Shown here in pieces: positions 1 to 45,151 of a stretch of DNA of 45,151 bases. The DNA lies in NCBI GenBank assembly GCA_017631435.1, contig JAGBTG010000014.1, positions 1 through 45,151 of the forward strand. The letters run 5' to 3'. The first letter of the stretch is position 1. Every line of letters begins with the position of its first letter. The position numbers were made by a program, and so were the translations under genes. Source of the stretch: Bacteroidales bacterium. GTDB taxonomy: Bacteria; Bacteroidota; Bacteroidia; Bacteroidales; UBA932. The notes beneath the pieces are model-generated. The model was not told the DNA's origin, did no database searches, and saw nothing but the letters and a program-made list of their open reading frames with translations.

Positions 1-63
1 AAAATGAGAGATAGAAGATCTATCTCCATTATCCGAACTGCGGCTACTGCATATACTATATGA
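1..63 (+). CDS. possible 3' end of a gene entering from the left
   Basis: Frame 1 is open from the window edge to a TGA at 61-63, while the other two forward frames close within the first 12 bases. The bidirectional terminator at 92-142 would suit a plus-strand gene converging on batE. The roughly 20 residues are not recognisable, so this may be chance. It could equally be non-coding DNA. Confidence 0.2.
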   Translation, partial: KMRDRRSISIIRTAATAYTI

Positions 64-91
64 TACAGTATAAGGTAATCTCAAAAAATAT

Positions 92-142
92 AAAAAAGAG
101 GCTGTATTCCTTGAAAAAGTCTTAGAATACAGCCTCTTTTTT
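92..142. terminator. bidirectional Rho-independent terminator after batE
   Basis: The arms AAAAAAGAGGCTGTATTC (92-109) and its perfect reverse complement (125-142) enclose a 15-nt loop. The A-run on the left arm and T-run on the right arm supply a U-tract on either strand. On the minus strand it begins two bases beyond the batE stop codon and should end the Bat operon transcript. Confidence 0.9.
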
Positions 143-143
143 A

Positions 144-896
144 TTATATCACCTCAACATCCCCCATCTGCATCCAACCCTGGCGGCCGTCTGCAATCTC
201 TACACGGCACCATTTGCCGGCCTGCTCCAGGATCTGCACTTTTGAGCCTTCATGCAGGATGAACAGGTTGTTTCCGGTGGAGTTTGGGGCACTCTTTATA
301 TTGCTTACAGGAACCATAACTATGGCAGTGTCATCACTTGTAGCATTGCGTTTCAAGCTTACAGAGAAGAGCAATGCAAAGATTGAGAAGAGGAATACTA
401 CGCATGCCAATACAAACGACAGCTTGCGGGCTCCTGTTGTAGGGGCAAACTTGAACATAAGAAGCAGCACTAGTACAGCTGCAAACAAAGCAAGCGAAAC
501 ATATCCCCAAGCATTTGATGAAAGGAGATTCCTCACCCCTTTAGTCCAGGTTGCAAGGACAAATTCAGGCACCTGATCAATTTTATCCAGGGTATGCAGT
601 CTGGCAATCTGAAGATTGTTCTGTGCATCTGCTCCCGACGGATCAAGTTTGAGTGCCTTCTCATAATAGAGGATAGCCTTACCAATCTCATCAAGTTTAT
701 AGTATGCATTTCCTATATTGTAATACAGTTTGTATGACTCGTATCCCCCATCTGCAATCTGCAGATAGTTGTCAAGTGCAGTCTGGTACTGCCCCATTGA
801 ATAGGCCTCATTGCCCTGGTTCCACAATTCACCGTTGCTCTGGGCATTCAAGGCCACAGCAGACATCAAAAAAACAAACAGCAATATCTTTTTCAT
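144..896 (-). CDS. batE: BatE: TPR and SH3-like membrane protein
   Basis: Last gene of the Bat operon. An N-terminal signal segment (MKKILLFVFL, ending near NAQ) is followed by TPR-type helices with the pattern YYNIGNAYYKLDEIGKAI. Two hydrophobic segments come next (around VSLALFAAVLVLLLMF and SFVLACVVFLFSIFALLF). The C-terminus is an SH3-like domain (SKVQILEQAGKWCRVEI, then GRQGWMQ). BatE proteins are thought to act with BatA-D at the cell envelope; the exact job is unsettled. I chose the ATG at 896 because it opens a normal signal sequence and has AAAGGGAGAG just upstream. An ATG ten codons earlier (926) would overlap batD. With the chosen start the gap to the batD stop is 19 bp. Confidence 0.85.
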   Translation of the reverse strand: MKKILLFVFLMSAVALNAQSNGELWNQGNEAYSMGQYQTALDNYLQIADGGYESYKLYYNIGNAYYKLDEIGKAILYYEKALKLDPSGADAQNNLQIARLHTLDKIDQVPEFVLATWTKGVRNLLSSNAWGYVSLALFAAVLVLLLMFKFAPTTGARKLSFVLACVVFLFSIFALLFSVSLKRNATSDDTAIVMVPVSNIKSAPNSTGNNLFILHEGSKVQILEQAGKWCRVEIADGRQGWMQMGDVEVI

Positions 897-915
897 AAGA
901 ACTCTCCCTTTACTT

Positions 916-2751
916 TTACAACTCATCCTCCAATGCAGAAATTATCTCAACCGCCTTTCCATACTGGGTTGAAATCTCACCCGAATCTCCGCCAAACGAA
1001 TATCTGGCCATCTCACAATCCTCAAGCACCTGCAGGAATGCCGCAATATTGGCCTCCGAAACACCTTTGGCCTCCATTGTCTCCTTAATGGTATCGCGCT
1101 GCATATCTGCAAACGGAATTGCAAGTTTGTCGCTTATATAGCCAAGCAACGCCTTGTGCACCTCCTCATAGAAAGGTGAGCGGAGATTCTGCTCCATATA
1201 ACTTTTTGCAAGTTTCAGCCTTGTTCTTGCAACCTTGTTAGCCTTCCTATTGCGGGTACGTACCACATCTCCCCTAAGTTTTGCCCTCTTCTTGAGTGCC
1301 CAGTACAACACTGCATACACTGTTGCAAGCAATGCAAGGAGCACAAAGAAAAGCCAGCTTCCCACAAAGAAATGCCCTTTCTTGCCCAAACCTGCAGCTC
1401 CCTGGAGAATATATCTTATATCCTCTCCCAAAGAGGCTACAGCCTGTTTGGAGATACCCTGAACCACTGTGCCGACGGCAACACCGTCACCCTTGGCTAC
1501 ATTAACCTCTACCGGCTCACTTTTCAGGGTGACATATTTCCCCTGTTTTATATCATAATAAGAATACTCTACAGGAGGTATTTCAAATACCCCTTCACTT
1601 CTTGGGATGAACGGAAATTCAAAGCTCTTGCTTCCCGATATTCCATTGGCACCGTACGAATAGCTGTTGCTGGTCTTTACATCATACAGCTCAAAATCTG
1701 CAGGCAACTGCACTTTAGGGGCCTCAATCAGATTGAGGTTGCCTGTACCCTGAACGGTAACTATCACAGAACCCGCCTCGTGTGCCTTAACACTGTCTCT
1801 GCTCAAGGCCACCTTCAGGGAGAAGTTACCTACACCTTGTCCGAATGATGCAGGAGCACCTGCCGGAAGCGGAGAAACCTTTATCACCGCATTGCCTGAG
1901 TTCACCCTTTTCTTTACAATCTGGTATCCCTGGTCAAAGAAATCGTCAAAAATGGATCTGCCCCTTGGTGCAGTCATCACCTGTACCTGGCATATCATCT
2001 CGGCCGGTTTCACAGAGAGCTCTCCTGTCTGCTGAGGCAACAGCACATACTTGCGCAACACTGCGGCACTGTAAATCTGATTATCAACATTCTCCCTTAC
2101 AAAATTGATATTTTGTGGAGACTCTATCTCCTGGCTCCAGAACCCGTCAAACACAGGAAACTTTATATCCTCAAATCCTGCAATACCAACCTTGGTATAA
2201 AGTTTAAGTGTGGCTATAATAGGCTCACCCTTAACAACCTTTGTTTTGCTGAATGAAAGCTGGAGGAACACATCCCTGGATGAAACCTCTCCGGAAGCCT
2301 GCCTTGGCTGCTGCTGTGCGCTGCCTGTAACCTGCCCCTGCTGTTGCTGGGAGCCTCCGTTTGAAGCGGCGCCCTTAACAACCTCAACCTGCATCTCTTT
2401 GGTAGTATAAACCTTGCCCCCTATGGTTGCCGAAGCTGCAGAAATCTTTGCCACTCCTTCAGCCACTGGCCTTACAATATAGGTATAGCTTATCTCCACG
2501 CTCTTGCTGGACTTTCCGTTGATGAACTGCGTACTCATCATCTTGGATTGAGAAGGCCCTGCAAGCACCTCCAGTCCGGTAAACTGCGGTTGGGTAAAGT
2601 CCTCTATGTCTCCGTCGGCGGTAAACACCACCCTGAACGCTTCATCCTGCCCAACTACCTTTGGGGCATCCACAACAAAGGTGTTCTGCGCAAATGCCAT
2701 ACTGCCCACCAAAAGCAGCAGCACTGTGAACACTCCTTTCAAATATCTCAT
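916..2751 (-). CDS. batD: BatD: large periplasmic protein with one membrane anchor
   Basis: BatD-family protein (Oxygen tolerance domain) of about 611 residues. It has a signal peptide (MRYLKGVFTVLLLLVGSMAFAQ-like start), a long beta-rich exported region with Ig-like repeats, and a Gln/Ser-rich linker near residues 130-155. One transmembrane helix lies near residue 470 (SWLFFVLLALLATVYAVLYW), followed by a basic, helical cytoplasmic tail of about 120 residues. The family is found beside VWA proteins of the Bat type. The ATG at 2751 starts the signal peptide; a TTG three codons upstream is possible but less likely. It sits 31 bp after the batB-batC fusion and is followed after 19 bp by batE, so it should be cotranscribed with both. 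Confidence 0.88.
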   Translation of the reverse strand: MRYLKGVFTVLLLLVGSMAFAQNTFVVDAPKVVGQDEAFRVVFTADGDIEDFTQPQFTGLEVLAGPSQSKMMSTQFINGKSSKSVEISYTYIVRPVAEGVAKISAASATIGGKVYTTKEMQVEVVKGAASNGGSQQQQGQVTGSAQQQPRQASGEVSSRDVFLQLSFSKTKVVKGEPIIATLKLYTKVGIAGFEDIKFPVFDGFWSQEIESPQNINFVRENVDNQIYSAAVLRKYVLLPQQTGELSVKPAEMICQVQVMTAPRGRSIFDDFFDQGYQIVKKRVNSGNAVIKVSPLPAGAPASFGQGVGNFSLKVALSRDSVKAHEAGSVIVTVQGTGNLNLIEAPKVQLPADFELYDVKTSNSYSYGANGISGSKSFEFPFIPRSEGVFEIPPVEYSYYDIKQGKYVTLKSEPVEVNVAKGDGVAVGTVVQGISKQAVASLGEDIRYILQGAAGLGKKGHFFVGSWLFFVLLALLATVYAVLYWALKKRAKLRGDVVRTRNRKANKVARTRLKLAKSYMEQNLRSPFYEEVHKALLGYISDKLAIPFADMQRDTIKETMEAKGVSEANIAAFLQVLEDCEMARYSFGGDSGEISTQYGKAVEIISALEDEL

Positions 2752-2782
2752 TACAAACAAATTTTTAATTCAGTTAAACTTC

Positions 2783-4561
2783 CTACCAGTTCTTCTCCTT
2801 CTGTTTTGATTTCAACAGTTTAGCCTTCTCCTCCTTCACCTTCTCCTGAGTCCGGTTCTCCTTCTCCTGCATTGCCTGAAGCATCTGCTCTGCAGCCTGA
2901 GGGGTTATCTTAGGCTCATTCTGAGGCTGTTGCTGCTGGTCTTGTGGCTGGTCTTTCTTGTCGGGATTATCTTTATTATCCTTGTTATCTTTGTTATCCT
3001 TATTATCCTGGTTCTGGTTCTGATCCTGGTTCTGGTTTTGGTTCTGATCCTGCTGCTGTTGCTGATCCTGGTTCTGCTGGTTCTGCTGATCCTCCATCTT
3101 CTTCTTTGCGTAGATGTAGTTCTCGCGGGTCTGGGCATCTGCAGGATTGCGTCTCAGGGCATTCTTGTAGGCATCAACAGCCTCGCCGTACCTCTTCTGG
3201 GCCAAAAGCGAATTGCCCAAATTGTGGTAATAACCTGGGGCCACATCATTCTTGGCAACCTTTACGGCACCCTTTTTCCAGTCTACCTGCTGAGGCATCT
3301 TTGAAATGGTATCACCCACCTTGGCATAGATGAGTTCTGCATTTGCAGCATCATCCTGCAACATCAGAGTGTTTGCAAGGTTATAGTTTCCTGCCACAGA
3401 AAGGGAATCCTTTATGAGGGCCTTGCGGTACTCCACTTCAGCCTCCTTGTAATTTTCATCCTTAAAGAACCTGTTGCCTTTTCTAACCTCCTTACGGTCT
3501 GTCTGGGCAAAGGTACTGCCGGCGGTAAGCATAAACAGCACCGCTACCGCAAACATCTTTTTGCTTACCCTCCTGTTCCCTATGAAGAACTCCAGCAACA
3601 GGAATACCAATGCTATTGCAAAGAAATACATATACTGTTCCTCAAAATCTTCAAACACAACAGATTTGAACTGCTGTTGCTGAAGCTGTTCCAATTCATC
3701 TATTATAGGGTTGAGGCCAAACTCCGCATTACCGGCCCTCACATAGGCTCCACCACCGGCAATTGCTATCTCCTCCAGAACTTTCTCATTGAGTTTGGTT
3801 ACCACAATGTTCCCGTCCTTGTCTTTCATGAGATCTCCATCAGGGCCATAAGGGATAGGTTTACCCTCAGGGGAACCCACTCCTATACAGAATACCCTTA
3901 TGCCAACCTCCAATGCCATACGGGCTGCAGCAACCGCATCATCCTCGTGGTTCTCACCGTCGGTGATGAGGATTATGGCCTTGTTGTCCTGCTGCATCTG
4001 GGCCTCCGAGCTGAAACTCTTTATGGCAGTGTTTATTGCCTCACCCAAGGCTGTTCCCTGTACCGGAACAGACTCTGTTCCAATGGTATTGAGGAATATC
4101 TTGGCCGAAACGTAATCTGTAGTGATTGGCAATTGCACAAAAGACTGTCCTGCAAATACAATCAGGCCTATCCTGTCTCCCTGCAGCTTGTCTACAAGCC
4201 TTGAGATTGCCAGTTTGGCCCTCTCCAGCCTGTTGGGGTAGTAGTCCTGGGCCAACATTGAGTTGGAAACATCAAGGGCTATCATTATCTCAGCCCCCTT
4301 GCGGTTGCTCTCCTTCAGTGAAGCACCTATCTGGGGCCTTGCAAGTCCTATTGCAAAAAAGAACCACGCAACAGCAAAGAATGAAACCCTAACCCATCCT
4401 TTATATCTGGAGCGCTCCGGCATAAGCCTGGCCATAAGTTCAGGGTTGCCGAATTTGGCTATTTTTTTGTTCCTGCCCCTTCTGAAAAGTGCGTAGAACA
4501 CAAAGAAAAGGGGAATGAGCAATATAAGCAATAAATATTGTGCTTGTGCGAAATGTATCAT
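2783..4561 (-). CDS. batB: BatB-BatC fusion: VWA membrane protein joined to TPR protein
   Basis: A single 592-residue frame holds two proteins that are separate genes in the Bat operons I know. Residues 1-335 are BatB: transmembrane helices at about 7-26 and 58-75, a VWA domain with MIDAS residues D97-x-S99-x-S101, and a C-terminal helix at about 311-327. Residues 336-592 look like BatC: a fresh signal sequence starting at M336 (MFAVAVLFMLTAG, then FAQ), TPR repeats at about 355-475, then a low-complexity tail rich in Gln, Asn, Asp and Lys (490-550) and a charged helix. The start at 4561 has AAAGGAGG six bases upstream. An AGGAGG also lies ten bases before the internal ATG (3556), so separate BatC synthesis is possible. 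Confidence 0.88.
   Translation of the reverse strand: MIHFAQAQYLLLILLIPLFFVFYALFRRGRNKKIAKFGNPELMARLMPERSRYKGWVRVSFFAVAWFFFAIGLARPQIGASLKESNRKGAEIMIALDVSNSMLAQDYYPNRLERAKLAISRLVDKLQGDRIGLIVFAGQSFVQLPITTDYVSAKIFLNTIGTESVPVQGTALGEAINTAIKSFSSEAQMQQDNKAIILITDGENHEDDAVAAARMALEVGIRVFCIGVGSPEGKPIPYGPDGDLMKDKDGNIVVTKLNEKVLEEIAIAGGGAYVRAGNAEFGLNPIIDELEQLQQQQFKSVVFEDFEEQYMYFFAIALVFLLLEFFIGNRRVSKKMFAVAVLFMLTAGSTFAQTDRKEVRKGNRFFKDENYKEAEVEYRKALIKDSLSVAGNYNLANTLMLQDDAANAELIYAKVGDTISKMPQQVDWKKGAVKVAKNDVAPGYYHNLGNSLLAQKRYGEAVDAYKNALRRNPADAQTRENYIYAKKKMEDQQNQQNQDQQQQQDQNQNQNQDQNQNQDNKDNKDNKDNKDNPDKKDQPQDQQQQPQNEPKITPQAAEQMLQAMQEKENRTQEKVKEEKAKLLKSKQKEKNW
2940..3097 (-). repeat. in-frame tandem repeats coding Q/N/D/K tail of BatC
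   Basis: Short tandem units, roughly 6 nt (Gln-Asn, Asp-Gln) followed by 9 nt (Asp-Asn-Lys, four to five copies), encode residues about 489-541 of the BatB-BatC fusion. All units are multiples of three, so slippage would change length without shifting the frame. On the opposite strand the repeats create long hydrophobic open frames that are not genes. Confidence 0.8.
3554..3570 (-). promoter_or_regulatory. internal ribosome-binding site and start for a BatC-only product
   Basis: Reading the minus strand, AGGAGG lies ten bases before the ATG at 3556-3554, inside the fused frame (codons for R-R-V-S-K-K-M). The spacing and the signal peptide that follows suggest a retained ancestral batC start site. 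Whether it is used cannot be told from sequence. Confidence 0.5.
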
Positions 4562-4572
4562 ATCTCCCTCCT

Positions 4573-5562
4573 TTAATCCGGTATCTGTTTAGTTACAAAT
4601 AGAACAAGAAGCATCTCCAGTACAATTGCCGCAAGTACTGCAAGTGCAAAATACATGAACAGCTCCTTATAGATTGGGAAACTGTCTACCATGGTCCTGT
4701 TCTTCTCCATCTTGTTTATCTCCCCATATATCTCAAGGAGTTTGGTATTGTCTGTGGCCCTGAAATATTTTCCGTCGGTACCCTCCGCTATGTTCTGGAG
4801 CAACTGCTCGTCAATCTCTACCTCCACCTGCTGGACATCCACTCCAAACGGGGTCATTACAGGGTATGGGGCGGTACCCTCCGCTCCTACACCAATGGTA
4901 TATACCCTTATACCGTAAGTCTTGGCTATCTCTGCCGCCATCTGCGGAGATATTTCTCCGGAGTTGTTCACACCATCCGTAAGGAGTATCACCACACGGC
5001 TCTTTGCCTGTGAATCCTTAAGGCGGGCAACTGCTGTTGCAAGTCCGTTGCCAATTGCGGTTCCGTCCTCAATGATTCCGCACTCAATCTCCTTTATAAG
5101 GTTGATGAGTGTTGCCCTGTCGGTTGTAAGGGGAGACTGCGTATAACTCTCTCCTGCAAACACCACCACTCCAATCCTGTCGGAAGGTCTCTCGGCAATG
5201 AACTGTATTGCAATGTCCTTTGCCGCACCTATTCTGTCGGGATTAAAATCCCTTGCCAGCATACTAGTGGAGACATCAAGTGCAAGGACAATGTCTATAC
5301 CCTCGGTGTCTATCTTCTCAAAGGTGGATGATGATCTTGGGCGGGCAATGGCAAGTATCATTGCAGCCAATGCCACCACTCTGCAAATGAAAGGCAGGTG
5401 TCTGGCAGCCTTCTTCAATTTTCCGCCGTTGTATTTCCATGGCATTGCCGAGGAGACAATCACATACGGACGGAGCCCCTTAACCTCCCTTATTATGTAA
5501 ACTGCCACTACCGGTACAAGCAGCAGCAACAGCCACAACAGATTTTCGTATTCAAAAAACAT
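4573..5562 (-). CDS. batA: BatA: VWA-domain membrane protein
   Basis: BatA, 329 residues. A hydrophobic N-terminus (about 8-23), a second helix (about 56-73), then a VWA domain with an intact metal-ion-dependent adhesion site (D96-x-S98-x-S100, later TDGVNNSG). A C-terminal helix (about 308-325) would tether the domain. It closely parallels the BatB half downstream, suggesting duplication within the operon. VWA domains with an intact MIDAS bind a divalent metal and mediate protein contacts; here the partner is probably the MoxR ATPase or BatB. GGAGGAG lies upstream of the ATG but is also the coding end of the previous gene, which stops 3 bp before this start. It lies 11 bp before the batB start. 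Confidence 0.9.
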   Translation of the reverse strand: MFFEYENLLWLLLLLVPVVAVYIIREVKGLRPYVIVSSAMPWKYNGGKLKKAARHLPFICRVVALAAMILAIARPRSSSTFEKIDTEGIDIVLALDVSTSMLARDFNPDRIGAAKDIAIQFIAERPSDRIGVVVFAGESYTQSPLTTDRATLINLIKEIECGIIEDGTAIGNGLATAVARLKDSQAKSRVVILLTDGVNNSGEISPQMAAEIAKTYGIRVYTIGVGAEGTAPYPVMTPFGVDVQQVEVEIDEQLLQNIAEGTDGKYFRATDNTKLLEIYGEINKMEKNRTMVDSFPIYKELFMYFALAVLAAIVLEMLLVLFVTKQIPD

Positions 5563-5565
5563 ATC

Positions 5566-6630
5566 CTACTCCTCCACTTTTTCATTTTGCCCGGCCTGTG
5601 CCGCCTCATTCCTGGATGCCTCCTTCTGGGCCGCCTCCTTCTGTGCCGCTTCCTGCAACTGCTGCTCAAATGCCGCATTCACAAATCTTACAGCCATAGG
5701 GATAACCTCCTCATTCTCCTCATTGCCGGGAACATATTTTGCAAACTTCACCAAATCTGCAGTCTTGAAAAGTTCATCAAGTTCCTTATAGTAGCGTGGC
5801 TCAATCTTCTTGTCTGAAAGGTCTGCCATAATCTCAGATGTGGTCTTCTCCATGGCGCTCACCTCATACCTTGCCTCAATATACTCCCTCAGAGCATCGG
5901 TAACCCCGGTATAGAAAAGCTTCTCCTCCCCGTTCTGCCACAACTGCTCGCCGCGGATTCTGTCAAGCTCCCTAAGGGCCACAATATGAGGCGGATCCTG
6001 TACCACAGGTTTTCCAAACAGGCTTCCCTGCTCTCTCCTGTGCCTGATATATCTGTAAAGGAGATAACCCAGAACAGCCAGCGCAATGGCAAGAACCGCC
6101 CAAGGAAGCACCTCCCTGAATGTAACAGGATACCTCATCTGTCCCTTTATAGGATGCATCACAAAGTTTGCAGTATCAACAGGGGTATTGGTAACATCCA
6201 GAAACGGTGAATCAAGGTATATGGTATCTCCCTGCGGTGTAAGTGCCACCATAAATGGAAGCTTGTAATATCCGCTGTCAAAGGATGTGAGGAGCAATTT
6301 TACCTCCAGCTCCTTCATGCCGTTCCTGATTGCCAACGTATCAAGCACAATATCATGAATCACATCCACAGGAGCCTTCTCTGCCTCCACCACACTTGCG
6401 TAAGGGGCAAACATCAGTTCCTGATCCTGTGGCAACTCCATCTGGGTACTCCACACAACCTGCTCACCCACAAGGATGGAATCCTTGCTCAGCTGTGATT
6501 TCTTCACCTGCAGCCACTGCGGAAGGGGAATCTCAAGAACTGCCTCCTGCTGCTCCTGCGCAAAACCTTTCACTCCCGCTCCCAAAAACATCAGGGCAAA
6601 CAATAAAACTATGAATGAATATCTTTTCAT
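5566..6630 (-). CDS. Bat-operon membrane protein of unknown role
   Basis: Protein of 354 residues between the DUF58 gene and batA. It has a signal peptide ending near GFAQ, an exported beta-rich domain (about 30-170), one transmembrane helix (about 176-194), then a cytoplasmic helical domain. The C-terminus is an Ala/Glu/Gln-rich tail with repeated EAAQK/EASRN-like units. The architecture (short BatD-like outside, helix, helical inside) resembles DUF4381-type proteins that accompany moxR/DUF58/VWA clusters in other bacteria; this is an architectural comparison, not a search result. The ATG at 6630 is used; a TTG one codon earlier is the alternative. Its stop is 3 bp from batA. Confidence 0.8.
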   Translation of the reverse strand: MKRYSFIVLLFALMFLGAGVKGFAQEQQEAVLEIPLPQWLQVKKSQLSKDSILVGEQVVWSTQMELPQDQELMFAPYASVVEAEKAPVDVIHDIVLDTLAIRNGMKELEVKLLLTSFDSGYYKLPFMVALTPQGDTIYLDSPFLDVTNTPVDTANFVMHPIKGQMRYPVTFREVLPWAVLAIALAVLGYLLYRYIRHRREQGSLFGKPVVQDPPHIVALRELDRIRGEQLWQNGEEKLFYTGVTDALREYIEARYEVSAMEKTTSEIMADLSDKKIEPRYYKELDELFKTADLVKFAKYVPGNEENEEVIPMAVRFVNAAFEQQLQEAAQKEAAQKEASRNEAAQAGQNEKVEE

Positions 6631-6640
6631 CAAATTCCAA

Positions 6641-7519
6641 TTAATGTTGTTTGAACAGCGCCATCAGCCCCTTCACATAATCCTGGTCTGTACTGATGCT
6701 CACACTGTCTACCTTAAACCTGTTGAACAGGGTGGTTGAATTCCTGAGCACCTCCCTGCCCCATGTGGCATAATGGTTCCTCACTGCCTTGCTGGAGGTA
6801 TCCACCCACATCTGCTCGCCGGTCTCTGCATCCTTAATCCTCACCAGACCAATGTCGGGAAGATTCCTCTCCCTTGGATCATAGATGTTTATCACAGACA
6901 GATCATGCCTGTTCACCGCCACCTTCAGGGCCTCCTCGTAATTGGGTTTTCCCTGCTGGTCCACATCCATCAGGTCTGAAAGGAGGAATGCAGTACATTT
7001 CCTCTTAATTGCATTGGTAAGGAAACGCAATGCCTCAGAAATATTGGTACCTTTGGTCTGCGGCTCAAACTCCAGCAACTCCCTCAAAATCCTAAGCAAG
7101 TGGCTCCTGCCCTTCTTTGGAGGGATAAACTTCTCCACCTTTGAACTGAAGAAAAGTGCACCCACCTTATCATTGTTTGCAGAAGCAGAGAAAGAAAGCA
7201 CTGCAGCAATCTCAGCCAGCAGTTCCCTCTTGCTCTTTGAGGTAGTACCGAATATTCCCGACGAACTCACGTCCACCAGCAACACCACAGTAAGTTCCCT
7301 CTCCTCCTCAAACACCTTCACATACGGAGCCCTCAGACGTGCGGTAACATTCCAGTCCATATTGCGCACATCGTCACCGAACTGGTACTCCCTCACCTCA
7401 CTGAAAGCCATACCCCTACCTTTAAAGGCAGAGTGGTACTCTCCTGCAAAGATCTGATGGGAAAGAGACTTGGTCTTAATCTCAATCTTCCTTACTTTCT
7501 TAAGCAATCCGTTGTCCAT
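6641..7519 (-). CDS. DUF58 (VWA-like) cytoplasmic protein
   Basis: DUF58 family, 292 residues, with no membrane helices. The family block is clear at residues 37-61 (FSEVREYQFGDDVRNMDWN), followed by a VWA-type core with a MIDAS-like DVSSS at 83-87. A later conserved stretch is SDLMDVDQQG. DUF58 genes sit directly after moxR in a very widespread pair, and the protein is thought to be a client or adaptor of the MoxR ATPase. GGAGGAG lies five bases before the ATG. The moxR stop is 20 bp upstream, supporting coupled expression. Confidence 0.92.
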   Translation of the reverse strand: MDNGLLKKVRKIEIKTKSLSHQIFAGEYHSAFKGRGMAFSEVREYQFGDDVRNMDWNVTARLRAPYVKVFEEERELTVVLLVDVSSSGIFGTTSKSKRELLAEIAAVLSFSASANNDKVGALFFSSKVEKFIPPKKGRSHLLRILRELLEFEPQTKGTNISEALRFLTNAIKRKCTAFLLSDLMDVDQQGKPNYEEALKVAVNRHDLSVINIYDPRERNLPDIGLVRIKDAETGEQMWVDTSSKAVRNHYATWGREVLRNSTTLFNRFKVDSVSISTDQDYVKGLMALFKQH

Positions 7520-7539
7520 TGCTTCTCCTCCACACTCTA

Positions 7540-8532
7540 TTATGGAACCTCAACTGTATTTATAATGTCTGTAATGATGCTCTCAGTAGTGATGTTCTCA
7601 GCCTCAGCCTCGTAAGTAAGGCCAATCCTGTGCCTTAGAACCTCGTTGCACACTGCACGCACATCCTCAGGAATCACATAGCCCCTTCTCTTTATGAAAG
7701 CATATGCCTTTGAAGCCATAGCCAACGAGATGCTGGCACGTGGTGATGCACCGTACTGGATAAGGTCCTTAAGTTTGCCTAGTCCGTACTCCTCAGGGGT
7801 TCTTGTTGCGTACACGATATCTACAATGTACTTCTCAATCTTCTCATCCATATACACATCCTTCACAACCTCCCTTGCCCTTACAATATCCTCAGGCTTA
7901 AGCTGCGCAGTAGCCTTAGGGAACTGTTTTGAATTGTGCATCCTTATAATAAGTCTCTCCTCCTCCTTTTTAGGGTAGTCTACAACCACCTTAAGCATGA
8001 AACGGTCTACCTGAGCCTCTGGAAGCGGGTATGTACCCTCCTGCTCAACAGGGTTCTGGGTAGCCATTACAAGGAACGGGCTTGGAAGTTTGTAAGTGTT
8101 GTCGCCAATGGTAACCTGTCTCTCCTGCATTGCCTCCAAAAGGGCACTCTGAACCTTGGCAGGAGAACGGTTTATCTCATCCGCCAATACAAAGTTTGCA
8201 AAGATTGGTCCCTGCTTCACCTGGAACTGCTCGCTCTTCTGGCTGTAGATCATTGTACCAATCACATCCGCAGGCAAAAGGTCAGGGGTAAACTGTATTC
8301 TGCTGAACTTTGCATCAACTATATTGGCAAGGGTATTGATAGCCAAAGTCTTGGCCAAACCCGGCATACCCTCCAAAAGGATATGTCCATCTGCAAGTAG
8401 TCCTATAAGGAGATTCTCCACAAGATGCTTCTGGCCTACAATAACCTTGTTCATCTCCATGGTAATGATATCCACAAAAGCGCTCTCCCTCAGGATTCTC
8501 TCATTCAATTCCTTAATGTTAACCGATTCCAT
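7540..8532 (-). CDS. moxR: MoxR-family AAA+ ATPase
   Basis: First gene of the Bat operon, 330 residues, the usual MoxR length. Walker A is at 55-62 (GMPGLAKT), Walker B at about 115-119 (VLADE), sensor 1 near MATQNPVEQEGTYPLPEAQ, and the arginine-rich lid region carries SPRASISLAMASKAYAF. MoxR ATPases act as chaperone-like remodelers for metal insertion or complex assembly together with VWA proteins, here BatA, BatB and the DUF58 protein. It starts at an ATG facing truA across a 62-bp divergent region that holds its likely promoter. Confidence 0.95.
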   Translation of the reverse strand: MESVNIKELNERILRESAFVDIITMEMNKVIVGQKHLVENLLIGLLADGHILLEGMPGLAKTLAINTLANIVDAKFSRIQFTPDLLPADVIGTMIYSQKSEQFQVKQGPIFANFVLADEINRSPAKVQSALLEAMQERQVTIGDNTYKLPSPFLVMATQNPVEQEGTYPLPEAQVDRFMLKVVVDYPKKEEERLIIRMHNSKQFPKATAQLKPEDIVRAREVVKDVYMDEKIEKYIVDIVYATRTPEEYGLGKLKDLIQYGASPRASISLAMASKAYAFIKRRGYVIPEDVRAVCNEVLRHRIGLTYEAEAENITTESIITDIINTVEVP

Positions 8533-8568
8533 ATATCTGTTTTATTTTTTAATTTTTGTTCCAATCGC

Positions 8569-8576
8569 TAAATTTG
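8569..8576 (+). promoter_or_regulatory. candidate -7 box for truA
   Basis: TAAATTTG matches the Bacteroides -7 consensus TAnnTTTG. It lies 18 bases before the truA ATG. No TTTG is found at the expected upstream distance, so the match is partial. It abuts the oppositely oriented box for moxR. Confidence 0.45.
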
Positions 8577-8584
8577 CAAAATTA
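8577..8584 (-). promoter_or_regulatory. candidate -7 box for the moxR-bat operon
   Basis: On the minus strand the sequence reads TAATTTTG, a match to TAnnTTTG, about 45 bases before the moxR ATG. It overlaps the 5' region of truA and shares the divergent spacer with the truA box. No clear -33 TTTG was seen. Confidence 0.45.
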
Positions 8585-8594
8585 CTACTTTTTT

Positions 8595-9344
8595 ATGAGA
8601 TATTTCATCTGTTTATCATACAATGGCGCCCATTTCAGCGGATGGCAGATACAGGATAATGCCAACAGCGTTCAAGGCGAACTTCAAAGGGCCCTATCCG
8701 TACTCCTAAAAGCCCCAATATCAGTGGTTGGCGCAGGGAGGACAGACACTGGTGTAAACGCCAGAAACTACATAGCCCACTTCAATTTTGAAGGGGATTT
8801 TCCCCCTGCGCAGCACTTCGTCTACAAAATGAATGCCATTCTTCCCAAAGCCATAGCCGTTCATGACGTATATCCTGTTTCATGCGACATGCACGCCCGC
8901 TTCAGCGCCAAAAGCCGCAAATACAAATACTACATACATACAACAAAAGACCCGTTTTGTTCAGAGTTCTCATACTTCACCCGCCTGAAGCCGGATATAG
9001 AGAAAATGAACAGGGCCGCACAATATTTCCTTGGAGAGCAGGACTTCACCAGCCTTGAAAAACTTGGCGCCGACAACAAGACCTCCATCTGCAATGTAAT
9101 GGAGGCCCGCTGGGAACCGCTGGACGGTACCGACATTGCCACCGCCACCCACTTTGTGTTTACCGTTAAGGCAAACCGCTTCCTGCGCAACATGGTCCGC
9201 GCAATGGTAGGCTCCCTCCTTGAGGTAGGCCTTGGCAAAAAGGAACCCGAATGGATCCCCCAAATGCTCGCCCAGAAAAATCGCTGCGCCGCCGGCGGCT
9301 CCGTACCGGGAAATGCTCTTTTCCTCGTGGAAGTGGAGTATTGA
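8595..9344 (+). CDS. truA: tRNA pseudouridine(38-40) synthase TruA
   Basis: TruA converts uridines 38-40 in the tRNA anticodon arm to pseudouridine. The 249-residue length is normal. The active-site block GRTDTGV is at 48-54 with catalytic Asp51, preceded by RYFICLSYNGAHFSGWQ, the usual start of TruA. Later blocks include the KYKYYI and FLRNMVRAMVGSLLEVG motifs. I chose the ATG at 8595 because translation from there begins with the family's first strand; the upstream in-frame ATG at 8556 would fall inside the promoter region. It is a single-gene unit between divergent moxR and convergent exbD. Confidence 0.95.
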   Translation: MRYFICLSYNGAHFSGWQIQDNANSVQGELQRALSVLLKAPISVVGAGRTDTGVNARNYIAHFNFEGDFPPAQHFVYKMNAILPKAIAVHDVYPVSCDMHARFSAKSRKYKYYIHTTKDPFCSEFSYFTRLKPDIEKMNRAAQYFLGEQDFTSLEKLGADNKTSICNVMEARWEPLDGTDIATATHFVFTVKANRFLRNMVRAMVGSLLEVGLGKKEPEWIPQMLAQKNRCAAGGSVPGNALFLVEVEY

Positions 9345-9360
9345 CACTCTGTCGGGAAGA

Positions 9361-9391
9361 AAAAAAAGATGCCTCAAAAGGGCATCTTTTC
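9361..9391. terminator. bidirectional terminator between truA and exbD
   Basis: A 10-bp stem AAAAGATGCC / GGCATCTTTT (9364-9373 and 9381-9390) with a 7-nt loop, flanked by A and T runs. The two genes converge here, so it serves both. A CTGTCGGGA word lies directly upstream at 9349-9357. Confidence 0.85.
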
Positions 9392-9393
9392 TG

Positions 9394-9807
9394 TTACTCC
9401 GGCGAAGTAGCAAGTATCACCTTGTACTTGTTCCTCTTGCCTATGTTCATCATGTTCACCACCTGCTCAACAGGGACGCTCTTGTCTGCGTAGATTGAGA
9501 AGGTAGGATCATCCATATCCATCAGCAGCTCCTGCAACCGGGGCTCCACCTGATCCAGACGAACCGGCTTGGTGTTGCCGTTTATGTGGTATGAAAATGT
9601 ATTCTTGTCCTGATAATGCTTTATTGACACACTCACCTGCTGCTTGGCCGAAATCTGGTTTGTGCTCTTTGGCAACAACAGTTTCAGCGCATTGGGATTG
9701 ATGAGTGTGGAAGTTACCAGAAAAAATATGAGCAGCAGGAACACAATGTCGGTCATCGACGACATGCTGAACCCTGCCTCTGCCTTTGCTCTCTGCTTGA
9801 TTGCCAT
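9394..9807 (-). CDS. exbD: ExbD/TolR-family proton channel subunit
   Basis: Biopolymer transport protein of 137 residues. A short cytoplasmic N-terminus is followed by one transmembrane helix beginning SMTDIVFLLLIFFLVTS. Its conserved proton-carrying Asp is D20. A periplasmic domain with DPTFSIYADKSVP follows. It works with ExbB to convert proton-motive force into TonB (or TolA-like) motion. Only 7 bp separate it from exbB upstream. No tonB gene is present nearby, so the energy transducer is encoded elsewhere. ExbD and TolR cannot be told apart with confidence from sequence alone. Confidence 0.9.
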   Translation of the reverse strand: MAIKQRAKAEAGFSMSSMTDIVFLLLIFFLVTSTLINPNALKLLLPKSTNQISAKQQVSVSIKHYQDKNTFSYHINGNTKPVRLDQVEPRLQELLMDMDDPTFSIYADKSVPVEQVVNMMNIGKRNKYKVILATSPE

Positions 9808-9814
9808 AACTCCC

Positions 9815-10498
9815 TTATTTTCTGGTTACTGGAGACTGCAACATATCCATGAACTCCACAGTTACATTCTGCATCTTGAACACCACATCAGACACCTGCG
9901 AGGTAAGGAGGTTGTATCCGAAATATGCCATAATACCCACAATAAGACCGGCAACGGTGGTAACCATAGCAGTATATATTCCTCCCGACAGCAAAGTGAT
10001 GTCTATATTGCTTCCCGCCTGCGCCATATTGAAGAATGCCTGCACCATACCCATAACGGTACCCAAGAAACCGATCATTGGGGCACCACCGGCAATGGTA
10101 GCCATTAGGGGAAGACCTTTCTCAATGGCAGCCACCTCAATGTTGGCAGTGTTCTCTACAGCGGTCTGGATATCCTGCAACGGGCGGCCTATCCTCTCTA
10201 CACCTTTCTCCACCATCCTGGCAATTGGGGTATTGGTCTGTCTGCACAACTCAAGGGCCTGCTGTCTGTTTCCACCCATCACAAGTTGCTCCACCTCCTT
10301 CATGAATGAGGAATCCACCTTACCGGCTTTCCTAATCACACTCCATTTCATTGCAAAAAGATAAATTGTAGCAAAAGAAAGAAGCAAAAGTGGAATCATC
10401 AGCCATCCGCCTTTGCATGCCATATCTATCAACGAAAACTCAAGCTCCGGCTGCACTGCAACTGCAGCAACCTCAGCCTGCAAAAATGTAAACATCAT
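9815..10498 (-). CDS. exbB: ExbB/TolQ/MotA-family proton channel subunit
   Basis: 227 residues with three transmembrane helices (about 32-50, then two in the C-terminal half). The family signature GLPLMATIAGGAPMIGFLGT lies before helix 2. The pentameric ExbB forms the channel around ExbD helices in the inner membrane. The start is one of two adjacent ATG codons (10498 or 10495). A well-spaced Bacteroides-type promoter lies 22 bases upstream, so exbB-exbD is probably its own transcription unit, separate from the permease gene upstream. Confidence 0.92.
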   Translation of the reverse strand: MMFTFLQAEVAAVAVQPELEFSLIDMACKGGWLMIPLLLLSFATIYLFAMKWSVIRKAGKVDSSFMKEVEQLVMGGNRQQALELCRQTNTPIARMVEKGVERIGRPLQDIQTAVENTANIEVAAIEKGLPLMATIAGGAPMIGFLGTVMGMVQAFFNMAQAGSNIDITLLSGGIYTAMVTTVAGLIVGIMAYFGYNLLTSQVSDVVFKMQNVTVEFMDMLQSPVTRK

Positions 10499-10520
10499 AT
10501 ACTTTATAAAATTAAGAGTG

Positions 10521-10553
10521 CAAATGTAATCATATTTCGGTTAATCCCGCAAA
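10521..10553 (-). promoter_or_regulatory. Bacteroides-type promoter for exbB-exbD
   Basis: On the minus strand TTTG (10553-10550) is followed after 21 bp by TACATTTG (10528-10521), matching the -33 TTTG / -7 TAnnTTTG pattern. The start codon is 22 bases downstream. The -33 element touches the stop codon of the permease gene. Confidence 0.65.
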
Positions 10554-10554
10554 A

Positions 10555-11817
10555 TTACTCGTATCGCAGGGCCTCAATGGGATCAAGCCTTGATGCACGC
10601 ACTGCCGGAATATAACCGCTGGCAACGCCAACGGCAAAGCACACTGCAATGGCTGCCAGAATCCATACCCATGGGATTATGAAGGAAGCACTCATTGCCA
10701 TGGCCACCAGGTTTCCCGTAATTACCCCCATCAGCACCCCCAATGCACATCCTATCTGACTGATAACCACCGATTCAAACAAGAACTGCTCCTTTATTGT
10801 CTTTGCTGAGGCCCCCAAAGCCTTTCGTGTACCAATCTCGCGGGTACGCTCCTTTACGGAAACCAGCATTATGTTCATAAGTCCTACTGCCGCACCCAAC
10901 AATGTTACAAGACCTATACAGGCTGAAATCAGCGTTATTACCCCCATCATCTCAGTAAGATCCTGCATCATCGACTCGCTGCTGCTTATCCTGAAATCGG
11001 TTTCATCTATTGGAGCCAGCCTCCTAACACCTCTCATCACCTGCTCCGCCTCAGCCTTGTAATCCTTTCCCAACTCAAATTCCAGAGGGACCACACCTAT
11101 TGAAAACGATGTATTCTCCCCCACCAGGCCATAACGGGCTGTGGTAACAGGAATTATCACATTTGCATCTGCACTCCCACCGAACGCACTTCCCTGAGAC
11201 TCGGTAACCCCCACAACCTCATACCTGTACCCTTGCACAGAAATTACCTTCCCCACAGCATCTTCCGCCCTCTGGAACAAAGTCCGGGCAATGCCGCTTC
11301 CCACTACACACACCTGCGCAGCAAGATCCACATCATTTGAAGTTATTCCCCTTCCATGTGAGATACCGGTATTGGTATACCTCAGATAATTCTCATCTGC
11401 AGCCGTTACCCTGGCAGTAGGATTGGTGCTCTGCCCCTCATGCTTCACCGCCACATTTGAGGCCACACCTGCATAAATGGAAACCAGCTGGTCATGTGCA
11501 GAATTCTTTTTGAATGCAAGCGCCTGGCTGTATGTGATTGTGGTATTGTTCCTTATTCTTGCCCTGGCTCCCCCCTCGGTTGAAAAATACTTCCTCACCA
11601 CTGAAAATGAAGTGGTTCCAAACTTCTCAAAACTGGTAAAAACCTCCCTTTTAAGGGCGTCTGTTGCAGTAAGTATACCTACAAGCGATGTAATTCCAAC
11701 GGCAATGATAAGAATGGTAAGAAGAGACCTCAGGCCGTTGCTCCTGATTGATTTTATAGCCACACTCAAATTCTCCCTCACAAGAGGTGATATCCGCAAA
11801 AGTCTGTTCACACCCAT
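10555..11817 (-). CDS. MacB/FtsX-type ABC transporter permease
   Basis: 420 residues with the MacB layout: an N-terminal helix (about 32-52, LLTILIIAVGITSLVGIL), a large periplasmic domain (about 55-285), then three helices with the FtsX signature. Helix 2 is followed by VKERTREIGTRKALGA. The C-terminal sequence ending SRLDPIEALRYE is typical of the family. Such permeases export lipids, peptides or small molecules, or transmit mechanical signals, driven by a separate ATPase. No ATPase or membrane-fusion gene adjoins it, so the partner lies elsewhere. It stands alone between divergent and promoter-bearing regions. Confidence 0.9.
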   Translation of the reverse strand: MGVNRLLRISPLVRENLSVAIKSIRSNGLRSLLTILIIAVGITSLVGILTATDALKREVFTSFEKFGTTSFSVVRKYFSTEGGARARIRNNTTITYSQALAFKKNSAHDQLVSIYAGVASNVAVKHEGQSTNPTARVTAADENYLRYTNTGISHGRGITSNDVDLAAQVCVVGSGIARTLFQRAEDAVGKVISVQGYRYEVVGVTESQGSAFGGSADANVIIPVTTARYGLVGENTSFSIGVVPLEFELGKDYKAEAEQVMRGVRRLAPIDETDFRISSSESMMQDLTEMMGVITLISACIGLVTLLGAAVGLMNIMLVSVKERTREIGTRKALGASAKTIKEQFLFESVVISQIGCALGVLMGVITGNLVAMAMSASFIIPWVWILAAIAVCFAVGVASGYIPAVRASRLDPIEALRYE

Positions 11818-11866
11818 AACCTCTATAAATTATTGTGTAAAAGTAGGAAAATATCGCAGATTATCA

Positions 11867-11874
11867 TAACTTTG
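11867..11874 (+). promoter_or_regulatory. candidate -7 box for the pseudouridine synthase gene
   Basis: TAACTTTG fits TAnnTTTG and ends 23 bases before the ATG at 11898. No TTTG is found at the matching -33 position. Confidence 0.45.
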
Positions 11875-11897
11875 CCGCCCATTTTTACAAACTATAG

Positions 11898-13133
11898 ATG
11901 AGAAGAGAAAACAACAACAGACGTCCTGACACAAGAGGTGCAGGCCGTACAGGTTCTTCATTTGGAAGAAAACCTGCTTCAAGACGCTACTCAGCCGGTG
12001 AGGGTTCAGTTGAAGGCTCAGCTGCAGACAGCTCAGCAAAGCGTAAATTTTCAAAATCGTCAAGCTCATTTGACAAAGGTCCAAGAGGCGCAAAACCTTT
12101 CGGAAAATCTTCAGATGAGAGACCATTCGCAAAAGGCCCTAGAGGTGCAAAACCATTTGGCAGGTCAGAGGAGAAACCTTTTGATTCAAAAGGTAGAAAG
12201 CCATTTGGCAAAGGAGACAAGTTCGGCAAACCTGAGAGATCTTTCAAAGGCGAGAATGAGTGGGAGGATAAGGCACCAAGAGGCAACAGAAGTTTTGGTG
12301 AGAAGGAGTTCACAGGCAAGAGAGCCTATGGAATGGTAAAGAATTTTGAGGAGAAAAAGAGTTACAGAGGTGTACAGGCTTACTCTCCGGCACAGCGTGC
12401 TCCAAAATCAAAGGCTGATGAGGGTGTAAGACTTAACAAATACATAGCAAACTCAGGCATCTGCTCAAGAAGAGAGGCTGATGACTACATTACAGCAGGT
12501 CTTGTAAGTGTAAACGGCGTTATCGTAACAGAGTTGGGCACAAGAGTTTACCCTAAAGACGTTGTAAGATTCAACGACGAGCGCATCAAAGGTGAGGCTA
12601 AAGTGTACATTGTAATGAACAAACCAAAGGATTTTGTAACTACAATGAGCGACCCTCATGCTGAGCGCACCGTAATGCAGCTTGTAGAGGGCAACTGCCC
12701 TGCAAGAGTGTACCCTGTAGGCAGACTTGACAAAGCAACCACCGGTGTACTTCTTCTAACCAACGACGGCGAACTTGCCGACAAGCTTACCCACCCTTCA
12801 TTTGAGAAGAAAAAGATTTACCATGTATTCCTCGACAAAAACTTCAAGGGAACAGACTTCCAGTCTCTTCTCGACGGCGTTCAGCTTGAGGACGGCTTCA
12901 TCCAGGCAGACGGCCTTTCATACATTGATGAGGACAAGTCTCAGGTAGGAGTTGAGATCCACTCGGGCAGAAACAGAATTGTAAGAAGGATGTTCGAGCA
13001 CTTCGGCTACAAGGTTAAGAAGCTTGACAGAGTTTACTTCGCAGGCCTTACCAAGAAAAACCTCAGAAGAGGCCAGTGGAGATTCCTTACCGAGCAGGAG
13101 GTAGCAATGCTTAAGATGGGTTCATTCGAGTAA
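11898..13133 (+). CDS. RsuA/RluB-family pseudouridine synthase with long basic tail
   Basis: 411 residues. An S4 RNA-binding domain starts at about 176 (VRLNKYIANSGICSRREAD). The catalytic domain carries VGRLDKATTGVLLLTND with catalytic Asp278, and later GRNRIVRRMFEHFGYKV. It therefore isomerises a specific uridine in rRNA, most likely 23S (RluB type), though RsuA or RluF specificity cannot be excluded. Residues 1-175 form an unusually long, disordered, Arg/Lys/Gly/Ser-rich extension with two copies of a KGPRGAKPFG unit (about 60-69 and 79-88) and several related KPFGK fragments. The tail is probably an RNA- or ribosome-binding arm. Era follows after 15 bp, so the two are probably cotranscribed. 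Confidence 0.93.
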   Translation: MRRENNNRRPDTRGAGRTGSSFGRKPASRRYSAGEGSVEGSAADSSAKRKFSKSSSSFDKGPRGAKPFGKSSDERPFAKGPRGAKPFGRSEEKPFDSKGRKPFGKGDKFGKPERSFKGENEWEDKAPRGNRSFGEKEFTGKRAYGMVKNFEEKKSYRGVQAYSPAQRAPKSKADEGVRLNKYIANSGICSRREADDYITAGLVSVNGVIVTELGTRVYPKDVVRFNDERIKGEAKVYIVMNKPKDFVTTMSDPHAERTVMQLVEGNCPARVYPVGRLDKATTGVLLLTNDGELADKLTHPSFEKKKIYHVFLDKNFKGTDFQSLLDGVQLEDGFIQADGLSYIDEDKSQVGVEIHSGRNRIVRRMFEHFGYKVKKLDRVYFAGLTKKNLRRGQWRFLTEQEVAMLKMGSFE

Positions 13134-13148
13134 AAAACTGTCGGGATT

Positions 13149-14054
13149 ATGGAAATCAACAATTCAATGGACCAGATAAACAAGGCTGGATTTGTCAACA
13201 TCATTGGTAATCCCAATGTGGGCAAATCTACCCTTATGAACGCCCTTGTGGGTGAAAAACTATCCATTGTCACTGCAAAAGCCCAGACTACAAGACACCG
13301 TATCATGGGTATTGTAAACGGTGATGATTACCAGATTGTCTTCTCCGATACCCCCGGTATCCTAAAGCCCAACTACATGCTTCAGGAGAGCATGATGGAC
13401 TTTGTGGAGACCGCAATTGGTGATGCGGACATCATCCTTTATGTAACCGATGTGATTGAGAAAATGGACAAGAACATTGAGTACATAAACAAACTCAACA
13501 AAGTTGAGTGCCCGGTAATCATTGTAATCAACAAGATTGACGAGACAAAACAGGAAACTGTAGTGGAGCTTGTAGAGAAATGGCACGCCACTGTTCCAAA
13601 AGCCGAGATTCTTCCAATCTCTGCCTTGAACAAGTTCAATGTGAACGTGCTCCTTTCAAGACTTGTTGAACTGCTTCCACAGCAGCACGCATGGTATGAC
13701 AGGGATGTCTTCACAGATAAAAGCATGCGCTTCTTTGCATCAGAGATCATCCGCGAGAAGATCCTTCTCAACTACAACAAGGAGATCCCTTACTGCACCG
13801 AGGTTGTAATTGACGCTTTTGAGGAAAACGAGGAGATCTACAACATCAGCGCCATCATCAACGTAATAAGGGAGTCACAGAAGGGAATCATCATAGGCCC
13901 TAAAGGCCTTGCCCTGAAACGCGTTGGCACCCAAGCCCGCCGCGACATGGAGAAATTCTTTGAAAAGAAAGTATTCCTCAAAATGTTCGTAAAGGTTAAC
14001 CCCGACTGGCGCGAAAGCAAAAAGGAACTCAAGAAATTCGGTTATATCTACTAA
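13149..14054 (+). CDS. era: GTPase Era
   Basis: Ribosome-assembly GTPase that binds the 3' end of 16S rRNA. 301 residues, the normal length. G1 is GNPNVGKST (20-28), G3 is DTPG (67-70), G4 is NKID (128-131). The C-terminal KH domain carries GPKGLALKRVGTQARRDME. The start is either the ATG at 13149 or the in-frame ATG at 13167, which would remove six residues. The first keeps the gap to the upstream gene at 15 bp. Pairing with an rRNA pseudouridine synthase fits a ribosome-maturation unit. Confidence 0.95.
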   Translation: MEINNSMDQINKAGFVNIIGNPNVGKSTLMNALVGEKLSIVTAKAQTTRHRIMGIVNGDDYQIVFSDTPGILKPNYMLQESMMDFVETAIGDADIILYVTDVIEKMDKNIEYINKLNKVECPVIIVINKIDETKQETVVELVEKWHATVPKAEILPISALNKFNVNVLLSRLVELLPQQHAWYDRDVFTDKSMRFFASEIIREKILLNYNKEIPYCTEVVIDAFEENEEIYNISAIINVIRESQKGIIIGPKGLALKRVGTQARRDMEKFFEKKVFLKMFVKVNPDWRESKKELKKFGYIY

Positions 14055-14059
14055 TACAC

Positions 14060-14089
14060 AATGGTCTCCCCTCCCAGGAGGCCATTTTT
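14060..14089 (+). terminator. Rho-independent terminator after era
   Basis: The stem AATGGTCTCC / GGAGGCCATT (14060-14069, 14077-14086) has one G-U pair and a 7-nt loop, and is followed by a T-run. It starts 5 bp after the era stop. Confidence 0.8.
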
Positions 14090-14095
14090 CATTTT

Positions 14096-14122
14096 GCCCA
14101 TTTTGACGTCGTCATAATGGGC
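14096..14122. repeat. near-perfect 12-bp inverted repeat, 3-nt spacer
   Basis: GCCCATTTTGAC (14096-14107), spacer GTC, then GTCATAATGGGC (14111-14122), with one mismatch in 12 pairs. It lies between the era terminator and the next gene's promoter box, directly before a TTCCCGACAG word (14130-14139). It lacks a proper U-tract, so it could be an operator, a second transcript-end hairpin or a small mobile-repeat end. Confidence 0.7.
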
Positions 14123-14164
14123 ACTTTCCTTCCCGACAGATTCACTCTGCAAAAGATAATTTTG

Positions 14165-14172
14165 TATCTTTG
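14165..14172 (+). promoter_or_regulatory. candidate -7 box for the exported protein gene
   Basis: TATCTTTG fits TAnnTTTG and ends 16 bases before the ATG at 14189. The -33 position has no clear TTTG. Confidence 0.4.
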
Positions 14173-14188
14173 GCAAAACCCCACCTCT

Positions 14189-14926
14189 ATGAATCGCATC
14201 CGTCATATTCTTGCCATTCTAATTGCCGTACAGTTCAGTCTGGCTGCAGCTGCACAAGAGTACAAATACGAAGTGACCGAAAAGAAAATCTCCAAAGAGG
14301 AGTTTGTTGAAGCATACAAACATTTTGAGGAATACAACCTGATCAGGGACACTACTCTAGAATGGCATAATAAAAAGTCTGTTGAGGCAGCTGTATTCAA
14401 TACATTAAGTGATGAAGAAAAATCTGATTACGCATGGGGAGATTTCGTAATTCTCAATATTGGTCGCTATCCCACTGGAGAATATATAGCAGACCTATGG
14501 GCAGCAAATTGGTGCGGAGCAGTATTTCTAAATTCCCAACTGGAGGCTGACACCATGAGAATTGATGCAAGTATTGATGCGGCCTACTCCAAAGATGGAA
14601 TATATGTAGGATATGAGAGCTTTTATGGTGGAGGTGGTGTGGCACTACATTTTTACGCCCGCAAAGACAATATCCCTGCAAAGATGGAGGAAATAGCATT
14701 TTACAGGAAAACAGGATGGGCTCCAGCATGGTGGATTACTCCAGAATGGAGGACTGATGACAGGTTCAAGGAATTGCAGGAATTGGGGATAAATACGCCA
14801 ATGGTATGGTATAAAGGCGCTTTGTACTGTGCTGGCGTGAATTATTCATCTGACACCATGCCGTATTACTTGCCAGAATATTTAAAACTGGAACTAACGA
14901 AACCAGACGTAAACTTTACAAAATAA
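14189..14926 (+). CDS. exported protein of unknown function
   Basis: 245 residues beginning with a clear signal peptide (MNRIRHILAILIAVQFSLAA, cleavage probably after AAAAQ). The mature part is mixed alpha/beta, rich in aromatic residues, with a Gly run (ESFYGGGGVALHFYARKD) and several Trp residues (GWAPAWWITPEWRTDD). I recognise no family. It has two Cys in the mature part, no lipobox and no membrane anchor, so it is probably periplasmic. I placed the start at the ATG at 14189, which opens the signal peptide and sits behind a promoter-like box; the longer frame from 14117 would run through the inverted repeat. By eye it looks more AT-rich than its neighbours and shares no operon, which hints at later arrival. 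Confidence 0.75.
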   Translation: MNRIRHILAILIAVQFSLAAAAQEYKYEVTEKKISKEEFVEAYKHFEEYNLIRDTTLEWHNKKSVEAAVFNTLSDEEKSDYAWGDFVILNIGRYPTGEYIADLWAANWCGAVFLNSQLEADTMRIDASIDAAYSKDGIYVGYESFYGGGGVALHFYARKDNIPAKMEEIAFYRKTGWAPAWWITPEWRTDDRFKELQELGINTPMVWYKGALYCAGVNYSSDTMPYYLPEYLKLELTKPDVNFTK

Positions 14927-14975
14927 TACATAATCACGCCCAACATATTTGAAGCAAAAATTCTTGGATAGTCAA

Positions 14976-15518
14976 TCACAAACTGAACTTCCCGCTGAAA
15001 TCCTCAATCACATCCTTCATTTTTTTACCAGCCGTGTGGTAAATATGGTGTGCAGAGGTGCGGTAAATCTCCTCCCGGCGCTGCATGAGGGAATCTATTG
15101 ATGCGGAAATCTCCTCCTCAGACTTGCCGGCCAGAAGGGGCCTGCGGGAGTTGTTCTTTACAAGGCGCCTCAGAAGTGTCTCTTTGGGGCACTCAAGGTA
15201 GACGCAAGTGGTATGCTCACGCACAACAGCTGCGCTCGGCCCGGATGTTACTGTACCGCCGCCAAGGGCCAGCACAAGGTTATATGGATTTTTGGAATTC
15301 AGATAGTTGTACTCCTCAATAATCTCATTGAGGCAGTTGCACTCCTCATTCCGGAACCACTCCTCTCCCCTCTTTTCAAAGATTGTTGAGACCTTCATTG
15401 CCCACTTGTCCTCTAAATAGTCATCCAGATCAATGAACCTGCAGCCGCACGCCTGTGCAAGTCCCCTTCCCAGAGTACTTTTTCCACATCCCATGAAGCC
15501 ACATAAAGTAATGATCAT
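14976..15518 (-). CDS. aroK: shikimate kinase
   Basis: Phosphorylates shikimate at O3 in the chorismate pathway. From the ATG at 15518 the product is 180 residues. The P-loop is GFMGCGKST (residues 7-15), the substrate Asp lies in RFIDLDDYLE, and the shikimate-binding glycines are in ALGGGTV. The lid region follows with NSRRPLL. The longer frame from 15557 would overlap parC and adds a poor N-terminus. The chosen start has GGGAGA five bases upstream, part of a TTGTCGGGA word. It lies 16 bp after the parC stop. Confidence 0.93.
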   Translation of the reverse strand: MIITLCGFMGCGKSTLGRGLAQACGCRFIDLDDYLEDKWAMKVSTIFEKRGEEWFRNEECNCLNEIIEEYNYLNSKNPYNLVLALGGGTVTSGPSAAVVREHTTCVYLECPKETLLRRLVKNNSRRPLLAGKSEEEISASIDSLMQRREEIYRTSAHHIYHTAGKKMKDVIEDFSGKFSL

Positions 15519-15534
15519 GATTCTCCCGACAACT

Positions 15535-18249
15535 CTAGAATAATGTAGGTTCATCAAACTCTACAGTAGACCCAGGAGCAAATCCTTCTCCGGAAGCACC
15601 TTCGGCAGATGCCTGTGCATCTGAGTCCCCAACCTGACTGTCGGGAAGATTTTCATCTTCCGGGTCTTCTTTCTGCAGCGGCTCAATGAATTTCACACTC
15701 TCCACCTCAAATGCTGTTGCCCTCTTTCCTTTTGCCCTGAAGCCTTTCTTGCCAATGAACTCCTCAACGTCAATTGCCTCATTTTCCCTCTTGGCATGCT
15801 TGCCTCCAAAGGTGATGAGTGCCTGTGGATGCAGATCCTCGGAAAGTTCCACAAAACGGGAACCTGGGGCGTCTGAGATGAACAGCTGCGGCACATTGTC
15901 GGACGGTTCAAAAGAGAACCTCTTTATATAGTGGAATCCGGTTTCGCCGTCTACGTAGATTGCACTGAAGGTCTTCTCCTGATCGAATTTCTCCACCCTC
16001 AACAGCTCACCCTGGTAGCGGTTGCTCAAGTCAAAGTTGGTGGTGTGGTATGTACCGTCTGCACATACAACCAGGATGCGGTCGCCTGGCTGGAACTCGC
16101 CAAGTAGCCTTCCCCTTGAGTCTTCGTTCAGGCGGTTGATATCCTCGTCAAACCAGATTGGCTTGCCGCCCATAGTGGCAATGCCTTTGGTCTTGAGCTG
16201 CACCTTATGAAGCGGGTTCCTTGAAAGGATATTACCCATTGAGGCCCTGCCTTTTACTGCAAGTTCTGCAAAGTTGTACTCAAAAATCAGTTTCTTCAGT
16301 TTAGGACGCGGCTTGAGGAAAATCTTGAGGATTTCTGCCTCGCCGTTAGGATTGGCCGAGAACCATACAAGGGTTGAATCCGGCTTGCCCTGAGTTACAT
16401 CATACCATTTGTCCCTGGTAACTCCTGTAACTGCAAACCTCTTGGCATACACTATACCGGTCTTGCCGTCTGCAGAGTACTTGCCGTCCTTGTATGCCAC
16501 GTTGTATATTGTGCGGGTATCGTTCTTGAGGAACACTGCCGCATGAAGAATATCCTTTCCTACAAAGGCTTTGCTCTGTACTTTGGTAACTATGTATTTT
16601 CCGTTCTTGAGGAATACAATTATATCGTCAATATCCGAGCATTCGCACACGTACTCGGCATTCTCGTCTTTCTTGAGATCTGTACCTATAAAGCCCTCCT
16701 CCCTGTTCACATACAGTTTGGCATTGGCCACCGCAACCTTAACCGCCTCAATGGTCTCAAAGTTGCTTATCTCAGTCAGGCGAGGGTATTTATCGCCATA
16801 TTTCTTCTTGAGTTTCCTGAAGTAGTCAATTGCATAGGCTACAAGGTTGGCAAGGTTGTTCTTCACCACCTTCATCTCTGCCTCAAGCTTGGCAATCTTC
16901 TCGTCTACAACTTTCACATCAAACTTGGAGATCTTTCGCACCGGTTTCTCCACAAGTTTAAGAATATCGTCCATGATGATTGGGCGCAAAACAAGATTCT
17001 GGAACTCCAGCATCTTCTTGTGCACATCATCAAGCTGCTCCTCCCATGTGCGGGCCTCCTGCTCCAGGATGCGGTATACCTTGTTCTCAAAGAAGATCTT
17101 CTCCAGTGAGAAGTAGTGCCACTCGTTCTCCAGCTCTGCAAGACGGATCTCAAGTTCCCTCTTAAGCAGTTCTTTTGTATAGTCTGCACTGTAGCGGAGA
17201 ATCTCATCCACACCAATGAAGTGGGGATGCTTGTCCATAATAACACAGGCATTCGGCGAGATTGACACCTCACAGTCTGTGAAGGCATATAGTGCATCTA
17301 TGGTTTTGTCGGGAGAAATGTCATTGTGCAGATGGATGATGATCTCTGCGTTTGCTGCAGTGTTGTCATCTACCTTCTTTATCTTAATCTTGCCCTTGTC
17401 GTTGGCCTTGAGGATGCTCTCAATGAGGATTGAGGTGCTCTTTCCAAAAGGGAGTTCTGTGATTACAAGGGTTTTCTTGTCAAGTTTTGAGATCTTTGCC
17501 CTCACCTTTACCGCTCCGCCACGCAAGCCGCGGTTGTATTTTGAGCAGTCTATGAGTCCTCCGGTAGGGAAATCGGGGTAAAGTTCAAACTCCTCCCCTT
17601 TATAGTGTGCTATTGCAGCGTCAATTACCTCATTGAAGTTGTGGGGAAGGATCTTTGAGGCAAGACCTACGGCAATACCCTCAACACCCTGTACAAGGAG
17701 CAAAGGGAATTTCACCGGAAGGTTTACAGGCTCCTGGTTTCTGCCGTCGTAGGAGTTCATCCACTCGGTGGTCTTTGGATTGAACACAACCTCCTTTGCA
17801 AACTCGCTCAGGCGGGCCTCAATATAACGGGGTGCAGCAGCACTGTCTCCGGTAAGTATGTTACCCCAGTTACCCTGGCAATCCACAAGAAGGTCTTTCT
17901 GTCCAAGCTGCACCAGCGCATCTCCAATGGATGCATCACCGTGAGGGTGATACTGCATTGTCTGTCCAATGATGTTGGCCACCTTGTTGTAGCGACCGTC
18001 ATCAATGTTCTTCATGGCATGCATGATACGCCTCTGCACCGGCTTGAATCCATCTGTGATATGAGGCACCGCACGCTCCAGAATTACATATGAAGCATAA
18101 TCAAGGAACCAGTCCCTGTACATTCCGGTAAGTTTGTACTTGTTCTCACCGTCCTGTATAAGTTTCTCATATTTTCCCGAGTTCTCCGCTGTCCCCTCAA
18201 CAATCTCGTCCATCTCCTCCTGAGCACCTGTAATCTCTTCGTCCTGCAT
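15535..18249 (-). CDS. parC: DNA topoisomerase IV subunit A (ParC/GyrA family)
   Basis: 904-residue type IIA topoisomerase DNA-cleavage subunit. The winged-helix region carries YHPHGDASIGDALV at about 100-113. The catalytic tyrosine is Y142, next to R141 (AAAPRYIEARLS). The tower and coiled-coil regions follow, then a C-terminal beta-pinwheel of about 350 residues, and an acidic tail rich in Glu, Asp and Ser (about 860-904). The early sequence (GMYRDWFLDYASYVILERA) and the lack of a canonical GyrA box suggest the Bacteroidetes ParC type, but GyrA cannot be excluded without comparison. The parE partner is not in the window. Upstream recJ is 34 bp away, aroK 16 bp downstream. Confidence 0.9.
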   Translation of the reverse strand: MQDEEITGAQEEMDEIVEGTAENSGKYEKLIQDGENKYKLTGMYRDWFLDYASYVILERAVPHITDGFKPVQRRIMHAMKNIDDGRYNKVANIIGQTMQYHPHGDASIGDALVQLGQKDLLVDCQGNWGNILTGDSAAAPRYIEARLSEFAKEVVFNPKTTEWMNSYDGRNQEPVNLPVKFPLLLVQGVEGIAVGLASKILPHNFNEVIDAAIAHYKGEEFELYPDFPTGGLIDCSKYNRGLRGGAVKVRAKISKLDKKTLVITELPFGKSTSILIESILKANDKGKIKIKKVDDNTAANAEIIIHLHNDISPDKTIDALYAFTDCEVSISPNACVIMDKHPHFIGVDEILRYSADYTKELLKRELEIRLAELENEWHYFSLEKIFFENKVYRILEQEARTWEEQLDDVHKKMLEFQNLVLRPIIMDDILKLVEKPVRKISKFDVKVVDEKIAKLEAEMKVVKNNLANLVAYAIDYFRKLKKKYGDKYPRLTEISNFETIEAVKVAVANAKLYVNREEGFIGTDLKKDENAEYVCECSDIDDIIVFLKNGKYIVTKVQSKAFVGKDILHAAVFLKNDTRTIYNVAYKDGKYSADGKTGIVYAKRFAVTGVTRDKWYDVTQGKPDSTLVWFSANPNGEAEILKIFLKPRPKLKKLIFEYNFAELAVKGRASMGNILSRNPLHKVQLKTKGIATMGGKPIWFDEDINRLNEDSRGRLLGEFQPGDRILVVCADGTYHTTNFDLSNRYQGELLRVEKFDQEKTFSAIYVDGETGFHYIKRFSFEPSDNVPQLFISDAPGSRFVELSEDLHPQALITFGGKHAKRENEAIDVEEFIGKKGFRAKGKRATAFEVESVKFIEPLQKEDPEDENLPDSQVGDSDAQASAEGASGEGFAPGSTVEFDEPTLF

Positions 18250-18283
18250 AACGTTATATTTGAATGGTTCCTTAATTGGCTGA

Positions 18284-20026
18284 CTAAATGAAATCTTCCC
18301 TGTTTCTTATATCCTTAATCCTCAACTGGAGGTTGGCAATTCCCCTGTAGTAGTTCTCCGCAATTGAATAGCAGATATCCACCGGATTTCCTCCCTGCAT
18401 ATGGCTGAAGTGCTCGCTCTTGTTGAATGCGATTGCTGAGATGTACCTGTACGGCTCGTCCTCCTGGATAAGTTCCAGTTTAAGGTGACCGTTGTCACTT
18501 CCCACTACCCTTCCGTTTCCGTTGTCGTACACGTTCTCGGTAACAAATACCGGCGAACTGTTGCCCGGACCGAACGGCTGGAACTGCTTCAGAATCCTGA
18601 AGAATTTAGGGGTAATCTGCTTGAAATCAAGGAATGAGTCAATATTTACAATTGGAGTAAGTATCTCCTTGGTTATCTTCTGTGCCACAAACGCCTCAAA
18701 CCTCTGCGAGAACTCCTCAAGGTTCTCCTCCTTAAGGGTCATTCCGGCAGCATACATATGTCCGCCAAAGTTCTCCAAAAGATCTGAACAGCTCTCAATT
18801 GCCTCATAAAGGTCAAAACCAGGAATACTCCTGGCAGAACCTGTAACAAAGCCGTTGGAGTTGGTAAGGACTATTGTAGGCTTGTAATATGCCTCAACAA
18901 GACGGCTCGCCACAATACCCACAACACCCTTGTGCCACTGCGGGTTATACACCACAGTAGACTTGCGGCTCTCAAAATCGGGCGACTGCTTAACCATCTC
19001 AATTGCCTCTACGGTAATCTCGCGGTCTACGTTCTTGCGCTCGTTGTTGTGCACATTTATCTCTTTTCCAATGTTCAATGCATCCTCCTCCCTTCTTGAA
19101 GTAAGCAGGTCAACTGCCATCCTTCCGCTCTCCATCCTTCCTGCAGCATTGATCCTCGGACCAATCTTGAACACTATATCATCTATGGAAATTGTATGTT
19201 TTTCCAATCCCGACAGCTTTATCATTGAAAGCAAACCCTTGCGGGGAGCCTCATTCAGCTGCTTGAGGCCATAGAATGCCAACACCCTGTTCTCACCTGT
19301 TACCGAAACAAGGTCTGTAGCAATGCTCACAGCAACCAGATCCAGCAGGTGGACAATCTTCTCAAACGGAATACCATACTTCTGGGCATATCCCTGCACC
19401 AGCTTGAATCCTACTCCGCATCCCGACAGATCATCAAAAGGGTAGTTGCAATCCTCTCTCTTGGGATCGAGGATAGCCACTGCCTGAGGAAGGGTTTCGT
19501 CGGGAAGATGGTGGTCGCACACAATCACATCTATTCCCCTCTCCTTGGCATACTGCACCTTCTCCACCGCCTTAATTCCGCAGTCGAGGGCTATAAGAAG
19601 GGTATACCCCCCTTCATGGGCCCAGTCAATTCCCTTGTAGGAAATGCCGTACCCCTCATCATACCTCACCGGAATGTAATACTCCAGGTTCTGGGTAAGG
19701 GTACTCAAGAATGTATATACAAGGGAAACTGCCGATGTACCGTCTACATCGTAGTCTCCGTAAACCAGAATTTTCTCATTGTTCTGTATAGCCCTGTGCA
19801 CACGCTCCACCGCCTTCTCCATATCCTTCATAAGGAACGGGTCATGCAGCATCTTGAGGTCTGGCCTGAAGAATGTCCTGGCCTCCTCGTATGTTGTAAT
19901 GCCCCTCTGTACCAAAAGGTTGGCCAGTACGGGGTCTGTTCCCAGCTCATGGGACAGACGGCGCACAGCAGCCGGGTTTCCCGGCTCCTTAACTATCCAC
20001 TTTCTCCCTATATTATTAATTTCCAT
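18284..20026 (-). CDS. recJ: single-stranded-DNA exonuclease RecJ
   Basis: RecJ degrades single-stranded DNA 5'-3' in recombination and mismatch repair. The DHH phosphoesterase core is intact: motif I YGDYDVDGTSA (about 89-99 from the ATG), motif III DHH (about 171-173), and the DHHA1 region with FGGHMYAAGMTL. An OB-type C-terminal region ends the 580-residue protein. The ATG at 20026 is used; a TTG three codons upstream overlaps a TAATTTTG promoter-like box. With this start the message would have almost no leader. parC lies 34 bp downstream. Confidence 0.94.
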   Translation of the reverse strand: MEINNIGRKWIVKEPGNPAAVRRLSHELGTDPVLANLLVQRGITTYEEARTFFRPDLKMLHDPFLMKDMEKAVERVHRAIQNNEKILVYGDYDVDGTSAVSLVYTFLSTLTQNLEYYIPVRYDEGYGISYKGIDWAHEGGYTLLIALDCGIKAVEKVQYAKERGIDVIVCDHHLPDETLPQAVAILDPKREDCNYPFDDLSGCGVGFKLVQGYAQKYGIPFEKIVHLLDLVAVSIATDLVSVTGENRVLAFYGLKQLNEAPRKGLLSMIKLSGLEKHTISIDDIVFKIGPRINAAGRMESGRMAVDLLTSRREEDALNIGKEINVHNNERKNVDREITVEAIEMVKQSPDFESRKSTVVYNPQWHKGVVGIVASRLVEAYYKPTIVLTNSNGFVTGSARSIPGFDLYEAIESCSDLLENFGGHMYAAGMTLKEENLEEFSQRFEAFVAQKITKEILTPIVNIDSFLDFKQITPKFFRILKQFQPFGPGNSSPVFVTENVYDNGNGRVVGSDNGHLKLELIQEDEPYRYISAIAFNKSEHFSHMQGGNPVDICYSIAENYYRGIANLQLRIKDIRNREDFI

Positions 20027-20032
20027 AACACG

Positions 20033-20040
20033 CAAAATTA
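20033..20040 (-). promoter_or_regulatory. candidate -7 box immediately before recJ
   Basis: On the minus strand TAATTTTG fits TAnnTTTG and ends only 6 bases before the recJ ATG, so transcription from it would give a leaderless or nearly leaderless message. There is no clear -33 TTTG. Confidence 0.35.
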
Positions 20041-20065
20041 ATAAAACATTTCGTTTAAAACAACG

Positions 20066-20875
20066 CTACAAATTGCGCTGGCGTACCGCCTCATAACATA
20101 AAACTGCCGCAGAAACCGAAACATTCAGCGAGTCAAGTTCGCCCAGCATTGGAATCTTAATTTTGGCATTTGAAGCCTCCCTCCAGAAATCTGTAAGTCC
20201 TGTAGACTCTGTACCCATTACAATTGCCGTAGGGGAAACCATATCGGTATCATAATACCACTCGGAATCCTGAAGCTGCGCAGTAAAGATGTTTATTTTG
20301 TTTGCACGGAGCCACTCAAGGGCCTCCTCATTGCTGCAGGCAACCACCTGGTTGGTAAAGATGCCACCCAGGCTTGAACGGATAAGATTGGGATTATAAA
20401 GGTCTGTAAGGGGATCACACACCAGCACAGCATCAATTCCGCAAGCATCTGCTGTCCTGAGCAGCGCACCCAGGTTACCCGGCTTTTCCACACTCTCAAC
20501 CACCAGCACAAGCGGACTGTTCCACTGCCTGCCAAACTTTATATCCTTCAACTGAAGCTTTTTCTGCTCCACAACTGCCACTACCCCCTCTGTGCTCTCC
20601 CTGTATGCAATTTTGGAATAGGCCGCTGCCGAAAGGGAGAACAGAGTTGTATCAGCCCCCTCAGGGAACATTTTCCCTATATCCTCCGCTGCTGCAATCT
20701 GGCTATTGAAGAACACACTCTTAACAGCATAACCATTGCGCACACACGCCTCAACCTCACGTAATCCTTCAACCACAAACAGCCCCTGGCTGCGCCTCTC
20801 CTTTGATTTCTCCAAAAGGGCCACAACCTCCTTCAACTTGGGATTCTGTGCAGATGTTATTTCCAAAACTTTCAT
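20066..20875 (-). CDS. SpoU (TrmH)-family RNA 2'-O-methyltransferase
   Basis: 269 residues. An N-terminal substrate-binding domain (KEVVALLEKSKERRSQGLF) is followed by the SPOUT knot. The three SpoU motifs are present: EKPGNLGALLRTADACG, then AIVMGTESTGLTDFW, then PMLGELDSLNVSVSAAVLCY. It transfers a methyl group from S-adenosylmethionine to a ribose 2'-OH in rRNA or tRNA. The length suits RlmB-like 23S rRNA methyltransferases, but the target cannot be fixed. Recj starts 39 bp downstream of its stop. Confidence 0.92.
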   Translation of the reverse strand: MKVLEITSAQNPKLKEVVALLEKSKERRSQGLFVVEGLREVEACVRNGYAVKSVFFNSQIAAAEDIGKMFPEGADTTLFSLSAAAYSKIAYRESTEGVVAVVEQKKLQLKDIKFGRQWNSPLVLVVESVEKPGNLGALLRTADACGIDAVLVCDPLTDLYNPNLIRSSLGGIFTNQVVACSNEEALEWLRANKINIFTAQLQDSEWYYDTDMVSPTAIVMGTESTGLTDFWREASNAKIKIPMLGELDSLNVSVSAAVLCYEAVRQRNL

Positions 20876-20925
20876 TGTAGCAAATTCCTGTTTCTACGTT
20901 GTTTCAAACGATTCAATCAAAATAT

Positions 20926-21049
20926 AAAAAAGCGGCTAAAGAGGTGGAAATTCAAGGCTTGCGAAGACTGGGAAACCGGAGTTTACTTCTGTAAATGAGG
21001 ATTTCACCGTCAAGCGTAACGCAGAATTTACCCTATTTAGCCGCTTTTT
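20926..21049. other. structured intergenic element, possible small RNA and lysS terminator
   Basis: A 124-bp element closed by AAAAAAGCGGCTAAA (20926-20940) and TTTAGCCGCTTTTT (21036-21049). Inside are GGT-GG-AAATTC (20943-20953) pairing with GAATTTACC (21024-21032), GCTTG (20957-20961) with CAAGC (21011-21015), a CTGG-GAAA-CCGG hairpin (20968-20979) and GTTTAC-TTCT-GTAAAT (20981-20996). The 5' segment can instead pair with ATTTCACC (21001-21008), which excludes the first pairing. It ends 2 bp from the lysS stop, and on that strand the outer stem could also act as terminator. Confidence 0.6.
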
Positions 21050-21051
21050 AA

Positions 21052-22566
21052 TTATTTGTAGCTCTCAGGTCTCATCTGAGGGAAGAACAGCACATCCTGA
21101 ATGGTGGTCTGTCCGGTCATGAACATTGTCAAGCGGTCGATACCGATACCCATACCTGATGTTGGAGGCATACCGTACTCAAGAGCACGAACAAAGTCCA
21201 TATCAATGTACATAGCCTCATCATCTCCCTTGTCTTTAAGCTTAAGCTGGTCCTCAAAACGGGCAAGCTGATCAATTGGATCATTCAGCTCACTGTATGC
21301 ATTTGCAAGCTCCTTACCGCATACGAACAGCTCAAAGCGCTCAGTAAGGTTAGGGTTGCTTCTGTGACGTTTTGTAAGCGGAGACATTGAAACAGGGTAA
21401 TCTGTAATGAATGTAGGCTGTACAAGGTGTTTCTCGCAGTACTCGCCAAAGATTGCATCAATAAGCTTGCCCTCACCCATCTTCTCGTCAACCTCAACAT
21501 GAAGCTTCTTGCAGGTCTCCCTCAACTCTGCCTCGCTCATGCCGGCAATATCAACACCTGCATACTCCTTAATTGCCTCAAGCATAGGAAGTCTTCTGTA
21601 ACCTGCAGCAAAATCAACCTCTGTGCCGTTGATGTTTACCTTGGTAGTTCCGTTTACAGCCTGAGCAACAGTTGCAAGCATCTCCTCCACAAAATCCATC
21701 ATCCAGTTGTAGTCCTTGTATGCAACATAAATCTCCATACAGGTAAACTCAGGGTTATGGGTTCTGTCCATACCCTCGTTACGGAAGTTCTTTGCAAACT
21801 CATACACACCGTTGTAACCGCCAACGATAAGACGTTTCAGATAAAGCTCATTTGCAATACGCAAATAAAGCGGCATGTCCAAAGTATTGTGGTGGGTAAT
21901 GAACGGTCTTGCAGTTGCACCTCCAGGAATAGGCTGAAGGATTGGGGTCTCCACCTCAAGGCAGCCTCTCTCATCAAAGAAACGGCGCATTGTAGAGATA
22001 ATCTTTGACCTCTTCATGAATGTCTCCCTAACCTGAGGGTTAACAATCAAATCCACATATCTCTGGCGGTATCTCAACTCAGGATCTGAGAATGCGTCAA
22101 ACACCTCACCGTCCTTCTCCTTAACGATAGGAAGAACTCTCAAAGATTTGCTCAACACTGTAAGCTCTTTAGCGTGCACAGATTTCTGGCCGGTCTGGGT
22201 AACAAAAGCAAAACCTTTGATACCAACAATATCTCCAATATCAAGCAATTTCTTGAAAACTGTGTTGTAAAGGGTCTTGTCCTCACCTGGGCAAATCTCG
22301 TCTCTCTTAACATAAACCTGTACCCTTCCGCTCTCATCCATAAGCTCAATGAAAGCAGCTGCACCCATGATACGGCGGCTCATGATACGGCCGGCAATTA
22401 CCACATCAGCAAAATTGCCCTCCTCAGGATTGTATCTCTCCCTGATGTCCTCTGTTGTTGCATTTACAGGAAACATTGCAGCCGGATAAGGCTCAATGCC
22501 AAGCTCCCTCATCTGTACAAGAGCATTGCGTCTGTTCAACTCCTGCTCGTTCAAATTCAATTCCAT
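21052..22566 (-). CDS. lysS: lysyl-tRNA synthetase, class II
   Basis: Charges tRNA-Lys. 504 residues, the normal bacterial length. An N-terminal OB-fold anticodon-binding domain (about 55-150, with [14 protein letters not shown]) is followed by the class II core. Motif 2 is [18 protein letters not shown] and motif 3 is [14 protein letters not shown] near the C-terminus. The active-site block [20 protein letters not shown] is intact. It reads toward the structured element at 20926-21049. A promoter-like box lies in the 92-bp leader region, so it is probably transcribed alone. Confidence 0.97.
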
Positions 22567-22629
22567 ATATGTATTATTTTAATTATCAATTATTTAACTC
22601 CCGACAATTCTCCGGGAATATAAGAAACA

Positions 22630-22637
22630 CAAAAATA
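22630..22637 (-). promoter_or_regulatory. candidate -7 box for lysS
   Basis: On the minus strand TATTTTTG fits TAnnTTTG, about 63 bases before the lysS ATG. The leader between them holds a TTGTCGGGA word (22599-22605 core) and a small TCCCG/CGGGA pairing. No well-spaced -33 TTTG was found. Confidence 0.4.
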
Positions 22638-22658
22638 ATACATTTTTTGCACAAAACC

Positions 22659-23267
22659 CTACGGAGCCTCACAAAAATTTCTCTTCAAAGTTGTATATGT
22701 TACAGCCCTTATTTTCTCTATCCCGCCTGTCTTCCTGTACCGTCTCAAGGAACTCTCCACCACCTTCCCCTTCTCAACCTTAAGGTGCACCTGATGCTCC
22801 GCAGTCCTGTTGAAGCCCATGTGGGCATATGCCACCAGCTTCCCTTTACCGGCTATCAGGTCACCGCTTACCCAATCAGCACATATCCCCTTCCGGGTAC
22901 AACTCTCCCTGAACACCCCCTTAAGGGAATCGGCCGGATATACAACCGTAAATTCCTCGCGTGCCACCGTATCGTACATTTCCACAACCACCTCCTTGAG
23001 ATACATTTTCCCATCCCTGATTTCCCAGGTACAATTGTACCCAAATGGATTTGCCATAGTGCACTTTGTCACCGCAGTTCCCTCCCTTTCCTTAAGGAAA
23101 TCCTGCAGCCTTCCGCTATACTGTTCATTGATGGGCCATGCATACAGATCCCACTTCTCCCCGTTTATGTAAATTGCATCTGCAGCCAACCCGGTAGCCT
23201 TCAGTTTTCCGGGCACAAACATCACTAAAATCACCAGAACAACTGGAATAAAAAAAGATTTACTCAT
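22659..23267 (-). CDS. exported or membrane-anchored protein of unknown function
   Basis: 202 residues from the ATG at 23267, which opens a hydrophobic N-terminus (MSKSFFIPVVLVILVMF) and is preferred over the much longer frame that runs into the opposing TolC-type gene. The mature part contains INGEKWDLYAWPIN and several Cys (KCTMANPFGYNCTWEIRDG, ESCTRKGICADW), possibly forming disulfides in the periplasm. It ends CEAP. I do not recognise the family. It is divergent from the export operon at 23360 across 92 bp, so shared control is possible but not shown. It precedes lysS by 92 bp on the same strand. Confidence 0.7.
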   Translation of the reverse strand: MSKSFFIPVVLVILVMFVPGKLKATGLAADAIYINGEKWDLYAWPINEQYSGRLQDFLKEREGTAVTKCTMANPFGYNCTWEIRDGKMYLKEVVVEMYDTVAREEFTVVYPADSLKGVFRESCTRKGICADWVSGDLIAGKGKLVAYAHMGFNRTAEHQVHLKVEKGKVVESSLRRYRKTGGIEKIRAVTYTTLKRNFCEAP

Positions 23268-23359
23268 AATGAAACAGTTTACCTGCATGCAAAACAAAAA
23301 CCTTGCCACCCTCAACAATTTTTCTTCCCGATTGTATTTCTCCATAAAACACTGGAACA

Positions 23360-24793
23360 ATGAAGAGACTTTTTCCCAAAATGGCCGCACTGTGGCTGCT
23401 GGCAGCCCCCCTGTTGGCACCGTTGCAACTTGCAGCACAGCCTGATACGCTCTCTCTTGAAGATGCCGCAGCAATTCTCATGGGCAGCAACAATGCAATA
23501 AAAAGTGCCTCAACAGCAACGGAGGTAGCCAGGGCCCAGAAACGGCAACTCAACTCCACCTGGTACCCCAATGTAAGTGTTGCTGGAGGGTATTTTCATT
23601 TTTCAAATGACATCTCCGTAGAGGCTGATTTGAGCGGTGCAGCACACAACCTTACACAGGGGCTCGCACAGGCAATTCCGCAACTTGAGATGCTGCTGCC
23701 CCAACTGCAGCAGATAATCTCGGCCATTGCCGGCAAACCCCTCTCCCTCCCCTTGCTCAAACAGGATCTGGCAACCGTTGATGCAGTTGCCCTGTGGCCT
23801 CTGATTACGGGTGGAAAAAGGATATACGCTTCCAGAATAGGACGCGGACTGGAAGATGCGGCCCTACAGATGGAAAGGCTCACTGAAAATGCCCAGATGG
23901 CCCTGATGCTCAACACTTACTACACCCTGAAACTCAGCGGTGAAACCATAGCCATGCAGCAGGAAAACCTCAACTTTTACCGTCGCCTGCACTTTAATGC
24001 CACCCGCCTTTTCCAGGAGGGATTCATAAACAAGGCCGAGTATCTTGTTTCAGAAGTTGCCCTCAGGGAGGCCGAAAGGGAATATGAAACCTCCGTAAGC
24101 CGGAAAGAGGTTGCCCTCAATGCTCTCGGAGGGGTTCTGGGGAAGAAGTTGCCGCAAGTGGAACTGTCGGGAAGATTCTTCTCAATTGATTCATTGCCCG
24201 ACATTTATTCCATGAATGAGGAAATTCTGCAGGAGAATGCAGTTCTGGGGATACTCCATGCCCAACAGGAGATTCTCCACAACAGGGAGAAGATTGCCCA
24301 AAGTGATTACTTTCCCAATGTTGCCCTTTTTGCCAGGCAGAATATCCACTCCTGGAACATACCAAAGAATCTTGCCCCCCGCACCACCATAGGGGCGGCA
24401 ATGCAGTGGAACATTTTCAACGGCACAGCCCGTGAAAACAGCATAAAGGAGGCCCAGCTCCAGCAGGAACAACTGGAATATGAAATTGCCAAAACAGAAC
24501 AGGACCTCATTACGGCAGCACTCGCCCTGCGGAGCGGAATGGCCGACGCCCTGCACAATATAACAGCCATGGAACAGGCTTGCCAACTGGCGCGTGAACT
24601 GTTGAAAGAGAGGGAGAAAGCCTTTGCAGAGGGGATGGCCACCTCTACAGATGTTGTGGCAGCAAGAGCTGCCCTCACCAAAGCCTCAACCGCCCTCAAC
24701 CTTGCAAAATGGGAGTACTGCACATCGCTGGCAAATCTCCTTGCACTATCATGCAATACAGACAAATTTATAGAACTGCACAATGAAAACTGA
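23360..24793 (+). CDS. TolC-family outer-membrane efflux protein
   Basis: 477 residues: a signal peptide ending near LQLAAQ, then two repeats of outer-membrane efflux helices and strands. Typical features include LSLEDAAAILMGSNNAIKSA at the N-terminus, long heptad-rich helices, and an N-P-x-x-T-like end region (LAKWEYCTSLANLLALS). It forms the trimeric outer-membrane duct of an export system. The HlyD-type adaptor gene starts 11 bp before this gene's stop, which indicates translational coupling. It carries a CTGTCGGGAAGATTCTT word at 24165 (codons for L-S-G-R). Confidence 0.92.
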   Translation: MKRLFPKMAALWLLAAPLLAPLQLAAQPDTLSLEDAAAILMGSNNAIKSASTATEVARAQKRQLNSTWYPNVSVAGGYFHFSNDISVEADLSGAAHNLTQGLAQAIPQLEMLLPQLQQIISAIAGKPLSLPLLKQDLATVDAVALWPLITGGKRIYASRIGRGLEDAALQMERLTENAQMALMLNTYYTLKLSGETIAMQQENLNFYRRLHFNATRLFQEGFINKAEYLVSEVALREAEREYETSVSRKEVALNALGGVLGKKLPQVELSGRFFSIDSLPDIYSMNEEILQENAVLGILHAQQEILHNREKIAQSDYFPNVALFARQNIHSWNIPKNLAPRTTIGAAMQWNIFNGTARENSIKEAQLQQEQLEYEIAKTEQDLITAALALRSGMADALHNITAMEQACQLARELLKEREKAFAEGMATSTDVVAARAALTKASTALNLAKWEYCTSLANLLALSCNTDKFIELHNEN

Positions 24794-25790
24794 AAACAGG
24801 CTCATACTTGGAATAACAACCCTCACAGTTGTTATTGTTGCCGTCATTTCCATTTTTGGAATGATTCTGTACAATGATTCTCCCCAGATCCTACAGGGGG
24901 AGATAGAATGCACACAAGTGAAGATATCGGGAAAACTCCTTGGAAGAATTGAAAAATTCCATGTTCAGGAGGGGGATGCCGTAAAGGCAGGGGATACTCT
25001 TGTTCTCATAAACAGCCCTGAGACCAACGCCCTGATGCAGAGCGCCTCCGCAATGAAAGATGCCGCCTTCTACCAGCAGAGGAAGATTGACTCCGGCGCC
25101 AGGGAGCAGATCATTGAATCCCTCAGGCAGGCATGGCTGGCAGCACAGTCCCAGGCCACCCTTGCCTCCAGCACATACGAAAGGATTGAAAGGCTCTTCG
25201 CCGACAGCGTAGTAACCCTCCAGCGGAAAGAGGAGGCCCAGGCACTGGCACAGACTGCCATTGCAGCAGAGCAGGCAGCCCATTACCAGTACCAGATGGC
25301 CCTTGAGGGGGCCCAGGAAGAGGACAAACTTTCTGCCAAGGCCCTTACCAGGGCAGCCCAGGGAAGCGTGGAGGAGGTTCAGGCCCTCCTTAAGGACACC
25401 TGGCTCACAGCCCCTGCCAACGGTATCATAAGCAGTATCTACCCTGCGGTTGGAGAACTTGTACTTCCCGCATCGTCAATAATGGACCTTTTGCTCATAC
25501 AGGATAACCACGTTGTCCTCAACATCCGCGAGGACCTTCTCCCCCATTTCCTTCAAGGGAGCCGGTTCCGGGGTAAAGTTCCGGCACTGGACAATGCCAA
25601 GATTGAATTTGAGGTGTATTATGTGAGCCCGTTGGGGAGTTTTGCCACCTGGCAGAGCGCCCTGCAGAGCGGCTCGTACGACCTCAAGACCTTTAGGGTT
25701 AAAGCCAGACCGGTAAACAACACAAAGGAAGCATCTGAATTGCGTCCGGGAATGAGCGTAATTGTACACGAAAAAAACCACAAAAAATGA
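24783..25790 (+). CDS. HlyD-family membrane-fusion protein
   Basis: 335 residues. One N-terminal transmembrane helix (about 7-28), then a biotinyl-lipoyl-like half (SGKLLGRIEKFHVQEGDAVKAGDTLVLI), a long coiled-coil hairpin (about 85-195), and the second lipoyl half with TWLTAPANGIISSIYPAVGE. A beta-barrel domain and a RPGMSVIVHEK end follow. It bridges the inner-membrane permease and the TolC duct. It overlaps the TolC stop by 11 bp, and the permease starts 4 bp before its own stop, so the three genes are tightly coupled. Confidence 0.93.
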   Translation: MKTENRLILGITTLTVVIVAVISIFGMILYNDSPQILQGEIECTQVKISGKLLGRIEKFHVQEGDAVKAGDTLVLINSPETNALMQSASAMKDAAFYQQRKIDSGAREQIIESLRQAWLAAQSQATLASSTYERIERLFADSVVTLQRKEEAQALAQTAIAAEQAAHYQYQMALEGAQEEDKLSAKALTRAAQGSVEEVQALLKDTWLTAPANGIISSIYPAVGELVLPASSIMDLLLIQDNHVVLNIREDLLPHFLQGSRFRGKVPALDNAKIEFEVYYVSPLGSFATWQSALQSGSYDLKTFRVKARPVNNTKEASELRPGMSVIVHEKNHKK

Positions 25791-28018
25791 AAGGGACACT
25801 TTACCGTGAACTCCTCAGAATCTGCAACCGCAAGAGGCTCCTTCTGGCCCCACTGGCCGTACCTCTTTTTGCCCTGCTGTTTATGGCAACCATATTCGGC
25901 AACGGCACCATTGAGGAACTCCCGGTGGGAATTGTAGACAACTCAGCCTCACCGTATTCCCGACAGATTATCCTCACTGCCCAAGCCTCCCCCACTTTGA
26001 AGATATCCACCGGGCACATCTTCAGCAATGAGAGCCAGGCCAGGGAGGCCATGCAGAAAATGGAGATATACGGCTATCTTGTTATTCCCAGTGATTTCAG
26101 TTCCAGCCTTATGGAGGGGAACCAGCCCACCATAACAGGGGTGTACCACAACGCAATGCTGGCTGCCGGAGGAGAGGTAAAGGCCGCCTTTGTAAAGGTG
26201 ATTGGAGATTTTTCAACCACCCTTATAGCATCACAGGGAAATCTTGCCGGGATATCTCCAATTGAGGTGGAGACCATTGCCATGCCCACAAACGGCATTT
26301 TCTCCTCAACCTACAACACCTCCCTCAACTACGGCACCTTCCTGGCCTATCCGTTCTTCTTCATATTTTTTCAGATATTCATACTCACCTTTACTGTATA
26401 CATCATTGGAACAGACCTTTCACCACAATGGCTCACTCCAACACAAGATAAATCTGCCATCCGCGCTCTCATGCACCTCTACGGAAGCCTTGCCGGAAAA
26501 CTCCTCCCGTACGCCTGTATATTTCTAGCTGAGACACTGCTGGCAAACTGGGTATTCTTTACCGTTGCACATACCCCTTACCAGGGAAGCCTGCTTGCCA
26601 TTATACTCAACTCCATCCTCTTCATTGGGGCTACAATGGCTCTGGGCATTGCAATAATATCCATAATTCCAAAGGTCTCCATTGCCATCTCAATAGCCTC
26701 AATGATAGGGGCTTTGGGAGCCACCGCCTCCGGTGTGACCTTCCCGGTTGAAAACATGTACCCGGTATTTCAGGCACTGTGCAGCATATTCCCCGCAAGG
26801 CATTTCATATTGGGCTACCAGGCCTCGGTTTACCTCAACGCCCCGTTTGCCCTCACATGGCACACCTATGCCATACTGCTCCTGGCCATCCCCCTCTGCC
26901 TGTGCGCAGCCCCATTGCTCCGCAGAGCCGTAAAAAACGGCCCGGGAAAACCGTTCCCGGTAATGTGGGGCACCTCCTTTGTAATCCTTGGCGGAACGGT
27001 GGGCTACTGCATCCTCTACGGCCTCCTCTATCACCCCAACATAGTTACAGAGGTGCCGATAGCCGTAATTGACAACTCGCAGACACCTGCCAGCAGGGAA
27101 TACCTGAGGAACCTGGATGCCACACAGCAGGTACATGCAGCCTATATCTGCCAGGACCTTCCACAGGCCCAATCCCTTATGCAGCAAAACATTGTAAAAG
27201 GGATTATAACTATCCCTGCCAGCTTTGCATCCCGCATTTCCCAGGGTGCTGAGGCTCCGTTTGCTGTAATCCAGACCACCACCTCATTCCTCTACTACCT
27301 CACCATACAGACCGGCATTGCCTCCACAATGCAACAGGCCAACAACACCCTACGCCAGAGCACTGTACAGGCCCTTCCCATAAGCCAGCAACTGCTCCTA
27401 TCCCAAACCCCTATGGTACAATATGACGACGTAACTGTGTACAACCACAACGGGGGATACGGCTCCTACCTGCTGCCAATAGCCCTCATTATCATCATAT
27501 TCCAGACAATGCTCATGAGCGGGGGGATCCTGGCCGGAGACCGCAGCATATCTCCGCTCAAGTTTATCCCAATGCTTGCAGGAGGATACTTTCTTCTCTC
27601 GCTGTTCATTGTAGGACTGGTACCGGAACTCTTCTCCCTCCCAGCCCTGGCCAACAGGTGGGAACTGGCCCTGTTCATGGCACTTTTTATCCTCACCACG
27701 GCAGCCTTCACAGGTGCTGTAACCCCTCTTTTCAAAGACCCCGAGGAGGTGATGCTTTATGTGCCGTTCTTCTCGGTAGGGCTCATTTTTCTGTCGGGAA
27801 GCTCATACCCAATCAACGGCATCCCCCACTTGTGGCAGATTGTGCACTATGTGTTCCCAACCTCTCCTGGAATTCTTGGATACTTGAAACTCAACTCAAT
27901 GGGAGGCTCACTGCAACACATTATCCCCCAAACGGCTACCCTCCTTGCCCAACTGCTCATATACGGATCTGTCTTCACTCTTTACCTGAGGAAGCCGGGC
28001 AAACGGAATAATTTGTAA
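25787..28018 (+). CDS. double ABC-2-type permease fusion
   Basis: 743 residues made of two similar ABC-2 membrane modules in tandem. Module 1 (about 1-385) has an N-terminal helix, an exported domain opening VGIVDNSASPYSRQ (D51-N52-S53), then five to six helices. Module 2 (about 386-743) repeats this, opening AVIDNSQTPASREYL (D429-N430-S431). Related Bacteroidetes operons usually carry two separate permease genes, so this looks like a fusion. No ATP-binding subunit is encoded in the operon; it must be supplied elsewhere, or the system works differently. It starts 4 bp before the HlyD stop, and aroE begins 14 bp after its stop. Confidence 0.9.
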   Translation: MKGTLYRELLRICNRKRLLLAPLAVPLFALLFMATIFGNGTIEELPVGIVDNSASPYSRQIILTAQASPTLKISTGHIFSNESQAREAMQKMEIYGYLVIPSDFSSSLMEGNQPTITGVYHNAMLAAGGEVKAAFVKVIGDFSTTLIASQGNLAGISPIEVETIAMPTNGIFSSTYNTSLNYGTFLAYPFFFIFFQIFILTFTVYIIGTDLSPQWLTPTQDKSAIRALMHLYGSLAGKLLPYACIFLAETLLANWVFFTVAHTPYQGSLLAIILNSILFIGATMALGIAIISIIPKVSIAISIASMIGALGATASGVTFPVENMYPVFQALCSIFPARHFILGYQASVYLNAPFALTWHTYAILLLAIPLCLCAAPLLRRAVKNGPGKPFPVMWGTSFVILGGTVGYCILYGLLYHPNIVTEVPIAVIDNSQTPASREYLRNLDATQQVHAAYICQDLPQAQSLMQQNIVKGIITIPASFASRISQGAEAPFAVIQTTTSFLYYLTIQTGIASTMQQANNTLRQSTVQALPISQQLLLSQTPMVQYDDVTVYNHNGGYGSYLLPIALIIIIFQTMLMSGGILAGDRSISPLKFIPMLAGGYFLLSLFIVGLVPELFSLPALANRWELALFMALFILTTAAFTGAVTPLFKDPEEVMLYVPFFSVGLIFLSGSSYPINGIPHLWQIVHYVFPTSPGILGYLKLNSMGGSLQHIIPQTATLLAQLLIYGSVFTLYLRKPGKRNNL

Positions 28019-28023
28019 TTTTG
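28016..28023 (+). promoter_or_regulatory. candidate -7 box for aroE
   Basis: TAATTTTG fits TAnnTTTG, begins at the permease stop codon and ends 8 bases before the aroE ATG. It could give aroE an almost leaderless message independent of the export operon. There is no -33 TTTG at the expected distance. Confidence 0.35.
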
Positions 28024-28031
28024 CATCTGCA

Positions 28032-28862
28032 ATGGCAAAATTCTCACTCATAGGAAACCCCATCTCCCACTCCAAGAGTCCTGACCTGTTCAAGGCGGCA
28101 TACGGGGAGTGCGGACACACATACACCCTCCTGGAGGCCCCAACCTGCAGGGAGGCAATCAACCGTTTCACAGGGGAAGGGTACACCGGGAGCAATGTCA
28201 CCTCCCCTTTCAAGGATGAAATAATGGATTACATTTCTCATCCCGACAGAATCTCATCCATCCTTGGCAGCGCAAACACTATCCTCCTCAAAGACGGAGA
28301 GTTCCACTCCTGGAACACAGATTATTACGGAGTGCAGAACACATTGCTTGAGCACTTTACCGGAGAGAGCGGAGCGGATACTTGCACCAACAGTGCCGCA
28401 ACATCCTCCCCCGGTCCAATGCCGGTACTGATGAACTCAGACGGAACACCTCTCAAGGCCCTTGTAATTGGAGCCGGCGGAGCTGGAAAAGCGGCTTCAC
28501 TGGCGGTAAAGGATATGGGTATGGAAGTATTCTTTGCCAACCGCAGTTCCCATGCGGCAGAACCTTTTGCAAAAAAGATTGGTGCAGAGTACGTGGGGCT
28601 TGAAAAGATTCCCCTTCTGCTCCCACAAGCAGACATAATCATCTACAACCTTTCAATGGCCATTCCACAGCTCAACGGCGTCTGTCTTGAGGGCAAAACG
28701 GTATTTGAAGCCAACTATGCCCATCCGAACCTGGCAAACAAAGGGGCTTCCAAATATATAGACGGCCGTTACTGGCTTTACAATCAGGCAATTCCGGCAT
28801 TCAGGATTTTCACCTCGCAGGAGCCGTGCACAGCGGCAATGAGAGAGGTTATGGGGCTGTAG
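28032..28862 (+). CDS. aroE: shikimate dehydrogenase
   Basis: Reduces 3-dehydroshikimate with NADPH, one step before shikimate kinase (aroK, also in this window). 276 residues. Shikimate contacts are visible: S12 and S14 in ISHSKSP, K61 in NVTSPFK, N82 in SANTI, D97 in NTDYYG. The nucleotide loop is GAGGAGKA (147-154), followed by NRS, and the end carries YNQAIPAF. An unusual Ser/Gly/Thr/Pro-rich insertion of about 30 residues (about 110-140) sits between the catalytic and NADP domains. The gene follows the export operon by 14 bp but has its own promoter-like box. Confidence 0.94.
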   Translation: MAKFSLIGNPISHSKSPDLFKAAYGECGHTYTLLEAPTCREAINRFTGEGYTGSNVTSPFKDEIMDYISHPDRISSILGSANTILLKDGEFHSWNTDYYGVQNTLLEHFTGESGADTCTNSAATSSPGPMPVLMNSDGTPLKALVIGAGGAGKAASLAVKDMGMEVFFANRSSHAAEPFAKKIGAEYVGLEKIPLLLPQADIIIYNLSMAIPQLNGVCLEGKTVFEANYAHPNLANKGASKYIDGRYWLYNQAIPAFRIFTSQEPCTAAMREVMGL

Positions 28863-28868
28863 TACCGG

Positions 28869-28929
28869 GTTTTCTCCACTGCAATTCAGGGCATCTTCCG
28901 CCATGTGGAAAACTTTTGGATTTTTTTTG
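28869..28929 (+). terminator. weak terminator-like hairpin after aroE
   Basis: GTTTTC-TC-CAC (28869-28879) can pair with GTGGAAAAC (28905-28913), with a two-base bulge and a long loop, followed by T-rich sequence (28914-28928). The long loop makes this uncertain. Confidence 0.3.
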
Positions 28930-28959
28930 TGCCTATATGCAAATAAAGTTGTAATTTTA
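28926..28959 (+). promoter_or_regulatory. Bacteroides-type promoter for ssb
   Basis: TTTG (28926-28929), 22-bp spacer, then TAATTTTA (28952-28959), one base off TAnnTTTG. The ssb ATG is 20 bases beyond. Confidence 0.5.
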
Positions 28960-28979
28960 GCCGTTAAAACATTTAAAGA

Positions 28980-29411
28980 ATGTCATTCAATAAAGTTATT
29001 CTAATAGGCAACGTAGGGAAAGACCCCGAGGTGAGACACCTTGAGACCGGGGCTGCTGTTGCATCATTTACCCTTGCAACAACAGAGAGATACAAGAACA
29101 AAAACGGCGAACTGCAGGACCAGACCGAGTGGCACAACATTGTGTGCTGGAGAAACCTTGCGGAACTTTCTGAGAAATACATCAAGAAAGGCAACCAGAT
29201 TTTTGTTGAGGGAAAGATCCGCACCCGCAGCTGGACAGACCAGACAGGTGCAAAGAGATACACTACAGAGATTGTGGCAGACAACATAAGGCTATTGGAC
29301 AGAAAAGGGGCTGCTCCAGCGCAGTCTCCTGCAGATATGCCTGCTGCCGCTGCAACCCAACCGGTGTACACTCCGCCAGTAGAAGAGACTTCAGATGATC
29401 TTCCATTCTAA
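28980..29411 (+). CDS. ssb: single-stranded DNA-binding protein
   Basis: 143-residue SSB. An OB-fold domain (1-105) opens MSFNKVILIGNVGKDPEVR and includes the aromatic strand TEWHNIVCWRNLAE. A short Pro/Ala-rich linker leads to the acidic tip DDLPF, which recruits partner proteins such as RecJ-type nucleases and helicases. The tetramer coats single-stranded DNA during replication and repair. A promoter with the Bacteroides pattern precedes it; purA follows after 37 bp. Confidence 0.96.
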   Translation: MSFNKVILIGNVGKDPEVRHLETGAAVASFTLATTERYKNKNGELQDQTEWHNIVCWRNLAELSEKYIKKGNQIFVEGKIRTRSWTDQTGAKRYTTEIVADNIRLLDRKGAAPAQSPADMPAAAATQPVYTPPVEETSDDLPF

Positions 29412-29448
29412 AAGAAAATTATAAACAGTAACAAAATAAAGACAATTT

Positions 29449-30720
29449 ATGAAAGTAGATGTTGTACTTGGCCTTCAGTGGGGCGACGAAGGTAAAGGTA
29501 AAATCGTAGACGTTCTGGCAAATTCATACCCGGTGATCGCACGTTTCCAGGGCGGTCCTAACGCTGGTCACTCTCTACACTTTGAGGGAAAGAAATTTGT
29601 TCTTCACACTGTACCGTCGGGAGTATTCAGAAAAAATGCAACCAACATTATTGGCAACGGTGTTGTAATTGACCCTATCATCTTCAGAGAGGAGTGCGAG
29701 GGCATTGAGGCTACAGGTGTTCCTGTTAAAGAGAGAATCATGATCTCAAAGAAAGCCCATCTTATCCTTCCTACCCACAAAATCCTTGATGCCGCTTCTG
29801 AGGCTGCCAAAGGCAAATCAAAGATTGGTTCTACCCTAAAAGGTATCGGACCTACTTACATGGACAAGACAGGCCGTAACGGTTTGAGAGTTGGTGATAT
29901 CCTTACTGCAGACTTTGCAGAGAGATTCAAAACCCTTAAAGACAAACATATTGCTACCCTTTCACAGTTCGATTTCGAGTACAACGCAGAGGAGAAAGAG
30001 GCTGAGTGGATGGCAGCAATCGAGTACCTTAAACAGTTCAACCTTGTAGACGGCGAGTACGTTGCAAACAAATACTTGAACGAGAACAAGAAGATTCTTG
30101 CAGAGGGTGCTCAGGGTACAATGCTTGATGTTGACTTCGGTTCATATCCTTTCGTAACTTCATCTTCTACAACTTGTGCCGGCGTTTGTACAGGTATGGG
30201 TGTTGCCCCTACCAAGATTGGCAAGGTTTACGGTATCTTCAAAGCTTACTGTACAAGAGTTGGTAGCGGTCCGTTCCCAACAGAGCTTAACGATGAGACC
30301 GGAGAGGAGCTAAGAAGAAAAGGCTTTGAGTTTGGTGCAACCACAGGCCGTCCAAGAAGAACCGGCTGGTTGGATCTTCCTGCCCTTAAATACGCTATCA
30401 TGATTGACGGTGTTACCGAGCTTATCATGATGAAAGCAGACGTTCTTGATACATTTGAGACAATCAAGGTTTGTACCGGCTACAAAGTTGACGGTGTTGA
30501 GACCGATCAGGTTCCTTACGACACTTACGCAGAGATTGAGCCTATCTACAAGGAGTTCAAAGGATGGAACAAGGACCTTTCACAGATTACCCGTGAGGAG
30601 GAGCTTCCATTTGAGTTCATGAACTATGTAAGATTCATTGAGAAAGAGCTTAACGTTCCAATCTCAGTAATCTCACTTGGTCCTGACCGCGTACAGACAA
30701 TCTTCCGTAACGAGGAGTAA
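29449..30720 (+). CDS. purA: adenylosuccinate synthetase
   Basis: Joins IMP and aspartate with GTP to give adenylosuccinate, the first AMP-specific step. 423 residues, the normal length. The GTP-binding block GLQWGDEGKGK is at 7-17. The catalytic GGPNAGHSL, the IMP-binding STLKGIGPTYMDKTGR and the TTGRPRRTGWLDLPAL region are all intact. Codon use in this gene is noticeably different from the adjacent export operon (more T-ending and AGA codons), as in the rpo/ribosomal genes, which suggests high expression. Confidence 0.97.
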   Translation: MKVDVVLGLQWGDEGKGKIVDVLANSYPVIARFQGGPNAGHSLHFEGKKFVLHTVPSGVFRKNATNIIGNGVVIDPIIFREECEGIEATGVPVKERIMISKKAHLILPTHKILDAASEAAKGKSKIGSTLKGIGPTYMDKTGRNGLRVGDILTADFAERFKTLKDKHIATLSQFDFEYNAEEKEAEWMAAIEYLKQFNLVDGEYVANKYLNENKKILAEGAQGTMLDVDFGSYPFVTSSSTTCAGVCTGMGVAPTKIGKVYGIFKAYCTRVGSGPFPTELNDETGEELRRKGFEFGATTGRPRRTGWLDLPALKYAIMIDGVTELIMMKADVLDTFETIKVCTGYKVDGVETDQVPYDTYAEIEPIYKEFKGWNKDLSQITREEELPFEFMNYVRFIEKELNVPISVISLGPDRVQTIFRNEE

Positions 30721-30750
30721 TTTTTTACAACAAACCTAAAACACATTGCC

Positions 30751-31122
30751 ATGAAATACTGCCAGAACTGTGGAAAAGAGATTCCCGAGAATGCAAGTTT
30801 TTGCCCGGAGTGCGGAGCAGCTGTAAAAGCACCAGCATCACCGGAAGTAAATAACGTACCTCAAAACAGGAAAGTGTGCCCGGAAACTCATCTGGCTTTG
30901 GCCATAATAACAACAATATTATGTTGCCTTCCAATAGGTGCAGTAGGAATCATCAAGGCAAGCCGTGTTTCAACTGAGTTCCAGGCAGGCAATTATGAGG
31001 CCGCCCTCAAATACAGTGCCGATGCAAAAAAATGGAGCATCATAGCAATAATTGTAGGTGTAGTGGGAATTTTGGCCTACTTTGCATTAATTGTTGGGGC
31101 TGCTGTCATTAGTGAGTTGTAA
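30751..31122 (+). CDS. zinc-ribbon CD225/dispanin-family membrane protein
   Basis: 123 residues. An N-terminal zinc ribbon with Cys4, Cys7, Cys18 and Cys21 (CQNCGKEIPENASFCPEC) is joined by a short linker to a CD225-type domain. Its first helix carries LALAIITTILCCLPIGAVGI, then ASRVSTEFQAGNYEAALKYS, then a second helix. The domain is also found in interferon-induced membrane proteins of animals; the bacterial function is unknown. It starts 30 bp after purA and overlaps the DUF2752 gene, an arrangement that suggests joint work at the inner membrane. Confidence 0.85.
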   Translation: MKYCQNCGKEIPENASFCPECGAAVKAPASPEVNNVPQNRKVCPETHLALAIITTILCCLPIGAVGIIKASRVSTEFQAGNYEAALKYSADAKKWSIIAIIVGVVGILAYFALIVGAAVISEL

Positions 31123-31504
31123 ATCAAATATACCCAAATATTTAGGGATATTGCTGGCTGCAATGCTGGCAATATCCCTAATTTTTATATATATGCGTTT
31201 CAACCCGGCTGAAAGCAGCTGGTTTCCCAAATGTCCCTTCCTGCACCTTACAGGACTAAAATGCCCTGGATGCGGCTCCCAAAGGGCAATACACAGCCTG
31301 CTCAATTTAAGGCTGCCTGATGCAATCAGATACAACTTTCTGGCTGTTGTGGCCATTCCGGTACTGTCATTGTATGCATATGACCTGCTTACACACAAGA
31401 AGCACATCAGGCTCCACAACTTCCTCAACAGCAGCAAATTTATTATTGCAACCGGCATCTTCATCCTCCTTTGGTGGATTATCAGGAACATTTTCAACTT
31501 ATAA
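31112..31504 (+). CDS. DUF2752 membrane protein
   Basis: About 130 residues, DUF2752 family. The hallmark is CPFLHLTGLKCPGCGSQRAI, a Cys-rich loop followed by RAIHSLLN. Three hydrophobic helices flank it (about 11-30, AVVAIPVLSLYAYDLL, and SKFIIATGIFILLWWII). The start is uncertain: a GTG at 31112 overlaps the previous gene by 11 bp and gives a normal N-terminus; a TTG at 31091 and an ATG at 31163 are alternatives. I chose the GTG. Function unknown. Confidence 0.75.
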   Translation: MSCKSNIPKYLGILLAAMLAISLIFIYMRFNPAESSWFPKCPFLHLTGLKCPGCGSQRAIHSLLNLRLPDAIRYNFLAVVAIPVLSLYAYDLLTHKKHIRLHNFLNSSKFIIATGIFILLWWIIRNIFNL

Positions 31505-31515
31505 GGATCCTCTTT

Positions 31516-31586
31516 TTCCCGACAGTTTTCCGCATAAAAAAACCGGACCACAAAAGTGATCCGGCCTTTCAATTATCTGTCGGGAA
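31516..31586. repeat. inverted pair of the TTCCCGACAG word around a terminator
   Basis: TTCCCGACAG (31516-31525) and CTGTCGGGAA (31577-31586) form a perfect 10-bp inverted pair with 51 bp between them, which contains the terminator at 31536-31564. Both words belong to the over-represented family described in the findings. Confidence 0.85.
31536..31564 (-). terminator. Rho-independent terminator after the thioredoxin gene
   Basis: On the minus strand CCGGATCAC, loop TTTT, GTGGTCCGG (one mismatch) is followed by a run of seven T. It lies 25 bp beyond the stop codon of the gene at 31589. On the plus strand it could also end the DUF2752 transcript, though the U-tract is poorer there. Confidence 0.85.
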
Positions 31587-31588
31587 GA

Positions 31589-32698
31589 TTATTTGCTAAG
31601 GAAATCCTCAATGAATTTTGCAACCTCAGGCTTGTCAATCTGTCTTCCAACAATTACACCGTTCTGGTCTACAAAGATATTCTGAGGGATATATCTTACA
31701 TAGTACATCTTACCTACCTCATTGTCCCAGTATTTAAGGTCAGAAACCTGTGGCCAGTCAAGTTTGTCATCCTTGATGCCTTTAACCCATTTCTCGTGGT
31801 CGCTGTCATGAGAAACACCAATGATCTCAAAACCTTTCTTGTGGAATTTCTTGTAGATCTTTACAAGCTCAGGGTTGAATGCACGGCATGGACCACACCA
31901 GCTAGCCCAGAAGTCAACCATTGTAAGTTTGTTCTTTGAATAGATATCAGAGAATTTCACAGGTTTTCCATCTGGATCATTCTGTACGAAATCTGGAGCC
32001 TGTTTGCCTGGCTGCAAAGATTTGATAAGCTCAACAGTCTCTTTGGTCTCTTTAAGGATCTCATTGTTTGCAAATGCAGCAAGAGTATCAAAAGCAGCAA
32101 GTTTAGCCTCTGCCTCCTCAATTGGAAGGTCACCAACCTCAGAAGCCAAAGAGTTCAAGGCATAGTTTGAAACAGGGTTGGCAGCAAGATATGCATCAGT
32201 CATTGCCTTAACCTCACCCTCACATTTCTCGTAAGTCTCCCTTACAGCAGCTCTCTCCTCCTCAGAAAGTTTTCCATAAGCTTTCATAAGTGAATCAAGG
32301 TTGTTTGCTGCATAAAGCTCCTCTCTTTTTGCATTTACCTCATTGATGAATGCCTGGGTAGTACCGCCAACAACCTCAACTTTCTTAAGGTCTGAAGCAT
32401 CAAAAGTTACATTGTATTTCTCATTCTCAAGGAAGAAACGTTTGAATGCCCTGCCACCTTTGAATGCCAAAGTGTAGTTGGTTGGAGTTGTAGTCTCACC
32501 TTTGATTGTACATTTTCCGTTTACAAGAACTGCAGTGTCAGCCACTGGAGCCTTTCTTGTACCGCCTGCAAGAACAAGTGTGTCATTAGGCAACTGGGTA
32601 AGGTCACCCGATACAGTTACATTAACTGTGTAGCCAGTCTCTGGCTGTGAGCAAGCTGCCATTAGCGCAGCAGCTGCAATTAGAACTAGTTTTTTCAT
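31589..32698 (-). CDS. thioredoxin-fold lipoprotein (DUF4369/TlpA type)
   Basis: 369 residues. A lipoprotein signal peptide with Cys16 in LMAACS. An N-terminal beta-rich DUF4369-like domain (about 22-110), a helical linker (about 115-225), then a TlpA-like thioredoxin domain (from about 228) with the active site WCGPC (Cys268, Cys271). These proteins reduce or exchange disulfides in the periplasm and are common in Bacteroidales, often in several copies. The gamma-carbonic-anhydrase-like gene ends 14 bp upstream, so the two should be cotranscribed. A terminator follows 25 bp downstream. Confidence 0.93.
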   Translation of the reverse strand: MKKLVLIAAAALMAACSQPETGYTVNVTVSGDLTQLPNDTLVLAGGTRKAPVADTAVLVNGKCTIKGETTTPTNYTLAFKGGRAFKRFFLENEKYNVTFDASDLKKVEVVGGTTQAFINEVNAKREELYAANNLDSLMKAYGKLSEEERAAVRETYEKCEGEVKAMTDAYLAANPVSNYALNSLASEVGDLPIEEAEAKLAAFDTLAAFANNEILKETKETVELIKSLQPGKQAPDFVQNDPDGKPVKFSDIYSKNKLTMVDFWASWCGPCRAFNPELVKIYKKFHKKGFEIIGVSHDSDHEKWVKGIKDDKLDWPQVSDLKYWDNEVGKMYYVRYIPQNIFVDQNGVIVGRQIDKPEVAKFIEDFLSK

Positions 32699-32712
32699 AT
32701 CTTTTGTTTTGT

Positions 32713-33219
32713 TTATTTATACCACTCCTTATACATCAGATACCCCTGGGCATTCTTGTGTGCTGCCTCATATACGGCCTCCGATGAATCCTTAACCTTT
32801 TTTGCAGGGATTCCGGCATATACTCCCGGCTCAAGCACTGCATTGCTCAATACCACTGCACCTGCAGCAATTATGGTATTGTCGGGAACAACAGCATTGT
32901 CCATAATGATTGCACCCATTCCAATAAGGACATTGTTTCCAATTTTTGCTCCATGGATAATTGCGTTGTGGCCTACTGAAACATCATTTCCAATCTCACT
33001 CACAGACCTCTCATACAAAGTATGCACAACTGCACCGTCCTGGATATTCACCCTGTCACCAATCTTTATTGTATTAACATCACCTCTAAGCACTGTACCA
33101 TACCAGATACTGCAATCGTCACCCATGGTAACATCACCAATAATGGCAGCATTCTCCGCCAAGAAACAATCTTTGCCAAACTTAGGGGTAAAACCTCTTA
33201 ACTCTCTAATAATAGCCAT
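32713..33219 (-). CDS. gamma-carbonic-anhydrase-like hexapeptide protein
   Basis: 168 residues of left-handed beta-helix with repeated I-G-x-x-x units. The three metal-ligand histidines of gamma carbonic anhydrases are present at H66 (VVHT), H84 (VGHNA) and H89 (IIHG). Many relatives (PaaY/YrdA type) bind zinc but have no shown anhydrase activity; the sequence cannot settle this. The promoter at 33243-33276 is well matched. The thioredoxin lipoprotein gene follows after 14 bp. Confidence 0.92.
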   Translation of the reverse strand: MAIIRELRGFTPKFGKDCFLAENAAIIGDVTMGDDCSIWYGTVLRGDVNTIKIGDRVNIQDGAVVHTLYERSVSEIGNDVSVGHNAIIHGAKIGNNVLIGMGAIIMDNAVVPDNTIIAAGAVVLSNAVLEPGVYAGIPAKKVKDSSEAVYEAAHKNAQGYLMYKEWYK

Positions 33220-33242
33220 ATTCCCGATAAATTAATAAGCCA

Positions 33243-33276
33243 CAAATATAATAAAAATGCATTATTTACACACAAA
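33243..33276 (-). promoter_or_regulatory. Bacteroides-type promoter for the carbonic-anhydrase-like gene
   Basis: On the minus strand TTTG (33276-33273), a 22-bp spacer, then TATATTTG (33250-33243), a full match to the -33/-7 pattern. The ATG (33219) is 23 bases downstream. A TTCCCGAT variant of the repeated word lies between them. Confidence 0.65.
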
Positions 33277-33344
33277 TACCTTCCTTCACAGGCAAAGTTC
33301 CCCTCTCCAGGCAACTTTGCGCACCAAATCCCCTTTTCGTACAC

Positions 33345-33378
33345 AAAAAAAAGAGGCTGCCTCATGGGCAACCTCTTT
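33345..33378 (-). terminator. Rho-independent terminator after rpoC
   Basis: On the minus strand AAAGAGGTTGCCC, loop, then GGCAGCCTCTTT with one mismatch, followed by a run of T. It starts 18 bp after the rpoC stop and ends the ribosomal/RNA polymerase superoperon. Confidence 0.88.
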
Positions 33379-33396
33379 CTCATATTATCTGATATA

Positions 33397-36300
33397 TTAC
33401 TCAGCCTGCTCTTTTGCCGCTCTGGCCTTAACCATTCTCTGGTAATCCTCCATTGAAGCAACAACAAGTTTTTCATACTCTCTCTGACCTGTACCTGCAG
33501 GGATTGGATGACCGCAGATAACGTTCTCCTTAAGACCCTCCAAAGTATCAACTTTACCGTGGATAGCTGCCTCACTAAGAACTTTTGTAGTCTCCTGGAA
33601 TGAAGCTGCCGACATGAAGCTGCCAGTCTTAAGAGCTGCTCTGGTAATACCCTGTAGAACCTGGTTAGAAGTTGCAGGAACTGCATCCCTTGCCTCAACA
33701 AGCTTAAGATCCTGACGTTTAAGGATTGAGTTCTCGTCTCTCAATCTTCTTACGCTTACAATCTGGCCTGCTTTAAGGTTCTGTGAGTCACCTGCGTCAA
33801 GAACAACTTTCTTGTCCCAGATCTCATCGTTCTCCTGCATGAACTCCCACTTGTCAACAAGCTGCTCAGGCAAGAATCTTGTATCACCCGGATCAACAAT
33901 CTCTACTTTACGCATCATCTGTCTTACAATGATCTCAAAGTGTTTGTCATTGATCTTCACACCCTGAAGGCGGTAAACCTCCTGGATCTCGTTAACAATG
34001 TACTCCTGAACCTTTGTAGGACCCTGGATTGCCAAGATGTCTGCTGGAGCAATTGCACCGTCAGAAAGTGGCATACCTGCGCGTACATAGTCATTCTCCT
34101 GTACAAGGATCTGCTTAGATAGCGGAACTAAGTAACGTTTCTCCTCACCGGTCTTGCTCTTAACAATGATCTCCCTGTTACCACGTTTGATCTTGCCCAT
34201 AAGAACCTCACCGTTGATCTCAGATACAACTGCTGGGTTAGATGGGTTACGTGCCTCAAACAACTCGGTTACACGAGGAAGACCTCCGGTGATATCACCA
34301 GACTTACCGATAGCACGAGGAATCTTTATAAGGATATCACCCGCTGTAAGCTCCTGGCCGTTCTCAACCATAATGTGTGCACCTACTGGCAAGTTGTACT
34401 GTTTAAGCTCGTTGCCGTCCTTGTCAAGGATTCTGATGATAGGGTTCTTTGATTTGTCCCTGCTCTCAATTACAACCTTGTCTCTGTGCAATGAGAACTC
34501 GTCAGCAGACTCCTCTCTGTAGGTTACACCCTCTACAAGGCCGTCGTACCAAACTTTACCGGCCTGCTCGGTAATGGTAACCGCGTTATACGGATCCCAT
34601 TTACAGATAAGGTCACCTTTTGATACAAGCTCACCCTCTGCTTTGTAAAGGTCTGCACCGTAAGGGATGTTGTACTGAGACAATGTGATACCTGTATTAG
34701 GATCAACAATTCTCATCTCAGCTGTACGTCCAACTACAATCTGTCGGGTCTCCTCGCCTTCAACTTTTGTAATTGTCCTCAACTCCTCAAACTCAACCTT
34801 ACCCTCATATTTGGATTTGATCTCACTCTCAGTTACGCTACCTGATGCAGTACCACCCACGTGGAAGGTACGAAGTGTAAGCTGTGTACCTGGCTCACCA
34901 ATGGACTGTGCTGCAATTACACCAACAACCTCACCTTTCTCAACCATACGGCCTCTTGCAAGGTTACGTCCGTAACATTTTGCACAAACACCCTTCTTGC
35001 TCTCACAGGTAAGTACCGAACGGATCTCAACAGCCTCAATTGGCAATGACTCAATAAGAGCTGCAATATCCTCAGTAATCTCCTCACCAGCACCAATGAT
35101 CTTCTCACCGGTTAGAGGGTTGTATACATCGTGAACGGTAGTTCTACCCAAGATTCTGTCGTACAAGCTCTCAACAATGTCGTCCTTGTTCTTGATAGCT
35201 GTAGCAACAAGACCTCTCAAAGTACCGCAATCCTCCTCGTTGATGATAACATCATGAGAAACGTCTACAAGCCTACGGGTCAAGTAACCTGCGTCAGCAG
35301 TCTTCAACGCTGTATCGGCCAAACCTTTACGCGCACCGTGGGTAGAGATGAAGTACTCCAATACCGAAAGTCCCTCCTTAAAGTTTGAAAGAATTGGGTT
35401 CTCGATAATCTCAGCACCTGTAGAACCTGATTTCTGAGGTTTTGCCATCAAACCACGCATACCGCAAAGCTGACGGATCTGCTCCTTAGAACCACGGGCT
35501 CCTGAGTGAAGCATCATATATACCGGGTTGAATCCCTGATTGTCTGTAGAAATCTGTTTCTCTACAATATTTGTAAGTTTTGCATTGGTAGTAGTCCAGA
35601 TATCAACCACCTGGTTATATCTCTCATTGTTGGTGATAAGACCAAGGTTGTAGTTTGCCTGGATGCTCTCTACCTGTGCATAACCGTCGCTTACAAGTTT
35701 TGCCTTCTCCTCAGGGATGATTACATCACCCAAGTTGAATGACAATCCGCCTTTGAACGCCATCATGTAACCCAAGTTCTTGATATCGTCAAGGAACTGT
35801 GCAGTTCTTGCAACACCTGAAACCTTAAGCACGTTACCGATGATGTCTCTCAAAGATTTCTTGGTAAGGATCTCATTGATGTAACCTACCTCCACTGGAA
35901 CCAACTGGTTTACAAGAATTCTACCTGCAGTAGTCTTAACCATATGATATCCCTGTGAAGGGTCTGCCATAACCTTAGGAAGCCTTACATTAACCTCAGC
36001 GTGAAGAGCAAGTCTCTTCTCGTTGTATGCAATGATAATCTCCTCAGGTCCATAGAAGTTCATACCCTCACCTTTAGCACCAGGTCTAGGTTTTGTAATG
36101 TAGTACAAACCAAGAACCATGTCCTGAGAAGGTACGGTAATAGGAGCTCCGTTGGCAGGGTTAAGGATGTTGTGTGAACCCAACATCAACAGCTGAGCCT
36201 CAAGAACTGCAGCATTGCCCAATGGAAGGTGAACAGCCATCTGGTCACCGTCAAAGTCGGCGTTGAACGCAGTACATGCAAGAGGATGCAACTGGATTGC

Positions 36301-37674
36301 CTTACCCTCAATAAGTTTTGGCTGGAATGCCTGGATACCAAGTCTGTGAAGGGTAGGTGCACGGTTTAGAAGAACCGGATGACCTTTCATCACATTCTCA
36401 AGGATATCCCAAATTACAGGATCTTTCCTGTCTACAATTTTCTTTGCAGATTTAACGGTCTTTACAATACCGCGCTCAATCAGTTTTCTGATGATGAACG
36501 GTTTGTAAAGCTCTGCCGCCATGAATTTTGGAAGACCGCACTCGTGCATCTTAAGCTCCGGTCCAACAACAATTACCGAACGTGCAGAGTAGTCAACCCT
36601 TTTACCCAACAAGTTCTGACGGAAACGTCCCTGTTTTCCTTTCAAACTGTCAGACAAAGATTTAAGGGTTCTGTTAGCCTCTGTCTTAACTGCATTTGAC
36701 TTTCTTGAGTTATCAAACAACGAGTCTACAGCCTCCTGTAGCATACGCTTCTCATTTCTTAGGATAACCTCAGGAGCCTTAATCTCAATAAGTCTCTTAA
36801 GACGGTTGTTTCTGATGATAACCCTTCTGTAAAGGTCGTTCAAGTCTGAAGTTGCAAACCTTCCTCCATCAAGTGGAACCAATGGTCTCAACTCCGGTGG
36901 AATAACTGGAATCACCTTAAGGATCATCCACTCTGGTCTGTTCAAATCTTTAGACTCCCTGAAAGCCTCAATAACGCTCAATCTCTTAAGCGCATCAGCT
37001 TTTCTCTGCTGAGAAGTCTCAGTCTCAATTCTGCTTCTCAAGCTGTATGACAAATCATCCAAATCAACTTTGCACAACAAAGTATAGATAGCCTCGGCAC
37101 CCATACCTGCAACAAACTTGTTAGGATCTGAATCATCAAGCATCTGATTCTCTCTTGGAAGAGTGTCAAGAATGTTCAAGTACTCCTCCTCAGTAAGAAG
37201 ATCCAACTCCTTAACGCCACTCTCAGCGGCAAGACCCGGCTGGATAACAACGTATCTCTCATAATAGATGATTGCATCCAGTTTCTTGGTAGGGATACCA
37301 AGAAGATAACCAATCTTATTAGGAGTAGAACGGAAATACCAGATATGCGCTACAGGTACAGTAAGGGTAATGTGACCCATTCTCTCCCTACGCACCTTCT
37401 TCTCTGTAACCTCCACACCACAACGGTCGCAGATGATTCCGCGGTAACGGATTCTCTTGTACTTACCGCAATGGCACTCATAATCCTTTGAAGGACCGAA
37501 AATTCTCTCACAGAAAAGACCGTCTCTCTCCGGTTTATAAGTACGGTAGTTTACAGTTTCTGGCTTTAGCACCTCACCAGAAGATCTGTCTAGAATCTCC
37601 TCTGGTGAAGCAAGCCCTATAGTAATTCGGTTGAAATTGCTTTTAACCTTGTTCTCTTTCTTAAAAGACGACAT
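33397..37674 (-). CDS. rpoC: RNA polymerase beta' subunit
   Basis: 1425-residue beta' subunit. The N-terminal zinc site uses Cys67, Cys69, Cys82 and Cys85 ([19 protein letters not shown]). The catalytic loop NADFDGDQM is at 471-479, with Mg-binding D473, D475 and D477. The second zinc cluster ([16 protein letters not shown]) and the bridge/trigger helix region ([17 protein letters not shown]) are intact. It forms the active centre with RpoB. The rpoB stop is 32 bp upstream. Nothing unusual was seen in length or motifs. Confidence 0.97.
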
Positions 37675-37706
37675 ATTACCTTTTATTTCTAATTATCAAA
37701 AACCGA

Positions 37707-40700
37707 TTAGTCCAAATTTACGCTAAGTCCCAAACCTCTAAGCTCGTGCAACAACACGTTCAAAGACTCTGGAATACCTGGCTGCGGCATTGGATCACCT
37801 TTAACAATAGCCTCGTAAGCTCTAGACCTTCCAACTACGTCGTCAGACTTGATTGTAAGGATCTCCTGAAGGATGTTCGACGCACCGAATGCCTCAAGTG
37901 CCCAAACCTCCATCTCTCCGAACCTCTGTCCACCAAACTGAGCCTTACCTCCAAGAGGCTGCTGTGTAATAAGTGAGTAAGGTCCAATAGAGCGCGCGTG
38001 CATCTTGTCATCAACCATGTGGCCCAACTTGATCATATAGGTAACACCCACTGTAGCCGGCTGGTCAAATTTCTCACCTGTACCACCGTCGCTCAAATAA
38101 GTCTTACCGTATCTTGGCAAGCCTGCTTTATCAGTATAAGCGCAGATATCCTCCAAGCTTGCACCGTCAAAGATAGGAGTTGCGAACTTCACGCCCAACT
38201 CTTTACCTGCCCAACCAAGAACTGCCTCGTAAATCTGTCCCAAGTTCATACGTGAAGGCACACCTAGAGGGTTAAGTACGATATCAACGATTGAACCGTC
38301 ATCAAGGAATGGCATATCCTCGTCTCTTACCACTTTGGCTACGATACCTTTGTTACCGTGTCTACCTGCCATCTTGTCACCCACTCTGATCTTTCTCTTC
38401 TTGGCAACATAAACTTTTGCAAGCTGCATGATACCGGTTGGAAGCTCGTCTCCAATAGTAAGGTTGTACTTGATTCTCTTAAGCTCTGCGTCGTACTCCT
38501 TATGGGCAATCAGATAATTATTGATAAGCTGTTTGATCATTCCGTTTGCGTGCTTGTCGTCAGTCCACTTGGTCGGATTGATGTTCTCATAATCAATAGA
38601 ATCCAATACCTCTCTTGTAAAGTTCTGTCCTTTGGCAAGAATCTCTACACCATATAGGTCACTTACGCCCTCAGAAGTTCTGCCTTTCACAAGAATCTGA
38701 AGCTTGTCAAGGAATTTCTCCCTCAAAACGCCAGCCTTGCGGGTGAATGTATCCTCAGCCTGCTGAACCTGAGTCTTGGTATTCTGTTTTGCCTTCTTGT
38801 TGTTTGCCTCTTTACCCACTCTCGCAAACAATCTCTTGTCAATGATTGTTCCCGACAATGAAGGAGAAGCCTTCAATGAAGCATCCTTCACATCACCGGC
38901 CTTATCACCGAAGATGGCACGGAGAAGTTTCTCCTCTGGAGAAGGATCGCTCTCTCCCTTAGGGGTAATCTTACCGATAAGGATGTCACCAGGCTCAACG
39001 TTGGCACCAATTCTGATGATACCGTTCTCGTCAAGATCCTTGGTTGCCTCCTCACTCACGTTAGGAATATCTGAAGTAAGCTCCTCCATACCGCGTTTGG
39101 TATCCCTCACCTCCATGATATACTCATCCACGTGGATTGAAGTAAAGATATCCTCTCTAAGGATTCTCTCAGAAAGTACAATCGCATCCTCAAAGTTGTA
39201 ACCTTTCCAAGGCATGTATGCAACTTTAAGGTTTCTACCTAGAGCCAACTCACCTTTCTGTGTAGAATAACCCTCGGTAAGAATCTGTCCCTTAACCACT
39301 TTCTCACCTTTCTTAACGATAGGTTTCAAGTGGATTGAAGTACTCTGGTTTGTCTTTCTGTACAAAGGAAGCTTGTAAACTGTAATCTCAGGATCAAAGC
39401 TTACAAATTTCTCATCCTCTGTTCTGTCATATCTTATATGTATCTCATTACCGTCTACATAAACAATCTCACCGGAAGTTTCTGCAGACACCTGAGTTCT
39501 TGAATCTCTTACTACAGCTGCCTCCAGACCTGTACCTACAATAGGAGCCTCAGGTTTTACAACTGGAACAGCCTGGCGCATCATGTTGGATCCCATCAAT
39601 GCACGGTTAGCGTCATCGTGCTCAAGGAATGGAATCAACGAAGCAGCAATTGATGCAATCTGGTTAGGAGCAACGTCCATCAAGTGAACTGCCTCTTTAC
39701 CAACTACAGGATAATCAGCCTCAAAACGGCATTTGATTCTCTCATCGGTAAAGTTACCGTTCTCATCAATGCGTGCATTTGCCTGTGCTACTACTTTCTC
39801 TTCCTCCTCCTCGGCACTCATATAAACGGTACCTTTCTCAGACAAATCAACTACGCCATTCTCAACTTTTCTATATGGTGTCTCAATGAAACCAAGCTCA
39901 TTGATTCTTGCATAAACACACAACGAAGAAATCAAACCGATGTTCGGACCCTCTGGAGTCTCAATCGGACAAAGTCTACCATAGTGTGTGTAGTGAACGT
40001 CTCGAACCTCGAAACCTGCCCTGTCCCTAGAAAGACCTCCAGGTCCCAAAGCAGACAGACGTCTCTTGTGGGTCATCTCAGCAAGAGGGTTGGTCTGGTC
40101 CATGAACTGCGACAACTGGCTGGTACCAAAGAATGAATTGATAACTGAAGACAAAGTCTTTGCGTTGATAAGGTCAATTGGAGTAAATACCTCATTGTCC
40201 CTTACATTCATTCTCTCCCTGATAGTTCTTGCCATACGTGCAAGACCTACGCTGAACTGGTTTGCCAACTGCTCACCTACAGTTCTGATCCTTCTGTTGC
40301 TCAAGTGGTCGATATCATCAACGATAGCCTTTGAGTTGATAAGCTGGATCAGGTATCTGATAATCTCAATGATGTCAGATTTTGTAAGTACTCTCACATC
40401 ATTAGGAGTTGACAAATTCAGCTTCTTGTTTAGACGGTAACGTCCTACTCCACCCAAATCATATCTCTTGTCTGAGAAGAACAGTTTGTCAATCACGTCT
40501 CTTGCAGTAGCCTCATCAGGTGGTTCTGAGTTTCTAAGCTGTCTGTATGTATAGAATATAGCCTCTATTTCAGAGTTACACTGGTCTTTCTGTAGAGTAT
40601 TGTGGATGATTGCGTAATCACTAGTATTCGCATCCTCATTGTGGATAAGAATTGTGCTTACATCTGAATCCAGGATGTCCTCAATATGGCTCTCCTCCAA

Positions 40701-41528
40701 CACAGTCTCACGATCGATGATAATCTCATTACGCTCAATTGATACAACCTCTCCAGTATCCTCATCTACGAAGTCCTCGTTCCAAGACTTAAGGACTCTT
40801 GCAGCCAATTTGCTGCCAATGCATTTCTTGAGGTTGGTCTTGTTTACCTTAACCTCTGTAGCCAAACCAAAGATATCAAGGATATCCTTGTCGCTCTCAA
40901 ATCCGATAGCTCTCAAAAGAGTGGTTACCGGTAATTTCTTCTTACGGTCGATGTAAGCATACATCACGTTGTTGATGTCTGTAGCAAACTCGATCCAAGA
41001 TCCTTTGAAAGGAATGATTCTGGCAGAGTAAAGTTTTGTACCGTTGGCATGCATACTCTGTCCAAAGAAAACACCTGGAGAACGGTGAAGCTGAGAAACA
41101 ACAATTCTCTCAGAACCGTTAATGATGAATGTACCTCTAGGTGTCATGTAAGGGATAGTTCCCAAATAAACGTCCTGGATTACAGTATCAAAATCCTCAT
41201 GCTCAGGATCTGTACAGTAAAGTTTCAATTTAGCCTTCAAAGGAACGCTGTAAGTAAGGCCTCTGTCAAGGCACTCGTCCATTGAATAGCGTGGTGGATC
41301 AATGAAATAATCTATAAACTCCAGAACAAAATTGTTACGGGTATCCGTAATAGGGAAAATCTCTTGAAAAACCTTAAACAAACCTTCGTTTCTGCGGTTT
41401 TCTGCTGTTGTGTCAAGCTGAAAGAAATCTTTAAAAGACTTCAATTGCACTTCTAGAAAATCCGGGTAATCAAGCAGGGATTTAGTAGTAGCAAATGTAA
41501 TTCGCTGATTGTTTGTATTTTGCGACAT
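37707..41528 (-). CDS. rpoB: RNA polymerase beta subunit
   Basis: 1273-residue beta subunit. The rifampicin pocket reads [20 protein letters not shown] then [10 protein letters not shown]. The positions matching E. coli D516, H526 and S531 are D477, H487 and S492, with the sensitive-type residues. The C-terminal [14 protein letters not shown] block and the SGARG-free clamp end ([18 protein letters not shown]) are as expected. The 103-bp leader region contains a strong hairpin that probably attenuates transcription from the ribosomal genes. Confidence 0.97.
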
Positions 41529-41565
41529 TGTTTATAGGTTGGTTGGAAATAAACTTAAAATAACG

Positions 41566-41602
41566 ACAAAAAGGTTTAGGGCTAATTTCTTGCCCTAAAC
41601 CT
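41566..41602 (-). terminator. attenuator-like hairpin between rplL and rpoB
   Basis: A perfect 11-bp inverted repeat, AGGTTTAGGGC (41572-41582) and GCCCTAAACCT (41592-41602), with a 9-nt loop. On the minus strand it is followed by TTTTTG. It lies 30 bp after rplL and 38 bp before rpoB. As in E. coli, a partial terminator here would lower RNA polymerase subunit output relative to ribosomal proteins. Confidence 0.8.
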
Positions 41603-41631
41603 GACTATTTCCCGCTGAACGGGGGTTGAAT

Positions 41632-42006
41632 TTATTTAACCTCAACCTCAGCACCAGCCTCCTCTAGAGCAGCTTTTACGCTCTCAGCCTCTGCTTTAGA
41701 AACTTTCTCTTTAACAGCTTTAGGAGCACCGTCAACTAGATCTTTAGCCTCTTTAAGACCAAGACCAGTTAGCTCTTTAACAACTTTTACAACGCCAAGT
41801 TTCGCTGCACCAGCTGATTTAAGGATAACGTCGAACTCAGTCTGCTCAGCAGCAGCAGCCTCACCTGCTGCAGCAGGAGCTGCAACTACAGCTGCAGCAG
41901 CAGCTGGCTCAATTCCGTACTCCTCTTTAAGAACTTTTGCTAGCTCTTGAACATCTTTTACTGTTAGGTTAACTAGCTCTTCTGCAAATTTTTTGATATC
42001 TGCCAT
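41632..42006 (-). CDS. rplL: ribosomal protein L7/L12
   Basis: 124-residue stalk protein. An N-terminal dimerisation domain is followed by an Ala-rich hinge (about 35-55) and the C-terminal factor-binding domain with [19 protein letters not shown]. It is the last ribosomal gene before the attenuator-like hairpin. It starts 29 bp after rplJ. Confidence 0.97.
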
Positions 42007-42035
42007 GATTGTATAATTTTAATGTGTTATTATTA

Positions 42036-42560
42036 TTACTCTTTTTCTGATAGTGTTTTAACGATACCTGCAATTTTGCCACCGCCCTGTGATGTAAGAG
42101 CTGAGATAACGTTTTTAGCAGGTGACTGAAGCAATCCGATGATATCACCGATAAGCTCCTCACGAGACTTGATGTTAACAAGTGTCTCAAGGTTTTCAGC
42201 ACCAATGTAAGTGCAATCCTGAACCATAGCACCTTTTAGTGCTGGCTTGCCACCGTCCTTTGAAAACTCTTTGATAAGTTTTGCAGGAGCGTTAGCAGTA
42301 TTGCAGAACATAACTGCTGTTGAGCCTTTTAGTACGCTCTCAAACTGCTGGAAGTCTGCAACCTCGTTCATCTCCAAAGCTTTGTAGAACAAGGTATTCT
42401 TAACTACAACAAGTTTGATGTCCTTCTCAAAGCAAGCACGGCGTAGCTTTGAAGTAGCCTCCGCATTCAAGCCCTCTACGTCAGTAACATAGAAGTTAGG
42501 AGTCTCCTTTAGCTGTGCTGCTATAGATTCAATAATCTGAGCTTTATTCTCTTTTCTCAT
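42036..42560 (-). CDS. rplJ: ribosomal protein L10
   Basis: 174-residue stalk base protein that carries L7/L12 dimers on its C-terminal helix. The N-terminal RNA-binding start (MRKENKAQIIESIAAQLKE), LRRACFEKDIKLVVVKNTL and the helical end (AGIVKTLSEKE) are as expected. In many bacteria L10 represses its own mRNA; the rplA-rplJ gap is only 15 bp, so no separate leader is present here. Confidence 0.97.
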   Translation of the reverse strand: MRKENKAQIIESIAAQLKETPNFYVTDVEGLNAEATSKLRRACFEKDIKLVVVKNTLFYKALEMNEVADFQQFESVLKGSTAVMFCNTANAPAKLIKEFSKDGGKPALKGAMVQDCTYIGAENLETLVNIKSREELIGDIIGLLQSPAKNVISALTSQGGGKIAGIVKTLSEKE

Positions 42561-42575
42561 AATCCGATCAATTTA

Positions 42576-43277
42576 TTATTCAGCAGCACTGATTGTTTTG
42601 CAATCAACACAAATTCCAGGACCCATAGTTGAAGAAAGGAATACACTCTTAACATAGGTACCTTTAAGTGCCTGTGGTTTTAGTTTGATAACTGTATTAA
42701 GGAACTCATGTGCATTCTCTGCAAGCTGGCTAGCGCTGAAAGACACCTTACCAATACCTGCGTGAACAATACCCTGTTTGTCAACCTTAAAGTCAATTTT
42801 ACCGGCTTTAACCTCTTTAACGGCGTTGCCAACCTCCATGGTTACAGTACCAGTCTTAGGGTTTGGCATCAAACCTCTAGGACCAAGGATTCTACCGATA
42901 GGGCCGATCTTACCCATTACTGAAGGAGTACAGATGATAACGTCTACATCTGTCCAGCCAGCTTTGATTTTCTCAATATATTCGTCCAAACCTACAAAGT
43001 CAGCACCGGCATTTCTTGCCTCCTCCTCTTTGTCAGGTGTACAAAGTACAAGTACGCGGGTCTCTTTACCAGTTCCGTGTGGAAGTGTCACAACGCCGCG
43101 AACCATCTGGTTTGCTTTACGAGGATCAACACCTAGACGAACAGAAATCTCTACAGTTGCGTCGAATTTGGTATAAGAAGTCTCTTTTACCAAAGCGCAA
43201 GCCTCAGATACTCTGTACTCTCTGCCTTCCTCAACCTTAGCATTAGCTATTTTCTGATTTTTAGTTAGCTTACTCAT
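42576..43277 (-). CDS. rplA: ribosomal protein L1
   Basis: 233-residue L1, the mobile stalk protein that contacts the E-site tRNA and often represses the L11-L1 mRNA. Signature blocks are [18 protein letters not shown] and the final [19 protein letters not shown]. It follows rplK by 16 bp. Confidence 0.97.
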
Positions 43278-43293
43278 TGCGTGTTGTGATTAA

Positions 43294-43740
43294 TTAGTTT
43301 ACGTCTGCTGGGAAAGTTCCCTCAACTGTGATACCCATGCTTCTTGCAGTACCTGCAACCATGCTCATAGCTGATTTCAAAGTGAAAGCGTTCATGTCAG
43401 GCATTTTGTCCTGAGCAATTGCTCTTACCTGCTCCCAGGTAACTGAAGCAACTTTCTTACGGTTAGGCTGAGCCGAACCAGACTGAATTTTAGCTGCCTC
43501 TTTAAGCTGAACTGCTACTGGCGGTTGTTTTACTACGAAAGTAAATGATTTATCACTGAAAACTGTGATAATAACTGGCAATACTTTACCTGCCTTGTCT
43601 TGTGTACGGGCATTAAACTGCTTGCAGAAATCCATGATGTTTACACCCTTTGAACCAAGTGCTGGTCCTACAGGAGGTGAAGGATTAGCTGCGCCACCTT
43701 TAATCTGCAATTTAATGAATGCGGCAATTTCTTTAGCCAT
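43294..43740 (-). CDS. rplK: ribosomal protein L11
   Basis: 148-residue L11 of the GTPase-associated centre. The N-terminal [17 protein letters not shown] block and the C-terminal rRNA-binding domain (ending [12 protein letters not shown]) are intact. It starts 13 bp after nusG. Confidence 0.97.
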
Positions 43741-43753
43741 AATTCTTCTTTAA

Positions 43754-44314
43754 TTATTCTTTAACTACTTGAACAAAATTTAACTCTAAAATTGTCTTCC
43801 TTCCAAAGATCTTAACCATTACTTTAAGTTTCTTCTTGTCATCCAAGACCTCCTCAATAGTACCGTCAAAACCATTGAATGGACCATCGGTAACCTTAAC
43901 CGCTTCACCTACTACGAATGGTGTTACGTTCTCCTCCTCCATGTCTATAAGCTCATCAACTCTACCAAGAATTCTGTTTACCTCAGACTGGCGAAGTGGA
44001 GACGGCTCCTTGTCTTTACCACCCTGTTTCTCAGTTAGGAAACCTGAAACGTGTGGAAGATTTCTGATGATATGCTGAATCTCACCTGTTAGATTAGCTT
44101 CAATTAGAATGTAGCCAGGATAGAAAATTCTCTCCATGCTCACCTTCTTGCCGTTCTTTACCTGGTAGATCTTTTCAGTTGGGATAAGAACCTGAGACAC
44201 ATAATCTGTAAGACCAAGTCTCTTAATTTCGTTCTCAATGTACTCCTTCGCCTTCTTCTCTTTTCCACCGGCAGCGCGGACAACATACCATTTTTTGTCG
44301 GATACCTCGCTCAT
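43754..44314 (-). CDS. nusG: transcription factor NusG
   Basis: 186 residues: an NGN domain (about 1-115, KKWYVVRAAGGKEKKAKEYI, and FYPGYILIEANL) and a C-terminal KOW domain (GEAVKVTDGPFNGFDGTIEE). It stabilises RNA polymerase and couples it to Rho or ribosomes. A short charged insertion (TEKQGGKDKEPSPL) links the domains. It starts 2 bp after the secE stop. Confidence 0.97.
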   Translation of the reverse strand: MSEVSDKKWYVVRAAGGKEKKAKEYIENEIKRLGLTDYVSQVLIPTEKIYQVKNGKKVSMERIFYPGYILIEANLTGEIQHIIRNLPHVSGFLTEKQGGKDKEPSPLRQSEVNRILGRVDELIDMEEENVTPFVVGEAVKVTDGPFNGFDGTIEEVLDDKKKLKVMVKIFGRKTILELNFVQVVKE

Positions 44315-44316
44315 GA

Positions 44317-44517
44317 TTAGTACAACATGTTATAGATGAAGGTCATAATGTTCTTGAACACTACGTCCATACCAAATACGACTAGGGCAAAAATAACAGA
44401 AGCTACCATAACTACAATCGCTGAGTTCTGGAGCTGCGCCCAAGTTGGCCATGTTACCTTTTTAGACAACTCTAAATACGAGTCTTTGAAATACAAAGTT
44501 AATTTGTTCATTACCAT
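44317..44517 (-). CDS. secE: preprotein translocase subunit SecE
   Basis: 66 residues, the short one-helix form. The amphipathic block YLELSKKVTWPTWAQLQ precedes the single transmembrane helix (about 30-52). It clamps SecY in the Sec translocon. It lies between tRNA-Trp and nusG, the usual bacterial position. Confidence 0.95.
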   Translation of the reverse strand: MVMNKLTLYFKDSYLELSKKVTWPTWAQLQNSAIVVMVASVIFALVVFGMDVVFKNIMTFIYNMLY

Positions 44518-44568
44518 TTAATTATAATAACTGCAATTGGAAGCTTTACAGTTACTTGATTAAAATTG

Positions 44569-44590
44569 AACCAAACCGTAACCTTTGGTT
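44569..44590 (-). terminator. weak hairpin between tRNA-Trp and secE
   Basis: AACCAAA (44569-44575) pairs with TTTGGTT (44584-44590) around an 8-nt loop. On the minus strand an AT-rich stretch follows. It could be a processing signal or weak terminator downstream of the tRNA. Confidence 0.35.
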
Positions 44591-44592
44591 TG

Positions 44593-44663
44593 CAGGGGCA
44601 GAGCGATTCGAACGCCCATCAACGGTTTTGGAGACCGCTATTCTACCCTTGAACTATGCCCCT
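44593..44663 (-). tRNA. trnW: tRNA-Trp (anticodon CCA)
   Basis: A 71-nt cloverleaf on the minus strand. The acceptor stem is AGGGGCA / TGCCCCT. The anticodon arm is GCGGT-CTCCAAA-ACCGT, with anticodon CCA complementary to 44629-44631. The T arm contains GTTCGAATC. The 3' CCA is not encoded: the genome reads G-C-A-A after the acceptor stem. It sits between tuf and secE, as in many Bacteroidetes. Confidence 0.96.
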
Positions 44664-44668
44664 AAATT

Positions 44669-44690
44669 AGAGCTTCCCGAAGGAAGCTCT
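44669..44690 (-). other. UUCG-capped hairpin between tuf and tRNA-Trp
   Basis: A perfect 9-bp stem AGAGCTTCC / GGAAGCTCT; on the minus strand the loop is TTCG closed by C-G, an exceptionally stable tetraloop. The following AATTTA is too short for a strong terminator, so it may protect the tuf mRNA 3' end or mark a processing site in a tuf-tRNA transcript. Confidence 0.7.
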
Positions 44691-44715
44691 GTTTATTTTG
44701 TGTATTGATTAAAAA

Positions 44716-45151
44716 TTAACCAATTTTAGTTACCTGACCAGCACCTACTGTTCTACCACCCTCACGGATTGCGAAACGTAGACCCTCATTGATAGCAACT
44801 GGGTAGATTAGCTCTACGTTGATAGTTACGTTATCACCAGGCATTACCATCTCTACACCCTCTGGAAGAAGAATCTCACCAGTTACATCCAAAGTACGGA
44901 TAAAGAACTGAGGACGGTATTTGTTGTGGAATGGAGTGTGACGACCACCCTCTTCTTTCTTCAATACATAGATCTCAGCAGTGAAGTTCTTATGAGGAGT
45001 GATAGTGTTAGGTTTAGCGATAACCTGACCTCTCTTAATCTCTTTCTTGTCAATACCACGAAGAAGTAGACCTACGTTGTCACCAGCCTCACCCTGATCT
45101 AGAAGTTTACGGAACATCTCAACACCGGTAACAGTTGATTTCTTAGGCTCC
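44716..45151 (-). CDS. tuf: elongation factor Tu, C-terminal part
   Basis: The gene runs off the right edge; 144 C-terminal residues are present, covering the end of domain 2 and all of domain 3. Diagnostic stretches are [20 protein letters not shown], then [14 protein letters not shown] and [18 protein letters not shown]. The reading frame stays open through base 45151 without a start codon that would make it complete. EF-Tu delivers aminoacyl-tRNA to the ribosome. Confidence 0.96.

Follow-up and report, generated by a model that had tools for sequence, protein, structure and literature searches.

GTCGGGA-type words in the window

The window analysed here, a stretch of 45,151 nucleotides, includes genes for a topoisomerase/gyrase subunit A, a RecJ-type protein and rpoB, and is interspersed with copies of the heptamer GTCGGGA/TCCCGAC (Table 1). 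The initial annotation had singled out this word as a possible uptake-type signal. All 25 copies that it listed, 13 on the plus and 12 on the minus strand, were recovered at exactly the same coordinates; the 14 copies of the longer word CTGTCGGGA and the three of CTGTCGGGAAGATT were confirmed as well. In 100 dinucleotide shuffles of the window the heptamer reached a mean of 2.77 and a maximum of 10 copies, and CTGTCGGGA a mean of 0.16 and a maximum of two; under a second-order model GTCGGGA-type words were the most over-represented ones at lengths 7 to 10. Seven of the 25 heptamers were indeed intergenic by crude gene calls, part of these assignments hinging on the gene start chosen, but the non-coding share of the window, previously put at about 4%, came to 9.9% by the crude calls.

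Table 1. Copies of GTCGGGA and of the longer word CTGTCGGGA in the window
Word	Coordinates	Strand	Basis or context
GTCGGGA	633..639	-	sequence count
GTCGGGA	2960..2966	+	sequence count
CTGTCGGGA	5234..5242	+	sequence count
GTCGGGA	6854..6860	+	sequence count
GTCGGGA	7256..7262	-	sequence count
CTGTCGGGA	9349..9357	+	between convergent genes
CTGTCGGGA	9983..9991	-	GTCGGGA core identical in all five aligned loci (L233, L234, L235, L236, L292)
CTGTCGGGA	13138..13146	+	between tandem genes
CTGTCGGGA	14131..14139	-	outside crude gene calls
GTCGGGA	15524..15530	-	outside crude gene calls
CTGTCGGGA	15638..15646	+	in topoisomerase/gyrase subunit A gene (15535-18249, -); followed by AGATT
GTCGGGA	17308..17314	+	in topoisomerase/gyrase subunit A gene (15535-18249, -)
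CTGTCGGGA	19208..19216	-	in RecJ-type gene (18284-20035, -)
CTGTCGGGA	19421..19429	-	in RecJ-type gene (18284-20035, -)
GTCGGGA	19499..19505	+	in RecJ-type gene (18284-20035, -)
GTCGGGA	22599..22605	-	outside crude gene calls
CTGTCGGGA	24164..24172	+	followed by AGATT
CTGTCGGGA	25958..25966	-	sequence count
CTGTCGGGA	27791..27799	+	sequence count
CTGTCGGGA	28241..28249	-	sequence count
GTCGGGA	29616..29622	+	sequence count
CTGTCGGGA	31517..31525	-	outside crude gene calls; orientation opposite to the copy at 31577
CTGTCGGGA	31577..31585	+	outside crude gene calls; followed by AGATT
GTCGGGA	32881..32887	+	sequence count
GTCGGGA	38850..38856	-	in rpoB gene (37707-41528, -)

Abundance, form and placement in the genome

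The assembly to which the window belongs comprises 2,166,856 bases in 59 contigs and is 88% complete. CTGTCGGGA occurs in it 485 times (254 forward, 231 reverse), compared with 17 occurrences of the word with its letters reversed; a genome-wide frequency near the Markov expectation, which the initial annotation had named as evidence against its reading, is thus not what is seen. Further counts were made in a sample of 435,503 bp of the same genome, window included, where a third-order model predicts 2.1 copies of CTGTCGGGA and 19.3 of GTCGGGA, whereas 118 and 284, respectively, were found. Such massive genome-wide over-representation of a short word is characteristic of the uptake words known as DUS and USS.

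Within the motif, the positions TCGGGA are strict, each single substitution leaving 0 to 5 copies in the sample. The first three places of CTGTCGGGA tolerate T for C (61 copies), C for T (35) and A for G (14), respectively, and ATCGGGA is present in 81 copies overall. The sequence logo of the window's genome reads YY[G>A]TCGGGAnnA, with more A's downstream; that of G034, a single-contig relative sampled as 21 stretches of 20 kb, reads CTGTCG[G>C>T]GA, where position -4 is A and positions +9 to +15 are rich in A. CTGTCGGGA is non-palindromic and its A-rich extension lies on one side only. The USS core of Haemophilus has an AT-rich tail downstream.

Codon pairs in 174 gene calls were compared with expectations conditioned on amino-acid pairs and codon use. 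The pair CCC-GAC was used 90 times (9.2 expected), in 87 of these cases preceded by T, and TCG-GGA 74 times (10.2 expected); these are the two strongest excesses among codon pairs with at least eight occurrences. The corresponding dipeptides show no such bias: Ser-Gly is found 418 times against 418.3 expected and Pro-Asp is over-used 1.2-fold only, compared with a 7 to 10-fold excess of the codon pairs. With these two codon pairs leading the ranking once amino-acid content is accounted for, CTGTCGGGA is a DNA-level signal. The copies do not share flanking sequence or lie mostly between genes, as REP- or MITE-type repeats would: the 30 nt to either side of the copies are unrelated, with a mean identity of 0.28 and 36 or more matches out of 60 in just 3 of 40,186 pairs, and 57 of the 284 GTCGGGA copies are intergenic by crude gene calls, which assign 14.6% of the space to intergenic DNA. 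The density in gaps shorter than 600 bp is nevertheless about twice that in coding DNA (1.26 vs 0.61 per kb; p 0.0002), with RTCGGGA amounting to 1.68, 1.33 and 0.68 per kb in tandem, convergent and divergent gaps, respectively. GTCGGGA-type sites are spaced slightly more evenly than random ones (coefficient of variation 0.82 vs 0.92; 2.6% of 500 random sets were equally even).

The orientation of the word had been described as balanced. This holds for the chromosome strands, both orientations being used in equal number on a 233-kb contig (79:79) and both occurring throughout the 21 stretches of G034, as is typical of DUS and USS; it does not hold relative to genes, where 141 copies are antisense and 86 sense (435 kb), an excess for which differing Pro-Asp and Ser-Gly codon use may suffice as a cause. 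When scored in 20-kb bins, the G-rich strand of the window's genome carries 144 copies vs 140 on the other strand, where composition predicts 153.8, and that of G034 carries 99 vs 71, where composition predicts 94.4 (p 0.04 against one half). Because the bias is no more than composition gives, polarity of the Chi or KOPS kind is absent, and the strong strand bias along replichores that was to point to such sites does not apply. Orientation neither follows replication, as that of Chi does, nor shows the strong polarity toward the terminus of KOPS, and both are disfavoured on this ground.

Frequent inverted pairs that serve as terminators are a trait of DUS and USS. Pairs of opposite orientation at most 40 bp apart are not enriched here (8 vs 6.2 expected; 2 vs 2.3 in G034). 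Four intergenic inverted pairs do fold, their hairpin stems measuring 9 to 13 base pairs or more, yet a terminator function was rejected for want of an excess, and the earlier remark that several copies lie beside terminators does not generalise, terminator-like pairs being found at chance frequency.

Dialects, conservation and history

CTGTCGGGA reaches 100 copies or more in 12 of the 37 genus genomes (range 125 to 717) and numbers 3 to 75 in the others. Word discovery in stretches of CTGTCGGGA-poor genus genomes revealed a second word, ATCGCYGAG, along with the palindromic ATCGCGAT; ATCGCYGAG is present in 274 to 817 copies in 11 of the 37 genomes and in 63 to 88 copies in four more. Not one of the 37 genomes holds at least 100 copies of both words, and 14 hold that many of neither; related species thus use different dialects, as in DUS and USS, here in 12 and 11 genomes without overlap. 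In some CTGTCGGGA-poor genomes (e.g. G002, G008 and G019) no comparably strong word was discovered. More than 100 copies of CTGTCGGGA were found in none of the 294 other genomes sampled in the order.

Genomes of relatives were also counted, starting from 49 of 78 named loci. Six were enriched in CTGTCGGGA (L233, 156 copies; L234, 220; L235, 334; L236, 317; L292, 125; L303, 241), and the remaining 43 contained at most 62 copies. The six enriched relatives belong to Bacteroidales, and four of them are linked to cattle or deer gut.

The sites of the window are preferentially retained in relatives. Fully kept were 10 of 12 sites in L233, 8 of 13 in L234, 6 of 15 in L235, 5 of 12 in L236 and 9 of 10 in L303, whereas any 7-mer is kept in 20–29% of cases in these five, the aligned DNA being 76–82% identical. 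In more distant loci the numbers fell to 2 of 9 (L292) and 2 of 6 (L276), with a background of 13–15%. With frame-matched Ser-Gly and Pro-Asp places elsewhere as a control, 30 of 44 sites were kept vs 18 of 116 control places when the five relatives are summed, counts that are non-independent owing to shared ancestry; the same control gave 2 of 8 vs 3 of 14 for L292 and 2 of 5 vs 0 of 17 for L276. Conservation is weak in L292 although its genome is word-enriched.

A tree of topoisomerase A comprised 50 rows, with G034 and G001 not among them; 35 of the rows carried no label. The seven labelled CTGTCGGGA rows constitute one side of a branch, and so do the eight labelled ATCGC rows, whose labelling relied on counts in 20-kb loci. 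Beside L292, inside the CTGTCGGGA side, lie Candidatus Egerieousia (L239) and L276, albeit with the word only about twofold above the control; given this placement, loss of CTGTCGGGA is likely. In addition, the word-rich G034 and G001 (topoisomerase A 64–66% identical) are more distant than the word-less G008 and G035 (68%), so that the word was lost more than once or gained twice.

Of the 21 stretches of G034, the two poorest in GTCGGGA hold one and two copies (mean 8.1). Both include sugar-transferase or polysaccharide genes, accompanied in one by a restriction methylase and a RhuM-family gene and in the other by ordinary genes, e.g. of the histidyl-tRNA-synthetase type. Their GC contents are the third-lowest (0.382) and the lowest (0.376), the second-lowest stretch (0.380) holding six copies. 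Such stretches are suggestive of acquired DNA, but low GC alone cuts the chance of the word.

Competence genes and the possible role of the word

Of the genus genomes searched, 22 of 23 contain ComEC and 36 of 37 contain DprA; for genomes of other families the corresponding numbers are 13 of 14 and 22 of 24. The core competence genes that accompany DUS and USS are therefore present, albeit with a short ComEC: the frame in the window's genome is 479 aa long and ends at position 236 of 270 of the Competence domain, compared with mostly near 700 aa in other families. Both genes are equally common in genomes without the word and their presence does not track it.

Known uptake-word systems rely on type IV pili. 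The type IV pilus/type II secretion ATPase (PF00437), used here as the marker of a pilus, was above the cut-off in 13 of 14 control genomes but in none of the 23 genus genomes searched out of 37, a set that includes the window's genome but not G034. A type IV pilus with a minor-pilin receptor, as in DUS and USS systems, was accordingly not found in these 23 genomes.

Riemerella anatipestifer belongs to the same phylum and has ComEC and DprA in common with the genus. According to the portion of the study cited here, its transformation requires ComEC, DprA, ComF and RecA, two outer-membrane partners, one with DUF5689 and the other a barrel that contains a carboxypeptidase-regulatory-like domain, as well as a helix-hairpin-helix protein and a DUF1343 protein; that portion mentions no uptake word (PMC8459023). 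DUF5689 and CarboxypepD_reg barrel genes are likewise present in relatives of the window's genome. In six genomes (G011, G017, G021, G014, G019 and G030) a DUF5689 gene, a barrel gene of 1067–1076 aa and a third gene are adjacent, and in the operons of L133 and L138 their domains are BACON-DUF5689-Endonuclease_NS, an OMP_b-brl_4 barrel plus CarboxypepD_reg, and BACON plus a weak match to an OB fold, respectively. G027, of the ATCGC dialect, has a run of genes for a BACON-Endonuclease_NS protein, an enzyme of the endonuclease/exonuclease/phosphatase family, a 980-aa protein with CarboxypepD_reg and a short protein with DUF5689. Unlike in Riemerella, DUF5689 had no match in the window's genome (88% complete), the barrel match was weak and N-terminal, and the operon was not found; one small nuclease with a hydrophobic N-terminus is present. 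The close form of the operon occurs in three of the 12 word-rich genomes (G011, G017, G021) and equally in G014, G019 and G030, which have 33 to 54 copies of CTGTCGGGA. As a receptor of CTGTCGGGA it is thus unsupported, and we regard these operons as leads for the genus, not as the identified reader of the word. Each of the 11 genomes that reach 100 copies of ATCGCYGAG has the short DUF5689 gene, as do two of the 26 others; however, with the labelled ATCGC rows all on one side of a branch in the tree, descent alone may explain the association. A small PF01223 nuclease is present in nine of the 12 word-rich genomes and five of 25 others, and was not found in G034, G009 and G001.

Judging from these sequence data, there is about an even chance that CTGTCGGGA is a self-recognition word for natural transformation, i.e. 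a DNA uptake signal. In this reading, free DNA that carries CTGTCGGGA would be recognised by a receptor at the cell surface, DNA of close kin would then be taken up preferentially, and recombination of the imported DNA would maintain and spread the word, which would accumulate on either strand, in hundreds of copies, where coding constraints permit. Altered receptor specificity would yield dialects, with CTGTCGGGA in some species and ATCGCYGAG in others.

The uptake-type reading of the initial annotation provides the best fit to the abundance, two-strand use, DNA-level origin, conservation and dialects of the word. Its motif shape, short-gap enrichment, slightly even spacing and lack of polarity beyond composition also speak in favour, as does the presence of ComEC and DprA; the word-poorest G034 stretches, with their polysaccharide or restriction/RhuM genes, are suggestive only. 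Against it stand the pilus ATPase, seen above the cut-off in none of 23 genus genomes, a ComEC that ends inside the Competence domain, competence genes that do not track the word, inverted pairs at chance frequency and the antisense excess. The weak conservation in L292 and the 14 genus genomes with neither word at 100 copies point the same way, as do the operons, which some word-less genomes possess but which were not seen in that of the window.

DUS of Neisseriaceae, the receptor of which is ComP, share with CTGTCGGGA, in the part of that work drawn on here, small size, non-palindromic form, hundreds of copies within and between genes, and dialects that vary among related genomes, for the most part in line with phylogeny (PMC3630211). 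The same source gives thousands of copies for Kingella and Simonsiella, compared with 125–717 here; moreover, CTGTCGGGA and ATCGCYGAG differ by more than single bases, the phylum is another one, and uptake is here putative. With the USS of Pasteurellaceae, as far as the cited part of the report describes them, CTGTCGGGA shares a 9-letter core, dialects and a motif extending past the core, whereas the letters of the word are unrelated (PMC12616744). CTGTCGGGA was not filed under the DUS/USS family because defining features looked for were not found. It resembles an uptake sequence in the tested sequence-level respects, inverted pairs excepted, and differs from those already described in that it belongs to another phylum and that no pilus was found.

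Alternatively, CTGTCGGGA might be bound or modified inside the cell, by a DNA-binding protein or a methylase, options that the initial annotation also named. Candidates are a nucleoid organiser, a segregation factor or a self-marking modification that needs about one GTCGGGA per 1.5 kb throughout the genome, with dialects tracking changes in the protein concerned. We consider this unlikely but not negligible. The even spread, two-strand use and lack of an inverted-pair excess fit such a site as well as they fit uptake, no uptake receptor was identified in the window's genome, and ATCGCGAT of the other dialect is palindromic. CTGTCGGGA, however, is non-palindromic with a one-sided A-rich extension. 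HIP1 of cyanobacteria, a hyper-abundant short octamer of debated role, is palindromic; CTGTCGGGA is similarly short and very abundant but differs in this respect, ATCGCGAT being the element that would match. Exclusive switching of words inside a genus is, furthermore, a documented trait of uptake sequences in the cited part of the DUS study (PMC3630211).

A Chi-type site, regulating RecBCD or AddAB in double-strand-break repair, would also be short, abundant, non-palindromic and chromosome-wide, and Chi words vary from bacterium to bacterium; it is nonetheless improbable in view of the missing polarity in both genomes, the enrichment within intergenic gaps and the two exclusive words of one genus. 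It is hardly credible that the word merely reflects protein motifs, codon bias or a family of dispersed repeats, which would account for its abundance only; protein motifs and codon bias are rejected by the codon-pair excess without a matching dipeptide excess, and a repeat family by the unrelated flanks.

To our knowledge, uptake words are on record for two families only, both of them pilus-based proteobacteria, and a search by titles and abstract openings, with most subscription papers and all preprints outside its scope, returned no paper on such words in Bacteroidota. Returning to the uptake signal, it is a tentative proposal, which we hold with less than even confidence, that CTGTCGGGA represents a third, independently evolved system, in Bacteroidota, in which a single genus uses two or more mutually exclusive dialects and no type IV pilus takes part, the word perhaps being read by outer-membrane barrels with nuclease partners such as the operons of relatives encode; barrel- and DUF5689-type proteins are needed for Riemerella transformation in the cited portion of that study (PMC8459023). 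If true, a third case of uptake words, in gut Bacteroidales, would mean that self-tagging of genomes evolves repeatedly, and that transformation is a regular event in this uncultured group from animal guts. Word-tagged DNA would then offer a handle for the genetics of this group, and comparison of the dialects a route to the receptor.

Uneven occurrence of the word in the window and outside the genus

Copies of GTCGGGA, the core of the nine-letter uptake-signal candidate CTGTCGGGA, are unevenly spread along the window, with a single copy in the 12 kb of the rpoB/rpoC end (32888-45151) versus 24 in the first 33 kb, a scarcity that is perhaps due to lower tolerance of copies in highly expressed genes. 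In another family, G113 and G322 contain 62 and 64 copies of CTGTCGGGA in 2.1 Mb, compared with 7 and 6 copies of the reversed word, and a third genome from their genus (G227) contains 5. G113 and G322 represent a possible weak second occurrence of the word.

Other words and repeats

Stretches of two further genomes, G018 and G012, displayed raised counts of ATCGCGA and ATCGGGA together, and ATCGCYGAG, the other dialect word, was not abundant in either (28 and 83 copies, respectively); this pattern might perhaps constitute a further dialect. Within 14 kb of locus L044 from G014, a relative poorer in CTGTCGGGA, 29 copies of CATCTGAAC were found, which probably form a local repeat array.

Candidate acquisition genes

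The ComEC frame of the window's genome ends inside the Competence domain, and frames of 357-479 aa are common across the genus. In each of G034, G009 and G032, a barrel paralogue has a gene resembling S-adenosylmethionine synthetase as its neighbour; a gene of this type also adjoins the DUF5689 operon in G011.

Coordinates of candidate genes and gene runs
Feature	Genome	Location
Short ComEC frame	window's genome	L066:91-1530
Barrel paralogue (~1130 aa) next to S-adenosylmethionine-synthetase-like gene		L313:9661-13074
Same		L315:3396-6782
Same		L323:9057-12461
Operon-like run: BACON, DUF5689, DNA/RNA nuclease, TonB-receptor-like barrel	G011	L133:9279-16818
Same	G014	L138:3878-11459
Same	G027	L136:4366-10661

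The runs in the word-rich G011, in G014 and in the ATCGC-dialect genome G027 look like an outer-membrane system for nucleic-acid acquisition.
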